From Methanosarcina barkeri str. Wiesmoor (GTDB lineage: Archaea; Halobacteriota; Methanosarcinia; Methanosarcinales; Methanosarcinaceae), in NCBI RefSeq assembly GCF_000969985.1, contig NZ_CP009526.1, forward strand, positions 3,844,001-3,908,000: a stretch of 64,000 bases of DNA. The letters are read 5' to 3'. The position numbers and the translations under genes are program-made. Shown one piece after another: positions 1 to 64,000 of the stretch. Under the pieces are notes generated by a model that did not search any database, was not told the origin of the DNA, and was given only the letters and a program-made list of their open reading frames with translations. The stretch's first letter is position 1; each line of letters opens with the position of its first letter.

Positions 1-2319
1 ATCACAGTAATACTCCGTGATGTTATCGAAAGTGTCAAAACCTGCAATCACATTACAGTCCTTGTCTTCAAGATTCCGGATTATGGCATCCACAACCCCG
101 GTATATCCGTTTTGCAAGTCTGTCCTGTGGAACCAGATCCCTATAGTGGGCTTGTTGGGGTCATAGCTCCTGTAGCTTTCAGAACCACGTTTGTACCAGG
201 CAAGGTATGTTGGTGTGTCCTCAAAATAAAATGATTCATTGTCAGAGCCTGGATAATAGATCCCCACCATAGGGATGCTGCTGCCGGAACTTTCAATATA
301 TGACCAGTCTCCTGTAAAGTTCTGTTTATTGCTGTATATTTTGGAAAGATAGATCATGAGGTTCTCGGCGTTTTCTATTCCCTCATCGGTTTCTGCACTC
401 ATATTGAGGAAATAACTGCAAAAGGTAGTATTCTCCGAACCATTGTAAGCATAATCCACATATTCAGGAGCAAGGGAAGGCGGGTCAAATGAATTGATGT
501 CTATGATTGTCGTCCCGTTTGTATGTGCTTTTTCAAAATATTCCCCCAGGGCTTCATAGATATCACTGCTTAACATATTACATACAATAACGTCCTGCAT
601 TTCCATAAGCCCGGATTTTCCGGCAACTACTGCTTCATCACCTGAGTTTGAACTGTTATTATATGCATTAAGGTTCAAAAGTTCGATATTAGAACTATAA
701 GGGTTTGACTGACCTGCAAGTTCAAGAGCAGAGTTTGCCCCGTAGCCCAGGTACATTACACGAACAAGCTCCCAGTTATTTGTTATCTCTGGACGGTTGG
801 CGTAGTTTTCCGCAAGATAGTGTAGCAGGTATTCTGCATTTTTCTGTCTGACCTTCCCATCGGTGCCCATGTAGCGATAGAAATTGCAAATAGGATCGTC
901 TGTAAAGCCATCGGAGGCATAGTCAAAATAAGAAGGGGTACCTGAGGAATTGAAGCTTGCAAAAACTGTCCCCTTTGTATGTGCTTGCCAGAAACTATCA
1001 TTCAGGGCTTCATATATTGAAGATGAAAAACGGTCACAGAATATAAGGTTCTGTTCTTCGACCTGTCCGCTTTCTACTGCTTCCATCAGTTCGTCACTGG
1101 GGTCTCCGTTACTGTCGTATGCCTTGATGTTGGTAAACTCAATCTGACTGCTGTAGCGGCTGTTGCTGGCTGCCAGCTCAAGGGCATCGTTTGGCTCCGG
1201 ACCCAAGTACATAATTTTTATTTTGTCAAGGTCTTCAAGAGTCCAGTCCTCTGTTAATATGGGGCGGAAGCCATATTCTATGGAAAGATAGATTAACAGG
1301 TTTTCTGCATTCTTTTTTTCTTCTTCTGTATCGGTGCCCATATTGTCATAGTAATAGCCTATTGCGGTATCATAGTCTACAGGTCCCCCAAACTCCCCGG
1401 AAGTTGTTTCGTTGGTTTCATAAGCATACACATAATTAAAAAAATTTTTCCAGGTCAATGACTGACCCTGAGGCTGAATATTTACAATATAAACTCCGGC
1501 ATTACAGATATCAGAAAACAGGTTTGAATCGTAATTGTAAATTGAACTGGAAAGATTATCACAGATCAGGATATCCTGATCTTCCAGAAGCCCACTCGCA
1601 GCTGCAGTTTTCAAATCGTCACTAGGTCCGTCTCCTGCTTCGTTGTAAGCTTCAAGGACCTGGAATTTGATATCATCACTATAATGATTTGTTTGGTTTG
1701 CCAGTTCCAGAGCAGGACAACCGTTGTGCCCCAGATAAAGGATTTTTATTTTTGCCCAGTCCGCCTGACTAATGAGGCTTACGTTCCATTCAGCGGTGAT
1801 ATCCGACCGGTTTGCATACTCCTTTGCAAGGCAGATAAGCAATTTTTCTGCATAATCAAGGCCTATTCCACTGCCTCCCATTCGGTCATAATAGTAGCGA
1901 ACAGGGTTTTTTCGCGAGTCTCTGTATACATAATCAAAAAATTTGGGCTCATTTTCAGACCGGATATCCACAAAAACGGTTCCGTTATCATGGGCTCTTT
2001 TAAATGAGTCTTCTACACTATCATATATGGGACTATAAAGCATATCACAGAGTATTACATCCTGTTTTTCTATAAGCCCACTTTCGGCTGCATTCAATAG
2101 TGAAGAGCTAGCCTCATAGGATGATCCGTACACATTGATATTGGTAAAATTTATGTATTCACTGTACTCATTAGTAGTACTGGCTTTTTGGAGGGCGTAG
2201 TTTTCTCCATAACCCAGATACATTACATTTACCTGATTTTCTGCAGCTGAAACAGCTGGTACAAGCAAAAAAACAAGTAATGAAGCTAGAAGTAATAAAC
2301 CACGTTTCATTTTATTCAT
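1..2319 (-). CDS. Exported CobN-like chelatase large subunit with four N-terminal repeats (partial, 3' end outside window)
   Basis: 773 codons are open from the ATG at 2319 to the window edge. A GGGGA ribosome site lies 4 nt upstream; an in-frame ATG at 2310 is an alternative. Residues 1-25 form a signal peptide (positive start, Leu-rich core, AVSA|AE). Four repeats of about 150 residues follow, each opening with a MYLG/LYLG motif, then a GLxExQDVxxCD segment, an AHxxGT segment, an FDYVY segment and a NAExLLIYL helix; they lie near 2235-1760, 1759-1225, 1224-770 and 769-300. After them comes sequence like the start of CobN proper (PTIGIWFHRTDLQNG). CobN/ChlH/BchH proteins insert Co or Mg into tetrapyrroles in the cytoplasm. 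An exported, repeat-bearing form would have to act outside or on the membrane, so its substrate is unknown. A conventional CobN lies at 45719-49723. Confidence 0.75.
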   Translation of the reverse strand, partial: MNKMKRGLLLLASLLVFLLVPAVSAAENQVNVMYLGYGENYALQKASTTNEYSEYINFTNINVYGSSYEASSSLLNAAESGLIEKQDVILCDMLYSPIYDSVEDSFKRAHDNGTVFVDIRSENEPKFFDYVYRDSRKNPVRYYYDRMGGSGIGLDYAEKLLICLAKEYANRSDITAEWNVSLISQADWAKIKILYLGHNGCPALELANQTNHYSDDIKFQVLEAYNEAGDGPSDDLKTAAASGLLEDQDILICDNLSSSIYNYDSNLFSDICNAGVYIVNIQPQGQSLTWKNFFNYVYAYETNETTSGEFGGPVDYDTAIGYYYDNMGTDTEEEKKNAENLLIYLSIEYGFRPILTEDWTLEDLDKIKIMYLGPEPNDALELAASNSRYSSQIEFTNIKAYDSNGDPSDELMEAVESGQVEEQNLIFCDRFSSSIYEALNDSFWQAHTKGTVFASFNSSGTPSYFDYASDGFTDDPICNFYRYMGTDGKVRQKNAEYLLHYLAENYANRPEITNNWELVRVMYLGYGANSALELAGQSNPYSSNIELLNLNAYNNSSNSGDEAVVAGKSGLMEMQDVIVCNMLSSDIYEALGEYFEKAHTNGTTIIDINSFDPPSLAPEYVDYAYNGSENTTFCSYFLNMSAETDEGIENAENLMIYLSKIYSNKQNFTGDWSYIESSGSSIPMVGIYYPGSDNESFYFEDTPTYLAWYKRGSESYRSYDPNKPTIGIWFHRTDLQNGYTGVVDAIIRNLEDKDCNVIAGFDTFDNITEYYCD

Positions 2320-3248
2320 ATTATCCCCTGTGTTAGAGAACCTCGAGCATCCCAAAAGAAAGATATCAGAATATAGACACTTCCTTATTACATTTCCATT
2401 TTCAATCGTACTAAGTTTTATGAACCGTGTTACGTGAAGAATCCAGCACACCAGATTTCAAAAGATAAAGCTGGAAACCTATCGAGATCTTACAGAGACA
2501 GGAACAAAAATAATAGGTAAATAATCTCTCCAACTTTAAGCACACTGTCACCTGACTTTATTATGCCTGGATAAGTCCACAGTCGGAACTTAGGCCACAA
2601 GTCCAAATTTTAGAAAGCAGTATCGTCAACCGGCTCCTTAAAAACTATTGACTCATGCTAATATTACGAAAAGAAAATATAAAAAAAGCAGTTTTTAGAT
2701 TACAAATGTTAGTTGTTTAAGTAACACAGTTACAGTTTTCACAGAAAAACTTTACATCTCATGAACCACGATAAAGGTATCCTCTTCAAATTTAATGGAT
2801 TTTCAACCACAGAAAAAAATAGTTGTTCCATTTTCCCTTATCATATTTTGGAGTAGAAAATGGCTGTTTTATCCTGAAATAATTTCGCTTTGAAACTTTT
2901 TTCCTTTTGTCCATTTTCTCACAACCCAAATAATCTTATTCCGATTCTGAATTTTGCCTCAATTGGTAGTCTACTCCAGAATGCATCTTGTGATGATTCT
3001 AATTGTTCAAGTTTCAAAGAACTTTTGAAACGATAATGAGTATATAATGAAAGCCAAGCATTGAATCCACATGTAAACAGAAAAAAGTTTAGAGATAAAT
3101 GGCTTGAATAAAAAATGAAAGAATTGGGCTCAAAAAGAGTAACAGTGGAAGGAAAGAAATCCTTAACCGATGACCAATGAATTTCAGTCTATTTTGTAAA
3201 CTAATGCCAAATGGCATCGTTTTTAATTTTGCTGTGAATGCCTTTAGA

Positions 3249-3379
3249 GAGCTCATTCCAAAACCAGCTTTATAATCAAAACTGATAAGAATTTAAGAAC
3301 TGTTTTCTGTGATCAGAAACTCATTGATGATTCTTACTTCCATATTCGTAGAAATAGTTTTGAGTTATGGGATAAGCTT
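3249..3379 (+). repeat. MITE-like element, family 1, copy A
   Basis: About 131 bp beginning GAGCTCATTCCAAAAC and ending TTATGGGATAAGCTT; the ends are imperfect inverted repeats. The interior holds a GATCAGAAACTCATTGAT core shared with copies at 20095, 58220 and 58663. It has no coding capacity, so it would have been moved by a transposase encoded elsewhere. The left end is more diverged than in the other copies. Confidence 0.7.
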
Positions 3380-4170
3380 AGATATATCCTTATGGCCAAA
3401 ATAAGTGTTAGTTGACTCATTATAAGGTACCTGAATAGTTACATATCATAATCAAGTCGGAAGTTATTATCCAAAAGGATAAAAATTATTAGCCAAATAT
3501 TTTTATCTGTAAGAAGCTGTAACAGTAATTGGAAAGAAGTATATTCTCTCCAAACCCCAGAACATCAAGAAAGAATTAATATTCCAGCTCTGAGACTGCA
3601 GGAAGAAAGTTTCGGTAACAATAAAATATCTTGCAGCCTCATCTGCAAAGCCTTAAAAAATGGTTGTTCTAAGCATATTGAGAAAGTTAGAAACCTAATC
3701 CTTACCACTTTAATGTAGCAGTGGTTCTTTCGCACGGAGCAACCGTCGACCCTATGAAAACAAAGGAGGTTCTAACAGATGAAAAAATGAAAGTACTTTT
3801 TTCACCTGATACGGCTCTGTACCCAAATTCTCTTACTAAAAAGGAAATTTGGTGTACTCTCCGGTAAAAAAATCTAACTAATGAGCATCTTGCCAGAAAG
3901 ATGACATTATTGGTTTGTTTCATATTACCATTTAGGATTTCTTGATTTTGATGTATAAAAATAATATAATTAATAATTAAGGAATCAGTAAAAATTCAAG
4001 ATAATGAGAAGAAAAAAATAAAAAAGTAGAACATCGAAAGAAGAAATTAAATATAAAAAAATCAAGAACCTAATCGGTCGCCTTTCTCACTTTAAAAGAT
4101 CCGAAAACTTTTAAAGCAAAAATAAACAGTTGCCCAATCATCAATACTGTCGAGTCAACCTCAAAATATT

Positions 4171-4180
4171 GTATAAAAAC
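4171..4180 (+). promoter_or_regulatory. Candidate TATA element for the beta-propeller/PKD gene
   Basis: GTATAAAAAC in an AT-rich context, 125 nt upstream of the chosen start. If used, it would leave a 5' leader of about 100 nt. The call rests on sequence similarity to archaeal TATA boxes only. Confidence 0.3.
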
Positions 4181-4304
4181 GATTGCGATTATTTGGAATC
4201 ATTGAATCTTTGATGATTAGCTCTACAATACCGTTGAACTTGAGATATTGGGATTTCCGCGCAGGCAGGCTGAACCCTATGAAAAAAGTAGGAGAAATGA
4301 AAAT

Positions 4305-7300
4305 ATGAATAAAAACACATTAAAAATATTTATTAGTTGTTTATTATTGTTCCTGGTGACGGCTACTATGCCAGCACTGGGTTCAGACTGGACACAGTTC
4401 CAGAAAGATGTATATAATGCAGGTGTAACTACGGACAGGGCACCCATAACTGACCCAACAAACTACTTGCTTTCCTGGAATTATAGCCTTGGAGGGAACA
4501 TCGATTCGGCTCCTCTAGTGGCAGGGGAAATGATGTATGTTTTGGCGGGTAACAACCACATATATGCGTTTGACAGGACCACAGGCTCACTTGCTTGGGA
4601 ACAGAGTACAAGTGGAAGTGCTGGCTTCACTATCGGAAGTGCGGCAGTTGGAAACGGAATAATCTTTGTGCCTACCTCTGATGGAAAGATTTTTGCTTTT
4701 GATGCGAAAACAGGAACCTTGAAATGGAATAAGACTGTAGGCAGCGGTAAGCAGCTTGACACCCCGATTACTTATTCTGAAGGCAAAATATATTTCGGAG
4801 AAGCAATGGGCGGGCACAAATATTACTGCTATGACGAAGAAGGCAACGAAGTATGGAGCAGAACATCTACCACTCAGACAAGCACTCAGGGATCTTACTA
4901 CTGGGCAGGAGCTGCGGTAATCGGGAACAACCTCGTTTATGGAGACGATGATGGACACATTATTTCCGTAAATAAGGACACAGGAGCTGACATCTCCGAA
5001 ATAGATGTTTCTGAAGAGTTCGGGGTAACATGTGGGAAAATCAGATCATCAGTACTATACGTTGAAGAATTAAAAAGGATCTACTTCACGTCCACAGGAG
5101 GATATTGTTTCGCTATTGGGTTTAACCCAGCAGACGGAACATTTAATACCAACGATAAACACAGCGAAAAAGTTTGGTACTCCACCACCACACCTACCTA
5201 CTATAAAGGAAGAATCTACATAGGTACAGGTGCTCAAATGTACAGTGCAGGAAAAGGAGTTTACTGCCTTGACTCCGACCTGAGTGGTGTGATCTGGAAT
5301 TATCCAGCAGATGTAGTCCAGTCTTCCCCAGCACTCTCAACCTACTATGATGACGGGGACGGGGAGGTATATATATACTTCACAGTAAACAACGCTACAG
5401 GCGGTGTGTACTGCCTAAAGGACTTAGCAGGTTCCACAAGCCCGGAACTTGTATGGAGTTACAAAGATGCAAAAAAGACACAGTATTCTCTTCAGGGAGT
5501 TGCAATATCGGACGGCTGGATATATTTTGGAGCGGATAAAAAATACGTTTTTGGGTTAACTACTAAAGATTCGCAAGCGTCCACGGCACCGAGTGCTAGT
5601 TTCAGCGGATCCCCGCTTTCCGGAAACTCACCTCTTGAAGTTCAGTTCACAGACAAATCTACAGGTGCTCCGACATCCTGGGCATGGGACTTTGACAACG
5701 ATGGAACGGTCGACAGCAAGGAGCAGAACCCCTCAAATACCTATAATGCGGTCGGTAACTACACCGTAAGCCTTACGGTTGCAAATGCAGAAGGAAGTGA
5801 TTCCGAGGTAAAGACTAATTATATCACTGTATCAGAATCATCTACATCTACCGAACTGGTTGCTGCTTTCACTGCTGATGTAACTAGTGGAACTGCTCCT
5901 CTGACTGTTGATTTCACAGACAAATCTACAGGTGCTCCGACATCCTGGGCATGGGACTTTGACAACGATGGAACGGTCGATAGCAAGGAGCAGAATCCTA
6001 GCCATATTTACAATGACACAGGCAGTTACACTGTCAAACTGACCGTCAGCAATGGAAATGACAGCGATGCCAAGGAAATCCAGGACATGATCAAAGTCAC
6101 TGAGGAGGAACAGGAACAGCCGGTAACCTCTGAGGATAGCTGGTACCAGTTCCACAAGGATGCCCAGCACAGCGGGTATACAAGCTCCACTGCTCCGGAC
6201 AGCGCTAACCTTGCCTGGACTGCCGAACCTCTTAATGATACGTATTCCCTTGTTCCGAGTTCAAGCGTGGCTATTGCTGAAGGAAAAGTATTCGGCCTCT
6301 GCAACGGACCAACTGACGAATATGGCAACCCTCTAACTTCATACGGACAGCTTGTGGCTTTTGACGAGAATACGGGACAAGAAGTATGGAATGTGACGAT
6401 CGAAGCTCCTGAATGGGGTTCATGGTCTTCTCCTGCATATGATTCAGGAAAAGTTTTCGCATCTGCAGGCAAACAGACATACTGCATAAACGCTTCAACC
6501 GGAGAAGTCATCTGGACTTTCCATAACCCAACAGACCTTGCTTCCTGCGACGGTGGACCTTCAATTGGAGATGGAAAAGTCTTTGTAAGTGACTGGGACG
6601 GAGGAAATTACTACTGCCTTGACGAAAGTAACGGAGGGCTCCTGTGGACTTTCAAAGTAGACGGAGCCTATGCACAGGGCACTCCTGCTTACAAAGACGG
6701 AAAAGTGTACCTGACGTGCTGGAGTTCCACAAACGCAGTCTACTGTGTAAATGCCGAAACAGGAGAAATGATCTGGAAAAATGACGGGTTTGAAAACGGC
6801 CCATGCGGCTCCGTAACAATTACTGATGAGGGGCTGTACGTTACTGTATTCGGTTTTGGTACCTCGGACGGAATTTACAAGCTTGACCTGACAGACGGAA
6901 GTGTTCTCTGGGGAAGGTCAGATGTATCTCCTTCAGATTCGACACCAACAGTATTAGACGGGAAAGTATATTTGTCGACAGGAACTTCAGGATACAGTGA
7001 ACTAAAGACATATTGCCTTGATGCTTCCGATGGGCAGAGCCTATGGGAAACAAACGCTTCCGACAATATCGGAGACTGGGCCTGTTCTGTAGCTGTTGCG
7101 GATGGAAAAGTATTTACTGGCGGGGCTGCTTCCGGACTCTTTACTGGCTCTTCAACACTCTACGCATTTGATGCTGAAACAGGCTCACAGGTCTGGAGTT
7201 ACGAGGGTTGCGGTTGCTCCCCGGCAATTGCCGATGGAATGGTCTTCAGCATTGGAAGCGGAAAAATATACGCTTTCAAGGAAACTCAAGGATCTCTCCT

Positions 7301-8291
7301 CGAAGCAAAATTCAGCTCGAATATGAGTACAGGAAAAGCTCCCCTGACTGTAAGCTTCACTGATGAGTCCACTGGAGAAGGCATAACTTCCTGGGACTGG
7401 GATTTTGACAACGATGGAACTATCGACAGCACAGAGCAGAATCCTATCTATACTTACAATGCAACTGGTACCTACACTGTTAACCTTACGGTTTCCAACG
7501 AGGAGGGAAGCGATTCTGAGGTAAAAACTGGGTACATCACGGTAGCCGAATCGTCTGCTCAAAAGGACCAGCCAGATCTTGTAGTTTCTGCCCTCAACCC
7601 TCCATCCAAAATTACTGCAAATAACCTATGTAATATCGGTGCCACCATCAATAACACCGGTGTGGGTAATGCGGGAGCCTTTAATGTAACTCTTTCCGTA
7701 AACGGTACGGTTGTAGATACGCAGTCTGTATCAGGCCTTGCATCAGGTAGCAGCGAAGTAGTCAGTTTTTCATGGACACCGATTGAGTCTGGAGATTACA
7801 TTATTGCTGTAAACGCAGATGCGGAAAATTTGGTAACCGAATCGGACGAGACAAACAATGTTCTGGAGGATTATATTACAGTTACGGAGTCCTCCGGGAG
7901 TCAGGACAACAACTCTTCATCCCAAGGCAATGGCTCTTCCTCTACAGTTTGCCTCACTGTCAAGATTGCTCCAGTAGTTTCCATTGAGGTCTCCCCTTCA
8001 GCCCTCGATTTTGGGGAACTGTCTCCTGGAAAAACCAGTGAGTCTCAGAATCTCATTATCAAAAACACAGGAAGTTGCGACGTAAATGTTACAACTAAAG
8101 TATCCGATTCTACCGGAGATAGTCTTTTCAGCCAGGGACTGCTACTGGACTCCCAGCTCTGGAATAAATACTTGAAGGTAATAGGAAAGAACACCCAGGA
8201 AAATGCGGCTGTATCTCTCCAGGTTTCTTCTGACTATGCAGAATCTGGAACTAAAAAAGGAGAGATAACCTTCTGGGCGGAAGCAGTCTAA
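4305..8291 (+). CDS. Exported multidomain protein: two PQQ-type beta-propellers, three PKD domains, CARDB domain
   Basis: 1328 residues from the ATG at 4305, which has GGAGA 9 nt upstream; the frame is also open to 4248. A signal peptide covers residues 1-25. Order: PQQ-like propeller ~26-422 with repeated blade motifs (AFDxxTGxLxW); PKD 1 ~430-512; PKD 2 ~519-600; second propeller ~611-995; PKD 3 ~999-1082; CARDB-like domain ~1089-1195; a Ser/Asn-rich linker; and a final beta domain ~1215-1328 (LDFGELSPGKTSE). No membrane anchor or PGF tail is seen. Such proteins are typical of Methanosarcina cell surfaces, probably in adhesion or binding; no enzyme function can be assigned. PKD 1 and PKD 2 share a nearly identical stretch of DNA, pointing to recent duplication. 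Confidence 0.85.
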   Translation: MNKNTLKIFISCLLLFLVTATMPALGSDWTQFQKDVYNAGVTTDRAPITDPTNYLLSWNYSLGGNIDSAPLVAGEMMYVLAGNNHIYAFDRTTGSLAWEQSTSGSAGFTIGSAAVGNGIIFVPTSDGKIFAFDAKTGTLKWNKTVGSGKQLDTPITYSEGKIYFGEAMGGHKYYCYDEEGNEVWSRTSTTQTSTQGSYYWAGAAVIGNNLVYGDDDGHIISVNKDTGADISEIDVSEEFGVTCGKIRSSVLYVEELKRIYFTSTGGYCFAIGFNPADGTFNTNDKHSEKVWYSTTTPTYYKGRIYIGTGAQMYSAGKGVYCLDSDLSGVIWNYPADVVQSSPALSTYYDDGDGEVYIYFTVNNATGGVYCLKDLAGSTSPELVWSYKDAKKTQYSLQGVAISDGWIYFGADKKYVFGLTTKDSQASTAPSASFSGSPLSGNSPLEVQFTDKSTGAPTSWAWDFDNDGTVDSKEQNPSNTYNAVGNYTVSLTVANAEGSDSEVKTNYITVSESSTSTELVAAFTADVTSGTAPLTVDFTDKSTGAPTSWAWDFDNDGTVDSKEQNPSHIYNDTGSYTVKLTVSNGNDSDAKEIQDMIKVTEEEQEQPVTSEDSWYQFHKDAQHSGYTSSTAPDSANLAWTAEPLNDTYSLVPSSSVAIAEGKVFGLCNGPTDEYGNPLTSYGQLVAFDENTGQEVWNVTIEAPEWGSWSSPAYDSGKVFASAGKQTYCINASTGEVIWTFHNPTDLASCDGGPSIGDGKVFVSDWDGGNYYCLDESNGGLLWTFKVDGAYAQGTPAYKDGKVYLTCWSSTNAVYCVNAETGEMIWKNDGFENGPCGSVTITDEGLYVTVFGFGTSDGIYKLDLTDGSVLWGRSDVSPSDSTPTVLDGKVYLSTGTSGYSELKTYCLDASDGQSLWETNASDNIGDWACSVAVADGKVFTGGAASGLFTGSSTLYAFDAETGSQVWSYEGCGCSPAIADGMVFSIGSGKIYAFKETQGSLLEAKFSSNMSTGKAPLTVSFTDESTGEGITSWDWDFDNDGTIDSTEQNPIYTYNATGTYTVNLTVSNEEGSDSEVKTGYITVAESSAQKDQPDLVVSALNPPSKITANNLCNIGATINNTGVGNAGAFNVTLSVNGTVVDTQSVSGLASGSSEVVSFSWTPIESGDYIIAVNADAENLVTESDETNNVLEDYITVTESSGSQDNNSSSQGNGSSSTVCLTVKIAPVVSIEVSPSALDFGELSPGKTSESQNLIIKNTGSCDVNVTTKVSDSTGDSLFSQGLLLDSQLWNKYLKVIGKNTQENAAVSLQVSSDYAESGTKKGEITFWAEAV

Positions 8292-8836
8292 TAAGGCTGA
8301 CTTTCCTTATTTTTTTAAAAAATATAAAGTTCATGGTTTATACTAAAAAAGCCAAGAGGAACATTGTTAACCAATGGGCTAATAATGATTAGCCAAAGAT
8401 TTTTATTTGTAACCTGATTTGACAGTTAAATAAAAACAGATGCGCTTTGTTTCCCACTTTCCGCAGTAAATTTTTGTAAATTTATATTTTTTCACGTTAT
8501 CGGTTTTTAATTAAATGTGGATTTATTGGACTTTTACGCAGCAGACAAAAGCACCTATGTAGTATATTTAGAGACCAGAAACGATATCATTCAATTTTCA
8601 CCAAATACCATTAAAAATCCAAATTACTTACTCTGTTCCAAAAACGCTATCATGAAAAATATTGATTTTCAAAAAAATACTGCGGAATGTAGGATAAAGT
8701 TATAACTCGAAGGAAAAACTCTAAGGAAAAAAGCCAGCGGTAACAAGCTTACAGAAGAAAATCTAAAAAATAGTTGGTTGGAAAGTTAAGAAATAATAGA
8801 AATTGGATAAAACGGAATTAAATAAAGCCTGAAATT
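8292..8836. other. Gene-free region with hairpin and MITE
   Basis: Follows the beta-propeller gene. A T-rich run after the stop (8310-8320) and a 7-bp hairpin GGCTAAT-AATG-ATTAGCC (8377-8394) followed by TTTTTAT may help end transcription. ATTAGCCAAAGATTTTTAT near 8388 closely matches a stretch near 3492. A 241 bp inverted-repeat element occupies 8453-8693. A 62-codon open frame inside that element is not considered a gene. Confidence 0.5.
8453..8693. repeat. MITE-like element, family 2 (CTTTCCGCAG ends), copy 1
   Basis: The left end is CCCACTTTCCGCAGTA; the right end, read on the other strand, is CCTACATTCCGCAGTA. Both continue into T-rich sequence, giving about 20 bp of imperfect terminal inverted repeat around 241 bp. 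The flanks do not show a clear target duplication. It is related by its ends to the elements at 16881-17022 and 34356-34607. Confidence 0.65.
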
Positions 8837-10036
8837 TCAGGCTTCATAATACCCAATTTCTTCTTTTGTAAGATAACATGCAGGGTCATCTGCCCAGACA
8901 TTCCCATATACAGCTTCGGCCCGTACCCTGAAATTCCCATTGCAAACATCGAGCCATTTGCACCGGGCACAACGATCTGCGTGAGCTTTTATCAGGGGTT
9001 TTCGGTTTTTAAGCCCAGCCATAAGTTCATCACTCAGGTCAGTCCAGATTTCACTGAATGGGCGTTCCCGCACATTTCCAAAGGAGTAATGCCTCCAGAA
9101 CTGGTCGGCATGTACCGCGCCGTCCCAGGATACGCAGCCTATACCTATCCCTGAAGAATTTCCCTGGTTCATGGAAAGAAGTTCAAATACCTCAGCAGCC
9201 CTTTCAGGATTCTCTTTGAGGAGCTTCATGTACAGGTAAGGGCCGTCACAATGGTTGTCCACTGTCAGGACTTCGGCAGGAAAACCTTTTTCATGAAGTT
9301 TTCTTGTCCTCTCGAGTATCAGGTCTACAGCCTGCCTGGATTCCTCAAGTGAAAGGTCTTCGTTTACCATTTTTGAGCCCCGACCTGCATAAACCAGATG
9401 ATAGAAACAGATTCTAGGAATTTTTTCTTCTTCAAGCAGGTCAAAGATTGCAGGAATATCCCTTACATTTTGCTTGTTGATGGTAAAACGCAAGCCAACC
9501 TTTATGCCTTCTTCCTGGCAATTGTGAAGCCCTCTTAGAGCTGCATCGAATGCCCCCTTCATGCCCCTGAATTTGTCATTCGTTTCCCTTATCCCATCAA
9601 GAGAAACTCCTACATAAGAGAGACCGACTTCCTTTAGCTTTTTTGCCATCTCCCGGTCTATGAGCGTCCCGTTTGTAGAAATCACGGCCCTCATTCCTTT
9701 TTCACGCGCGTAGGCTGCGAGCTCAGGCAGGTCTTTTCTCATAGTTGGTTCCCCTCCGGAAAAAAGGATTACCGGACTTCCGAAACTCGCAAGGTCATCG
9801 ATAAGAGCTTTGCCTTCTTCAGTCGAAAGCTCGTTTTCAAATTCTATGTCCTTTGCCTGGGCATAACAATGGACACATTTCAGGTTGCAGCGGCGAGTCA
9901 TGTTCCAGACTACAACTGGTTTTTTATCTTTTGAAAACTGCAGCAAGTGAGAGGGAAGCTTTTTTGAGTCCCTTCCATAGCGAAGGGCATCTGAGGGTTC
10001 CACGGTTCCACAGTAAAGTTTTGAAATGCCTATCAT
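8837..10036 (-). CDS. ahbC: Radical SAM enzyme of alternative haem synthesis, AhbC (12,18-didecarboxysiroheme deacetylase)
   Basis: 399 residues. The radical SAM cluster motif CxxxCxxC is at Cys50, Cys54 and Cys57, followed by a GGEP motif and an STNGT strand typical of the SPASM/NirJ-AhbC group. The C-terminal region has further cysteines (GIGCVSWDG, CARCKWLDVC, DPACYL) fitting a second Fe-S cluster. In the siroheme-dependent haem route, AhbC removes two acetyl side chains from 12,18-didecarboxysiroheme to give Fe-coproporphyrin III; AhbD makes the last step. The N-terminus (ISKLYCGTVEPSDALRYGR) and the FWRHYSFGNVRERPF segment favour AhbC over AhbD. It lies on the same strand as SUMT and hemD, but 1.8 kb of repeat-rich DNA separates them. 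The ribosome site is weak. Confidence 0.8.
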   Translation of the reverse strand: MIGISKLYCGTVEPSDALRYGRDSKKLPSHLLQFSKDKKPVVVWNMTRRCNLKCVHCYAQAKDIEFENELSTEEGKALIDDLASFGSPVILFSGGEPTMRKDLPELAAYAREKGMRAVISTNGTLIDREMAKKLKEVGLSYVGVSLDGIRETNDKFRGMKGAFDAALRGLHNCQEEGIKVGLRFTINKQNVRDIPAIFDLLEEEKIPRICFYHLVYAGRGSKMVNEDLSLEESRQAVDLILERTRKLHEKGFPAEVLTVDNHCDGPYLYMKLLKENPERAAEVFELLSMNQGNSSGIGIGCVSWDGAVHADQFWRHYSFGNVRERPFSEIWTDLSDELMAGLKNRKPLIKAHADRCARCKWLDVCNGNFRVRAEAVYGNVWADDPACYLTKEEIGYYEA

Positions 10037-10274
10037 GTCGATCCGTCAAAATTGAGATTGTTTTACAGAAATCAGTAAACAATTCGAGATTGTTGTCTAC
10101 TTTAACTTAGCTTTCTGATTGTTTTGTATTTGTAGAGACAGGGTGAGTATATGACATTCACGATTATAAAACTAAGGTCCAAATGCCAGGACTTGCGGAT
10201 ATGACCAGAAAAGCCGAATATCCGGAAGTCAACCAAGAAAAATATTCTCGATTACATATTTTCGATTTTTAAAA

Positions 10275-10500
10275 TTATCTATTTGCCAATGGCATAAAAC
10301 CTCTTCGAATTTGATATATATTTGAGATATCTAACTGTTCCGTCGACCCTATAAGTATCATACCCGGCTCTCCGTCTCTTTCAAAGTAGGCAATCAATCC
10401 GGAAGGCCTGCATTGTTGGGTTGTCAGAAGTTGTTACCATCCTGCTGTCACCAAAGTATTCAATCCGTTTTCCTTTTCGCCAGTTAACTTGATAGTTCAT
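10275..10500 (-). pseudogene. Small gene interrupted by a frameshift
   Basis: From ATG at 10500, preceded by AGGTGA, the frame reads MNYQVNWRKGKRIEYFGDSR and stops at 10381 after 39 codons. A +1 shift near 10405-10410 would continue smoothly (GLIAYFERDGEPGMILIGST ... RRGFMPLANR) to a TAA at 10275, giving about 75 residues. The good ribosome site and the protein-like second half suggest a real small gene with a one-base lesion. The family is not recognised. Confidence 0.4.
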
Positions 10501-10842
10501 GGTTTCACCTCATGAACGGTATACCGTTGTTGAACAGGCATAATCAAAAACATCGGTGTCGTGGTCGACATCTCAAGGATTTGAGTTCTCTTTCGGGATC
10601 GAAGACCTGAAAGTCCAGGCGAGTAGAGTTCCCCATCCCATGATAGTATCCATGATTTCGATTGCTATTGCTTCAACTGGGATGACATTCTGGATTCCAG
10701 AGGCGATCCTGAGAAGGATAAAACGATGAGTGATGATGGTAGTATAGAGTTATCGACGGCATCTTCAAGTTCAAGCAGGCCGTTAGCCGGGACGTTGAGG
10801 CTGATCGCTGGATACGATATAGGGTACGATACAGGTTCCCGG

Positions 10843-10945
10843 TTCGACAAAATCTTCATTACGAGATGACATCACAGTTTGACAAAATCTTCGTTACGGG
10901 ATCATCATATTTTGACAAAATCTTCATTATGAGATGACATTACAG
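10843..10945. repeat. Three tandem copies of a ~35 bp repeat
   Basis: Units at 10843-10877, 10878-10910 and 10911-10945 share TTTGACAAAATCTTC followed by GAGATGACATCACAG or variants. Copies are 33-35 bp and directly adjacent, with no spacers, so this is not a CRISPR array. No function can be read from it. Confidence 0.8.
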
Positions 10946-11059
10946 ATAGAAATTGATGCAGAAATGACTTTGAAAATCTCTTTTTCCGTATTAGCAATGC
11001 TTCCGGAAAAGCAGAGTTTTCTCATCGGAGTCATCAAAAGCGTGTATTTCGAAGGAAAA

Positions 11060-11097
11060 TTTGAAAGAGAAACATACGTTTGAAAGAGAAACATACG
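11060..11097. repeat. 19-bp tandem repeat, two full copies
   Basis: TTTGAAAGAGAAACATACG occurs at 11060-11078 and 11079-11097, followed by the first part of a third unit. The copies are identical, indicating a recent slippage duplication. Confidence 0.75.
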
Positions 11098-11690
11098 TTT
11101 GAAAGAAAGTCGAGGTTTAAAAAAGACTACGAACTTACAAAAACTTATTTTGAAGTGTTAAGAAGCATCCTGTTCCGAGACAGTTTTATTTTTCAGGCAT
11201 CTGAATTTCGTTTCACCTGGAGAAACATATTCCATTATCCTCAGGCAAAATCCGTAGGATCTACTGTACATTTCGCATTCTCCACATCTTACTGGCATCT
11301 GTTCCATTGCTTTTCCTCCAATACATCACATTTCAATTATATTTTTTCTTTAAAGTGAATAACTTTCTAAAGTTATATACTTTGTCCATAATATTATATT
11401 TGATTTAATTCGTCTATGACTATTTTTTTCATCCATTTCATAACGGATTTCAGAATTACTTAAAGGGAAGATAAAGGGCCGAATTCAACTTAAAATATAC
11501 GGATGGAAGGCATTATTCTAAAGCCATTATTTTAGACTGTCTCATAACTTTTTCCTTAATGTGAAAAGTATATAATTTTCCCCTTCGGTACGGCTTAATG
11601 ATAACAACCGCAGAGATATGCCGCCACCTTACCTGCAAAAAAGAGACTCCTGGATTATAAGAAGCAAATTTGACATGTATCAAAGGCTTA

Positions 11691-11798
11691 TTTGAATCAG
11701 TCCAGACATTCGTACATTGGTACGACAAAAGACCTCATGGGCTTTTAAGTGTTGGTATATCGAACCGGTTTTATGAGAAGAGCCCGGTGTTATGAACT
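11691..11798 (+). pseudogene. C-terminal remnant of an integrase-core (rve) transposase
   Basis: The frame reads FESVQTFVHWYDKRPHGLL then SVGISNRFYEKSPVL and a TGA. An FVxWYxxxRPHxxL segment followed by a short basic tail is the usual end of DDE integrase-core transposases (IS481/IS3-like). Upstream sequence holds stops in all frames, so only a decayed tail remains. The exact IS family cannot be named from this fragment. Confidence 0.45.
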
Positions 11799-11879
11799 CA
11801 TTCCCATATAGCGTGGTTCTCAAAACGATTTAAGTCATACTTTTAAAACAGTTCTTCAGGTTACTTTTAAGCTGACTTT

Positions 11880-12671
11880 TCATAGCTCTTTTTTCATAGC
11901 CTTTATCAGAGCTTCGAAAGTAAACTCTTCAGGGATTACGTTCGCATTGACACCATATTTGTTCAGGGTATTTCCTGTAGGCGTTCCTATAGCTCCTACC
12001 ACAGCCCTGCTGAGAGATTCTTTTATGGTTTCCTCTGCTCCCAGCCCTTTTGCATGTTTCATAAAGCCTTTAACCATCATCGAACTTGTAAAAGCAAAAG
12101 CATCCACTTCCCCTGCGAGCGTGCGCTCTATCAAATCTTTCTGGATCGTTCCTTCAGGAATGCTGAGAGTGTACACGTGAGTCTCATAAACCGTAGCTCC
12201 ACACTTTTCAAGCCCTTCTATTAAGACCTTAGCCCCAAAAGCACTCCTGGCAAGGTCTACCGTCTTTCCTGCCACCTCGGGGCAGAGAGCTTCTACAATT
12301 CCTTTGGAGCTATAATCTCCCGGCAAAAATGAGTTGTCAATTCCTATCTTTATGAGTTCCTTTTCCGTATTAGGCCCGATGGCAATTACCTTGATTTTTT
12401 TAAGCGCTGTAATGAAATCCTTCTTTTCAGTTTCAGAGAGCTTGTCCAGAGTAAAACTTATTCCGTTTGCACTGGTAAAAACAACATAATCCGAAGATCC
12501 TGTAAGGACTCTTCGGATAAAGGGCTCAAAACCTTCATCTTTTATGCCTTCAAGCCGAATCATAGGAACGTATAAAGGCTCAAAACCATAATCTTGCGCA
12601 AGAGCCTCTGATTTTTCCCTGTAGCTTTCCGGCCTCATAATTGCGAGAACAGGCCTTTTTTCTTCTGCCAT
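11880..12671 (-). CDS. hemD: Uroporphyrinogen-III synthase
   Basis: 263 residues from the ATG at 12671, chosen because AGGAGA lies just upstream; a longer frame to 12767 would overlap cobA and lacks such a site. HemD cyclises hydroxymethylbilane to uroporphyrinogen III, the branch point for siroheme, haem, corrinoids and F430. Family features are an N-terminal RPESYREKSEALA segment, YVVFTSANGI near the middle, AIGPNTEKEL, and a late FAFTSSMMVKGF segment matching the paired domains of the fold. It follows cobA on the same strand with a 40 bp gap, so the two are probably co-transcribed. Confidence 0.9.
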   Translation of the reverse strand: MAEEKRPVLAIMRPESYREKSEALAQDYGFEPLYVPMIRLEGIKDEGFEPFIRRVLTGSSDYVVFTSANGISFTLDKLSETEKKDFITALKKIKVIAIGPNTEKELIKIGIDNSFLPGDYSSKGIVEALCPEVAGKTVDLARSAFGAKVLIEGLEKCGATVYETHVYTLSIPEGTIQKDLIERTLAGEVDAFAFTSSMMVKGFMKHAKGLGAEETIKESLSRAVVGAIGTPTGNTLNKYGVNANVIPEEFTFEALIKAMKKEL

Positions 12672-12711
12672 ATTTTTTTCTCCTGTTATATCCCAGTTTT
12701 TCCATGCCGAG

Positions 12712-13479
12712 TTAAAAGTCAACTCCTGTCCGCTGTTCCCCGAGAATATCGTGCAGGTGTACAACATCCCCTACAACCGTAATAGCTGGAGCCTTTACTT
12801 TTCGTTCTTCTGCCAGGCTTGCGATATTTGCAAGGGTCCCTACAGTTACTCTCTGGTCGGCCCTGGTTCCTCTCTCAATGACTGCAACAGGAGTGTCCGG
12901 GGCTTTGCCGTGCTTCATTAGCTCTTCTGCATTCCGGCCGAGCATTTTCACGCCCATAAGGATTACAATTGTTCCTCCGAATTTTGCCAGGGTTTCCCAG
13001 TCAAGTCCACTCTCTTCCTTTGTAGGGTCTTCATGCCCTGTTATGAAAGTGACCATTGAAGTGCTTTCCCTGTGGGTTACCGGAATTCCGGCATAAGCAG
13101 GCACTGCTATTGCAGAAGTAATCCCAGGCACAACTTCAAACTCAATTTCTTCGGCTACGAGTACCTCGGCTTCTTCTCCGCCTCTTCCGAAGACATAGGG
13201 ATCTCCTCCTTTAAGCCTGACTACCATCTTTCCTTCTTTTGCTTTCTGCACAAGCACTTCATTAATCTCAGCCTGGGTCATGGTATGGCTGCCGGCGTAT
13301 TTTCCAACATTAATTTTTTCCGCACTTGCCGGCATTGAGTCCAGAATAGCTTTTCCAGGAAGCTGGTCATAAACAATTACTTCAGCACTGTCAATTAGCC
13401 GGCGGGCTTTCAGGGTAAGGAGCTCAGGGTCGCCTGGACCAGAACCCACAAGATAGACTTTTCCGTAATTTCCTGACAT
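12712..13479 (-). CDS. cobA: Uroporphyrinogen-III C-methyltransferase (SUMT)
   Basis: 255 residues, the normal length for single-domain SUMT. It methylates uroporphyrinogen III twice with SAM to give precorrin-2, precursor of siroheme and (in this lineage) of haem, B12 and F430. Family motifs: VYLVGSGPGDPELLTLKA at the N-terminus, VVRLKGGDPYVFGRGGEE near residue 85, PGITSAIAVPAYAGIPVTHR, and a GTRADQRVTVGTL segment. It is first of a minus-strand pair with hemD. An AAGGAA sequence lies about 10 nt upstream of the ATG. Confidence 0.93.
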   Translation of the reverse strand: MSGNYGKVYLVGSGPGDPELLTLKARRLIDSAEVIVYDQLPGKAILDSMPASAEKINVGKYAGSHTMTQAEINEVLVQKAKEGKMVVRLKGGDPYVFGRGGEEAEVLVAEEIEFEVVPGITSAIAVPAYAGIPVTHRESTSMVTFITGHEDPTKEESGLDWETLAKFGGTIVILMGVKMLGRNAEELMKHGKAPDTPVAVIERGTRADQRVTVGTLANIASLAEERKVKAPAITVVGDVVHLHDILGEQRTGVDF

Positions 13480-13825
13480 GTGACGACGGTTCCTTTATGA
13501 TTTTTGGATAGAAATGTGTAATCTGGAGAAGGTTAACGAGTTTTTAGAATATATAATATCCTGAAAATTAAGCTAAAAATAATACAATTGCTTCGCACTT
13601 GCCATTTGCTGGAATCTGAAGTTTGGAGACATTATCAGGAGGATTTTTCCGAAATATTGTTTCACAAGTTATATGGAGTCTTATTCTTAATTATATATTT
13701 ATATTTTTATTATAGTAGTCTTAATTATTTTTTAGATATTATGCACTAATGTGTATGTACTCAAATGTGCACTTTAATTCCAAAATATAAGCCATAGTTT
13801 TTAACATAATCAAGGAGTGGAAAAT
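13480..13825. other. Divergent intergenic region, AT-rich promoter DNA
   Basis: 346 bp between cobA (minus) and the GH13 gene (plus). The stretch 13681-13740 is almost pure A/T and contains several TATA-like sequences on both strands. No repeat or RNA gene is seen. Confidence 0.4.
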
Positions 13826-15700
13826 TTGCCAAATGAACTTGAACTTCTGCCGCTCCATAAGCTTGGGGCCTGGGAAGATGAACAGACTTCCGGAAAAATA
13901 AATTTCGGGCTTTTTTTACCAGGTATTTCGGAAGAGGGAGAATATGAACTCTTTGTGAGGGTTATTCATGAAAAGGACCAGTTCCTTCAGGATATCCTTC
14001 CAATGGACTTTGAAATGGAACATTCAGTGGACCCAGATTACGGGGATTACTGGTCTGCAACGATAAATATTGAGGCTAAAGATAAGCTAAAACCATTTTC
14101 TGCATGGGGAATTCCTGGAAAATATGTTTACCGATACTGCCTTAAAAATCCAAAAAATCCAGAGCTTATTGACTGGATTATCGATCCTTTTGCCAGGGAA
14201 TTCGGGGTTGGAAAATTATCTGCTTTCACCCTCGGGTACGAACAATATACGTGGGACAAAAATGAACTGGAATGGAAAACCCCTTTCATAAATGATATTG
14301 TCCTCTATGAACTCATGGTCAACGAGTTTGCGGATGATATCAAAGGGACAATTGACCATCTGGATTACCTCGCAGACCTTGGAATTAATTGTATAGAACT
14401 GATGCCTCTTTCAAACATTGAGAAAAGAGTGGACTGGGGATTTGCACCGATCGGGTATTTCGGGGTGGATGAGCGTTTCGGAAATCGAAAAGATATGCAA
14501 GAATTGATCGATAAAGCTCACCAGAAAGATATCGCGGTCATAGTAGATTCGGTTTATGCACATACAAGCCATCTCTTTCCATACTACTATGTTTACAACG
14601 AACTTGGATATCCTCTGGATAAAAATCCCTTCATGGGCCCTTTCGCTGAAAATGCTTTTGGAATAAGTACAGATTTCACTTACAAATTTACCCGCAACTT
14701 CTTTTTGACAGTCAACAATCACTGGCTTGACAGTTATCATATAGACGGTTTTAGATACGACTACGTACCCGGGTACTGGCTGGAGGATTCGGAAAATGGC
14801 TACACCAAACTTGTACGGGATACATACCAGTTGGTTAAAGCAAAAAAAGGCTCTTCCGATCACTGGCAGCGATTTTTTGAAGGAGAGTCTGTAAACCTAA
14901 TCCAGTGTGCTGAGCAGCTTCAAAAACCCGTAGAAATTCTGAATAAAACCTATAGTAACTGTACCTGGCAAAATAGAACACTGAATACGGCCAGAGGGAT
15001 ATATGGAAATTGTGAAAAATTGACCGAGCTTGGTTCCCTCTTCGGGCTCTCAGGTTATCAGACAGGAGTTCAGAACAATGGAGATAAGATTACAAAAACT
15101 GCTCTACAATATCTGGAAAACCATGATCATTCCCGGTTTATCTGTAACTTTGGAACAGTTGCCCGTGATAATGAACTTTTGAAGGAAGGCGATCGTGCCT
15201 TCTGGTATAAGGTACAACCTTATCTGATAGGCATGTTTACAGCAAAGGGCATTCCAATGTTATGGCAGGGGCAGGAGTTTGGGGAAAACTACTGGCTTCC
15301 TCAAGAAGGATGGGGAAGAGTGCTTTTGTACAGACCTGTGCGCTGGGAATACTTTTATACTTCTGAAGGTCGGTCGCTGGTTCAACTCGTCAGGAAACTG
15401 GTTAAGCTTCGCAAGAATAACCCTCAGTTTACCAGAGGAGAGCATTACTTCTACAATGATTATACCTTGTATCAGTCTCGAAATATCATGATGTTTTCCC
15501 GGACTTGCAAAGAAGTTTTCAGCCTGGTTGCATTGAACTTCGGAGCCCAGGATCAGGTAGTTTATTTCAAGTTTCCATCTGATGGTAATTACCAAGAAGA
15601 ACTTCATGGTCAGGATAATTTAAAGGGAATTTCTGCGGGAAAGAACATCCAGCTTAACATTCCCAGCAACTATGGAAAAATCTGGACATTGGCAGTTTGA
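13826..15700 (+). CDS. GH13 alpha-amylase-family enzyme (branching enzyme or trehalohydrolase-like)
   Basis: About 624 residues. The ribosome site AAGGAG overlaps a GTG at 13817 but sits 8 nt before the TTG at 13826, so TTG is preferred; the GTG gives 627. An N-terminal beta domain (~1-155) precedes the catalytic barrel. GH13 signatures, in numbering from the GTG: VIVDSVYAHTS (~242), DGFRYDYV with nucleophile Asp315, FEGES with the likely acid at Glu357, and ENHDHSRF as third carboxylate region. The GMFTAKGIPMLWQGQEFGE segment resembles branching enzymes and maltooligosyltrehalose hydrolases. Probable role is in cytoplasmic glycogen or alpha-glucan metabolism; the exact bond specificity is not visible. 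It stands alone. Confidence 0.8.
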   Translation: MPNELELLPLHKLGAWEDEQTSGKINFGLFLPGISEEGEYELFVRVIHEKDQFLQDILPMDFEMEHSVDPDYGDYWSATINIEAKDKLKPFSAWGIPGKYVYRYCLKNPKNPELIDWIIDPFAREFGVGKLSAFTLGYEQYTWDKNELEWKTPFINDIVLYELMVNEFADDIKGTIDHLDYLADLGINCIELMPLSNIEKRVDWGFAPIGYFGVDERFGNRKDMQELIDKAHQKDIAVIVDSVYAHTSHLFPYYYVYNELGYPLDKNPFMGPFAENAFGISTDFTYKFTRNFFLTVNNHWLDSYHIDGFRYDYVPGYWLEDSENGYTKLVRDTYQLVKAKKGSSDHWQRFFEGESVNLIQCAEQLQKPVEILNKTYSNCTWQNRTLNTARGIYGNCEKLTELGSLFGLSGYQTGVQNNGDKITKTALQYLENHDHSRFICNFGTVARDNELLKEGDRAFWYKVQPYLIGMFTAKGIPMLWQGQEFGENYWLPQEGWGRVLLYRPVRWEYFYTSEGRSLVQLVRKLVKLRKNNPQFTRGEHYFYNDYTLYQSRNIMMFSRTCKEVFSLVALNFGAQDQVVYFKFPSDGNYQEELHGQDNLKGISAGKNIQLNIPSNYGKIWTLAV

Positions 15701-15807
15701 TACATATGCAGACACAAAAATCTTTTTGAAGATGGATATTCAATATAAACAATTTAAATTCACGATGGGTTTCTCGGATACATTAAGTGGTAATTAATAA
15801 ATACCTC

Positions 15808-15853
15808 TTGAGTACTAGTGAATTCAACATTTGAGTACTAGTGAGTTCAACAT
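15808..15853. repeat. 23-bp direct duplication at the RNase Z start codon
   Basis: TTGAGTACTAGTGA(A/G)TTCAACAT at 15808-15830 and 15831-15853 differ by one base; the second copy runs into the ATG of the RNase Z gene. Each unit begins with an in-frame TTG. No purine-rich ribosome site is seen near the ATG. Confidence 0.8.
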
Positions 15854-16769
15854 GCTTCGTATAACTTTTCTTGGTACTGGAGGTTCTCTTCCAACCCGCA
15901 ACAGAAACCCATCTGCAGTAATGGTTAATCGGGAAGGAGAGCTTATCCTGTTCGACTGTGGAGAAGGAACCCAGCAGCAGATGATGAGGGCAAAGACAGG
16001 GATGATGAACCTGTCCTCTATTTTTGTCAGTCATTTCCATGCGGACCATTTTCTGGGAATTCCTGGCCTGATCCAGACCATGTCTTTCATGGGAAGGAAA
16101 GAACCCCTTCTGATTTATGGCCCTGAGGGAACCAGGGAATTTACTGAGCTTTTTAAAGCTCTTGGTTACTTCAACCTCAACTACGAAGTCCAGGGTATCC
16201 AGTTGAAACCCGGAGATGTTGTTGAAAGAAAAGAATATGTGATCCGAGCTTTAAAAACCGAACACAGCATATCAAGCCTCGGATACGCCCTTATAGAAAA
16301 TCCTCGCCCAGGGCGTTTCAACAGAGAAAAGGCAATTGAACTGGGGATTCCTCCAGGCCCTCTATTTTCAAAATTACAAAAAGGAAAAACGGTAGAAGTC
16401 AATGGAAAGCTCGTAAAACCGGAAGATGTAATGGGAGCCTTAAGGCCAGGGCGGACTGTTGTATACAGTGGAGATACCAGGCCCTGTGAACCCATTCTCA
16501 AGGCAAGCCGGGATGCAGATGTGCTGATACATGATGGAAGTTTTGCGGATGAGATGGCAGATTGGGCTGAAGAGTCAAAACATTCGACAGCAGGGGAAGT
16601 GGCAGCCCTCGCAAAGGAGGCAGGAGTCAGGAGGCTGATCCTTACCCATATAAGCTCCCGATATACTGATGATGCTGAACCTCTCTTGATAGATTCAAAA
16701 AAAGTGTTTGAAAACGTAATTATAGCTGAAGATCTGATGGAAATTGAAGTCCCGTACAGGTCGAAATAA
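15852..16769 (+). CDS. rnz: Ribonuclease Z (tRNA 3' endonuclease)
   Basis: 305 residues from the ATG at 15852; the frame is open to a TTG at 15831 within a tandem repeat, but MLRITFLGTGGSLPT is the usual N-terminus. RNase Z removes the 3' trailer of pre-tRNAs. The zinc motif HFHADH is at His61-His66. Other family landmarks are DCGEGTQQQM (~35), a long PGPLFSKLQKG insertion typical of the exosite arm, YSGDTRPC, HDGSF, and the late His in LTHISSRY. The protein is cytoplasmic and monocistronic; convergent or adjacent genes give no further hint. Confidence 0.93.
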   Translation: MLRITFLGTGGSLPTRNRNPSAVMVNREGELILFDCGEGTQQQMMRAKTGMMNLSSIFVSHFHADHFLGIPGLIQTMSFMGRKEPLLIYGPEGTREFTELFKALGYFNLNYEVQGIQLKPGDVVERKEYVIRALKTEHSISSLGYALIENPRPGRFNREKAIELGIPPGPLFSKLQKGKTVEVNGKLVKPEDVMGALRPGRTVVYSGDTRPCEPILKASRDADVLIHDGSFADEMADWAEESKHSTAGEVAALAKEAGVRRLILTHISSRYTDDAEPLLIDSKKVFENVIIAEDLMEIEVPYRSK

Positions 16770-17176
16770 GGCTTAACTCTTTTTTTATTCAAAAAATTAG
16801 AGCTGTAACAACTAAGGTACAGGTTATTCTATGTATTCTATGAGAGTGACATAAATTAAAGTGACATAAGTTAGTAATATCCCACTTTCCGCAGATGTAA
16901 ACAAGAATGCCATCAATTATCTCAATATGGTGGTTGATTAAAAATTATCCCATTCTTTGAGTGATTAACTTGGACAATTAGGCAAACAACTTCTACATAT
17001 ATGTACATCTGCGGAATGCGGGTAATATGAATAGAATATAATATTTGAAGCGTTTTCCAAAAAAACTCTAAGTCTTTAGAGAAAGACTATGGAGTTCCCA
17101 AATTTTTGTACCCGGACATTTTAGCGAAAAGAGGTTATAGCAGATATAATCTGCATTGCAAAAGAATTAGAATAAT
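16770..17176. other. Intergenic region containing a family-2 MITE
   Basis: 407 bp between RNase Z and a minus-strand small gene. A 142 bp inverted-repeat element fills 16881-17022. A T-rich run just after the RNase Z stop (16781-16788) could serve as a U-tract terminator. Nothing else is recognised. Confidence 0.5.
16881..17022. repeat. MITE-like element, family 2, copy 2, with 6-bp target duplication
   Basis: 142 bp. The left end is CCCACTTTCCGCAGATGTA; the right end, on the other strand, is CCCGCATTCCGCAGATGTA, matching at 17 of 19 positions. TAATAT flanks the element on both sides (16875-16880 and 17023-17028), a direct 6-bp target duplication. It has no coding frame. This is the best-preserved member of the family in the window. 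Confidence 0.85.
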
Positions 17177-17437
17177 TCAGACGAGAGTCCAATCCAGTTT
17201 TTTGTTTTCAGCATCGTACAGTGTGACCTGCATGGTTTTGTCTTCGACTTCATAGATAGGCTTGATACCTAAATAAAGAGCGTCTCCAGGACTAATATTG
17301 AGTTCACCATTCACTCTTCCGAAGTATACTCTGCCTTTTGTGGAATTTTCTTCTATTGTTATACCTTTCCACATAAGGTTTTGAATTACATTTACAACTT
17401 TACACTCAAACCGGTCGACTTCACGTATCTCATTCAT
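17177..17437 (-). CDS. Small protein of unknown function, 86 residues
   Basis: The frame begins MNEIREVDRFECKVVNVIQN and ends KKLDWTLV. It is hydrophilic, predicted mostly beta (VYFGRVNGELNISPGDALYLG), with one cysteine, no signal peptide and no membrane segment, so it is probably a cytoplasmic single-domain protein. GGGAT lies upstream of the ATG. I do not recognise the family; its protein-like composition and lack of overlap support it as real. Confidence 0.6.
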   Translation of the reverse strand: MNEIREVDRFECKVVNVIQNLMWKGITIEENSTKGRVYFGRVNGELNISPGDALYLGIKPIYEVEDKTMQVTLYDAENKKLDWTLV

Positions 17438-17752
17438 GGGGATCCCTTTTAATTTTTATTTTATATCTGATTAAGAGTTTTAGACTCGTTCCTGTTAGAA
17501 AATACGATTTTTATACATAAAATTATTCCTGTTCCAGGCAAAGAAGAGAAGTATGTAAAAACGTTAGACTGAAGCAGGTAAAAGCATTACATCAAAGCAA
17601 GTAAAATTATTATGCTGAGTTAGATAAAGCATTGATAATCTAAAAAGCACCATACGCTAAAAATTAGTTCTTAAAGTTAGCAATCAAAATGTAGGTACTT
17701 ATTTTAAAGTACCTTAAAATTTCATAGTTTAGCAGTAATGTACCTCTCCGTA
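17438..17752. other. Intergenic, nothing recognised
   Basis: 315 bp between two minus-strand genes. It is AT-rich with short repeated words (AAAGCA, AAGTAAAA) but has no clear hairpin, element or gene. Confidence 0.4.
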
Positions 17753-18871
17753 TCAAACGTAAAGCTCAGAAGGCCCCTGAGATGAATCTTTCCTGCCAAG
17801 TTTTGCAAGCGCATTTTCAAAATCCTGATTTGTTACTATTTCACGGTCTTCTATAATTGCCTGGTGAAGAGCAGTTTTTAAAACCTTTTCAACAAGGTCT
17901 CTGCCAGAAAGTCCATTTGCTTTCTTTGCAAGTGCCCGGAAGTTACAGTCCTCTACCTGCAAAGGGAAAGTCTTTACATTTGACTCGAATATCTCGACGA
18001 TTTCTTCTTCTCTAGGAAGAATGAACTCAATTTCTTCTTCGAACCTGCTTCTTATAGCTGAGTCCAGAGAATAAATCCTGTTGGTGGAGCAGATAGTACA
18101 TACCCCATCACGTTCCACTATGCCATCCATTTCGGTCAGAAGAGCGTTTACAATTTCGCTTACATCTCCTCTCAACTCCTGGAATTTTCGATCCAGGGCT
18201 ATGGCATCGAGCTCGTCAATAAAGATTATACAGGGAGCCATCTCTTCTGCTCGGTCATAGAGCTGATGAATCTGGCGAGCCCCTTCTCCCACATATTCTC
18301 CTATAAGCTGTGTAGCTTTAACAGGAATGATGAGAACGTCGGTTTTGTTTGCAAGAGCCTTTGCAAGCATGGTCTTTCCGGTGCCTGAAGGCCCGAAGAA
18401 AAGGATATTTCTTGGCGCCCATTTCCCAAAGCGTTCGGGCTCTTCAAGGAAGCGTTCAATCAGCCTGCACTTTTGCTTTGCAAGTTCCTGCCCGATTACG
18501 TCTTCAAATTTAACGCTACTCTTTATTTCTGCCGAGGAAGGAAGCCCATTTTCCTCTTCAGTTACAATAATTGAGGTTGAACTTCCTATTATGGATTCTG
18601 CAGGTTCCACATCTATGATACGGTAAGCAAAATCCGGGAACATCCGCCGATCAAAGAGATAATCTCCCTTACGAGCAACATATCCATTCCACTGTTCCCG
18701 GGCATAGAATTCAAAAACATCCCGATTTTCAATAACGGGATATTCGTCCATCATGCCGCTTAATGGATAACCTTCAGGCTTCAGGATAAGAAGCTCAGAG
18801 GTAGATCTCCCAAACTCGGTATTATTTTCATGAGTCTTTTTTGCGTTCACTCTTTGTGAGACTGGTCGCAC
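17753..18871 (-). CDS. AAA ATPase, AMA-type, with C-terminal HbYX proteasome-docking motif
   Basis: 372 residues from a GTG at 18871; ATGs at residues 40-41 are alternatives. Walker A is GPSGTGKT (160-167), Walker B IIFIDELDA (Asp219-Glu220), sensor 1 CSTNR, and the arginine-finger region SAIRSRFEEE. A beta-rich N-terminal domain (~45-105) precedes a single AAA module, as in AMA proteins (AAA of methanogenic archaea and Archaeoglobus). The last three residues are Leu-Tyr-Val, the HbYX pattern with which PAN and other ATPases dock into the 20S proteasome. It probably unfolds substrates for the archaeal proteasome. No ribosome site is obvious for the GTG, so the start is unsure. Confidence 0.75.
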   Translation of the reverse strand: MRPVSQRVNAKKTHENNTEFGRSTSELLILKPEGYPLSGMMDEYPVIENRDVFEFYAREQWNGYVARKGDYLFDRRMFPDFAYRIIDVEPAESIIGSSTSIIVTEEENGLPSSAEIKSSVKFEDVIGQELAKQKCRLIERFLEEPERFGKWAPRNILFFGPSGTGKTMLAKALANKTDVLIIPVKATQLIGEYVGEGARQIHQLYDRAEEMAPCIIFIDELDAIALDRKFQELRGDVSEIVNALLTEMDGIVERDGVCTICSTNRIYSLDSAIRSRFEEEIEFILPREEEIVEIFESNVKTFPLQVEDCNFRALAKKANGLSGRDLVEKVLKTALHQAIIEDREIVTNQDFENALAKLGRKDSSQGPSELYV

Positions 18872-19529
18872 TTTGATATCAACTCGAATACTTTTCTATG
18901 CCTCTATACTATTATAGTACTCCGAAGAGCTAATAAAATTAACCCCATAAACCAGGAAAAAATATTCGACTGCGAAAGGCTCATCTTTTTCTTGAAGCTG
19001 AGAAAGATCTTCTAAAAACCATGTCTTTAAGCTGTTTATGGGGTAACTATCTGCCAGGTTTCATTTCAGGGATTCAGATAATCGTTATATTCAGATATTT
19101 AATGTAACAATGTATAAGTCCTGTGGGACATCATATAAGTGTAAAATATTTATATGAGTAGCCAAATAGGTTACTTGTTATTTGAGATATGTTTGAATTA
19201 ACGGTTGTGTAATATAACATATAACAAGCTTTCTAAAGATTCTAATATTAGAATTTTGAGGTTGCATTTCTTATAGTACACACGAAGGTCTGATCTAAAA
19301 GAGAAAGCTAATATATTAGGTAAATAATATAAAACTTATAATTATTGAATGAAACGTATTTTCAAACTGTTTGAAAATCTATCAATGATGATGAGTAGAT
19401 TACCTGACTAATATATTTATGTATTAAATATATACGTATTAAAACTTAAATTGTACAGCAATATTAATGTCGGTAATACAGCAGCTAACGACTTAAAAAT
19501 GTAGTGCCTAAATAAGGTAGTTTCAGAGT
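18872..19529. other. Long AT-rich intergenic region
   Basis: About 660 bp between the divergent AAA ATPase and a small-protein gene. TATA-like runs occur near 18905-18920 (for the ATPase) and around 19410-19445 (for the small gene). No element or tRNA was found; an unrecognised regulatory RNA cannot be excluded. Confidence 0.35.
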
Positions 19530-19727
19530 ATGATTTTTATGTTTACTATGGAGAACACGGAAGGTTTCGACCAGAAAACTCTTGATAAGATGAATGCTGA
19601 AGTCAAGAAAACTATGAGCAAGTACGATTCTAAATCGAAAAATTACAAAAAGTTATTCGAACAGGTTGAAGACCAAATTTTCGACAAATATTGTTCAGAG
19701 GTATTCAGGCCCTCTCTCAAACTTTGA
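19530..19727 (+). CDS. Small charged protein, 65 residues, unknown function
   Basis: From the ATG at 19530, with AAGGTAG 9 nt upstream; an ATG at 19548 (MENTEGFDQ) is possible but has no ribosome site. The protein is hydrophilic and helical, rich in Lys and Glu (KTLDKMNAEVKKTMSKYDSK, then KKLFEQVEDQIFDKYC), without membrane segment or known motif. Its reality is supported by the ribosome site and by the strong hairpin terminator directly after the stop. The family is not recognised. Confidence 0.6.
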   Translation: MIFMFTMENTEGFDQKTLDKMNAEVKKTMSKYDSKSKNYKKLFEQVEDQIFDKYCSEVFRPSLKL

Positions 19728-19730
19728 TAA

Positions 19731-19782
19731 TTTATCTGAAGGATTTAACCGCTACTTAAATCCTTCAGATAAATTCTTTTTT
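19731..19782 (+). terminator. Perfect 18-bp hairpin followed by T-run
   Basis: TTTATCTGAAGGATTTAA (19731-19748) pairs perfectly with 19756-19773 across a 7-nt loop and is followed by TTCTTTTTTTATTTTA. It starts 3 nt after the stop of the small-protein gene. This is an unusually strong intrinsic-type terminator for an archaeon. Confidence 0.8.
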
Positions 19783-20094
19783 TATTTTATTCTGCTTGAT
19801 ATATCCCTATTCATCAGCTGATGTTATTATATTCCTTTAATTTAGTAACTCTTTACTAACCGTTTCCTTTTTGTAAGTCCTAATTTTCATCAGGTGTCTT
19901 TTTTGACGATTACCCATGAGTCTTCAGTCTCAATTTTGGAGGTATTAAGTTATTTCATCAGATTTTCATTTGCCTTTCCATTATCCTGCCGCACAAAACA
20001 CCTGGTTACCAACCATGAAAGAAGAGAAGAACAACGTAACATGAAATAAGCAGAAAAAAAATATAAAAAGAGAATGTTCAGAGCAATATATAAG

Positions 20095-20236
20095 GAGTTT
20101 ATCCCAAAACCAGCTTTATACTCAAAATTGATAGAAGTTTCAGAATAATTCCCTGTGATCAAAACGTGCTCAAAAACTCATTGATTATTCTGAATTCCAA
20201 ATTCGGAAAAGCAGTTTTGAGATATGGGATAGGCTC
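20095..20236 (+). repeat. MITE-like element, family 1, copy B
   Basis: 142 bp. It starts GAGTTTATCCCAAAACCAG and ends GATATGGGATAGGCTC, imperfect inverted repeats, with the shared ACTCATTGATTATTCTGAAT core. It is about 12 bp longer than the other copies because of an insertion around 20161-20170. It lies 100 bp beyond the 3' end of the rRNA operon. Confidence 0.75.
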
Positions 20237-20335
20237 AATTACTACATAAAGTCAGATTAGAAAAACAATATAAAATCAGTATCAAAAATAAGTTACAAAA
20301 AACAGATTAGTGAAAGTAAGGTATTATAAGGTGAG

Positions 20336-20454
20336 TATGGCAGCGATCCAGAGTTCCCGAAGGCTCGCACACTTCAGTACAGTAAGGAACGCGGGCAGGC
20401 TTATCTACTGTGTTCGGGATGGGTACAGGAGTTACACTGCCGCTATGGCCGCCA
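20336..20454 (-). rRNA. rrf: 5S ribosomal RNA
   Basis: Read on the minus strand, the RNA has the archaeal 5S pattern (CCCATCCCGAACACAG, GCCTGCCCGCGT, TACTGTACTGAAGTG). Terminal bases TGGCGG and CTGCCA can pair as helix I. It lies about 50 bp beyond the 23S gene in the same operon. Ends are set from helix I and may be off by a few bases. Confidence 0.9.
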
Positions 20455-20504
20455 AACTCTACCTATAAATGGGATTGTGGAAAAATGAAGTCATGTACAG
20501 TGCT

Positions 20505-23465
<2,961 letters not shown>

Positions 23466-23646
23466 ACAGCACTTATACATGACTTCATGTACCTGCGTGT
23501 CAACGCAGGCAATCCGCCCTTCCCCGAAAATTTACTTTCCGGGTGCATTTGATGAGTTAGAATTGATCATTAGATTATGATCGATGATTTAAATGGTGAG
23601 GATTTTGTTCGGTTTATCGGCATCTGGGTGGTGAGTTTTTTTGCTT
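23466..23646 (-). other. 16S-23S spacer without tRNA; processing-stem strands
   Basis: Only about 180 bp. No tRNA-Ala or other tRNA can be folded here, although many euryarchaeal operons carry tRNA-Ala at this place. The 3' strand of the 16S processing stem (23598-23640) pairs with 25229-25270 upstream of 16S, and the 5' strand of the 23S stem lies at 23459-23490; these are expected bulge-helix-bulge substrates of the splicing endonuclease. Confidence 0.7.
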
Positions 23647-25123
<1,477 letters not shown>

Positions 25124-25354
25124 TTGTTAATGTATCGCACACTTCAAAATAAAGGTCTTGGTCGCAGAAACTTGCACTAACAACTATCAATTCAGTTATT
25201 TTCGTTTCGCGATGATATGTTATGAAAAACTCTCACCGCCCAGAATTAACCGAACCGACAAAATCCTCGTCAGACAGGAAAAAACTCCTGACTCCATTAT
25301 TAATGAATCGTAATTGCTGCATTTATGATGCAGGAAATTATAGTTATGTGCTCA

Positions 25355-25643
25355 TAGTATTTAAAGGTATCTATTTCCTTTTGAACAAGAAAGAAACCTA
25401 GATAAGATGACTATGAGAAAAACCGTCCAGCACAATAAATTCATGCTGAAGCAGGGAACACATATACATCATTTTTAGTATATAAAGCTTTTTGTTCAGG
25501 AAGATTTGGGAAAAACAAACTAAACAAATAATGAAAATCTGTTTTGTAAAATCCCTGAATTTCACTCTCGAATTACAAATTCAAGAGCGATCCGCACTTG
25601 TTTTGCGCGTGGAACATACAAAGGAATATCCAATATATATACC
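25355..25643 (-). promoter_or_regulatory. Three spaced TATA-like boxes upstream of the rRNA operon
   Basis: On the minus strand: GGTATATATATTGG (25630-25643), AAGCTTTATATACTAAA (25474-25490) and ACCTTTAAATACT (25355-25367). The spacing is about 155 and 120 bp. The second matches the methanogen rRNA/tRNA consensus TTTATATA especially well. The arrangement suggests tandem promoters driving 16S-23S-5S; use of each is inferred. Confidence 0.5.
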
Positions 25644-25774
25644 TGTCGCCTGTTCAATTACTTAGAAAAAAATAATAGTAAGAAGAGATAAAAAGAAAAT
25701 AAAAAAGCGCAGCATTAAAATAATAGCAGAAAGTTGAAAGCTGCAAGACAAATAACCTTAAAACTCGAAAAAAC

Positions 25775-25786
25775 GATATATAAAGG
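25775..25786 (+). promoter_or_regulatory. TATA box for the aIF1A operon
   Basis: GATATATAAAGG preceded by A-rich sequence. Initiation about 25 nt downstream would leave a leader of roughly 40 nt before the GAGGT ribosome site of aIF1A. Confidence 0.45.
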
Positions 25787-25848
25787 ATTTAATGTATAAA
25801 AATAAAAGATATAACTATAATATAAGCTACATATAATGAGGTATCAAA

Positions 25849-26178
25849 CTGGCAGACTTAAAGAAACCTACATCCAAAGCCAAGCCTACAACGGGAGAAA
25901 CCGTTACAAGAGTACGCACACCGCGCAGGGAGAATAACGAGATCCTGGCAACCGTTGAGAGTCTACTGGGTGCAAACCGGCTAAGGCTCCGTTGCATGGA
26001 TGGGGTCGTTCGTATGGGAAGGATTCCAGGTTCAATGAAGAAAAAAACCTGGATAAGAGAAGGAGATGTCGTTATTGTCGTGCCCTGGGAGTTCCAGAAC
26101 GAAAAAGCAGACGTGATCTGGAAATATACAAGGCCGCAGGTAGACTGGCTTGAAAGAAAAGGATACCTGAAAGGATAA
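25849..26178 (+). CDS. Translation initiation factor aIF1A, apparent CTG start
   Basis: 109 residues: (M)[19 protein letters not shown], then the S1-like OB fold ([35 protein letters not shown]) and a C-terminal [12 protein letters not shown]. aIF1A binds the 30S A site during initiation. In this frame a TGA lies at 25837-25839 and no ATG, GTG or TTG follows until the internal ATG at 25996, which would remove nearly half of the OB fold. The codon before GCA GAC is CTG at 25849, with GAGGT 7 nt upstream, so CTG is the likely start. First gene of an operon with rio1 and a KH protein; the gap to rio1 is 2 bp. Confidence 0.88.
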
Positions 26179-26180
26179 AT

Positions 26181-26963
26181 ATGGGAATGGATCAGGAAAA
26201 GAAGATAAGGCGCATCGATAGCGCTAAAGATAAATCTCGGGCCAGGGTGAAGGACTCCGAGCGGCTGAAAGTAGAAGAAAACGTATTCGACGTACCTACC
26301 CTCAAAATTCTATATACTCTCTCCAACAAAGGCATAATAAAAGCAATGGGAGGAGCTATCAGTACTGGGAAAGAAGCAAACGTATTCTACGCCGAAGGTC
26401 CAGACAAAGAACTAGCTGTAAAAATATACAGGATTACAAGCAGCACCTTCAGGGCCATGGATGCCTACATTATGAAGGACCCTCGCTTCACAAACATTCG
26501 AAATAACAAGCGAGACATTATTTTTGCGTGGACACGCAAGGAACTTCAGAATCTGAAACGTGCGAAAAGTGCAGGAGTACGGGTTCCAGAGCCTATACTT
26601 GCCGAAAAGAATATTCTTATTATGGAATTTATGGGAGAAAAAGAGAGACCTTACCCGCTCCTTAAAAACACGCATCTTGAAAACGAAGAAGCAAAGAATA
26701 TTTTTGATGCCATCGTTGAATACATGCGTCTCCTATATAAAAAAGCAAATCTTGTACATGCCGATCTAAGTGAATACAATATCCTGCTCGACCCGAATAA
26801 CCTGACTCCCATATTCATTGATATGGGACAATCCGTAACCCTGGAGCATCCTAATGCCCGGGAGTTCCTTTACAGGGACGTGAAAAATATACTCAGGTTC
26901 TTCAGCCGCTATGGGATAAAGGACAAACCTGAAGAGCTATTTAAAAAAATACAGGCGGAATAA
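26181..26963 (+). CDS. rio1: RIO1-type serine/threonine protein kinase
   Basis: 260 residues, start ATG at 26181 with AAAGGATAAAT upstream. RIO1 kinases act in late 40S/30S subunit maturation. Seen: STGKEANVFYAEG nucleotide loop (the RIO1 signature), catalytic lysine in ELAVKIYR, hinge near LIMEFMGE, catalytic loop HADLSEYNILLD, and metal-binding IDMGQSV. The STGKEANV motif separates it from RIO2, which has a GxGKES loop and a winged-helix N-terminus. Placed between aIF1A and the KH protein, both also ribosome-linked. Confidence 0.95.
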   Translation: MGMDQEKKIRRIDSAKDKSRARVKDSERLKVEENVFDVPTLKILYTLSNKGIIKAMGGAISTGKEANVFYAEGPDKELAVKIYRITSSTFRAMDAYIMKDPRFTNIRNNKRDIIFAWTRKELQNLKRAKSAGVRVPEPILAEKNILIMEFMGEKERPYPLLKNTHLENEEAKNIFDAIVEYMRLLYKKANLVHADLSEYNILLDPNNLTPIFIDMGQSVTLEHPNAREFLYRDVKNILRFFSRYGIKDKPEELFKKIQAE

Positions 26964-26964
26964 C

Positions 26965-27513
26965 ATGACTCAATATGTCAAAATCCCCAAAGAAAGAGTC
27001 GGAGTAATCATAGGCCCGAAAGGAGAAACAAAAAAGCTTATCGAAGACAAAACTGCGTGCCAGCTTGAAATCGATAGCGAAAGCGGAAAGATAGATATTA
27101 CCTGTGAAGAAAACCCATTAAAAGAGTTCAGAGTGCTCGAAACTCTGAAAGCGATAGGAAGAGGGTTCAGTCCTGAAAAAGCTCTTGAACTTCTGGCAGA
27201 CGATATGCTTATGCTTGATATCATCGATCTTTCCGACGTTGCTAATACCCCAAAAGAGCTTCAGCGGATAAAGGGTCGGATAATAGGAAGAAACGGAAAA
27301 ACCAGAGAACTTGCAGAAACCCTGATAAACGTTAAGATCTCAGTCTACGGAAAAACCGTATCCATACTTGGGCACCCTGAGCAGAACACTGTAATTCGGA
27401 CAGCTATAAGGATGCTGCTCGATGGAGCTACACATGGTGCAGTCTACAAGTTCCTGGAAAAAAAGCATCAGGAACTCCTACATTCCCAGCTTGACTCAGT
27501 TGACTTTTATTAA
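26965..27513 (+). CDS. Archaeal KH-domain ribosome-biogenesis protein (Dim2/Krr1-like)
   Basis: 182 residues with two KH domains: KH1 ~1-60 with GPKGETKK in the GxxG loop, and KH2 ~85-155 with GRIIGRNGKTRELAE. The family corresponds to eukaryotic Pno1/Dim2, which binds the 3' region of small-subunit rRNA; in archaea it is also reported to interact with aIF2 alpha. It starts 1 bp after rio1, with GGCGG upstream, so it is translated from the same message. Confidence 0.92.
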   Translation: MTQYVKIPKERVGVIIGPKGETKKLIEDKTACQLEIDSESGKIDITCEENPLKEFRVLETLKAIGRGFSPEKALELLADDMLMLDIIDLSDVANTPKELQRIKGRIIGRNGKTRELAETLINVKISVYGKTVSILGHPEQNTVIRTAIRMLLDGATHGAVYKFLEKKHQELLHSQLDSVDFY

Positions 27514-27629
27514 GAGAAGAATATGAAATTCACAGAGCCTTAGAATATTACATAAGTATTTCAAGGCCCTTATGATGTTACTCAACTTTTCTGGAAAACT
27601 GATTTTCAGCTTTTCCGTTTTTGCTAAAC

Positions 27630-27699
27630 CTTCTCACTCAAAGTTTTTCACTCAAAGTTTCTCACTCAAAGTTTCTCACTCAAAGTTTTTCACTCAAAG
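27630..27699. repeat. Five tandem copies of a 14-bp repeat
   Basis: Units of TTTCTCACTCAAAG or TTTTTCACTCAAAG follow each other without spacers between the convergent KH and pyrC genes. The last unit runs into a hairpin. The repeat lies in the 3' untranslated region of both transcripts. Confidence 0.85.
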
Positions 27700-27717
27700 C
27701 TTCTCACGAAGCTTTTT
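27696..27717 (+). terminator. Hairpin between convergent KH and pyrC genes
   Basis: AAAGCTTC (27696-27703), loop TCAC, GAAGCTTT (27708-27715), followed by TT. An 8-bp perfect stem, roughly symmetric, so it could serve both directions. It lies 180 bp after the KH stop and 12 bp after the pyrC stop. Confidence 0.5.
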
Positions 27718-27728
27718 CAAAATTCTTT

Positions 27729-29135
27729 TTAGTCCTGAGTTTCGCCAGCCTCTTCCAGGTCTTCTTCGTCCTCTTCGAATCGTTCTCCTCTGCCTTCGAG
27801 GAAGTTACCCCGCCCAGGTTTTGCATTAATTGATTCCTCAATCCAGATTACTTCACCCCTGGAGAGAGTATACTCAGGAAAAACTCCTTCCATGCCTTCA
27901 AAGGGAGTCCAGCCCGCTTTACTGTGCAAAAACTCAGCCTTTATAGGGCGAAGCTCGCGGGGATTTACAATAATCAGGTCTGCATCAAAACCTACCTCAA
28001 GCCTTCCTTTGGCTTTGCGATCCAGCCCAAAGGCTTTTGCCGGATTCCAGCTTGTAAGCATGATCATCTGGGAAAGAGGCAGGATGTTTTTTCTCACTGC
28101 AGCAAGCATAAGAGGCATGAGGGTCTCAACTCCGGGCACTCCTGAAGGAGCAGCTCTTATATCAACATCTTTTTCAGATTCCAGATGTGGGGCATGATCC
28201 GAGGCTACCATATCAATAGTGCCATCATTAATTCCATTCATGAGAGCTTTAATACTGTGACTTCCCCTAAGAGGAGGATTCATTTTTCCAAAAGACCGGA
28301 GTTTTTCCCAATCTCGTGTAGAAAGGAAAAGGTGATGAGGAGTAACTTCACAGGTGAAAAGTGGTTCTTTATTCTCTCTTCTTGCAAGATATTTTTCCTT
28401 TCGTATGATACCTGTAGCTTCAAGCGTGCTAATGTGGCAAAGATGAGCCCTTACTTGCAGTTTGGAAACAAGTTCCAGGGCTTTTTGAACAGCAACCGAC
28501 TCACATGCATTTGGGCGTACCCTTGAATGATACTCATAGGAAATGTCCCCTTTTAACAGCCCTTCCAGCTCAAGGCGCATTTTCTCATCTTCGGCATGAA
28601 TGGTTGCAAGTGCACCAAGACGTCTAATTTCGGCAAGTGCTTCATCAAAAGTCTCCTCATTAATATTTAGCCCGCCTGTAGACTCGGCCATGAAAATTTC
28701 CCCAAAAGCAGTAACCCCCAATTTCCAGAGTTCTTCTAATTTATCAATATTGCCTGTTACCCCGCCATTGATTCCAAAATCAACAATAGACTTTCTCCTT
28801 GCAAGTATAAGTTTTTGTTCAAATGTCCGCCTATCTGTCGTAGGAGGCACTGTATTAGGCTGGTCGATGACAGTAGTAACTCCTCCAGCAGCCGCTGCAC
28901 ACGATCCCGTATACCAGTTTTCCTTTGAGGTCATCCCGGGTTCCCTGAAATGGACATGTACGTCAATCCCAGCAGGCAAGGTAAGAGCTCCACCCGCATC
29001 AATTATCATGTCCGAGCTTGAAACCCTGAGATCTTTTCCTATTTTAGTAACTTTACCGTCCTCAATAATAATCTCGGCAGACTGAAGCGAATTATTGTAG
29101 TAAATCCTTGTATTTTTAATAAGAATATCAGGCAT
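27729..29135 (-). CDS. pyrC: Dihydroorotase
   Basis: 468 residues, class I size. The enzyme closes carbamoyl-aspartate to dihydroorotate in pyrimidine synthesis. Metal ligands: DVHVHFREPG (His60, His62), IHAEDE (~178), LCHIS (~235), and ASDHAPH (~305) with the catalytic Asp; the substrate loop MNPPLR is present. At the place of the lysine that is carbamylated in most class I enzymes, the sequence reads GEIFMAEST (Glu146). An unusual acidic tail (EEDEEDLEEAGE) ends the protein. No ribosome site is seen at the ATG, suggesting a leaderless or short-leader message. Confidence 0.9.
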   Translation of the reverse strand: MPDILIKNTRIYYNNSLQSAEIIIEDGKVTKIGKDLRVSSSDMIIDAGGALTLPAGIDVHVHFREPGMTSKENWYTGSCAAAAGGVTTVIDQPNTVPPTTDRRTFEQKLILARRKSIVDFGINGGVTGNIDKLEELWKLGVTAFGEIFMAESTGGLNINEETFDEALAEIRRLGALATIHAEDEKMRLELEGLLKGDISYEYHSRVRPNACESVAVQKALELVSKLQVRAHLCHISTLEATGIIRKEKYLARRENKEPLFTCEVTPHHLFLSTRDWEKLRSFGKMNPPLRGSHSIKALMNGINDGTIDMVASDHAPHLESEKDVDIRAAPSGVPGVETLMPLMLAAVRKNILPLSQMIMLTSWNPAKAFGLDRKAKGRLEVGFDADLIIVNPRELRPIKAEFLHSKAGWTPFEGMEGVFPEYTLSRGEVIWIEESINAKPGRGNFLEGRGERFEEDEEDLEEAGETQD

Positions 29136-29405
29136 GGGCGTCTATATGCTTATAAACGTACTTAAAACCTGACATCAAGGAGAACAGTAAATGGTCTGAA
29201 GAGAAAAAGAAATATTCAGAGAAAAAACATCTAAAGCGTGAAAACGACATCAGAGAACTAAAGAAAAAAAACAGAAATGGAAAAAAGATAGGAGAAAGAT
29301 AGGAAAAATGGAGATCAGAGAAAGAGATGGAGATAAGAAAGAAAAAGGAAAGATAAGAGAAATGGAGATGAGATGAGAGAGAAAAAGAAAAGATAAAAAG
29401 TCTTT
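29136..29405. other. Purine-rich intergenic region between phoU and pyrC
   Basis: 270 bp. From 29200 to 29398 the plus strand is almost all A and G, with repeated GAGAAA/GGAGAT words, giving a pyrimidine-rich RNA downstream of phoU on the minus strand. It probably contributes U-rich termination for phoU. No gene or stable hairpin seen. Confidence 0.45.
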
Positions 29406-30056
29406 TCAGTTCAGTTTGACTCTCTCAGCCGTGGATAGATAAACCACACTTTCACAGATATTACAGCAGTGGTCTGCAATTCTTTCAAGGTAACGGATCA
29501 GGAAAAGTAAATTTGTAGCTCTCGAGATGATAGTTGTATCTTTTGCCATCATTTCAATCAGCTCAACCCAGACTGCATAAAAGAGTTTATCAACCTCTTC
29601 ATCCCTTCGTGCTGCTGTTCTTGCAAGTTCGACATCCTGAGTCTCAAAAGCCTTGAGGGAATTCTCAAGCATAAATGCAGCGGCATCCGCCATTTTTTTC
29701 GTATCAATAAGTGGTTTTACATATCCGCCCTCTATTCTTCCCGGAATTTTGGCGATATTTATTGATAATCCCACAATTCTCCTCAGATCTGCCGTGATCT
29801 TCAGAGTAGATACTACAAACCGGAGATCACTGGCCATAGGCTGCTGAAGCGCAAGCAGATCAAAAACCGAGACCTCAATGCCTTCCTCAAGTTTATCCAC
29901 TTCGGGCTCAAGGGCCAGTGTCTTTTCAGCAAGCTTGACATCGAGATCCATAACTGAAGCCATTGAGTCTCTGAAAATCAGCTCTACCATTTCTCCAAGA
30001 GAAAGTACAGACTCCTTAAGTAGATCCAGCTGCTTTACATATTGTTCTCGAGTCAT
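29406..30056 (-). CDS. phoU: Phosphate transport regulator PhoU
   Basis: 216 residues in two three-helix PhoU repeats. Conserved metal-site segments are visible (EPEVDKLEE near 50 and RRDEEVDKLFY near 150), plus YLERIADHCCNICE near the C-terminus. PhoU acts with PstB/PstSCA to restrain phosphate uptake. It is the last gene of the pst operon, 5 bp after pstB, with GGTGA before the ATG. Confidence 0.93.
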   Translation of the reverse strand: MTREQYVKQLDLLKESVLSLGEMVELIFRDSMASVMDLDVKLAEKTLALEPEVDKLEEGIEVSVFDLLALQQPMASDLRFVVSTLKITADLRRIVGLSINIAKIPGRIEGGYVKPLIDTKKMADAAAFMLENSLKAFETQDVELARTAARRDEEVDKLFYAVWVELIEMMAKDTTIISRATNLLFLIRYLERIADHCCNICESVVYLSTAERVKLN

Positions 30057-30061
30057 TTAAA

Positions 30062-30838
30062 TCACCCAAACCTGCCTGTAATATAATCCTCAGTACTCTT
30101 TTCCCTTGGATTTTGAAAAATCTGCCTGGTCTGGTCGAACTCAATCAACTCCCCCATAAGGAAAAATCCGGTATAGTCTGAGATCCTCGCTGCCTGTTGC
30201 ATATTATGAGTTACGATTACTATAGTGTAATCTTTTTTAAGTTCCATGGTCAGATCTTCAATCCGTAAGGTGGAAATCGGATCAAGAGCGCTTGTGGGTT
30301 CATCAAAAAGAATAGTTTTTGGTTTTACTGCCAGGGTTCTGGCAATGCAAAGTCTTTGTTGCTGTCCGCCACTCAGAGAAAGAGCAGGAGACTTAAGCCT
30401 GTCTGAAACTTCATCCCAGATCGCAGCCGAACGAAGGGCCTGTTCAACAACGCCGTCAAGATCTTTCTTGTTTGCGCCATGTATACGCGGCCCGTACGCG
30501 ACATTATCATAAATCGACATAGGAAAAGGATTGGGTTTTTGGAAAACCATGCCCACATTTTTTCTAAGTTCAACAGCATCCACATCTGGCTCGTAGATAT
30601 CCTTACCTTCGATGGAAACCTTACCTTCGATTCTGCAGTTATTAATAAGATCATTCATCCTGTTTAAACAGCGAATAAAAGTAGACTTGCCACAGCCTGA
30701 AGGGCCTATAAGAGCAGTTATGCTGTTTTTAGGGATCTGCATGGAGACGTTCTTAAGCGCCTGTTTCTCCCCGTACCACAGATTAAGGTTTTCTATTTTT
30801 ATCTGAGGTTGAGATACGTTTTGAATACCTTCAGTCAT
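30062..30838 (-). CDS. pstB: Phosphate ABC transporter ATP-binding protein
   Basis: 258 residues. Walker [10 protein letters not shown] (~43), Q-loop [11 protein letters not shown] (the PstB-typical form), signature LSGGQQQR, Walker [14 protein letters not shown], and the switch histidine in VTHNM. It powers the PstCA channel. GAGGTT precedes the ATG. The spacing (55 bp to pstA, 5 bp to phoU) fits a single operon. Confidence 0.96.
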
Positions 30839-30893
30839 TTAGGAACCTCATTATTATATAAATTCTGATAGGTCATTAGCAACAAAACTCTAG

Positions 30894-31817
30894 TTAAATT
30901 TTCAACTTGTTTCGGTAGTGCCTGCGAATCAGAACAGCTATAAGATTCAAACCGAGGACGATAATCAACAAAACCAGAGCTGTTCCATATTGAATAGACC
31001 TAGTTTTTGCAATATTTGTCCCTGCCGTTGCAAGCACGAAAAGGTGGTAAGGGAGCGCCATAAACTGAGAATAAATCGAATCAGGTAGCCTTGGTAAGAA
31101 GTAAGCCACGCCAGTAAAAAGAATCGGAGCCGTTTCCCCTGCAACCCTTCCAATACTCAGGATAGAACCTGTAATGATTCCAGGAATAGCAGCCGGCAGT
31201 ACCGCATGTCTGATTGTCTGCCATTTACTGACCCCAAGTGCAAGGGATGATTCCCGGTATTCATTAGGAACCGCAATCAATGCTTCTTCAGTGGAACGGA
31301 TAATCACTGGAATGATCAGGAGGGAAAGTGTAAGTGAGGCTGAAAGTATGGAAGGACCAAAACCAAAATATTTAACAAATAGCGCCATCCCGAAAAGTCC
31401 AAAGATCACAGAAGGAGTTCCTGCAAGATTGTTAATTGCCATTTCAATTAACCAGGTTGTGCGAGTTTCTCCTGCATACTCATTAAGGTATATAGCAGCC
31501 ATAACTCCCATAGGAAGGGCTATAATCATGGAACCTATGATAAGGTATACGGTACCCACAATCGCTGGATAGATACCTCCCTGAGTCATCATAAGTCTGG
31601 GCATTTCAGTAAGGAACTCAACGTTAATTGCACTATACCCATTGTAAATAATATAAGCAAGGATAATTAGCACAAACCCTACTACTGTTAATGCTGAGAG
31701 GCCAAGTAGTGCAAAGGCGATCTTTTCACTTGTCTTTGCATTAAATCTCATACTCAGTCCTCCCTGAGCCCTGGCCACTTTACTATCACTTTCTTTTACT
31801 TTTGTGCCTAGCTCCAT
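30894..31817 (-). CDS. pstA: Phosphate ABC transporter permease PstA
   Basis: About 307 residues with six membrane segments, after a hydrophilic N-terminus of ~30 residues. The binding-protein-dependent transport motif (EALIAVPNEYRESSLALGVSKWQTI) contacts PstB. ATG 31817 is chosen because GGTGG lies 8 nt upstream; a TTG at 31823 overlaps the pstC stop. The overlap with pstC suggests coupled translation. Confidence 0.93.
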   Translation of the reverse strand: MELGTKVKESDSKVARAQGGLSMRFNAKTSEKIAFALLGLSALTVVGFVLIILAYIIYNGYSAINVEFLTEMPRLMMTQGGIYPAIVGTVYLIIGSMIIALPMGVMAAIYLNEYAGETRTTWLIEMAINNLAGTPSVIFGLFGMALFVKYFGFGPSILSASLTLSLLIIPVIIRSTEEALIAVPNEYRESSLALGVSKWQTIRHAVLPAAIPGIITGSILSIGRVAGETAPILFTGVAYFLPRLPDSIYSQFMALPYHLFVLATAGTNIAKTRSIQYGTALVLLIIVLGLNLIAVLIRRHYRNKLKI

Positions 31818-31819
31818 GC

Positions 31820-32710
31820 TCAATCCACCCTGAATCTGTATCGTTTTTTAATTGAATCCGCGATCAGGTTAATCAGGAAAGTTATGATGAAAAGTACAGA
31901 CCCGACTGCAAAGAGAGCATGGAAATGGGTACTTCCCTGAGGAACCTCACCCATTTCAAGTGCAATTGTGGCAGTCATTGTCCTTACCGAAGCCAGAAAG
32001 CCTCCTGGAAAAGAAGGAATTACCGCAGTATTTCCAGTTACCATCATAAGGGTCATAGTCTCCCCCATAGCTCTTCCAATACCAAGCATCACACCCGCTG
32101 AGATTCCCGATAGTGCTGCAGGAACTACAACCTTATAGATTGTCTGCCATTTTGTAGCCCCAAGAGCAAGCGAGCCATGTTTTAGAGTGCCGGGAACAGA
32201 ACTTATAGCGTCCTCTGAAATAGTAATAATCGTAGGGAGTGCCATAATTCCCAGCATAATAGAGCCTGTAAGAGCAGTTTGGCCAGTTGGCAGGTTAAAG
32301 CTCTTCTGTATAATTGGAACCAGTACAACAAGCCCGAAGAATCCAAATACAACCGAAGGAATTCCTGCAAGAATTTCAATAAATGGCTTCAGGAAATCTG
32401 CAATCTTTGGGTTAGCAATTTCAGAAATATATATAGCAGCAGCAATTCCCAGAGGCACAGCAAAAAGGATAGCTCCGAGAGTAACAATAAGAGATCCAAA
32501 AAATAGAGGTAATAACCCAAATTGCCTGTTTATGGATGTTGGATACCAGAACTTTCCTGTAAGAAAATCCATAAGAGACGTATCCTTAAAAAGAAGTAAA
32601 CCATCTCTAAACAAAAAAAGACATATAAGGAAGAGAATGACAACCGTAAGGACACTAACTGAAAACAGTGTCCATTCGATTGTTTTTTCCTTATAAATTC
32701 TGCCTAGCAT
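31820..32710 (-). CDS. pstC: Phosphate ABC transporter permease PstC
   Basis: 296 residues, six membrane helices. The family segment MALPTIITISEDAISSVPGTLKHGSLALGATKWQ is the cytoplasmic coupling loop. AAGGGAC lies before the ATG. It follows pstS by 35 bp and overlaps pstA. Confidence 0.95.
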   Translation of the reverse strand: MLGRIYKEKTIEWTLFSVSVLTVVILFLICLFLFRDGLLLFKDTSLMDFLTGKFWYPTSINRQFGLLPLFFGSLIVTLGAILFAVPLGIAAAIYISEIANPKIADFLKPFIEILAGIPSVVFGFFGLVVLVPIIQKSFNLPTGQTALTGSIMLGIMALPTIITISEDAISSVPGTLKHGSLALGATKWQTIYKVVVPAALSGISAGVMLGIGRAMGETMTLMMVTGNTAVIPSFPGGFLASVRTMTATIALEMGEVPQGSTHFHALFAVGSVLFIITFLINLIADSIKKRYRFRVD

Positions 32711-32745
32711 TTTTGTCCCTTAAAAATTTATAGCAGTGGTTTTAC

Positions 32746-33651
32746 TTAGTTTAGTGGGATATATCCAACTGTGCTCACAATGCTCTGCCCTTTTTCGCTC
32801 AACACAAAATCGGTGAATTCCTTTGTTAAGCCAGAGGGGTCCCCATTGGTGTAGAAGTAGAGAGATCTTGAAAGCGGGTATGAGCCATTACGTATAGCTT
32901 CGGCGGTTGGAGTTATGGACCCATTACCATTGTCCAGGCTTAATGCCTTTACACTACTGTCAAGGTATGCAAAACCGATATAGCCTATCGCATTGGTATT
33001 CTGAGATACCTCAGCAACTATGCCTCCCGTAGCAGGCTGAGTAAGGGCATCAGGCCGATATTCGTCACCTTGCAAAACGTCCTTCTGGAAGTCTTTATAA
33101 GTTCCGGAACTGCTATCTCTGGAAATCACAGAAATTTGCGCATCAGCGCCGCCGACTTCCTTCCAGTTGCTGATGCTTCCGTTATAGATACCACGCAGCT
33201 GGTCAAATGTAAGGCTAGAAACAGAATTAGAAGGATTTACAATTACAGTAATGCCATCAGAAGCAATAGTAGTTTTAACAGGATTGATTCCTTTTGCTTC
33301 AGCAGATTTAATTTCGTCATCGGTCATTTCTCTGGATGCCGACGCGATATCTACTTCACCGTCAATGAGAGCAGCAATCCCAACCCCGGACCCCCCTCCG
33401 GTAACTGTTATGCTTTTTTCACTGTTTTCATTCATAAATTCTTCAGCTTCAGCCTGCGCAAGAGGCAGAACCGTATCTGAACCTTTCAAAAAAATACTTT
33501 GAGATTCGCTTGCAGGAGATTCGCCTGCAGAAGTTTCTTTTGCAGAGGAAGGACTTTCATTATTTGTAGTTCCGGTACACCCAATTCCCAGGAACACGAG
33601 CCCAATCATCAATAATATAAGAATTGTATATTTTTTTAACTTATTTGCCAT
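32746..33651 (-). CDS. pstS: Phosphate-binding lipoprotein PstS
   Basis: 301 residues from the ATG at 33651. The frame is open 387 bp further upstream, but MANKLKK... is a proper lipoprotein signal with lipobox GIGC, followed by a Ser/Glu-rich tether. The binding fold is shown by FLKGSDTVLPLAQ, TVTGGGSGVGIAAL, DIASASREM, VISRDSSSGTYKDF and AIGYIGFAYL, segments that hold phosphate in PstS. Anchored outside the membrane, it delivers phosphate to PstCA. First gene of the operon. Confidence 0.94.
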   Translation of the reverse strand: MANKLKKYTILILLMIGLVFLGIGCTGTTNNESPSSAKETSAGESPASESQSIFLKGSDTVLPLAQAEAEEFMNENSEKSITVTGGGSGVGIAALIDGEVDIASASREMTDDEIKSAEAKGINPVKTTIASDGITVIVNPSNSVSSLTFDQLRGIYNGSISNWKEVGGADAQISVISRDSSSGTYKDFQKDVLQGDEYRPDALTQPATGGIVAEVSQNTNAIGYIGFAYLDSSVKALSLDNGNGSITPTAEAIRNGSYPLSRSLYFYTNGDPSGLTKEFTDFVLSEKGQSIVSTVGYIPLN

Positions 33652-34159
33652 GTGTACAGACACTCCAATAAGTAGTAAATTAAATTTGCATTCGTCTAAG
33701 TCGTTTCCAGTATAATGCACAATAAATGAAAAATATATAAAGATTCGCTTCATAGAATATAGAGAAGTACATATGAGTAAAAAATAGCAAAGAAAGTAGT
33801 ATGGTATATATATACTATATAAAATATAGATAAATGGAACAAAGAGAATAGACAAAGAGAGAAATAGCATTAAGAAAAACACACATGAAATTCTTCGAAT
33901 AACAGACACAAAGAAATGAAAGTACTTTTCAAACCACAATACTTTCATGCTAAATAGGTATGAGAGATCAATAGCAGGCAAAAAATTGATTGAAACCTGG
34001 AAACAGAAAGGATTGAAACCTAGTGCTTCGATTTTCAAATAAATACATAATAAGAAAACAATTGCAACTTATAACACAAATATTATTTTAAAGTCAGATA
34101 GCATTCTGTAACGCGGAAAGCACAGTCGGTCGCAGAGTGATTCGATATGGATATTATAC

Positions 34160-34247
34160 AACCACTGAAAACACGAAAAGCACGGAAAACACAGAAGAAC
34201 CACTCCTTTACTACTTATTTCCGTGTCTTCCGTGCATTCAGTGGTTT
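34160..34247. repeat. Inverted repeat, AACCACTGAA...TTCAGTGGTT
   Basis: Arms at 34160-34195 and 34215-34247 share ACCACTGAA, AGCACGGAA and ACGGAA words in opposite orientation around a short centre. Transcribed, it would fold into a long imperfect hairpin. It differs in sequence from both MITE families. Confidence 0.55.
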
Positions 34248-34355
34248 TCAAAAAATTCATTTTTGACATACTTTGGAATCGATGCACTAGAAACAGAAAG
34301 AACAGAGATAAAAGTCCAATTTGTGCATGCATAAAAGTAATCTGAACACTTAAAA

Positions 34356-34607
34356 CTGACTTTCCGCAGATGTTCTCGAAAAAACAACAATTTTCTTGCT
34401 ATCGGTTTTGGAGAATTTCTCAAAAATCTCTCGTTATTATCTCAACTGAAGCTTTGGTAAATCGAGTTGAAAGTTTTCATTGAAGGTAAAAATGCCGAAA
34501 ATTGTAGAACATTTTAAAAATAATTCTTTAAACATCACATGCAATTAGCAGAAAAAACGATAGCAGAAAAAATTATGAAAATTGTACGGACATCTGCGGA
34601 AAGAGAG
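34356..34607. repeat. MITE-like element, family 2, copy 3, with 6-bp target duplication
   Basis: 252 bp. The left end is CTGACTTTCCGCAGATGT, and the right end on the other strand CTCTCTTTCCGCAGATGT. TTAAAA flanks both sides (34350-34355 and 34608-34613). It is longer than the 142 bp copy at 16881; the interiors differ apart from short words, so only the ends define the family. Confidence 0.8.
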
Positions 34608-34631
34608 TTAAAAAATACAGAAACTCAGACA

Positions 34632-34664
34632 GTAAAGTACAGGTAAAGTACAGGTAAAGTACAG
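34632..34664. repeat. Three perfect 11-bp tandem repeats
   Basis: GTAAAGTACAG occurs three times in a row, ending 2 bp before the polB stop codon. Slippage product with no recognised role. Confidence 0.8.
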
Positions 34665-34666
34665 GT

Positions 34667-37465
34667 TCAGAAATCGAAGAGAGAACTCTGAGCTGCATGT
34701 CCATTTTCCTTAAATAGATTCTGTTCCTGAGCCTTTACCTTACTTTCCTTTTCTGAAGAAGGCTTATCCTGTTTCTTTACTTCAGGCTTCTTAGCTTCAA
34801 AATCAAATAGTCCTTTTTGTTTGGAATCAAAGTCGAGTGAAGACATCTTAACCCCAAAAACTTCAAGAATACGTTCCACCGGGGGGAGTATCTGTTTCTT
34901 AATATAGTAATCGACATCTATCGGGATGTTTTTCTCCCTTACATAGTCCGGATCTTCAGCCCGATCAACAAAGAGTCCTTTTCCTGCGGTAATGACAAAA
35001 GGTATTCTTGTTCCTATAGAAGGAACGACACCAGTCCTTTTTTTCAGATTTTCAGCAACCGTAAGGTGAGGCTGCTTGTTCTTATAACTCTCAATTTTCC
35101 TTGTAAGGGTGCGTGTGAGAACAAGGCTTTCGATAATCTCGGAGTCTTTTGCAGGATCGAGATTCCTGACCTTGCTGACTATCTGGCGTACGTATTCCAC
35201 AGCCTGGTCAACATCACCTTTTATAAGCACAAGCTCAAGCACCCTATTGAGAGTTACCGAAGTTAATTCACACCAGTCTCTTCGGACGGTTTCCATGCCT
35301 TTAACCTTAATCTTATCTTCCCAACCTGAATTTTTTGGCTCAAAAAACCAGAGAGCATAGCGTTTTTTTGCGATAAGAAGGGCACGCTTAGCAATAGATT
35401 CGAATTCAAGTTCCATCGGGTCAGGCAAAGACACAGAAACGATATTTGCAAGCCTGTTACCTATAAGGCTAACCTCCTCAAGAGAGAGGTCTCCTCTAGA
35501 TTTACAGTGGACAAAGACACTGTCAGTATCTCCGTAGGCAACCGACAGTTCAACTACCCTATCCTGGGGAGAGAGTTCTCCTGCTTCATCAAGGAGCAGA
35601 GCTGTTTTATTCCTGAGAATTATTTTACCTATAGTGTTGTTGATAATTTCCCGCGTATTGAGGATGTTGCTTCTTCCAAAGCTGGTTACAGCGTTTGCAA
35701 GAGTCAGGCTGTAGAGCCTTGCCCTGGCATATCCGGAATAACCATAAAAGCTGTTTAACAGGATTTTCAGGGCGAGTTGAGTAGCATCAAGTACCCTATA
35801 CTCATTTTCATTAGAAGTCCCTCTCATCCTTTTCTTTGTCTGTGTCCTCTTGTTAAGCAAATCTTCAAGGATCGAAGGCACGATTCCCTTGAAAACCTCG
35901 GAAGGCACGAACTCTCCTCCGGATGGAGGCCTGATAGTCACCCCATCAGACTTATCACCCGTAACTACTGTAGTGTAACACAGGTTATGTGCCATCATTA
36001 TAGTTGGGTAAAGAGACTTGTAGTCAAGAATAAGCACATTTTCCAGAAGGCCCTTCTTAGGTTCCAGGACTTCCCCACCCTTGAGGTCGGAACTCATTGC
36101 ATATCTCTCGGCCGAAACTCCATCATCAGGCTTTGGAAGTAGAACTCTGTCGCGTAGCCCAAATTCTTTGAGAAGAAGAGTTTCAACCATCGAAGTCTGG
36201 CCTCCATCAACAACTTCCTGAAGCAGGCTTCCGCTTACCTGGGCAAGGGCCACATATTTGTCAAGGAGTCTCAAATTAAGGATAAGTTCCAGGGCAAGCT
36301 CTGCATCCCTGCGTGAATAGTCAACGAATTTTTTGAATTTTTCCCCTGTATCGAGCCAGTACTCTTCCATTTCAAGAGGGGGAACATCCAGTTTTTCACG
36401 GCTCAGGAGTTCCTTTGAAACCGCTCGCAGGGTGTACTGCTTCAGACTGAAAGCTCTTCTTACCAGAGGAAGCGCATCCACAACCACCCGGCCCTTCATT
36501 TCAGTGCGAGTAATAAGCCCGAATTTTCTGTAACCTATTTTGCTGCCGTCCCGGCCGACAACAGGGTTTATTGAGTTCCCTTCTGAAACCAGAGTTTTTA
36601 CTCTATCCGTTATATAAGGAATATCGAAATCCTGGTGATTATATCCAATTACAATGTCAGGGTCATAATCGCAGAAGATCTCGAAAAACTTATTTAACAT
36701 TTCGGTCTCGTCCGTGTAAGACCAAACATCGGAATTCAGATTTTCCACAGGTTTTGCCAGAAGTACGAGGGTTTTATGTCCTTTATACTCAGGCTCGAAA
36801 GAAAAGCTAATCATGATTATAGGCGAAACCTCAGGAGAAGGCATTCCTCCATCAAGAGGCAGGCATTCAATATCAAAAGCCAGATACTTCAGGGGGGCGA
36901 GAGTAAGATTTTCAACTTTATTTAACCCGGATGCAAGGATTGAAGCATCACATGTAAACTTCCCACAGCGAGAACTGCCTGAACCATTTGTACGGAGATA
37001 TTTTGCAGGGTCAACGGCTTCCCCTTCTGCAGATACCCAGACCATACCTCCGAGATCTTTATCAATTAAAAAACGATTTCTAAAGAGAATATCAGTCTCA
37101 TAGACTTCCCATTTGCCTTCAGCCTTCAGTACTTCCTGGAGCTTTAGAATCTCGTCCCTGATTTCGGGCACCTCTCTGGGCAGGTGGGTAGTAACCCTGA
37201 GCATCTTTATTTTTGTTTTCTGATACCCAATAGGCTCGAATTTTTCAACAATTTCTACTTTTTTAACTTGCGTGAAAGTCTCTTCGATAAGCCTGGCTAC
37301 GGCATTAAGGTCTCCAGAGGCCTTGAGATAAAAATAAGGTTCAAAATCGGGAACAAAACAGCAAACGCTCTTCCCGTCCACTCCCCTGCCAAAGAGACGG
37401 ATTACGGGGCTGCTGTCATTAATGACTTCATAGTCTGCATCCAAGATCTGGAAATCCATAGGCAT
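34667..37465 (-). CDS. polB: Family B DNA polymerase with two C-terminal PIP boxes
   Basis: 932 residues. The 3'-5' exonuclease motif I is FDIECLPLDGG (~197), motif II GYNHQDFDIPY, motif III YSRRDAELAL. The polymerase has motif A DYKSLYPTIM, motif B LKILLNSFYGYSG and motif C YGDTDSVF; KKRYALW follows. It is the archaeal replicative or repair PolB. The tail after the thumb is Lys/Glu-rich and has two PCNA-binding boxes, QKGLFDF (883-889) and QSSLFDF (926-932, the very end). Start ATG 37465, or 37459 two codons on; no clear ribosome site. Confidence 0.95.
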   Translation of the reverse strand: MPMDFQILDADYEVINDSSPVIRLFGRGVDGKSVCCFVPDFEPYFYLKASGDLNAVARLIEETFTQVKKVEIVEKFEPIGYQKTKIKMLRVTTHLPREVPEIRDEILKLQEVLKAEGKWEVYETDILFRNRFLIDKDLGGMVWVSAEGEAVDPAKYLRTNGSGSSRCGKFTCDASILASGLNKVENLTLAPLKYLAFDIECLPLDGGMPSPEVSPIIMISFSFEPEYKGHKTLVLLAKPVENLNSDVWSYTDETEMLNKFFEIFCDYDPDIVIGYNHQDFDIPYITDRVKTLVSEGNSINPVVGRDGSKIGYRKFGLITRTEMKGRVVVDALPLVRRAFSLKQYTLRAVSKELLSREKLDVPPLEMEEYWLDTGEKFKKFVDYSRRDAELALELILNLRLLDKYVALAQVSGSLLQEVVDGGQTSMVETLLLKEFGLRDRVLLPKPDDGVSAERYAMSSDLKGGEVLEPKKGLLENVLILDYKSLYPTIMMAHNLCYTTVVTGDKSDGVTIRPPSGGEFVPSEVFKGIVPSILEDLLNKRTQTKKRMRGTSNENEYRVLDATQLALKILLNSFYGYSGYARARLYSLTLANAVTSFGRSNILNTREIINNTIGKIILRNKTALLLDEAGELSPQDRVVELSVAYGDTDSVFVHCKSRGDLSLEEVSLIGNRLANIVSVSLPDPMELEFESIAKRALLIAKKRYALWFFEPKNSGWEDKIKVKGMETVRRDWCELTSVTLNRVLELVLIKGDVDQAVEYVRQIVSKVRNLDPAKDSEIIESLVLTRTLTRKIESYKNKQPHLTVAENLKKRTGVVPSIGTRIPFVITAGKGLFVDRAEDPDYVREKNIPIDVDYYIKKQILPPVERILEVFGVKMSSLDFDSKQKGLFDFEAKKPEVKKQDKPSSEKESKVKAQEQNLFKENGHAAQSSLFDF

Positions 37466-37599
37466 GGTTACGTTTTTAGATAGACATATATCTTTTGTTG
37501 TACTTTTGAAAAAACAGGGTTTTATTTTCGAGAAAGCTGTAAAATTTAATATGAAAAATAGAAGACATTCAAGCTAAAAGTTTCAAGAAAGGAAAATCT

Positions 37600-39666
37600 T
37601 CAACTTGAAAAGCTTCCAGAAGAAACCGAAAATTCAAAAGGAGCTGAAGATCGAACAGCTTCAACTATTGAATCTGCCTTCAGGTCCTCAAGTGCGAGAT
37701 ATTTGGCTCCAAGCGCACTGGAAATTTCCTGAGCAAGCCCGAATTTAATAATACTGCTTTCCGTATCAATAACTGCCGATTGTATGCATTCTTTTCTGAA
37801 CATGGAAGCTATTGTTTTTGTCTCCTGGAGAGGAGGTTCACCATTCATACTGACATTTGCCCTCCCATCAGAGATCAGAACCATAAACGGACAGGTATCA
37901 GGATCGCGTCGGAGTTCTGCATGTATGGTTTCATAACCTTTCATCAGCCCATGGGAAAGGGGAGTCTTTCCTCCGGTTGGCAGTTCCTCCAGATATTTTT
38001 GTGCCATTTCCACACTGGAAGTTGGCGGCAGCAACAGCTCTGCTCCTGTCCCCTTAAAAGCAATAAGCCCCACCTTATCACGTTTCTGGTAAGCGTCCAT
38101 CAACATTGAAAGCACTGCACCTTTAGAAGCTACCATCCGCTGCTGAGCTCCCATAGAACCGCTGGCATCCACAACAAAGAGTACAAGGTTGCCTATCTTT
38201 TTCTCACGGACTTTTTGCCTGAAATCCAAGTCATGAATTACTATGGAATTTCCGTTTTTTTCCCTTACAAGCTGGTAGGGTGCAGCTGCCCTCAGGGTAG
38301 CATCAAAAGCAATATCCGTTGTTTTCTCTTCTGGGATTTTACTCTTAATATACCTGCCCTGTGTAGATTTCGTCAGAGTTTTGCTGCGCCGACCTGACCC
38401 ATTTCGGTTTTCTCTGCGAAAATCGGGAGAAAACTGCTTTATCTGGTAACCTTCTCCTGTTGCAAAAATAGTTTCTGAGGAAGCATCCGGCTGTTCCCCG
38501 GTGCTATCCTGTGGGTCATCTGAATTCTGCTCTTCAGGATGAGCCTGCGCTTTTCCTGACTGCTCGTTATGCTCTTTTTTTTGCTGTTCATTTTTATTTT
38601 TTTCTTTTTCCTTTTCTTTTTCCTTTTTCTTTTCCCTTTGTTTCTCCATACTCTCGTTGAGTTTATCCTGCTTATCAGAATAATTATCAAACGGTTTTCT
38701 TCGCATACGGTGAGGAAGGACTAATTCTGCAGCTTCTTTTACATCCTCTTCAAGAACCTCAGTCCTGCCGTTGAAAGCTGCAAGCGTGATTGAGGTTTTC
38801 ATCATTGTGATGTCTGCCCTGTGCCCATCGACTCCCATATCAACACAGATCTGGCTGATCAATTCAAGCATGCTGTCTGAGATCTTTACTTCAGGAAGTA
38901 ATTTCTGCGCCAGAAGAATCTGTTCACAAAGCTCGGACTCTGCAGCCTGCCAGTTTGCTGCAAAAGCTTCAGGATCGGTTTCATAGCTGAGCCTGTATTT
39001 GATAAGTTCCACTCTTCTGGCTACATCCATGATTCCCTTTATATCCACACATAAACCGAACCGGTCAAGTAACTGGGGTCGAAGTTCTCCTTCTTCAGGG
39101 TTCATGGTGCCTACAAGCACAAAATTCGCAGGGTGGGAGAAGGAAATTCCTTCTCTTTCAACAGTATTTACTCCCATTGCTGCTGAGTCGAGGAGTACAT
39201 CTACAAGATGATCATCCAGAAGATTAATCTCATCCACATACAGGATACCCCTGTGAGCATGAGCAAGTACACCAGGTTCAAAGCGTTTTTCTCCTTTCTT
39301 GATAGCATGTTCGATATCAAGAGTTCCTACAACGCGGTCTTCGGTGGCACTTACAGGCAGGTCCACAACCTTCATTTTTATAGAAGAACTCTTAAGAGCC
39401 CCAGCTTTTACCTTTTCCAGGCATTCTTCACACATTGCATTTACATCATTAGGATCGCAGCGGTATTTACAGCCTTCAACTACCTGTATTTCAGGCAGAA
39501 GATTGGCAAGGGCCCGGACAGCTGTTGATTTGGCAGTACCTTTTTCACCCCTGATCAGAACTCCTCCAACTTTTGGATTTATAGCGTTCAGGATCAGAGC
39601 TTTCTTCATTTTCTCCTGCCCTACTATTGCAGTAAAAGGGTAAACAATAATGTTATGGTTTTTCAT
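37600..39666 (-). CDS. Fused BchI/BchD-type chelatase ATPase and VWA subunit
   Basis: 688 residues. Residues ~8-330 form a Mg-chelatase-type AAA+ domain (Walker [10 protein letters not shown] at 40-48, [12 protein letters not shown] Walker [10 protein letters not shown] sensor), then a Lys/Glu/Gln-rich linker (~335-390), and a C-terminal von Willebrand A domain with MIDAS motif DASGSMG (~498). It combines ChlI/BchI and ChlD/BchD (CobS/CobT-like) activities, the ATP-driven partner of a CobN/ChlH subunit. It lies 22 bp after the S-layer-domain gene, with GAGGT upstream. The likely partners are CobN at 45719 or the exported form at 1-2319. The metal is not shown by sequence. Confidence 0.88.
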
Positions 39667-39687
39667 GGTTTAACCTCAATATATCTT

Positions 39688-41448
39688 TTAGTTTCCGAGA
39701 AGGTATTCTTCAACACTCATCGTCGGGATCGCCCACCGATTGACTGTAGGAAGAACAGAATCCACCTTTTCCACCTTATTCATGAAGGGAAAAAAGGTGA
39801 CATTGAGATTTCCTCCTGTCTTCTTTTCAAAAGACCCAAGGTGGATTTCTTCTGTAACCTCAAGGTCCGAACCAAAATTAAGAGCATTTTCATTTTCAAG
39901 CCGGATTTTAGGGGAAGTTTCAACAACAGTAAGTGCCCCGAACGTATCCCCTACCTTTATTTCAAGAGGGCTTTCGGAAAAGTGTAGAGGATATTTTAGA
40001 CTTACACCAGAACTTCCGTTTCCTTCCAGGACATTATTCACATATATGGAAAAGAGGGGGACGTCAATACCATTTATTGTCTTATTGTACAGGAAAGTAT
40101 GTGTACCCAGGTCAGCTGACTTCCCTGGAGATATTATGCTTGAGTAAACAGCAGCATTATTTCTCAAAATCGTCAGGTGAACTTTATCCCACTCTATATC
40201 ATCTACTCTCAGGATGTATCCTTCCCCAAGAGCCCATTCGTCATCGGAATAGAGACATCTGCTATTGTCATCATCCATAAGGACATTTACAATTCCCTGA
40301 TCGTCTCCAAGATATGCATATTTCTCACCATCCCATCCAAGCACAGAATATCCGCCATCAAAAGCGTTTTCTCCATAATTCCCCATCTCCGGGTTTTTGT
40401 ATGTAACCTTGACAGGCGAGGATTCATAAACCAGACCTCCTTTCGGAATCCAGCCGTCTTCAGCATTAAGATTAAGTTCAAATCTTTCTGTACTGAAATT
40501 ATTTTCAAGATCATAATAGAGCATACCAAAAGAATCAGCTGTCCAGATGCAGGAGTCTGGAGAAGAATCCGAACGATTTACAGTTAAAGAGGTGCCTTTT
40601 ATCTTATAGGACTTGATAACATCTTTAGTCATATTGTAAGAGCATGCCCTGTATACATTATCAGCCATTCTGAAATCGATCAAATCTTTAAGGATTGTGA
40701 CATAATCTCCAGGCTGCATCCTTATAGGCACTCTGTTTTTCAATTCGATCTTTTTATCTGTAGCTTCAGTGACCTCGAAATTACCGTACTGGTCCCCAAC
40801 GTTAATCTCAATAGGTTCAGTCGAATACTGGCTTACACTTGAGAGACTCACAATTGGATCCTTACTGTCAAGAACCCGGCTAAGAGTTCCTTCCAGAATT
40901 GTATATTTAGTGCCGTTTATTGTAGCATTGAATTTGAACTTTGAACCTTCTTCAAGAGATTCCGTAGTAACTGGGACGGAATTTTTCTGAAGTTCAAGGA
41001 GAGCAGAATCGTTGTTTACCCCCTGAAGCACCAGTTTGTAGCCATTTCCTAGATCATAATCATTCCCCCTTTGAAGATCACGACTTCCATAGCTAACCAG
41101 GTTCTCAGTGATTAACCCATCTTCAAAGACTTTGTATTTTTTCCCAAAGAAAGCCGTTGAACCATAACTGATTTTTGAGGTATAAGTTGCATTACCCGTA
41201 TCAATAAGCCCATCTTCAGAGAAATTAAGCTCCAGCGACTCATAGTATGTACCAGTAGAAGTTGAATAATAAAATCCAGGGCAATTTTCCCCATTAAGAA
41301 TTGTATGTTCTCCGGCTGAAATATTTACAATAGGGCCTCGTTGTTCAATAGCACCTTCCACAGGAGTAATAGCAATTAAAATCAAGGAGATAAGAAAAAT
41401 AATATAAAAATTGATAAAAATTCTGGTTTTTTTGTCACCATTAATCAT
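39688..41448 (-). CDS. Exported protein with two S-layer duplication domains
   Basis: 586 residues from the ATG at 41448; the frame runs on to a TTG at 41481. Signal peptide: basic start (GDKKTR), hydrophobic IIFLISLILIAITP, cleavage near VEGA. Two Methanosarcina-type S-layer duplication domains follow (~25-300 and ~310-545); paired segments are GNGYKLVLQGV/GEGYILRVDDI and EPIEINVGDQYGNFEV/SPLEIKVGDTFGALTV. There is no PGF tail or C-terminal membrane helix, so it may be held by S-layer contacts or a partner. It is first of an operon with the chelatase ATPase, hence probably the surface part of the same system. No ribosome site; perhaps leaderless. Confidence 0.85.
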   Translation of the reverse strand: MINGDKKTRIFINFYIIFLISLILIAITPVEGAIEQRGPIVNISAGEHTILNGENCPGFYYSTSTGTYYESLELNFSEDGLIDTGNATYTSKISYGSTAFFGKKYKVFEDGLITENLVSYGSRDLQRGNDYDLGNGYKLVLQGVNNDSALLELQKNSVPVTTESLEEGSKFKFNATINGTKYTILEGTLSRVLDSKDPIVSLSSVSQYSTEPIEINVGDQYGNFEVTEATDKKIELKNRVPIRMQPGDYVTILKDLIDFRMADNVYRACSYNMTKDVIKSYKIKGTSLTVNRSDSSPDSCIWTADSFGMLYYDLENNFSTERFELNLNAEDGWIPKGGLVYESSPVKVTYKNPEMGNYGENAFDGGYSVLGWDGEKYAYLGDDQGIVNVLMDDDNSRCLYSDDEWALGEGYILRVDDIEWDKVHLTILRNNAAVYSSIISPGKSADLGTHTFLYNKTINGIDVPLFSIYVNNVLEGNGSSGVSLKYPLHFSESPLEIKVGDTFGALTVVETSPKIRLENENALNFGSDLEVTEEIHLGSFEKKTGGNLNVTFFPFMNKVEKVDSVLPTVNRWAIPTMSVEEYLLGN

Positions 41449-41820
41449 AAATGTGAAAAATATGGTAGCAATATATATCAATTTCGTTTTTTAATTATGA
41501 GATGTAATTTACATATTATAAAAGAATCTTTGATGTTGGAAGAGAATATGATGCAAATAAGATTTATTTTGGAGAGTAGGCATCAAGACAACAATTAATA
41601 TTTGGCCTTATTGATAGTGAAATATAGGAAAGCACATTAAAAATAAAAAAGAACATTAAAAATAAACTAATTGTCGAATAGAGAATTGACATAGTAACTT
41701 AGAATTACAGGAAAATTTGATTGGAAAAAATAGTCATAATTTTTATTTTATTATTACTATATGAGATGATTTAAGAATATTTTCGAAATATTTATTAATC
41801 ACTTTCTATAAGGGTCAATT
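41449..41820. promoter_or_regulatory. Divergent promoter region of the chelatase/ECF locus, with palindrome
   Basis: 372 bp shared by two divergent operons. A palindrome AATATTT-TCG-AAATATT (41776-41792) lies 28 bp before the plus-strand ATG, where it could cover the initiation site and act as an operator. ATTATAAAAG around 41516-41525 may be promoter sequence. A common regulator for both operons is an inference. Confidence 0.35.
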
Positions 41821-42402
41821 ATGATTTCCAGAAAGGCTATAATATTCGGATTTATAGTCCTGAGCCTCACAGGCTTGATAATTTATTCTCAAATCGTGCC
41901 AGAGAAAAAAACCGTGTATCAGGAAGACTTCAAAAATTGTAATTCAGAAGGAGAGTTTCTAAGATGCAAAGATGGAGCACTATACCTTGAAACAACAAAT
42001 TTGGCACAGACAGGGGAAGGATTTTGGAGTAAAAATGTGAGCCTATCTCCAGGAAAAATTTCCTGGAACTGGAACGGACAGGATCTGGATAAATTCAGTC
42101 TCTGGTTAAAAGTGACATTCAGCGATCACAAATCCATTTACTATGTTGCAGCGGGAAGCATGAATCCGCAATCCGAAGGTGAATATTATCGGGATCAGGA
42201 AAACCGAAGGCGATTTTCACCATCGATTATAATCTCAGGAATTCCAAGGGGTACAGTTGAAAGAGATCTTGTTGAAGATTATGAAAAATACTGCGGATCT
42301 GCTGAAAATATAAAGATTGAAAAATTGAGTGCAGGTTTTGGAGACAACAGTACGCAACATCAGAATATTCTGAGTATCTCAGACCTGAAGATATATGGAT
42401 AA
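41821..42402 (+). CDS. Membrane-anchored extracytoplasmic protein, unknown function
   Basis: 193 residues, ATG at 41821 with AAGGGTC upstream. An N-terminal hydrophobic segment (AIIFGFIVLSLTGLIIYSQIV, about 6-26) works as signal or anchor. The rest is a beta-rich domain with WNWNGQDLDKFSLWLKV and two Cys pairs' worth of cysteines (Cys40, Cys49, one near 155). The family is not recognised. First gene of the plus-strand operon; its stop overlaps an upstream ATG of the next frame. Confidence 0.65.
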   Translation: MISRKAIIFGFIVLSLTGLIIYSQIVPEKKTVYQEDFKNCNSEGEFLRCKDGALYLETTNLAQTGEGFWSKNVSLSPGKISWNWNGQDLDKFSLWLKVTFSDHKSIYYVAAGSMNPQSEGEYYRDQENRRRFSPSIIISGIPRGTVERDLVEDYEKYCGSAENIKIEKLSAGFGDNSTQHQNILSISDLKIYG

Positions 42403-42431
42403 TGATAAAGGGTAATCAAAGGAGTCTGAAT

Positions 42432-43982
42432 ATGAAAAAGAGTAGTGTTGGGCTGATAACTATATTGTTATTTCTATTTTTAGTTTCTTCGGGATGCGAA
42501 TCTTCACATACTGTAGCCTCCGGTGAAAATGGGAATAAAGATAGTGAAGAGATATTAAAAAGTGATAGCGTTCAGGAAAGCAGCCAGCTGAGTCAGGAAA
42601 ATCTAACATCTTCAGAAAAATCATCTCCTTACCTTTACTGGGAGTATGAACTTGGAGATATAACTCCAGAAAATATCAATGAAGGAAAATCGAATGTTCA
42701 GGACTGTGTAACATACTCTCAGGACGGAAAATATGTAGCTGTTGGGACAGGAAAAAAACTGACAGTTATTGATGTACCAGACAAAAAAATATTATGGGAA
42801 AAAACCTTAGGAGGAAATGTTTCCGACATTTCGTTTTCAAAAGACGGAAAGTATCTGCTTGCAGGGGAAAAAAGTACTGACGGATACATCTATTCTCTGG
42901 ATGCTGGCACAGGAAATGAAATTCACAGCTATAGAAGCGCCGATGACCTGGGAACCAGTACGAACTCAAAATATCAGCCCTGCATATATAAAATAACAGC
43001 TGCTGATGATGCTGTATACATTGCAGCGGGTCGATACTGGAAAGAGTCAGGGTACGGGCTGGCTTCAAGGGTATACAGATTCAACCCGGATGGCAATCTT
43101 TCCTGGAAACTGCCAGCAAATGAAAACTATGCGCAGAGTGTAAACTGGATCGACTCAAGCCAGGACGGAAAAAATGTGGTTTTTTCAACCGGAGACTGGA
43201 CAAATTCCCTTGGACTTGATACAGTCGTCTATTCTGTGGATGACAGCGGAAATCTCCGTTGGGAATATGAAATTCTCCCTCTTAAGCCTTACTTTGTTTC
43301 AGCAGCCATCTGGCACGGGCTTGATATTTCAGATGATGGGTCCATGGTAACTGCCTATACTGGTGATGGAAGAAAATACCTGTTTTATGATTCCGAGATG
43401 ACGAAACCGGGAGACGGAAAAACAGCATGGGACATGAAAACCCCTGGAGACGGGAGGACATCATGGGACACCTATGATTGGCAATCCAATGTAACAGTTC
43501 CAGAAGAGATAGAGGGAAGTTACATCTATGCCTATGGGGAAGCTGCAAAAATTTCCAGTAAAAATGAGACACTTTACCTTACAGGAGCCACACTTCCTGC
43601 ATATTATCCCGACAAAATATCGGTAGCATATCCCCTTGAGAATACTCTTATATCAAGTGATGTTGAGAAAGGAGACACTTCATGGACTTATTCCCTTGGA
43701 GGACGTTGTGCAGGGATTTTCTTTTCTCCAGACACCAAATTCTTTGTCCTGCCAGTCGGGAAAGACTCTTCCTCAGGCGATACTCAAGTTCAAGGAATTC
43801 ATGTTTTTGACAACCAGAAATCCGGAAACGGAAATTCAAGGTTAATCTGGAAATATAACACTGAGGGCGTTGTTGTAGATGCTGCGATTTCTTCCGACTG
43901 CACAGTTGCTGCAGTTGAAGCCCCTCTAAAGCTTGAAAATGGAGATATAATTGGAAAGCACAGGTTAATAATTGTCAGGTGA
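42432..43982 (+). CDS. Beta-propeller lipoprotein (PQQ/WD-like repeats) I
   Basis: 516 residues from the ATG at 42432, chosen for AAAGGAG 7 nt upstream (the frame opens at 42402). Lipoprotein signal MKKSSVGLITILLFLFLVSSGC, lipidated on the Cys. A Ser/Glu-rich tether is followed by propeller blades with repeating YSQDGKYVAVGTG, FSKDGKYLLAGE and ISSDCTVAAVEAP motifs. Such propellers usually bind ligands or partners. The paralogue directly downstream starts across its stop, so the two are translationally coupled. Confidence 0.8.
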   Translation: MKKSSVGLITILLFLFLVSSGCESSHTVASGENGNKDSEEILKSDSVQESSQLSQENLTSSEKSSPYLYWEYELGDITPENINEGKSNVQDCVTYSQDGKYVAVGTGKKLTVIDVPDKKILWEKTLGGNVSDISFSKDGKYLLAGEKSTDGYIYSLDAGTGNEIHSYRSADDLGTSTNSKYQPCIYKITAADDAVYIAAGRYWKESGYGLASRVYRFNPDGNLSWKLPANENYAQSVNWIDSSQDGKNVVFSTGDWTNSLGLDTVVYSVDDSGNLRWEYEILPLKPYFVSAAIWHGLDISDDGSMVTAYTGDGRKYLFYDSEMTKPGDGKTAWDMKTPGDGRTSWDTYDWQSNVTVPEEIEGSYIYAYGEAAKISSKNETLYLTGATLPAYYPDKISVAYPLENTLISSDVEKGDTSWTYSLGGRCAGIFFSPDTKFFVLPVGKDSSSGDTQVQGIHVFDNQKSGNGNSRLIWKYNTEGVVVDAAISSDCTVAAVEAPLKLENGDIIGKHRLIIVR

Positions 43983-43986
43983 GAAA

Positions 43987-45705
43987 ATGAAATGGAAAAT
44001 TTTGATAGTCCTGCTAATCCTAACTGTAATTACTGCCGGATGTACTGAAAAAAGCCAGGACTCCGAGAACAATAGTAAAATTGCTCAGGCTTCCGAAGGT
44101 GTCCAGAACATAGAGGAAAGTGGTAATTCCGAAGCCGGGATACCCATAGATTCAATAGTATTTTCCAGGACCGGAGCTCTGATTACTCTAAAAGAAGAGA
44201 CCGACATTTCACAGGTAAAAATCTCTTCGGTCAATAGTTCGACAGAGTCAATAGATATTGAAAAAACGGAGAACCAGGTCTTTGTAGCTTTTGAGTGGGA
44301 ACCCAATACTCAATACAAGTTTGAAGTGATCACGGGTGACGGAGCAGAAAGTGATCTGGAAGTGTATGCACCTGAAAAACCTGCTTTGAAAGAAGAGTAC
44401 GCTGTAAAACTTGAGGATGTTACTCCCGGATCGATAGATAAAACTACAGAAAATATAGAAGGCATGATTAAATTCTCTCCTGACAGCAAGTATCTTGCTA
44501 TCGGAACTCAAGGAGGTTCTCTGAAACTTATAGAGCTTACAACAGGTGAAAAGGTTTGGGAAATACAGCTTGTTAAAGGTATAGCTGATGCAAGAATTTC
44601 AGATATAGAGTTTTCAGGGGATGGGAAACGTCTTATCGTAGGAGAAGATAGTCCGGATGCTTTTATTCACTGCTTTGATTTAAATGGCACTGAAATCTGG
44701 AAATATGGAGCAGGTCAGGATCTGGGTTCAGACCTTGACCACATGCCAGCCATGAAAAAAATAAAACTTGATTCAAAAGGGAACATCTATGTTGCTGCCA
44801 GTAGAGCTTGTGGCTACATAGGAGAGAAATACAAGTATTTGGGAATAGTTTATTCTTTTGACTCCGAAGGCAATTCGCGCTGGAAATTCCCTGAATCCGA
44901 ACTGATGGACTCCGGAGTTACATGGATAGATAACACCCCTGACGGAAAATACGCTGTTTTCGGGACGACCTGCTTTACAAATGCCGACAAATGGAAAGAA
45001 GGAACTGTACATGTTCTGGACGGAAATACCGGAAAAGAGTACTGGAACTATTCAATCCCACCCCTTGAGCCATTTTTTGACTATTCAGCCATATGGTACA
45101 GTACCCAGATTACTCCTGATGGCAATAATATAATAACAATGACCAGTGATGGACGAGCCTTTTTATTTGACAATTACGAGATCATGGGAACCGGTGTACC
45201 AGAAGTAAAATGGCAGGAAAACATTTCAACCCCGGTTGTAGTAAGCGGAGTCCCTATTTACGGCAGTGCGAATTATGCATATATTATCAACAATACCCTT
45301 ATTTTCTCAATAGGCAGCACTTTCTCCAAAGACAAAAATAACGATGCCCCAATAGAACATCCCAACGGCAACAGCCTCTTTGCCTATGATACCGACGGCA
45401 ACCTGCTGTGGAAATGGAGAGTGGACGGCTATGCAGGGGAATGCGCAATGAATGACAGGTATCTCGTTGTCCCCATAGCCCAGAACCTGGTGACCAAGGA
45501 TAGAAGTGCTCACGGAGTGTATGTCTTTGACGTATCAAAAAGTGGAGGTTCAAATTCTAAACTTGCCCAGGTTTATAACACCAAGGGAATTACAATAGCG
45601 GCTGATATCTCCCCTGATGGAAAATATATTGCAGCCATGGAAGCTCCTGCAAGGCTTGATGATGGCACAGTGCTGGGAGAGTACAAAGTGCATGTTCTTA
45701 CGTAA
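43987..45705 (+). CDS. Beta-propeller lipoprotein (PQQ/WD-like repeats) II
   Basis: 572 residues, ATG at 43987 with AGGTGA overlapping the previous stop. Lipobox ITAGC after a hydrophobic core. A short beta domain (~50-130, IVFSRTGALITL) precedes blades with FSPDSKYLAIGTQGG, FSGDGKRLIVGED, NTPDGKYAVFGTTC and ISPDGKYIAAMEAP. Its layout and wording mirror the upstream lipoprotein (e.g. W..ELG/PPLEPFF.YSAIWY segments), so they are tandem paralogues. Located 13 bp before cobN: a surface ligand-binding role linked to the chelatase is plausible but unproven. Confidence 0.8.
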   Translation: MKWKILIVLLILTVITAGCTEKSQDSENNSKIAQASEGVQNIEESGNSEAGIPIDSIVFSRTGALITLKEETDISQVKISSVNSSTESIDIEKTENQVFVAFEWEPNTQYKFEVITGDGAESDLEVYAPEKPALKEEYAVKLEDVTPGSIDKTTENIEGMIKFSPDSKYLAIGTQGGSLKLIELTTGEKVWEIQLVKGIADARISDIEFSGDGKRLIVGEDSPDAFIHCFDLNGTEIWKYGAGQDLGSDLDHMPAMKKIKLDSKGNIYVAASRACGYIGEKYKYLGIVYSFDSEGNSRWKFPESELMDSGVTWIDNTPDGKYAVFGTTCFTNADKWKEGTVHVLDGNTGKEYWNYSIPPLEPFFDYSAIWYSTQITPDGNNIITMTSDGRAFLFDNYEIMGTGVPEVKWQENISTPVVVSGVPIYGSANYAYIINNTLIFSIGSTFSKDKNNDAPIEHPNGNSLFAYDTDGNLLWKWRVDGYAGECAMNDRYLVVPIAQNLVTKDRSAHGVYVFDVSKSGGSNSKLAQVYNTKGITIAADISPDGKYIAAMEAPARLDDGTVLGEYKVHVLT

Positions 45706-45718
45706 GAGGAGAAAAAAT

Positions 45719-48700
45719 ATGAAAATTATTTCAATAACGTGGAATTCATACATTCCCACTCTCCTCAAGGCCGCCAACGATCTTGGTATAGAGCTTGAAG
45801 CCCACTATTCAAAGATTCTGGAAGATAATCCGGAAGAAGCCGAGAAGGTTCTTCTTGCATGCGAACATGCAGATGCAGTCTTTCTATACTATACATCAAC
45901 CCCTTTCTGGGAAGATTTCTATGAAAAGCTTGAACCGTTAAAAAAGAGGGTACCTGTAATCTGTGTAGGAAGTGATCCTTCCTCACTTACCCTCTCTTCG
46001 GTGAAACTTGAGATTGCAGCTACATGCTTTTCTTATATCATCTATGGAGGACAGGAAAACTTTGCCAATATGCTGCGCTATCTCTTAAAGGAAGTTTTTG
46101 GATGTGAGATTGAAACAAAACCTCCTGAAAAGATACCATGGGATGGGTTATATCATCCGGATGCAGAGAAAATATTCTCAAACGTTGAAGAGTATCTCAA
46201 CTGGTACGGGCCTTTGAAAGATAAAACCGTGGGACTGCTTATCTCCCGGACTTCCTGGGTAAACAATGAACTTGAGATAGAAAAAAAATTGATAAAAGAG
46301 TTAGAAAATCTTAACCTATCAATTATCCCTGTTTTTGCATATTCCTTGAAAGATGAGGAACTTGGAAGCAGGGGAATGAATGAGGTCATAGAGGATTATT
46401 TCATAGAAAACGGCAGGACCATTATAGATTGCCTTGTAAAGCTTTCTCCTTTTTTTATTGCAAGCAGCAAAACCGAAGAGAGAAATGCATCGTGCGCAGC
46501 AAAAGGCATAGAAGTCCTGAGAAAACTTGACGTCCCTGTTTTCCAGCCTGTAACTTCACACTATATGACTGTTGAGGAATGGCAGGAGTCAATGGGATTA
46601 AGCACTGAGATCGGATGGAGTGTGGCTCTCCCGGAGTTTGAAGGCGGAATTGAACCCATCATGATAGGAGCAGGTAAAAAAGAAGGAAATTACATGGGGC
46701 GTTTTCCTATCGAAGAACGCTGCTCAAAATTTGCATCCAGAATTTTAAAATGGACTGAACTCAGGAAAAAACCGGTCAACCAGAGAAAAGTTGCCTTTAT
46801 CCTGCACAACAGACCCTGTACAGGTGTTGAAGGTTCGGTAGGAGACGCTGCAAATCTTGATTCTCTCGAAAGCGTGGCAAGGATACTGAACCGGATGCAG
46901 GAAGCAGGTTATGTCGTCAATCCTCCTGAAAACGGAAAAGACCTTATTGAAACCATTCTCAAGAGAAAAGCAATTTCCGAGTTCAGATGGACTCCCATTA
47001 ATGAGATAGTGAAAAACGGAGGAGCCCTTGATTTTGTGGAAAAAGAAGAATACGAGAAATTTTTCAATACCCTGAGTCCAAAAGTAAAGCAAAGAGTAAT
47101 TGAAAGCTGGGGAAACCCTCCTGGAGAAGAAGTAGACGGCATTCCTGCTGCCATGGTCTATGATAATAAAATCGTTGTGACAGGGGTGCAGTATGAAAAC
47201 GCTGTGGTCTGCGTGCAGCCAAAGCGAGGATGTGCAGGTGCCAGGTGTGATGGGAAAGTCTGCAAGATCCTGCACGACCCGGAAGTTCCGCCAACCCATC
47301 AGTATCTAGCAACTTACAGATATCTTGAAAACACCTTTGGAGCTGATGTACTCGTACATGTGGGGACCCATGGGAACCTTGAGTTCCTGCCCGGAAAAGG
47401 AGTCGGGCTTTCAGGAGATTGCTATCCTGATATAAGCATAGGGACAATTCCCCATCTCTACATCTACAACTCTGACAACCCTCCGGAAGGTACAATTGCC
47501 AAACGCCGGAGCCTTGCTTGTTTGATAGACCATATGCAGACTGTCATGACCTCAGGAGGGCTTTATGAAAACCTTGCAGAACTTGACAGGCTGCTTGGGG
47601 AATACGAACAGGCGAAACATGATAAGGGAAGAGAGCACGCCCTGAAGCACCTGATCCTTGATGAGATCAAAAAATCGAATCTGAATTCCGAGATAAAAGC
47701 CGATGACCAGACTCCCTTTGAAGAGGTAGTAAGAAAAGCGCATGAAGCTCTTGGGAAGATAAGGAACACCCAGATCCAAAGCGGGATGCATATCTTCGGA
47801 CAAATGCCTGAAGGCGAGAAAAAAGTTGAATTCATAAACTCGATTTTAAGGTATGATGACCAGGGAAGTGTGGGAAACAAAGTCTCGATTAGAAGGTTGA
47901 TTGCAGAACTTCTGGAACTTAACCTTGATGAACTGATCTCTGACCAGAGCCGGATTTCCGAAGACGGAAAATCAAATGGACAGTTGCTTGAAGAGATAGA
48001 TTCACTCTCTAAAGACCTTATAAGAACATTTATAAATAACCCGGAAAAAGAGCCAGCCCGGATAATCAAAGAGATTTTTGAAGGAAAAAGCTTTGAAAAA
48101 CAGAATATCAAAGGAAAAAGCTTTGAAGAGCAGAGTGTCAACAAAGAGATAAATAATCCTGAAATAGAGCCAAACAGGATAATTGAAGAGATTTTTGAAG
48201 GAAAAGGTTTTAAAGAGCAGAAAATTAAAGGAAAAAGTTTTGAAGAGCAGGAAATTAAAGATCTGAGTATAAATCCCGTACTTCTTGAGGATGCCGTTTC
48301 GATCTGCAATAGAATCCTTGACCTTGAATCAAGAATAGATGATTCCCTTGAAATTGAAGCCCTTTTGCACGGTTTTAATGGAGGATACATCCCTGCAGGT
48401 CCTTCAGGTCTCATCATGCGTGGAAGAGATGATGTACTGCCAACAGGCAGGAATTTTTATTCACTTGACCCAAAAAGAATTCCTACAAAAGCTGCCTGGA
48501 GGGTAGGACAGCAACTCTCAGGGGTCCTGATTAATAAGCACATTGAAGACGAAGGTCGGTATCCTGAGAATGTGGGATTTTACTGGATGGCAAACGATGT
48601 AATGTGGGCTGATGGAGAGGGAATGGCCCAGATAATGAGCCTTATCGGGGTTGAACCAGTCTGGCTAAACAATGGACAACTGAAAGGGTTCTCCGTGATC

Positions 48701-49723
48701 CCCCTTAAAGAATTAGGCAGGCCCAGAATTGACGTTACGGTCCGAGTTTCCGGAATTCTGCGGGACAATTTCCCAAACTGTCTTGAAGTTATAGACGAAG
48801 CAATCCAGGCTGTGGCTTCTCTTGATGAACCTGGAGAGATGAATTATCTAAGAAAACATAGCCTTCAGATGATTGAAGAAGGAGCGGATTCCAGAGATGC
48901 TACTTTAAGGATCTTTTCTAGCAAACCCGGGACTTATTCGGCAGGAGTTCAGCTTGCAGTCTATGCAAGTGCCTGGAAAGACGAAAAAGACCTGGCAGAC
49001 ATCTTCCTTTACTGGAATGGGTATGCTTATGGAAAGGATGTAAAAGGCAAGGAAGCTCACACTCAGCTTGCGTCAAGCCTTAAGACTGTAGATGCCACCT
49101 TTAATAAAGTTGTAAGCGACGAGTACGACCTATTAGGATGTTGCTGTTACTTTGGGGTCCACGGAGGCTTTACAGCTGCAGCCAAGCAGGCTTCCGGAAG
49201 AGATGTAAAAGTTTACTTTGGCGATACTCGAGAACCTCAGCACGTTGAAATCCGGGACATGGCTGACGAAATGCGAAGGGTCGTAAGAGCCAAGCTCTTA
49301 AATCCAAAATGGATTGAAGGCATGAAACAGCACGGATATAAAGGTGCGCAGGACATTTCTAAAAGAGTGGGAAGAGTCTATGGATGGGAAGCCTCCACCC
49401 AGAAAGTGGACGACTGGATTTTTGATGATATCACAAAGGCCTTCGTGCTTGATGAAGAAATGCGCCGCTTTTTTGAAGAGAATAATCCCTATGCCCTTGA
49501 GGAAATGTCCAGGCGGCTCCTTGAAGCACAGTCAAGAGGACTCTGGGAGCCTGACCCCGAGCTTCTTGAAGAATTAAAAAAATCCTATCTTGAGATCGAG
49601 AGCTGGATGGAAGAACTGGCAGGAGAAGGAGAATTTCAGGGTGGAGCTGTTGATATAATTAGTTCTGAAGACGTCCCTGACTGGGATGCAAAAATGAAGG
49701 AAATTCGAAAAATCCTCAAATAA
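45719..49723 (+). CDS. cobN: CobN-type chelatase large subunit
   Basis: 1334 residues from the ATG at 45719 with GAGGAG upstream; the frame is open earlier but overlaps the lipoprotein gene. CobN/ChlH landmarks: KVAFILHNRPCTGVEGSVGDAANLDSLESV (~360), PKRGCAGARCDGKVCKILHDP, VHVGTHGNLEFLPGKGVGLS, GGYIPAGPSGLIMRGRDDVLPTGRNFYSLDPKR, and NRVFGSYG-like LASSLKTVDATFNKVVSDEYDLLGCCCYFGVHGGF. It binds a tetrapyrrole and, with an AAA/VWA motor, inserts a divalent metal. No signal peptide: cytoplasmic. Methanogens use small CbiX/CfbA chelatases for B12 and F430, so its substrate is open. An internal tandem duplication lies near 48040-48280. Confidence 0.9.
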   Translation: MKIISITWNSYIPTLLKAANDLGIELEAHYSKILEDNPEEAEKVLLACEHADAVFLYYTSTPFWEDFYEKLEPLKKRVPVICVGSDPSSLTLSSVKLEIAATCFSYIIYGGQENFANMLRYLLKEVFGCEIETKPPEKIPWDGLYHPDAEKIFSNVEEYLNWYGPLKDKTVGLLISRTSWVNNELEIEKKLIKELENLNLSIIPVFAYSLKDEELGSRGMNEVIEDYFIENGRTIIDCLVKLSPFFIASSKTEERNASCAAKGIEVLRKLDVPVFQPVTSHYMTVEEWQESMGLSTEIGWSVALPEFEGGIEPIMIGAGKKEGNYMGRFPIEERCSKFASRILKWTELRKKPVNQRKVAFILHNRPCTGVEGSVGDAANLDSLESVARILNRMQEAGYVVNPPENGKDLIETILKRKAISEFRWTPINEIVKNGGALDFVEKEEYEKFFNTLSPKVKQRVIESWGNPPGEEVDGIPAAMVYDNKIVVTGVQYENAVVCVQPKRGCAGARCDGKVCKILHDPEVPPTHQYLATYRYLENTFGADVLVHVGTHGNLEFLPGKGVGLSGDCYPDISIGTIPHLYIYNSDNPPEGTIAKRRSLACLIDHMQTVMTSGGLYENLAELDRLLGEYEQAKHDKGREHALKHLILDEIKKSNLNSEIKADDQTPFEEVVRKAHEALGKIRNTQIQSGMHIFGQMPEGEKKVEFINSILRYDDQGSVGNKVSIRRLIAELLELNLDELISDQSRISEDGKSNGQLLEEIDSLSKDLIRTFINNPEKEPARIIKEIFEGKSFEKQNIKGKSFEEQSVNKEINNPEIEPNRIIEEIFEGKGFKEQKIKGKSFEEQEIKDLSINPVLLEDAVSICNRILDLESRIDDSLEIEALLHGFNGGYIPAGPSGLIMRGRDDVLPTGRNFYSLDPKRIPTKAAWRVGQQLSGVLINKHIEDEGRYPENVGFYWMANDVMWADGEGMAQIMSLIGVEPVWLNNGQLKGFSVIPLKELGRPRIDVTVRVSGILRDNFPNCLEVIDEAIQAVASLDEPGEMNYLRKHSLQMIEEGADSRDATLRIFSSKPGTYSAGVQLAVYASAWKDEKDLADIFLYWNGYAYGKDVKGKEAHTQLASSLKTVDATFNKVVSDEYDLLGCCCYFGVHGGFTAAAKQASGRDVKVYFGDTREPQHVEIRDMADEMRRVVRAKLLNPKWIEGMKQHGYKGAQDISKRVGRVYGWEASTQKVDDWIFDDITKAFVLDEEMRRFFEENNPYALEEMSRRLLEAQSRGLWEPDPELLEELKKSYLEIESWMEELAGEGEFQGGAVDIISSEDVPDWDAKMKEIRKILK

Positions 49724-49739
49724 GAAAAAAGGTAGTGGA

Positions 49740-51317
49740 ATGAAAAAAATAGGTTTTCTCCTCCTTGTACTTGTGTTAATCATACAGCCCGTAGCTGCAC
49801 AGGTTCAGCAGGAGGATTTCAAACCTGAAGATATGACCACATTCACAATTCAGGTTCCTCACGGGGTAGAAGGAAATGGTCTTGCAGTTAGAAACAGTAC
49901 GCTCTCTGCATATATTTTCTTTGAAAGCTATTATGACGGCAATATGAATGTGACGGTGGAACTCGACTTACCGAAAGGTTTTGTGCTTCACGAGCCCTCG
50001 GCTAATTCATTTACACTTCAGACCGAGTATGATGACTGGTACAGGCTTGTTGACTTTTATATACCTGCAGATACCCCCTTTGGGGTTTACAACATAACTG
50101 CAAAAGCAGTTGTTGATGTTGAAGGAACAAAACATACTATTGTGCGTACAACCCAGCTTAAAGTTGCTTCAAAAGAAGAAGTCGCAAATGCTGTCTCAGT
50201 ATCCCAACTCATAGTACCGTCAGACGAAGACGGATATGGAGATCCCAGCCATCCATCCAATACCCTTGTTGTCCAGGAAACATCCCCTGCACTCAAAAAG
50301 CTGCTACAGGTTACAGACCTGAAGATAGAGAAAAAAGAACTCACTTCAACTTACATGGGGATAGAGCTTACCAATACCGGAAATAGTACAATTCATGTAA
50401 TAGTCACATATGACATTCTTGACATAAAAACCGGTGAACCTGTAAAAGCGTTTAAGCCCGATATTATGGGAATGAAAGCGGACACCTTGTGTTATGCCAC
50501 CGTAACCCTTTCTCCAGGATCAAGTTCACTGATAAGCCTTCCTATATATATATCTCCAGATGCAATGGGGGGAGACTACCTTCTAAAAGTTAAAGTAAAA
50601 CTCACAGGTACCGACTGGATTGCAGTAACAAAAGATCAAAAAATTACTTCAATCTCAAGGCGATGGGGACCTATAATAACTACGTTTGCCGCCTCTTTAC
50701 TAGGAATTACTGCTCTGGGCTTTTTTTTCTCAAGACCCAGGAAGATTATGGACAGGTTTAAAACCCGCAATCTTGTGTTAATTGCCCTTTTCGGCACGGT
50801 TTCTTTTGCAGCGATAAGCCTGCCTATGACCATCCTGTGGGACTTATCCCATGCAATCTTCGGACCATTCAGTTTCCTGTTCACAGGACTCTTCAATGAG
50901 ATTCTTCTTTACATGCTCATTGCATCTCTTGTAGTCCTGATTCCAAAACCGGGAGTAATAAGCCTTTTTATGATGGTCAGGTTTCTACTTGGAGGTTTCA
51001 TAACAGGAAGTTTCACACCTATAACTTTTATAACACTGTCAATCAACGCGATAATCCTGGAATTTTTGTTGTATGTTGCAGGTGTAACCGGTAAAAATCC
51101 AGCTCCAGATAACAGGTTGAAAATGGGAATTATTTGCGGATTTTCAGACGTGATCAGCGGATATGTTTCCTTCAGTGTCTGGATGGTCCTCTACAGACTT
51201 TTCTACAGCAACTGGTACATAGCTGTAAATCTACTGATCGATGGGTTCCTCTACACCTTCATAGGAACCTGGTTCGGAATAAGCCTTGGAAATAGACTAA
51301 AGAAGGTGGTAGAGTGA
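49740..51317 (+). CDS. ECF transporter S-component fused to an extracellular domain
   Basis: 525 residues, ATG at 49740 with AAGGTAG upstream. Signal peptide 1-20 (LLLVLVLIIQPVAA), then about 285 residues of extracellular beta domains, the second resembling CARDB/NEW3 folds (GIELTNTGNSTIHV). From ~309 the chain is membrane: one helix to ~330, a basic loop, then about six helices, with the pattern of ECF S-components (FNEILLYMLIASLVVLI, GIICGFSDVISGYVSF, LLIDGFLYTFIGTWFGISLG). With EcfA and EcfT directly downstream it makes a complete ECF importer. The substrate cannot be read; context with CobN points to metal ion, corrinoid or another tetrapyrrole. Confidence 0.75.
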   Translation: MKKIGFLLLVLVLIIQPVAAQVQQEDFKPEDMTTFTIQVPHGVEGNGLAVRNSTLSAYIFFESYYDGNMNVTVELDLPKGFVLHEPSANSFTLQTEYDDWYRLVDFYIPADTPFGVYNITAKAVVDVEGTKHTIVRTTQLKVASKEEVANAVSVSQLIVPSDEDGYGDPSHPSNTLVVQETSPALKKLLQVTDLKIEKKELTSTYMGIELTNTGNSTIHVIVTYDILDIKTGEPVKAFKPDIMGMKADTLCYATVTLSPGSSSLISLPIYISPDAMGGDYLLKVKVKLTGTDWIAVTKDQKITSISRRWGPIITTFAASLLGITALGFFFSRPRKIMDRFKTRNLVLIALFGTVSFAAISLPMTILWDLSHAIFGPFSFLFTGLFNEILLYMLIASLVVLIPKPGVISLFMMVRFLLGGFITGSFTPITFITLSINAIILEFLLYVAGVTGKNPAPDNRLKMGIICGFSDVISGYVSFSVWMVLYRLFYSNWYIAVNLLIDGFLYTFIGTWFGISLGNRLKKVVE

Positions 51318-51325
51318 CACTAACC

Positions 51326-51548
51326 GTGGTCAGGTTTTCATTTAGAAAGAATTGCGACATTACTCAGGGTTTTCGCTCAAGCCTTTTCTCAAAAGGCTTG
51401 TGGTCAGGCTTTCATTTGGAAAGGATTGCGACATTAATCAGGGTTTTCGCTCAAGCCCAACAGTTGCGCCGGTTGATCACGCCGCCGTAAAGGTTTTTCG
51501 ATCAAACCTTTTCTCAAAAGGTTTGCGGGCAAGTTTTCATTTGGAAAG
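51326..51548 (+). repeat. Intra-operon repeat with two covarying hairpins
   Basis: Units starting GTGGTCAGGTTTTCATTT recur at 51326 and 51400, with a partial third at 51524. Two hairpins with CTC loops are perfect: AAGCCTTTT/AAAAGGCTT (51379-51399) and AAACCTTTT/AAAAGGTTT (51504-51524). They differ by one base pair, G-C versus A-T, changed on both sides. They lie between the S-component and ecfA genes, in transcribed DNA. Confidence 0.7.
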
Positions 51549-51559
51549 GTTGTGGTACA

Positions 51560-53452
51560 ATGATAGAAATCAAAGACCTATGGTACACATATCCAGGAAG
51601 ATCGGAACCGACTTTAAAGGGAGTTAACCTTAGAGTCGAAAAAGGAGAATTTGTTCTCCTCACAGGACCTACTGGATGTGGAAAAAGTACTTTATTAAAA
51701 ACATTAAACGGAATCATCCCTCATGAATCTGGAGGAATATTATCAGGAAGTGTGAAAGTCAAAGGGATGGAAACCACTGATTCAAACCAGATGGAAATTT
51801 CGAAAGAAGTAGGCCTTGTGTTTCAGAATCCAGATGACCAGATATTTTCTACAATAGTTGAGGACGAAGTAGCTTTTGGGCCTGAAAACCTCTGCTTTGA
51901 GCAAAAAGAAATTGATAAAAAGGTAACAGAAGCCCTGCAAATTGTAGGGATGTCCGATCTCAGACTGAACTCGACAAATTCACTTTCCGGTGGACAGAAA
52001 CAGAGGATCTGCATTGCAAGTATGCTTGCAATGGAGCCTGAAATCCTTGCCATGGATGAACCTGTAAGCCAGATGGACCCCATGGGCACGCACGAAGTCC
52101 TGAATACAGTAAGGGAACTCAACAGAAAACTGAAAACAACTATTCTGCTGGTGGAACACAGACTACATGAGCTTGCACCATTTGTAGACAGAGTTGTTAT
52201 AATGGACAATGGAAAAATAGTCTTTGATCAGCCCGCTTCAAAAGCTTTTGATAATCTTGAGATATTTTACAGGCTAGGGCTTCGAATTCCTGAACCAGTC
52301 GAGCTCTGCCATAGCCTTGGAATTAAAGCCAGCCCTTTGAGTGTCAGCGGAGCTCTTGCTGTACTAGACAGAGAAATTAAAGAAAATAATAGAATTCCTC
52401 AACTTCTTCTGAATCCGGATAAAAATCCTGTAACCAAGACCAGTTCAAGGAACGCTTCCATTGAAAATAATGCTCATGGAAATAATGATTCTGAAAAAAA
52501 TACTCATGGGAATAATGATTCTGAAAACAATGCTCATGGAAATAATGCTTATAGAAATAATGATTCTGAAAACAATGATTCAATTATTTCCATTCAGGAC
52601 CTATGGTCAGGATATGAGAAAAACAAGATGGTATTGAAAGGAATAAATCTGGAAATCCGTAAAGGTGAGAGGGTTGCGATTATGGGCACGAACGGCTCGG
52701 GTAAGTCAACCCTGCTTTTACACCTTGCTGCCATTCTCAAACCAGATAAAGGAAATGTAAAGGTTTTTGAGGAAGACACAAGATCCAAGAATCCATACTC
52801 CTTTGCAGGTAAAGTCGGATTTGTATTCCAGAACCCTGACCTAATGCTCTTCTGTGATTCAGCTGAGGAAGAAGTAAGGTTTGGACCTGTTCAATTAAAA
52901 TACAGCAATATTGAGGAAAGAGTAAGAAACTCTCTTGAAGCCATGTCAATTCTGCCTCTCAGGCATGACCTCCCTCAAGCTCTGAGCAGAGGGCAAAGAC
53001 TCAGGACAGCCGTCGCTTCGGTACTTTCCATAAATCCAGAACTTATTCTTCTCGATGAACCCACAACAGGGCAAGATAAAGTGAATATAGAACAGATGAT
53101 GGATTTTTTCAAAAATAATAATTCGACACTGATTTTCTGCACACACGATATTGAGGTAGCCATGTCCTATGCCACAAGAATTCTGGTAATGAATGATGGG
53201 CAGATCATAGCGGACGGAAAGGGAAAAGAGGTTATAAAAGATAATGAAACCCTCAAAAAATCCTCACTTACCCAGCCTCCGGTTGTTGAGATCGCAAATC
53301 ATCTGGGAATCAATGCCTTTTCAGTTAAAGAACTTGTGAAAACGCTGACTTCCAGAAGTGTTGAAGGGATAAACTCCGGAAGTGTTGAAGGGATAAACTC
53401 CGGAAATGTTGAAGAGATAAACTCCAGAAGTATTGAGGGGATAAAATGTTAA
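51560..53452 (+). CDS. ECF transporter double ATPase (EcfA-EcfA' fusion)
   Basis: 630 residues carrying two ABC ATPases. First: Walker A GPTGCGKS (36-43), VFQNPDDQ, LSGGQKQR, ILAMDEPVSQMDP, VEHRL. Second from ~347: Walker A GTNGSGKS, VFQNPDLMLF, a variant signature LSRGQRLR, LILLDEPTTGQD, CTHD. A low-complexity Asn/His/Asp/Ser linker (~297-340, HGNNDSENN units) and a repeated tail (SVEGINSGN units, ~605-630) flank the second half. It energises the ECF importer with the S-component upstream and EcfT downstream. The gap to ecfT is 13 bp. Confidence 0.9.
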   Translation: MIEIKDLWYTYPGRSEPTLKGVNLRVEKGEFVLLTGPTGCGKSTLLKTLNGIIPHESGGILSGSVKVKGMETTDSNQMEISKEVGLVFQNPDDQIFSTIVEDEVAFGPENLCFEQKEIDKKVTEALQIVGMSDLRLNSTNSLSGGQKQRICIASMLAMEPEILAMDEPVSQMDPMGTHEVLNTVRELNRKLKTTILLVEHRLHELAPFVDRVVIMDNGKIVFDQPASKAFDNLEIFYRLGLRIPEPVELCHSLGIKASPLSVSGALAVLDREIKENNRIPQLLLNPDKNPVTKTSSRNASIENNAHGNNDSEKNTHGNNDSENNAHGNNAYRNNDSENNDSIISIQDLWSGYEKNKMVLKGINLEIRKGERVAIMGTNGSGKSTLLLHLAAILKPDKGNVKVFEEDTRSKNPYSFAGKVGFVFQNPDLMLFCDSAEEEVRFGPVQLKYSNIEERVRNSLEAMSILPLRHDLPQALSRGQRLRTAVASVLSINPELILLDEPTTGQDKVNIEQMMDFFKNNNSTLIFCTHDIEVAMSYATRILVMNDGQIIADGKGKEVIKDNETLKKSSLTQPPVVEIANHLGINAFSVKELVKTLTSRSVEGINSGSVEGINSGNVEEINSRSIEGIKC

Positions 53453-53465
53453 GGGGATATTCCGG

Positions 53466-54359
53466 ATGATAGGTGCAAGATCAATTGCAGAACCAACAAT
53501 TAAAGATACAGTTATTCACAGAATGGACCCAAGAGCTAAGATCCTTATCCTGATTTCCACTGTTTTTGTCGCTGTGTCCCTGGATAACCAGAAAACGATG
53601 TTTTTGTTATTTCTGATCATACTCTCAGGATTCGTAATTGCAAAAATGCCGGCAATAAAGATCAAGACCCTGGTGATATTGCTTGTACTTTTGATCTGGG
53701 GAACTATTTACTCACAGGCTCTCTTTTATTCTCAACTTCCGAGAACTGTGATTTTTACTATAATCCGTCCCGATTTTCCGGTTTTGGGATGGTTGACAGG
53801 CGGCGGTCTGTTCGTATATGAGGAAGGACTTCATCACGGCGCAGTTCAGGGCCTTAGATCGGCTTCAATCCTTTCTCTTGGACTGTTAATGTGCTGGACC
53901 ACTGACTCAAGGGATATGTTAAACGGTCTGGTAGGACTCAAGGTACCTTATAGCGTAGCTTTTATGGTAATCACAGCAGTAAGATTTCTGCCAATAATAA
54001 TCACTGAAGTAGCTACCGTGATAACAGTCCAGCGGCTCAGGGGATTTAATCCGAAAAAATTTGGGTCAGGAATCATAAAAACATTACTCAATATATTAAC
54101 CCCGACTCTCGCAAACTGTGTAAGGAGAACAGGAACCCTTGCAGTTTCAATTCAGAGTAGGGCTTTTCGGGCAAATCCCGATAGGACATCTCTCAAAAAA
54201 CTGGAGTTTTCAAACATTGACAAAGTAATGATTACAGTTTTTGTTTTTGCAGCCATAAGTATTGTTGTCATAAAACTTCTTTACAATATGTATACAAGTG
54301 GAATTTATTATACTTCAAGTTTAAGACCTGTTTATGCAATTGCAGGGGGATACCTTTGA
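53466..54359 (+). CDS. ECF transporter transmembrane subunit EcfT (CbiQ family)
   Basis: 297 residues with about five to six membrane helices. The coupling helices carry the EcfT motifs: VQRLRGF near 185 and IQSRAFRA near 235 (A/S-R-G/A pattern). AAGGGGA lies upstream of the ATG. EcfT joins the ATPase pair to the S-component. Its stop overlaps the TTG start of the ABC-2 ATPase, extending the operon. Confidence 0.9.
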   Translation: MIGARSIAEPTIKDTVIHRMDPRAKILILISTVFVAVSLDNQKTMFLLFLIILSGFVIAKMPAIKIKTLVILLVLLIWGTIYSQALFYSQLPRTVIFTIIRPDFPVLGWLTGGGLFVYEEGLHHGAVQGLRSASILSLGLLMCWTTDSRDMLNGLVGLKVPYSVAFMVITAVRFLPIIITEVATVITVQRLRGFNPKKFGSGIIKTLLNILTPTLANCVRRTGTLAVSIQSRAFRANPDRTSLKKLEFSNIDKVMITVFVFAAISIVVIKLLYNMYTSGIYYTSSLRPVYAIAGGYL

Positions 54360-55123
54360 TAGAAATAAGAAAATTATCCAGATACTTTGGAAACCTGCTT
54401 GCTGTTGACAATCTTGACCTTGATGTTGGAAATGAGATCTTTGGCCTTCTTGGCCCTAATGGAGCAGGCAAAAGTACGACAGTTATGATGCTTACAACTC
54501 TACTAAAACCCAGCAGTGGGACTGCAAAAGTCTGTGGATATGATATAGTAAAAGAATCCAAAAAAGTAAGGTCAAAGATAAGCTATGTACCCCAGGATAT
54601 GGCAGTTGACCGAAAACTCACAGGTAGGGAAAATGTACTGCTTTATGCGAAACTCTATGGCATCCCTAATAGGGAGTCAAAGGTAGATGAAGTGATTGAA
54701 ATGATGGGGCTTTCAGATCGTGCCGGTGACCTTGTAGCAACATACTCCGGAGGAATGAGAAGGCGCCTTGAACTTGCTCAGGCGCTTGTGCACGAACCTG
54801 AGGTTCTGTTTCTGGATGAACCGACCCTTGGACTGGATGTGAGTGGCAGAAAGAAGATATGGGAGCATATCAGGATGCTCAAGGCCGAAGGGATGACCAT
54901 CTTCATGACTACGCACTACCTCGAAGAGGCAGAAAAATACTGCAATAGGGTTGCTATTATCGATAAAGGACGAATTGCAGTTATCGGCTCTCCTGAAAAC
55001 CTTACACACTCCATAGGGGAACACGCCTCCCTTAATGACGTTTTCCTTGAAAACGTTAAAACTCCTGAAGAGCAGGAAGGATTTAATTCAACCCAGTTCA
55101 GAAACCTTCTGAGGCGAAGATGA
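54356..55123 (+). CDS. ABC-2 type transporter ATP-binding protein
   Basis: 255 residues from a TTG at 54356 with GGGGGA upstream. Walker A GPNGAGKST (~39), YVPQDMAVDRKLTGREN, signature YSGGMRRRLELAQ, Walker B VLFLDEPTLGLD, TTHYLEEAE. It is of the DrrA/NodI type, commonly in exporters of drugs, lipids or heme-like compounds. Overlaps both neighbours by a few bases. Its presence in the operon suggests export or membrane placement of something connected to the imported compound; this is inference. Confidence 0.9.
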   Translation: MIEIRKLSRYFGNLLAVDNLDLDVGNEIFGLLGPNGAGKSTTVMMLTTLLKPSSGTAKVCGYDIVKESKKVRSKISYVPQDMAVDRKLTGRENVLLYAKLYGIPNRESKVDEVIEMMGLSDRAGDLVATYSGGMRRRLELAQALVHEPEVLFLDEPTLGLDVSGRKKIWEHIRMLKAEGMTIFMTTHYLEEAEKYCNRVAIIDKGRIAVIGSPENLTHSIGEHASLNDVFLENVKTPEEQEGFNSTQFRNLLRRR

Positions 55124-55848
55124 TGAAAGCAGTATACTACTATTTTGAGAGGGATCTTGTAAAATGGCTAAGGGGAAGGGTTACCGTTATTTCCTCACTC
55201 GTAATGCCTGCAGCCTGGCTGGTATTTGTAGGGCTGGCTTTGCCAACAAAGTTTACGGATAATTACCTCGAATATATAACCCCTGGAATTCTTGTCATGA
55301 CTATGCTTTTTTCTTCCCTGCAAGGAGGATCTCTTATGATTTTTGATAAGATACTTGGTTTTTTGAATAAGTTCCTTGCCATGCCCTCGCCACGAGAAAG
55401 CATGCTTTATGGAAAAATCCTATTTATCAGCGTAAGAGGCTTGATGCAGGCGACTGTGATACTCATAATAGCTACTCTTCTTGGAGTAAGGATATTGAAC
55501 CCTGTGCAGTTAATATTAATATATTTCACACTGTTTTTGTTTTCAGTATTTTTTTCTGCTCTCTCAACTATGATAGGAATGCACTTAAGCGACCATGACA
55601 GCTATGCGGCTGTTAATAGCATGATCAGCATGCCTTTGTTCTTCACCAGCAGTGCACTCATGCCCTATGACGTCATGCCTGCATGGTTGAGGTTTCTGGC
55701 CAGACTCAATCCTGTAAGTTATGCAATAGACAGCACAAGAACTCTGTTTGAAGGAGGAATGCCTGTTCATGGACTCATAAGCCTGGCCATAGGAGCCGGA
55801 ATTATGGTACTTCTTGGGACTTATCAGTTCAGGAAGGCATTTGTGTGA
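55120..55848 (+). CDS. ABC-2 type transporter permease
   Basis: 242 residues, six predicted membrane helices, with ABC-2 features (FDKILGFLNKFLAMPSPRESMLYGKI amphipathic region; SMPLFFTSSALMPYDVMPAWLRFLARLNPVSYAIDSTR near the C-terminus). Two adjacent ATGs (55120 and 55123) overlap the ATPase stop. Last gene of the operon, followed by 200 bp of purine-rich DNA. Confidence 0.9.
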   Translation: MMKAVYYYFERDLVKWLRGRVTVISSLVMPAAWLVFVGLALPTKFTDNYLEYITPGILVMTMLFSSLQGGSLMIFDKILGFLNKFLAMPSPRESMLYGKILFISVRGLMQATVILIIATLLGVRILNPVQLILIYFTLFLFSVFFSALSTMIGMHLSDHDSYAAVNSMISMPLFFTSSALMPYDVMPAWLRFLARLNPVSYAIDSTRTLFEGGMPVHGLISLAIGAGIMVLLGTYQFRKAFV

Positions 55849-56054
55849 AAAAGAAAAGAAGAGTAAAGTAGAGAAGAGGAGTGAAGTAAAAAGGCAAAAA
55901 AGGAATTTAATAAACGTAGGAATAAATAAAAACTGGAAAAAAGAAGAAAAAAAATCAGACAAACAAAAAGAAGAAAAAAATCAGATAAGAAAAAAAATAG
56001 AAAAAAATGAGCCGACAAGAAAAGACAAAAAATCGAAATCCAAACCTTTTAGGT

Positions 56055-57065
56055 TCAGACCCGCTTAATGTTCATATTTATTGCAACTTCTGCAATGTCA
56101 GCGCTGTATTCCGAGACCCTCCTCAGGCTCTCCAAGATCATGCTGAGTTCAATATTATCTGAACCTTCACAATCCTGTGGCTCCAGAGAAAATCCGAACT
56201 GAGACACTTTCTTTGCCTCTACGACGATTTTGTTAATAGCCTGCGGGTCTTCTTCGGCCATGGAGTCTATTGAGCTTTCAAAAACTTTACAGGAGAGGTC
56301 AGCCATCTTGAAGATGGAGTCATCAGCGCTAATTCCGGAATCCATTTTCAGGACACTTTTTGCTATCTTTACAGCGTGATCTCCTACGCGTTCAATACTT
56401 TTCGTAATAAGTCTGTATCCCAGGCATTCTCTTGGATGCCGAATTCCAATCTTTTCAGAGAGCTCGATATCTTCAATTGAAGCCTTGAGCTGGCGGACGG
56501 CAAGAAGATAAAAGCGATCCACATCGTCATCTCTCTGAACGACATCTTCAGCAATCTCAACATTATGGTCCCTTAGAGCAGTCATGGAGTCCTCAAGCAT
56601 GGAAAGTACAAGTCCATACATGTTTCTAATTACCCTGGTAAGTGGAAGATCATTGTAGTTCAGAAGACACTGGAAGACCAGCTCATTCCGAGATTCTTCA
56701 ATAAGTTCAAGCCCTATGAGCTTTTGACGCACGGAATCTTTGATGAACTTGCGGTCATGGGCACTAAAGCCTTTTTTGGTAGTCAGTCTGATAACATCAT
56801 AGCCCACAAGATAATGAGAAATAAGAATCCTGAGATTATTTTCTGCACTGTCAGAGTGAATATAATCGATCGTTGCATTGAGGGTAGAGTGTTCCTTTGA
56901 AACTGCACTGGAAGAAACAAGCAGAGTTTTATTAGGCATGGGTGTGAGCGTAAGAGTGTCACCGGCCTCAAGTCCTATATCCCGAACCCATTTTATGGGG
57001 AGGGATACAATATAAGTAGAATTTCCGGTAAACTGAACTTTTCTTTTATCCTTTGTGATAAACAA
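56055..57065 (-). CDS. AbrB/SpoVT DNA-binding domain fused to PhoU domains
   Basis: 336 residues. The N-terminus (~4-47, RKVQFTGNSTYIVSLPIKWVRDIGLEAGDTL) is a swapped-hairpin AbrB domain; two PhoU-like helical repeats follow (~110-325; e.g. EDVVQRDDDVDRFY, KSIERVGDHAVKIAKSV, RRVSEYSADIAEVA). Such fusions in archaea are thought to sense phosphate status and bind DNA. The start is a TTG at 57065 with AGGGGGC almost touching it, unusually close; a TATA-like CTTTATATAG near 57104 implies a very short leader. Not in the pst operon. Confidence 0.85.
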   Translation of the reverse strand: MFITKDKRKVQFTGNSTYIVSLPIKWVRDIGLEAGDTLTLTPMPNKTLLVSSSAVSKEHSTLNATIDYIHSDSAENNLRILISHYLVGYDVIRLTTKKGFSAHDRKFIKDSVRQKLIGLELIEESRNELVFQCLLNYNDLPLTRVIRNMYGLVLSMLEDSMTALRDHNVEIAEDVVQRDDDVDRFYLLAVRQLKASIEDIELSEKIGIRHPRECLGYRLITKSIERVGDHAVKIAKSVLKMDSGISADDSIFKMADLSCKVFESSIDSMAEEDPQAINKIVVEAKKVSQFGFSLEPQDCEGSDNIELSMILESLRRVSEYSADIAEVAINMNIKRV

Positions 57066-57450
57066 GCCCCCTAGGGAATTCTAATAATTATTAAAGGAAC
57101 TATATAGAGGAAAGTGATATATAAAGGTATCTTAAAAATAGAACACTAAAAAGAGAAATAAAATATAGTAGCTATGTCTAATTATGGTATATAGGATCAA
57201 TTACCAAATTATAGAGAAACATAGAGTTATGATAAAAATCCGATATAAAAGCATATAAAACTAGTTTTCTGAAAGGTACTTTTCCCGTAAAACTTTTTTT
57301 TGCAACAAGTACAAGATAATTCTGTAAATACTATACTAATCACATTCAAGTAACGATAAATCCAATTAACAAGAGCATAGAATGGTGAAGAAGAAGAGAA
57401 GGATGAAAAATAAAGAAAAACGTTAACGAGAGATCAGGAAAGCAAAGAGG
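57066..57450. other. A-rich intergenic region, nothing recognised
   Basis: 385 bp between two minus-strand genes. Contains the promoter side of the AbrB-PhoU gene (CTTTATATAG on the minus strand near 57095-57105). No repeat family or RNA gene is seen. Confidence 0.4.
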
Positions 57451-57491
57451 ACAAAAAAATAGAGAGAACCAATTAACAAGAAATTGGTCTC
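57451..57491 (-). terminator. Hairpin and T-run after the hemerythrin-like gene
   Basis: On the minus strand GAGACCAATT-TCTTGTT-AATTGGTTCTC (57464-57491) forms a 10-bp stem with one bulge, followed by TATTTTTTTGT. It lies 22 bp after the stop of the gene starting at 57965. Confidence 0.6.
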
Positions 57492-57512
57492 AAGTACAAA
57501 AGAATCATTTTT

Positions 57513-57965
57513 TTATACAACAGGTCCCCCAGTCTCTATCCTGTTCATGTAACTCCTTTTGAACTCAATGTATTGTTGAGCCATGTCTTCTGCTTTCTCC
57601 GGACTCAAGATATTCCGGGCCTTTTCAAAAACTATACTTTCCTCTTCTGCAATATGAAGGTCTATGATTTGTTTCAGTTCAGTGAGTTTAGGAGCCCATT
57701 CTTCATCTCTTTCTTCCATACCTTCTATTTCGAAAATCAGAGTTTTTGCCTCATTGTGTTCTTTATGAGCTTGACTCATAAGCTCACGTAGTTCTTCTAC
57801 CTCTTCAAGTACCGGATAGAAGATTCTTTCTTCTCCCATCATATGAGGGTCAGCTTTAAGCTTTACTTTAAAAAAACTTACCCTTGATCCGTCCTGCAAT
57901 GCTTGCCGGAGAAGTTCAGACATCTGCTCATGCTCTTCTTTAAGGACATCATAAATGGTTTCCAT
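57513..57965 (-). CDS. Hemerythrin-like (HHE) domain protein
   Basis: 150 residues, AGGGGGAA before the ATG. Four-helix bundle with the spaced iron ligands of the HHE family: EEHEQM (His12), DPHMMGEERIFYP (His ~41, Glu), AHKEHNEA (His ~86/89) and DLHIAEEESIVF (His ~122, Glu). Such proteins bind a di-iron centre and deal with oxygen, nitric oxide or iron release. Single gene with its own terminator. Confidence 0.85.
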   Translation of the reverse strand: METIYDVLKEEHEQMSELLRQALQDGSRVSFFKVKLKADPHMMGEERIFYPVLEEVEELRELMSQAHKEHNEAKTLIFEIEGMEERDEEWAPKLTELKQIIDLHIAEEESIVFEKARNILSPEKAEDMAQQYIEFKRSYMNRIETGGPVV

Positions 57966-58219
57966 AATTTCCCCCTGGTGTCACGTCAATTCTCAAGGAT
58001 AAAATAATTCTGAATTATTTTAACTAATAATATACAACGCTTTAATGCTGACGCAACACTAGTTTAATATAAAGGAGGATGTATTTAAAAAGAACGTATA
58101 TTTTATCCCAAAATAATTTCACTTTTCAAATTGTTATTGCAATTATAAGTAGCGAACATGAATTATTGAAAAACATAAATTGAAAAACATATGCATAAGA
58201 CTCTTTCTACATTTTCCCC

Positions 58220-58349
58220 GAGCCTATCCCATAACTCAAAACTGCTTCTCCAAATATGGAATTAAGAATAATCAATGGTTTCTGATTACGGAAAATAGTT
58301 CTGAAATTCTTATCAATTTTGAGTATAAAACTGGTTTTGGGATGAACTC
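58220..58349 (-). repeat. MITE-like element, family 1, copy C
   Basis: 130 bp, opposite in orientation to copies A and B. On the minus strand it starts GAGTTCATCCCAAAACCAG and ends TTATGGGATAGGCTC, and is very similar to copy B throughout the interior (TTTTATACTCAAAATTGATA, GATTATTCTTAATTCCA). Confidence 0.75.
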
Positions 58350-58662
58350 CATTTTTGCTATAATATTATTGGAATTGGGAAACGTCTGTTAAAATTTCCT
58401 GCAAAACACAATATTTTGAGGAAAAAGTATCGCATTTATTTATTCTTTTGTTCGTTTCTGATTGCGTTTCTCGGAAAACATCAATTAGAAAAAAAGGATA
58501 TTTTGAATTGCAGGAAGTAAGAGCTGAAACTTCCTGCAAATCTGAAAAATACTTAAAGTCTGTTCGCAAACCTAAACTATATTTTTTCAATAAATAATGC
58601 ACGTAAGCAACGATTCAGAAGTCTATTTCTTTTAATACTTTAGCATTCCTATATTAATCAAT

Positions 58663-58792
58663 GAGCTTATCCCAAAAGCCATTAAGTTCTTAATCATCAA
58701 GAATTTTCAGGATTGTTTTCATGATCAGAAACTTGATTGATTATTCGGAATACAGAATTCAGAGAAGCAATTTTGAGTTTTGGGATCAGCTC
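58663..58792 (+). repeat. MITE-like element, family 1, copy D
   Basis: 130 bp, GAGCTTATCCCAAAAGCC ... TTTTGGGATCAGCTC. Its terminal repeats are the clearest of the family; AAT precedes and follows, a possible 3-bp target duplication. The interior is more diverged from copies A-C. Confidence 0.75.
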
Positions 58793-58930
58793 AATGAGAA
58801 CAGTAGGTACAAACAATCAAGACTCCTTTGAGAATAACGTAGATTGTACTCAATTTTGTGCCTCGAGTACATTACTCCAAATTGATTATTGGTAGAGCTC
58901 CGAAGATTAAGGCAAATTTCCAGATATCAG

Positions 58931-60274
58931 TTATTCTCCTTCTTTATTTATAGAAGGAAGAGAAATAGCCTGATCTCTTTTTTTTCTAATTTTCTCAAAG
59001 AGCTGTTTTAAGGTGTCTTCGTTGCTCTTTGTAAACTTAAAAGGCGAGCTTGTAAAAGGTTCGAAGTGAACTGGCACATCGTCGAGCCTGTAGAAGGTAC
59101 CGTCGCATTCCATAGCATCAATGACTCCAGGAAGTACAATCCCCGAAGCAGATACTGTCGGGCATGGAGCGATGTCCAGGCAAATCATTGGAATTTTTGC
59201 AAGGTAAGCCGCACAATCTGCAGGGATATGAGATACAAGATCAGCACACATAACGAAAGCTGCGTCAACATCTTTTTCTCGAAGCACGTCCACGGTTGTG
59301 AATTCTCCAGGGTTATAACGTGGGTGCCCACGCATGAAGTCAATCCCAAAGGGATAGCCATACATGTAGGCAGCTACCTGGTTAAAGCCTGCCACGTTGC
59401 AGTGACCGCGGAGAGCTCCAAGGGTGAACTTGGCGTAGTTGTTCAGTTCCTTTACGAGGTTCATGGCAATCTCGGAGTTCCTGTACTTTCCCATTGAAGA
59501 AGCAAGCCCGAGACCTACTGAAATAGCCCCAAAGGTGCAGTTCTTCATCAGATCGAGCATATCTTCCATAACAGGGATTGGAACTCCAGTAATCTCTTCT
59601 ACTGAAGGATGAGGAGTTTTTCCGTGAAGCAAGGTTAGAAGTGCACTTATCAGTTCAAAATCCGAGTCAGGTTTGAGCTGAACATGCAGATCAGAAGCTT
59701 CAGTGGTTGGGGTTTTTCTTGGGTCTACAGTGATAATTGTCCTGTCAAAACGTCCGCGTTTTGTCCAGTAACCTCTCGGAAAAACTGCGTACCTTGACAT
59801 CTGTCTCGGCATGGATTCAAGAGGATTGGTTCCCCAGTAGACTATTAGGTCTCCCCTGTTTTTTTTCTGCCCTTCGGTTGCACCGACTTTCCCGGCTTCC
59901 TGGATTCCCATAGCTGTTGGCCCGTGGCAGACAGTAGAATTGGAATCAACAATCGCACCAAGGTATTCTCCGATCTTGAGCCCAATTTCATGTGCTTCAC
60001 ATGAGGTTTCACTGCCCATGAACAGCAGTGGACGCTTTGCCGAAACAAGAATATCGGCAGCTTTCTCAAGAGCTTCATCCCAGGCAGCAGGTGTCAGTTT
60101 TCCCCTAACTTTTATAAGAGGCTGCATAATCCTGTGGGAACTTACAATTTCCTGAAATTTGGCATTTCCCATCTTACATGCATTTTTTACTTCAATTTTT
60201 CCGTCTCCGAATTCGACCTGGATGTCGTCACAGGCTGCTCCACAGACCGGACAGATTATATTTTTGAAAATCAT
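58931..60274 (-). CDS. fmdB: Formylmethanofuran dehydrogenase subunit B (intact, in a decayed operon)
   Basis: 447 residues from the ATG at 60274, chosen for GGAG 8 nt upstream; the frame is open to 60343 through a remnant of fmdD. Subunit B holds the Mo/W pterin site that reduces CO2 to formate, passed on to methanofuran. Four N-terminal cysteines (CPVCGAAC at 8-15, Cys33) bind a 4Fe-4S cluster; Cys116 in STVCHGPTAMG is the metal ligand, with no selenocysteine. It looks complete, yet subunits A, C and D upstream are broken, so it can work only with partners from elsewhere or is itself on the way to loss. Upstream order A-C-D-B matches the fmd (molybdenum) operon order, hence fmdB rather than fwdB. 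Confidence 0.85.
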   Translation of the reverse strand: MIFKNIICPVCGAACDDIQVEFGDGKIEVKNACKMGNAKFQEIVSSHRIMQPLIKVRGKLTPAAWDEALEKAADILVSAKRPLLFMGSETSCEAHEIGLKIGEYLGAIVDSNSTVCHGPTAMGIQEAGKVGATEGQKKNRGDLIVYWGTNPLESMPRQMSRYAVFPRGYWTKRGRFDRTIITVDPRKTPTTEASDLHVQLKPDSDFELISALLTLLHGKTPHPSVEEITGVPIPVMEDMLDLMKNCTFGAISVGLGLASSMGKYRNSEIAMNLVKELNNYAKFTLGALRGHCNVAGFNQVAAYMYGYPFGIDFMRGHPRYNPGEFTTVDVLREKDVDAAFVMCADLVSHIPADCAAYLAKIPMICLDIAPCPTVSASGIVLPGVIDAMECDGTFYRLDDVPVHFEPFTSSPFKFTKSNEDTLKQLFEKIRKKRDQAISLPSINKEGE

Positions 60275-60275
60275 G

Positions 60276-60405
60276 CTCACCGCTCCGATATAAATTTTTA
60301 ACACTACATCTTCGGCACTGAGAACCTCTTCATCTAGGCTCAATCGTTACTGGAACGCCCTTATGCGGGGAGACCCTGTAGAAAGAGTATCAGTTCCCCT
60401 CTGTA
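60276..60405 (-). pseudogene. fmdD: C-terminal remnant of formylmethanofuran dehydrogenase subunit D
   Basis: Pieces in three frames spell a FmdD end: TDTLSTGSP (60372-60400), KGVPVTIEP (~60340-60367) and DEEVLSAEDVVLKIYIG (60285-60337). At least two frameshifts separate them. The N-terminal two thirds of the gene are missing: the fragment joins directly to fmdC sequence near 60403. Confidence 0.6.
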
Positions 60406-60819
60406 AACGCAGCCCACATGATCTCCGGCATTGCCTTTTATGTTCAAGAGTACATGTCATTTCCATACCTGCCCAGGAATCCGCGTCTCCGCAAACGACG
60501 ATGATCTCTCTTCCTTTCATCCCGGTGCCTACGTGCATTCCAGCAGAACCTTCAATTTCGATTTTTCCTGCGCTCATGCTTTCATCGATTCTTTTGATCC
60601 TCACTACGCCACCTTTTATGCGGATCAGAGTCTCAGCTTCAGAACTACCACCATTACCTATCACTTCAAAAACTCAGAGAGAATAGGTTTTGGCCCCTGC
60701 CAGACAGACAGTTTTCCGATTTCTTCGGCACTTTTGCCTGCAAAAGAATCAAGAGTTATAACATCGGCTCCCAGCTTAATGTCAATCGCTTTTTTAGGAA
60801 TAAGTATTACTTCTGCCAT
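60403..60819 (-). pseudogene. fmdC: Frameshifted and truncated formylmethanofuran dehydrogenase subunit C
   Basis: Starts at ATG 60819 (GGAGAA upstream) with MAEVILIPKKAIDIKL, then SFAGKSAEEIGKLSVWQG. The frame is lost in a T-run near 60672: GAGTTTTTGAAGTGA ends the protein, while one more T would restore EFFEVIGNGGSS. The second frame carries the glutamate-synthase-like glycine repeats (GKIEIEGSAGMHVGTGMKG), shifts again near 60440 and gives GNAGDHVGCVYRG, after which fmdC stops and fmdD begins. An upstream ATG at 60915 is in frame but adds sequence unlike subunit C. Confidence 0.75.
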
Positions 60820-60919
60820 TTCTCCAGCATTTTCGCCAGTAAATGAGCCAGGCTTTATAACTGCCTCAAGTTTACCCTCAATTTCATTTTTATAAATAAG
60901 AACTCCCTCTGTCATTCCC

Positions 60920-61430
60920 TCACCTCACAACGTTAATCTTTATGGGAGTAGGGTTTTCCAGATACTTCTCTGGAGTCGGATAGTGGCAAAACCTACAGTA
61001 CCTGAACCATTCCTTCACGTCGGACAACATCTCCTTTTCCCGCTCGTCTTCTACATCTACTTTGGAATAATACGTCCTCTTTCCAGTCAAAGAAACAACT
61101 TCACCGTTCACAACCACGATTTCGCCGTCTTTTCGCTGTCTTTTACAGTGTATTCTGCCTTCCTGAAGGTTCGGAGAAGAAACTCGTAGTTGTTTACTTC
61201 AAGCTGCTGTGGATTTATGTTAAGACTGTAACATCTCCATCAGCGTCCACTCCAAGAGAACCTTTTCTGTGAACCATGCCAATTGTTTGGGCAGGGTTGG
61301 CTCTGGTCAGGATCGCAAGGTCATAGAGGATAAGTTCACGATTTATGCCCCGAGTGCACTTCTGTCATTTAGCTCATTTGTGGCATTCACTGAATATCTG
61401 TTTCCTGAACGCCTCGGACATGATCCAGGT
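60920..61430 (-). pseudogene. fmdA: C-terminal remnant of formylmethanofuran dehydrogenase subunit A
   Basis: Reading from right to left in shifting frames gives MTWIMSEAFRKQIFSECH, then NRELILYDLAILTRANPAQT, GMVHRKGSLGVDADGDVTV, LNINPQQLEVNNYEFLLRTF, RKAEYTVKDSEK, VVVNGEVVSLTGKRTYYSKV and YPTPEKYLENPTPIKINVVR. These match the C-terminal part of the subunit A amidohydrolase. At least four one-base shifts (near 61345, 61220, 61120 and one around 61395) break it, and the N-terminal two thirds are absent. Confidence 0.7.
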
Positions 61431-61782
61431 CATAAGTTTCTTTCTCTAATTGAGAGTTTTTATGCAATGCATACACCCCACAGGTCAAACGCTCTTATTT
61501 TTGAGCACGAACATCAGAGAAGAAGATACTGTGCATATAATTATAATAAATATAATATATAATTGTATTTAAACAATGTTTATTCTCAATACATGTTGTC
61601 CGTGAGCTGCAGAAAACAGTATCAAAAGAAATTAAAAAACGAAATAATTTTGGGATAAAACACAAAAATAGCATGTAAAATATGTGAGAGTTTAAAATTA
61701 ATTGCCTAGGGCATATACCTGAATGAGAAATTAAGACAAAATTAGGGCAAAATAGTTAAAAATACATCAAATAAAAATAAAG
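61431..61782. other. Intergenic region upstream of tRNA-Met
   Basis: AT-rich. Contains an inverted copy (61641-61660) of the motif at 58101-58120, so the decayed fmd region is bounded by inverted short repeats. No gene recognised. Confidence 0.4.
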
Positions 61783-61893
61783 TGCCCGGAGCGTGACTCG
61801 AACACGCGACCTCCAGATATCTCAGGAGATTAAAGACGCCTCATATAATTGTCCCTATGAGTCTGGCGCCCCAACCATCTAGGCTATCCGGGC
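61783..61893 (-). tRNA. tRNA-Met (CAT), with intron
   Basis: On the minus strand: acceptor GCCCGGA/TCCGGGC with discriminator A, D arm GCCTAGATGGTTGGGGC, anticodon stem CCAGA/TCTGG with loop CTCATA + A, and T arm GCGTG-TTCGAGT-CACGC. About 38 nt (GGGACAATTA...) interrupt the loop after position 37, the standard place for an archaeal intron. CAT could in principle belong to tRNA-Ile2, but the intron and overall sequence resemble elongator tRNA-Met. No CCA is encoded. Confidence 0.88.
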
Positions 61894-62460
61894 TTGCAAC
61901 ACACAAATGTACAAAGATATATTAAAGGCTAACGATCGGAATGCCGAAAAACTGGAGTTTTTCGTAAAGATTTATATAAAGAAGTGGTCTGAGCGTGGGA
62001 AGATCTTGACAGAATAGCACTGCCAGGAATCGACAGGGAACTGGACTTCTACGAACTAGCCGCGACGGATCATAAGAGTCCGTTCAAGGATATACAAGAG
62101 TGGTACTGTCATCATTAAGGTGAGATATCCGGTGATCTCCTGTTATCCGATCAAGAAGAAGAGGTGAGATATCCAGTGGTCTCCTGTTATCCGATCAAGA
62201 AGAAGGAACAAAAGAGGTTGAAGGAGTTTTCCACCGAAAGTCAATTGTCGATATTAACGTCGGTGGAAAAGGAATACTGCTTGTAAAATAAAACTTTGAA
62301 TTATCCAATTAGCTGATTACATGACCTCATTTGCTTTGATTAGTTACACATCAAATAAAAGATAAGAGATGTAGGAAAATCGCTAAAATCGGTTAAGAAA
62401 TAAACTGAAAAAAGAATTAAAAGGAAAAAAGGATAAAAAGGTTTTACTGTTTTGAAAATG
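61894..62460. other. Intergenic region with protein-like fragments and a tandem repeat
   Basis: A start-less frame 61996-62118 reads IALPGIDRELDFYELAATD and ends EWYCHH-stop; it looks protein-like but is not recognised. It is followed at once by a 44-bp tandem duplication (62119-62206) and a second protein-like tail (VFHRKSIVDINVGGKGILLV) near 62228-62290. These are probably remnants of a decayed gene. Confidence 0.4.
62119..62206. repeat. 44-bp tandem duplication
   Basis: Two adjacent copies of GGTGAGATATCC(G/A)GTG(A/G)TCTCC followed by TGTTATCCGATCAAGAAGAA, with two or three differences. Each copy contains a small dyad GAGATATCC..GTGATCTC. Confidence 0.8.
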
Positions 62461-63228
62461 TCAGTATCCTGTGGCTTCTGCAAGCTGTTTGACCAGAGAG
62501 TTATCAGCAGTATTTCCGGTAACCACAAATACATTGTTTCCGTTGCTCCAGATATAGGTATATCTGGGAACCTCGGTCCCTCCGGCTGTAACGTAGTCTG
62601 CAATTCTCACAGCTGAATGCTCATTAAATGACTCTTCGACAAAACGTGAGCCTTCCGTCAATGGCTTGAATGAAGATTTGTATGCATCTATTAGATTAGT
62701 TGTAGCCTCAGAATTCTCAAGCTCGATTACATCCATGTAGAAGTCAGACTCGTTGTATTTGTACATTCCTTCGGACCCTCCGACGACTTCTGAAACGTTC
62801 TCTGCATTGTAATCGATTTTGATATCAGCTGCATTAAGAGGGAAAGACCCAACATATTCGAAACCTGAAGGAAGGTTTTCAAGTTTGCTAATGTCAGTCG
62901 CATTTTCAGCGGAATTTGTATTTGTACTTGATCTCGAGTTACTCGAATCTGTTCCACTAACCGAGGGCTTGTTAAGCTCGCTAGTGTTAGCTGCACTTTC
63001 AGCAGGATTTACATTCGCTTCCAGGCTACTTGACTCTGTTACATTAACTGCGGACTCATTAAGCTCGCTAACGTTAGCCGTACTTTCGGCAGGATTTGCA
63101 TTTTCTCCCGAGTTATTGGGCTCTGTTCCATTGACTGCGGATTTATTGTCGCCAACACAGCCTGAAAATGCGACCATTAAAACCACAAGTGCAGATATTA
63201 AAGCCACCATTTTTTTCATAAGCTTCAC
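62461..63228 (-). CDS. Lipoprotein of unknown function with repeated Asn/Ser-rich linker
   Basis: 255 residues, AGGTGA before the ATG at 63228 (a second ATG lies 3 codons on). Lipobox AFSGC. Residues ~25-115 are a low-complexity tether with repeated NPAEST/AANxSELN units and many N-glycosylation sequons. The folded domain (~118-255, LPSGFEYVGSFPLNAADI ... YTYIWSNGNNVFVVTGNT) is alpha/beta, of a type seen in other Methanosarcina surface lipoproteins; the function is not known. It lies downstream of the S-layer gene on the same strand, after a terminator. Confidence 0.8.
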   Translation of the reverse strand: MKLMKKMVALISALVVLMVAFSGCVGDNKSAVNGTEPNNSGENANPAESTANVSELNESAVNVTESSSLEANVNPAESAANTSELNKPSVSGTDSSNSRSSTNTNSAENATDISKLENLPSGFEYVGSFPLNAADIKIDYNAENVSEVVGGSEGMYKYNESDFYMDVIELENSEATTNLIDAYKSSFKPLTEGSRFVEESFNEHSAVRIADYVTAGGTEVPRYTYIWSNGNNVFVVTGNTADNSLVKQLAEATGY

Positions 63229-63341
63229 CTAAAATCTGTATAATCCTGGAAATAACCATCAGTTTAAAACCGGGATTTCAAAGTAAAAAGATCGCTTGAA
63301 TTAAGAAATATGTAGATAAAAAGTTATCTGCAAAAGGAACT

Positions 63342-63378
63342 TAAAAAAGAATTAAAAAAGAAGGGTTAGAAACCCTTC
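63342..63378 (-). terminator. Hairpin and T-run after the S-layer gene
   Basis: GAAGGGTT-TCT-AACCCTTC on the minus strand (63360-63378) followed by TTTTTTAATTCTTTTTT. A perfect 8-bp stem 11 bp after the S-layer stop codon. Confidence 0.75.
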
Positions 63379-63389
63379 AATCAGAAATT

Positions 63390-64000
63390 TTAGTTGTTCC
63401 TCCTGACGAGGTAGACAACTCCAAGGAGTCCAGCAAGTCCAAGAACAACTCCAAATCCTGGAGAGCCGTTTGATTCATCGGGCTCAGTTTCGTTGTCGGT
63501 TGGTTCTTCTGGAGTAGTAGTCGGTTCTTCCGGAGTATCGGTTTCATTCAAATCCGGAGTCTCGCTGCTGGTATTATCAGGCATGGTTTCGTTGTCACTA
63601 ACGGTTTCGTTGCCACTTTCATCAGGTTTTGTGATGCTAGTGGTTTCGTTACCGACAATTCTCTCGATGGCTGGGTAGTACCTGAGTTCGGATGTTGGAG
63701 TGTCAGCGACCTTGAAGTACATGCCCTCACCAATATCCTCATCGGAGTCTCTGGTCAGAGTAAAGGTATCTTCATTGCTGATCTTGAGAGTGTCTCCCTG
63801 TATGGAAACATCGTCGAGGTCACCGAATTCATCGTCAGATTCGATGGTCATGGCATTTGCATAGTCAATGAGCCAGATACCTTCAATCTGAGCAATGCTG
63901 TCGACTGCACCCTGGAAGACCTGGTTGACATGGACCTTCAGGACAACAACATCGTCTTCATCCTCGATGTCATCAAGTTCAACATCCCAGGTATTGTCTG
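63390..64000 (-). CDS. S-layer protein, C-terminal part (5' end outside window)
   Basis: About 203 codons are open to the right edge, beginning DNTWDVELDDIEDEDDVVVLKV. The visible part is the end of an S-layer duplication domain, then an acidic Thr/Asn/Glu/Pro-rich stalk (~63480-63650), then SPGFGVVLGLAGLLGVVYLV and RRNN. The Pro-Gly-Phe motif, one membrane helix and basic tail form a PGF-CTERM signal, recognised by archaeosortase for cleavage and lipid attachment. This tail and the domain correspond to the major Methanosarcina surface-layer protein. Confidence 0.88.
   Translation of the reverse strand, partial: DNTWDVELDDIEDEDDVVVLKVHVNQVFQGAVDSIAQIEGIWLIDYANAMTIESDDEFGDLDDVSIQGDTLKISNEDTFTLTRDSDEDIGEGMYFKVADTPTSELRYYPAIERIVGNETTSITKPDESGNETVSDNETMPDNTSSETPDLNETDTPEEPTTTPEEPTDNETEPDESNGSPGFGVVLGLAGLLGVVYLVRRNN

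Follow-up and report, generated by a model that had tools for sequence, protein, structure and literature searches.

HmuS, a relative of CobN, is reported to strip iron from heme taken up via the hmu operon of Bacteroidota, in which a protein of the CobN superfamily, with the HxGxHG superfamily motif, is encoded beside an importer of a metallated tetrapyrrole (PMC12583661). The gene cluster of Methanosarcina barkeri str. Wiesmoor described here resembles the hmu operon in both respects, but it has an archaeal host and includes a ChlID motor, an ECF importer, beta-propeller lipoproteins and an ABC-2 pair. We know of no ChlID motor in the HmuS operon. The aerobic cobaltochelatase CobNST and the magnesium chelatase ChlIDH share with the cluster a large subunit and an AAA+/VWA motor, although in the cluster I and D are fused, cob and chlorophyll genes are absent, the cavity residues are different, and the neighbors are transporter genes. 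Dedicated ECF importers with a tandem EcfA, which we take to be YkoEDC-like, have the same S-component fold (5edl), double EcfA and own EcfT; the cluster differs in its large ectodomain, surface lipoproteins and chelatase linkage, and there is no detectable sequence match. With the cobalt and nickel ECF importers CbiMNQO and NikMNQO the cluster shares an EcfT matching PF02361 (CbiQ) and an EcfA that scores as CbiO type (TIGR01166), but not a CbiM/NikM S-component, the CbiM-family genes of this genome lying elsewhere. No description of an ECF-CobN-ChlID cluster was found in the open-licence papers searched, and the literature examined gave no substrate, metal or reaction for any member of this CobN subfamily.

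The window analyzed is the whole 64,000-nucleotide stretch (contig NZ_CP009526.1, positions 3,844,001 to 3,908,000), and coordinates are positions within it. A gene-by-gene domain search located all 11 named genes between 37,600 and 55,848, and so bears out the parts list that an earlier note had drawn from the sequence (S-layer, AAA-VWA, anchored, propeller, CobN, ECF and ABC-2 proteins). We propose, with a probability of roughly 0.45, that the cluster encodes an import-coupled class I chelatase system, in which a metallated tetrapyrrole or metallophore would be taken in, its metal removed, and the ligand returned to the outside. The features are as follows.

37600..39666, minus strand: ChlI-ChlD fusion (AAA+ plus VWA), the chelatase motor; TIGR02442 912 bits (family cut-off 779), PF01078, PF17863, PF13519; Mg_chelatase, AAA-lid and VWA domains
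39688..41481, minus strand: S-layer duplication-domain protein; PF07752, TIGR01567; the real start is probably some codons downstream of the listed TTG
41731..41759, no strand: 29-bp spaced inverted repeat in the divergent promoter, candidate operator
41781..41798, plus strand: promoter-like element of the rightward operon
41821..42402, plus strand: anchored surface protein; one N-terminal hydrophobic segment
42402..43982, plus strand: beta-propeller lipoprotein 1; PF13360 PQQ_2 44.8 bits, lipobox
43972..45705, plus strand: beta-propeller lipoprotein 2; PF13360 37.8 bits, lipobox
45719..49723, plus strand: CobN-type large chelatase subunit; PF02514 1297 bits, NF004646 2578 bits; no hydrophobic segment
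47357..47371, plus strand: CobN residues 547-551, HVGTH; His551 lies in the superfamily motif (HmuS His538)
49139..49147, plus strand: CobN residues 1141-1143, Cys-Cys-Cys, in the central-cavity loop by alignment with solved CobN and ChlH
49740..51317, plus strand: S-component candidate with ectodomain
49740..50645, plus strand: signal segment and ectodomain of the S-component (Ig-like beta-sandwiches), from a predicted model
50646..51317, plus strand: transmembrane domain of the S-component; model pLDDT 88, Z 16.3 and rmsd 2.7 over 172 residues to 5edl
51560..53452, plus strand: double EcfA ATPase; TIGR04520 457 bits in two stretches (cut-off 315)
53466..54359, plus strand: EcfT; PF02361 88.5 bits (cut-off 25), cobalt-specific TIGR02454 68.5 bits, below its cut-off of 111.8
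54356..55123, plus strand: ABC-2 type ATPase; TIGR01188 311 bits, just below the cut-off of 312
55120..55848, plus strand: ABC-2 type permease; PF01061 106.5 bits

With the CobN start set at 45719 (the listed ORF start, 45617, is too early), the intergenic distances from left to right are 21, 339, -1, -11, 13, 16, 242, 13, -4 and -4 bp, in agreement with the tight packing described earlier, its main exception of about 240 bp before ecfA included. This 242-bp gap is variable, and in two other loci (L037 and L050) the S gene runs a few bases into the A gene. The 339-bp gap is the divergent promoter between the S-layer and anchored-protein genes. Of 16 promoters aligned, six have a near-identical copy of its inverted repeat and the others a looser one; in the genome it is the only such site when up to three mismatches are allowed. 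As a genome-wide regulon the candidate operator was rejected: a degenerate pattern gave 11 forward sites against 15 for a control, and no regulon is therefore shown. The promoter-like element, presumably a BRE/TATA, has many invariant columns in all 16 promoters.

The cluster is widely conserved in Methanosarcina. Among 23 loci from other genomes, 20 preserve the gene order with each of the 11 genes present, at least as a remnant (a frame-level count), which supports the earlier view of the parts as one unit. In 17 of these all 11 genes are intact, so the possibility raised by the earlier note, that the neighborhood would not be conserved in related genomes, does not hold. These 17 comprise 16 Methanosarcina loci and one (L050) from another genus of the family (genome G100), at 47-75% identity; the CobN frame of the latter is 1272 aa, with a recount score of 0.59 because the match is split. 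Three loci of complete order have broken genes, affecting both propellers (L030, shortened), several frames (L038), or the S-layer and first propeller genes (L049), and contig ends truncate the remaining three (L033, L051, L052). Since both propellers are shortened in L030 (genome G151), the system does not always require two complete ones. Retention of the flanking PolB and PhoU-like genes is also frequent within Methanosarcina, and synteny in the genus alone thus carries little weight; in G100 the 1.3-1.5 kb beside the cluster show no match to either flank. The S-component gene is present in 24 of 185 genomes of the order, and in 22 of 30 Methanosarcina genomes; four of the eight Methanosarcina genomes lacking it are at least 90% complete.

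The chelatase proper is of class I. PF02514 covers nearly the full length of CobN, and a single fused protein supplies the I and D subunits with a VWA domain; of six ChlID matches in the genome, that fusion is the one above the family cut-off. The genome encodes five CobN-type proteins, and only that of the cluster has neither signal nor membrane segments; in the absence of a hydrophobic segment it is probably cytosolic. A tree built from 40 of 89 aligned proteins, together with the alignment, places the CobN of the cluster in a subfamily that forms a separate clade with an invariant Cys-Cys pair. Cys1141 and Cys1142 are present in all 76 members counted and Cys1143 in 67, four of the 80 named loci having been left out of the count for a split CobN. 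The pair aligns with Ser-Asp in solved CobN, and one residue beyond it HmuS and ChlH carry a His. In solved CobN (7c6o) the cavity loop, which may be a family-defining feature of the aerobic cobaltochelatase CobN, reads Ser-Asp-Asp, whereas that of the cluster CobN is Cys-Cys-Cys, without the Asp pair. It also departs from the Leu-Asp-His of HmuS: aligned by hand against the published motif, LSLDHxxEFMGG (His1209, Glu1212) corresponds to GCCCYFGVHGG, such that His1209 aligns with Cys1143 and the catalytic His and Glu are replaced by Cys and Gly. Paralogues with Leu-Asp-His near CobN in three loci (L113, L158, L167) were considered as HmuS-like, a reading dropped because the two tested, L113 and L158, exceed the BchH cut-off (NCBIfam).

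Searches of Pfam and NCBIfam gave no family match for the anchored protein, and none for the S-component, PF01891 (CbiM) included; the latter is therefore not a recognizable CbiM/NikM metal carrier. A model of its transmembrane domain nevertheless supports the S-component fold proposed by the earlier note, the Z score to 5edl standing against 11.4 for the first unrelated membrane protein; Foldseek gave an E value of only 0.013, with a probability of 1.00. A full-length model was set aside as unreliable in its transmembrane part, with long stretches below pLDDT 50, and its PDB matches fall on the ectodomain. The lipobox-like N-termini of the two propeller proteins read SSGC and TAGC. In two of three bacterial metagenome-assembled genomes (MAGs) with an ECF form of the system, surface-protein domains are fused to the S-component: one resembling the anchored protein in L128 (E 3e-13), and one resembling the N-terminus of propeller 2 in L144 (E 9e-9). 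On the strength of these fusions the surface proteins and the S-component belong together, as had been supposed. The S-layer gene is conserved in Methanosarcina and G100, although BLAST at 1e-6 found no match to its product in 69 other named loci.

These 69 are what remain of the 80 named loci once the 11 closest to the window are left out, and they place the cluster in a wider family. ChlID lies near the subfamily CobN in 47, and an ABC-2 permease within 8 kb of CobN in 29. FecCD or a PF01497-type binding protein (Fec/Btu-type) occurs in 42; FecCD itself is present in 28, against a rough expectation of 3.6% per window from own-genome density. TonB receptors are found in 15. Among the 34 loci with enough flank, 29 have FecCD, a binding protein or EcfS, and five have none of these importers. 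Propeller, EcfS and EcfT co-occur in the same three loci, the bacterial MAGs L128, L129 and L144. The contig of L144 carries a bacterial SRP RNA, and its genes follow one another on a single strand as propeller-EcfS-EcfAA-EcfT-CobN-ABC2A-ABC2P-ChlID; its CobN is split and has no place in the tree, and the other two MAGs occupy different branches. In L128, ChlID, the ABC-2 permease and the binding proteins counted are all absent within 8 kb of CobN. The combination that had seemed odd in the earlier note is thus a real joining of parts, though not an isolated one: it is the ECF form of a wider CobN-ChlID system found near Fec/Btu importers, TonB receptors and ABC-2 pairs. Import coupling of the chelatase is well supported. 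The ABC-2 ATPase is also linked to CobN in other lineages, and the ABC-2 pair comes next after CobN even where ECF genes are not seen; it therefore goes with the chelatase, and its role may be export of the ligand after stripping. The earlier note had proposed no role for this pair.

A different account, which we consider unlikely, is that incomplete or foreign corrinoids or corrin precursors are imported and that CobN-ChlID inserts or swaps cobalt, in the service of the many B12-dependent methyltransferases of Methanosarcina. The CobN annotation fits, since the protein scores above the NF004646 cut-off of 1468 (also named CobN), but it also exceeds that of BchH (TIGR02025; 863 against 829) and falls just below that of aerobic cobaltochelatase CobN (TIGR02257; 816.5 against a curated 822.05), while lacking the Asp pair; of five subfamily members tested elsewhere, L110 and L117 pass TIGR02257 (837) and L102, L131 and L171 do not. 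Fec/Btu-type importers also carry B12, and genes that by eye resemble corrin methylase or cbi genes lie on the contigs of L132, L135 and L140, whereas the window cluster has no cob or cbi gene. Cobalamin riboswitches were found in L134, L139 and L161 among 40 loci scanned (36 bacterial, 4 archaeal), directly after ChlID in the first two; they follow ChlID or sit kilobases away, and none stands at the head of a CobN operon within the reach of the contigs. In a survey of archaea the nickel and cobalt metalloproteomes of Methanosarcina species are reported to have been the largest (PMC2667541), which would also suit corrinoid salvage. Against these corrinoid hints stand nickel hints that balance them. 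Methanothermobacter has a nickel-induced CobN1, which may or may not be of this subfamily. NikR is encoded within 8 kb in L137, L143, L148 and L171, and a partial NikR 8.5 kb away in L110, although four of 69 loci amounts only to about p = 0.01 under own-genome density and the three NikR genes of the M. barkeri genome are elsewhere, not beside the cluster. Searches for a NikR box in the 80 named loci, looser in the five with NikR, used the E. coli consensus and gave nothing convincing, and the 40 loci scanned contained no NiCo riboswitch.

A scheme in which the ECF module supplies a metal ion, free or as its simple chelate, and CobN-ChlID inserts the metal into an internally made tetrapyrrole cofactor is quite unlikely. 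Metal insertion is what class I chelatases are known for, and the transition-metal S-components 4m58 and 5x3x are among the fold matches; however, the S-component has no CbiM or other Pfam match and a large ectodomain, and elsewhere the importer slot is filled by Fec/Btu systems and TonB receptors, typical carriers of chelates. The genome, moreover, already has four CbiM-family genes. It also has two small CbiX-family chelatase genes, so that B12 and F430 synthesis have no evident need of the large CobN, as had been argued earlier; other routes thus exist both for free metal and for these chelations. An earlier review, for its part, conjectures that the nickel of F430 could be inserted by the CobN-like chelatases found in methanogens (PMC3087415).

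It is very unlikely that an ECF module for some unrelated vitamin came to lie beside CobN by accident. In fold, it is true, the S-component resembles vitamin carriers no less than other proteins: the best match is 5edl (which we take to be YkoE, a vitamin carrier), and a double EcfA with its own EcfT would also fit a dedicated vitamin carrier. However, the S-component profile found nothing relevant among solved chains (best E 0.39), and ECF, propeller and CobN genes occur together not only in Methanosarcina but again in another archaeal genus and three bacterial MAGs, two of which lie on different branches of the CobN tree.

We therefore return to the import-coupled chelatase, which may work as follows. 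Outside the membrane, a metal-loaded tetrapyrrole or comparable metallophore would be captured by the propeller lipoproteins together with the anchored protein, and perhaps by the S-layer protein as well, as their location and the gene fusions suggest. The ectodomain of the S-component would receive this ligand, and the EcfAA-EcfT module would import it; fold and family are established here, and the substrate is our supposition. Cytosolic CobN would then bind the ligand in a cavity lined by His551 and the Cys-Cys pair, and the ChlID AAA+ motor would drive removal of the metal or, less likely, its exchange or insertion; the residue pattern is observed here, and the chemistry is our proposal, for which iron removal by HmuS is a precedent. 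Finally the ABC-2 pair may export the stripped ligand, a role suggested by its link to CobN both where ECF genes occur and where they do not. The metal is most likely nickel or cobalt, which methanogens need for their F430, hydrogenase, CODH and corrinoid enzymes.

More broadly, and tentatively, methanogens and other anaerobes might share a shuttle for metal-tetrapyrroles or tetrapyrrole-like metallophores, in which a nickel or cobalt macrocycle enters via a swappable ECF or Fec importer, a CobN with a Cys active site acts as an ATP-driven de-chelatase, and the empty ligand leaves via ABC-2. If this is so, the NF004646 label 'cobaltochelatase' is misleading for this branch of CobN. The cluster and its bacterial counterparts connect one branch of unexplained CobN-type enzymes with importers, an exporter and a defined motor, and supply testable substrates, residues and genes. 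Since the availability of nickel and cobalt is important for methane formation, scavenging of these metals from organic complexes would bear on the ecology of methanogens.

The eleven genes of the cluster form two divergent operons in the 4.9 Mb host genome:

leftward operon (-): S-layer protein, then the fused ChlI-ChlD chelatase motor (ChlID)
rightward operon (+): anchored protein, two propeller lipoproteins, CobN, S-component (EcfS) with a large ectodomain, double EcfA (EcfAA), EcfT, ABC-2 ATPase and permease

Each part named in an earlier note on this DNA is present in the window where that note placed it, and our measurements gave the same tight gene spacing. CobN, with its start at 45719, lacks hydrophobic segments and is therefore probably cytosolic. 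Since just one of the six ChlID-type matches in the genome exceeds the family cut-off, we infer that this CobN naturally pairs with that single motor. The divergent promoter carries a 29-bp spaced inverted repeat (41731-41759), near-identical in six of 16 aligned Methanosarcina promoters and looser in the rest; it is the sole such site in the genome at up to three mismatches. By eye, a PstSCAB-PhoU-like phosphate import cluster lies close by (29406-34038, -), and another PhoU-like gene (56055-57065) lies on the opposite side of the chelatase cluster.

Of 185 Methanosarcinales genomes, 24 carry the S-component gene: 22 of the 30 Methanosarcina, one member of a different genus in the family (G100) and one genome from another family (G017). 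In a recount by reading frame of 23 loci from other genomes, the eleven genes or their remnants keep the same order in 20, and all are intact in 17 (16 Methanosarcina and G100). Several frames are broken at locus L038, possibly through assembly errors, the S-layer and first propeller genes are broken at L049, and L033, L051 and L052 end at contig ends. Within Methanosarcina the polymerase and PhoU-like genes on either flank frequently persist too, so synteny in the genus alone says little. G100 keeps all eleven genes at 47-75% identity, and neither flank matches within the 1.3-1.5 kb compared. The cluster is real and conserved as a unit. It is also dispensable, because an S-component match is missing from eight Methanosarcina genomes, four of them at least 90% complete. 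Methanosarcina sp. KYL-1 has CobN, ChlID and ABC-2 genes, and no S-component of this type was found in the 24 kb of sequence around them. Both propeller genes are shortened at L030 (genome G151), with a spacing that suggests a deletion fusing the first part of propeller 1 with the last part of propeller 2.

Among 294 sampled genomes of the phylum, 176 encode a relative of CobN, close or distant. A search of named genomes with an alignment of CobN as query yielded 221 relatives. The best 80 loci were analysed; removing the 11 closest to the window left 69, including ANME-2 archaea, Methanothrix, Methanoregula, Desulfofundulus, Clostridium ragsdalei and Acetobacterium. Neighbouring genes were grouped by BLAST and representatives checked with Pfam. 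Within 8 kb of CobN in these 69 loci from the best 80 of 221, and as lower bounds because many contigs are short, we counted ChlID in at least 47, a PF01497-type binding protein in at least 39, an ABC-2 permease in at least 29, a FecCD permease in at least 28, a TonB receptor in at least 15, ExbB and NikR in at least four each, and EcfS, EcfT and propeller together in at least three. The FecCD count is far above chance by a rough control, the expected density being taken from the nine FecCD matches of the M. barkeri genome, from which other genomes differ. In the 34 loci whose flanks extend beyond 5 kb upstream and beyond 3 kb downstream, ChlID is present in 30, and 29 contain a gene for FecCD, a binding protein or EcfS. 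At L102, L104 and L105 the ABC-2 pair directly follows CobN, whereas in Methanosarcina the ECF genes sit between them; this arrangement suggests an importer that can be exchanged as a module and an ABC-2 pair that belongs with the chelatase. At least 12 of the 69 loci (from the best 80 of 221) also have a gate-domain (PF07670) membrane protein near CobN (L141 13819-14790 and 12 related genes), which could be another transporter belonging to the system. As judged by eye, FmdE-like proteins with an HGHLCP-type motif are found repeatedly near CobN genes, and these are not all of one type:

L129 5028-5999: FmdE-like protein
L139 18819-19520: FmdE-like protein
L054 14028-14612: FmdE-like protein

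The ECF form extends beyond Methanosarcina to L144, L129 and L128, the only loci with a propeller lipoprotein, none being found in the other 66 of the 69 (best 80 of 221). L144, from an Actinomycetes MAG with a bacterial SRP RNA on the same contig, reads propeller, EcfS, EcfAA, EcfT, CobN (split over two frames), ABC-2 ATPase, ABC-2 permease and ChlID. The gene sets of L129 and L128 (both Deltaproteobacteria MAGs by title) are similar; that of L129 includes a TonB receptor and ChlID, and no ChlID was found near the CobN of L128. The L128 S-component begins with a domain resembling the anchored protein (hhalign E 3e-13, probability 98), and the N-terminus of the L144 one resembles the N-terminal domain of propeller 2 (E 9e-9, probability 96), part of this second alignment being lipoprotein signal. 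These fusions are good evidence that the surface proteins and the S-component act together.

The window S-component matched no Pfam or NCBIfam family, and those of L128, L129 and L144 matched none in Pfam. Its transmembrane domain, modelled alone from 26 sequences (pLDDT 88, pTM 0.84), is closest to the ECF-transporter S-component 5edl (Foldseek E 0.013; VIA-align Z 16.3, rmsd 2.7 over 172 residues). RibU comes next in VIA-align (12.7), and unrelated membrane proteins begin at 11.4. The model supports membership of the S-components, a fold that does not indicate the ligand. The ectodomain resembles Ig-like sandwiches.

Window CobN scores over the NF004646 and BchH cut-offs and narrowly under that of TIGR02257 (CobN), which two of five relatives tested pass. 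A quick tree of 40 proteins, made without bootstrap and with some long branches, places 28 subfamily proteins in one clade (SH-aLRT 100), apart from Ser/Gly-Asp-Asp type CobN, BchH-like proteins and secreted paralogues. The cavity loop reads Cys-Cys-Cys, in contrast to Ser-Asp-Asp in the solved CobN 7c6o, Val-Ser-His in ChlH and, by its printed motif, Leu-Asp-His1209 in the heme de-chelatase HmuS (PMC12583661). Cys1141, Cys1142 and His551 are present in 76 of 76 targets and Cys1143 in 67, counts that describe the branch as targets were picked by similarity; a further 12 CobN-type proteins were in this alignment, and one of them (L104) has Cys-Cys there. Cysteines clustered where the metal is proposed to sit suggest metal chemistry of another kind. 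BchH-like proteins lie a few kb from Cys-type CobN in Methanothrix and Alkanophaga, the two tested (L113 and L158) exceeding the BchH cut-off:

L113 15540-19316: BchH-like protein
L158 17362-21129: BchH-like protein
L167 7739-11458: BchH-like protein

Four further CobN-type proteins in the genome form their own clade, all beginning with a signal-like N-terminus and having a hydrophobic segment at the C-terminal end. The 5' part of one, a very large paralogue (ORF 2157 aa, read in L055) with a C-terminal membrane segment, occupies window positions 1-2451 (-); the other three lie elsewhere. Three of the four have Asn-Asp-Asp at the cavity loop. By eye, at L056 and L054 of this genome, one secreted-type CobN is near CbiM-, CbiQ- and CbiO-like genes and another is a few kb from ExbB-like membrane proteins, neighbours that suggest metal handling outside the cell too.

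Chelation for B12 or F430, or free metal import, does not obviously need the cluster, since the genome has two CbiX-family and four CbiM-family genes. Hints of nickel and cobalt are similar in size. NikR is near CobN in L137, L143, L148 and L171. In L137 and L171 it comes immediately after ChlID, and NikM/CbiM-like genes are also seen nearby by eye; L110 has a partial NikR gene. Cobalamin riboswitches adjoin ChlID in L134 and L139, followed by genes reading as TonB receptors (by eye), and cbi-like genes are on the contigs of L132, L135 and L140. A review from 2011 conjectured that Methanothermobacter might use CobN-like chelatases to insert the nickel of F430 (PMC3087415), and nickel-limited M. 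marburgensis is reported to have high CobN1 and NikR1 levels (PMC12350162). We favour de-chelation as the likelier direction, because induction at nickel scarcity fits metal release better than insertion and HmuS provides a precedent.

We found no paper describing an ECF-CobN-ChlID cluster in the open-licence literature searched. Two CobN-like proteins named BtuS are reported by proteomics of M. barkeri MS, more abundant when the cells were grown with Fe(II)/Cys or FeS2 than with sulfide (PMC10846266), and Ribo-seq of M. mazei reports a cobN down at the RNA level under nitrogen limitation (PMC11456600). A read-through (UAG) CobN homologue predicted in M. acetivorans in 2005 as a candidate pyrrolysine protein (PMC1242214) was not matched to any gene analysed here. 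The substrate, metal, direction and export step are proposed tentatively. That the CobN branch in the window is coupled to import, as the earlier note had put forward, is well supported by the recurrence of the association, the domain fusions and the swapping of importers.
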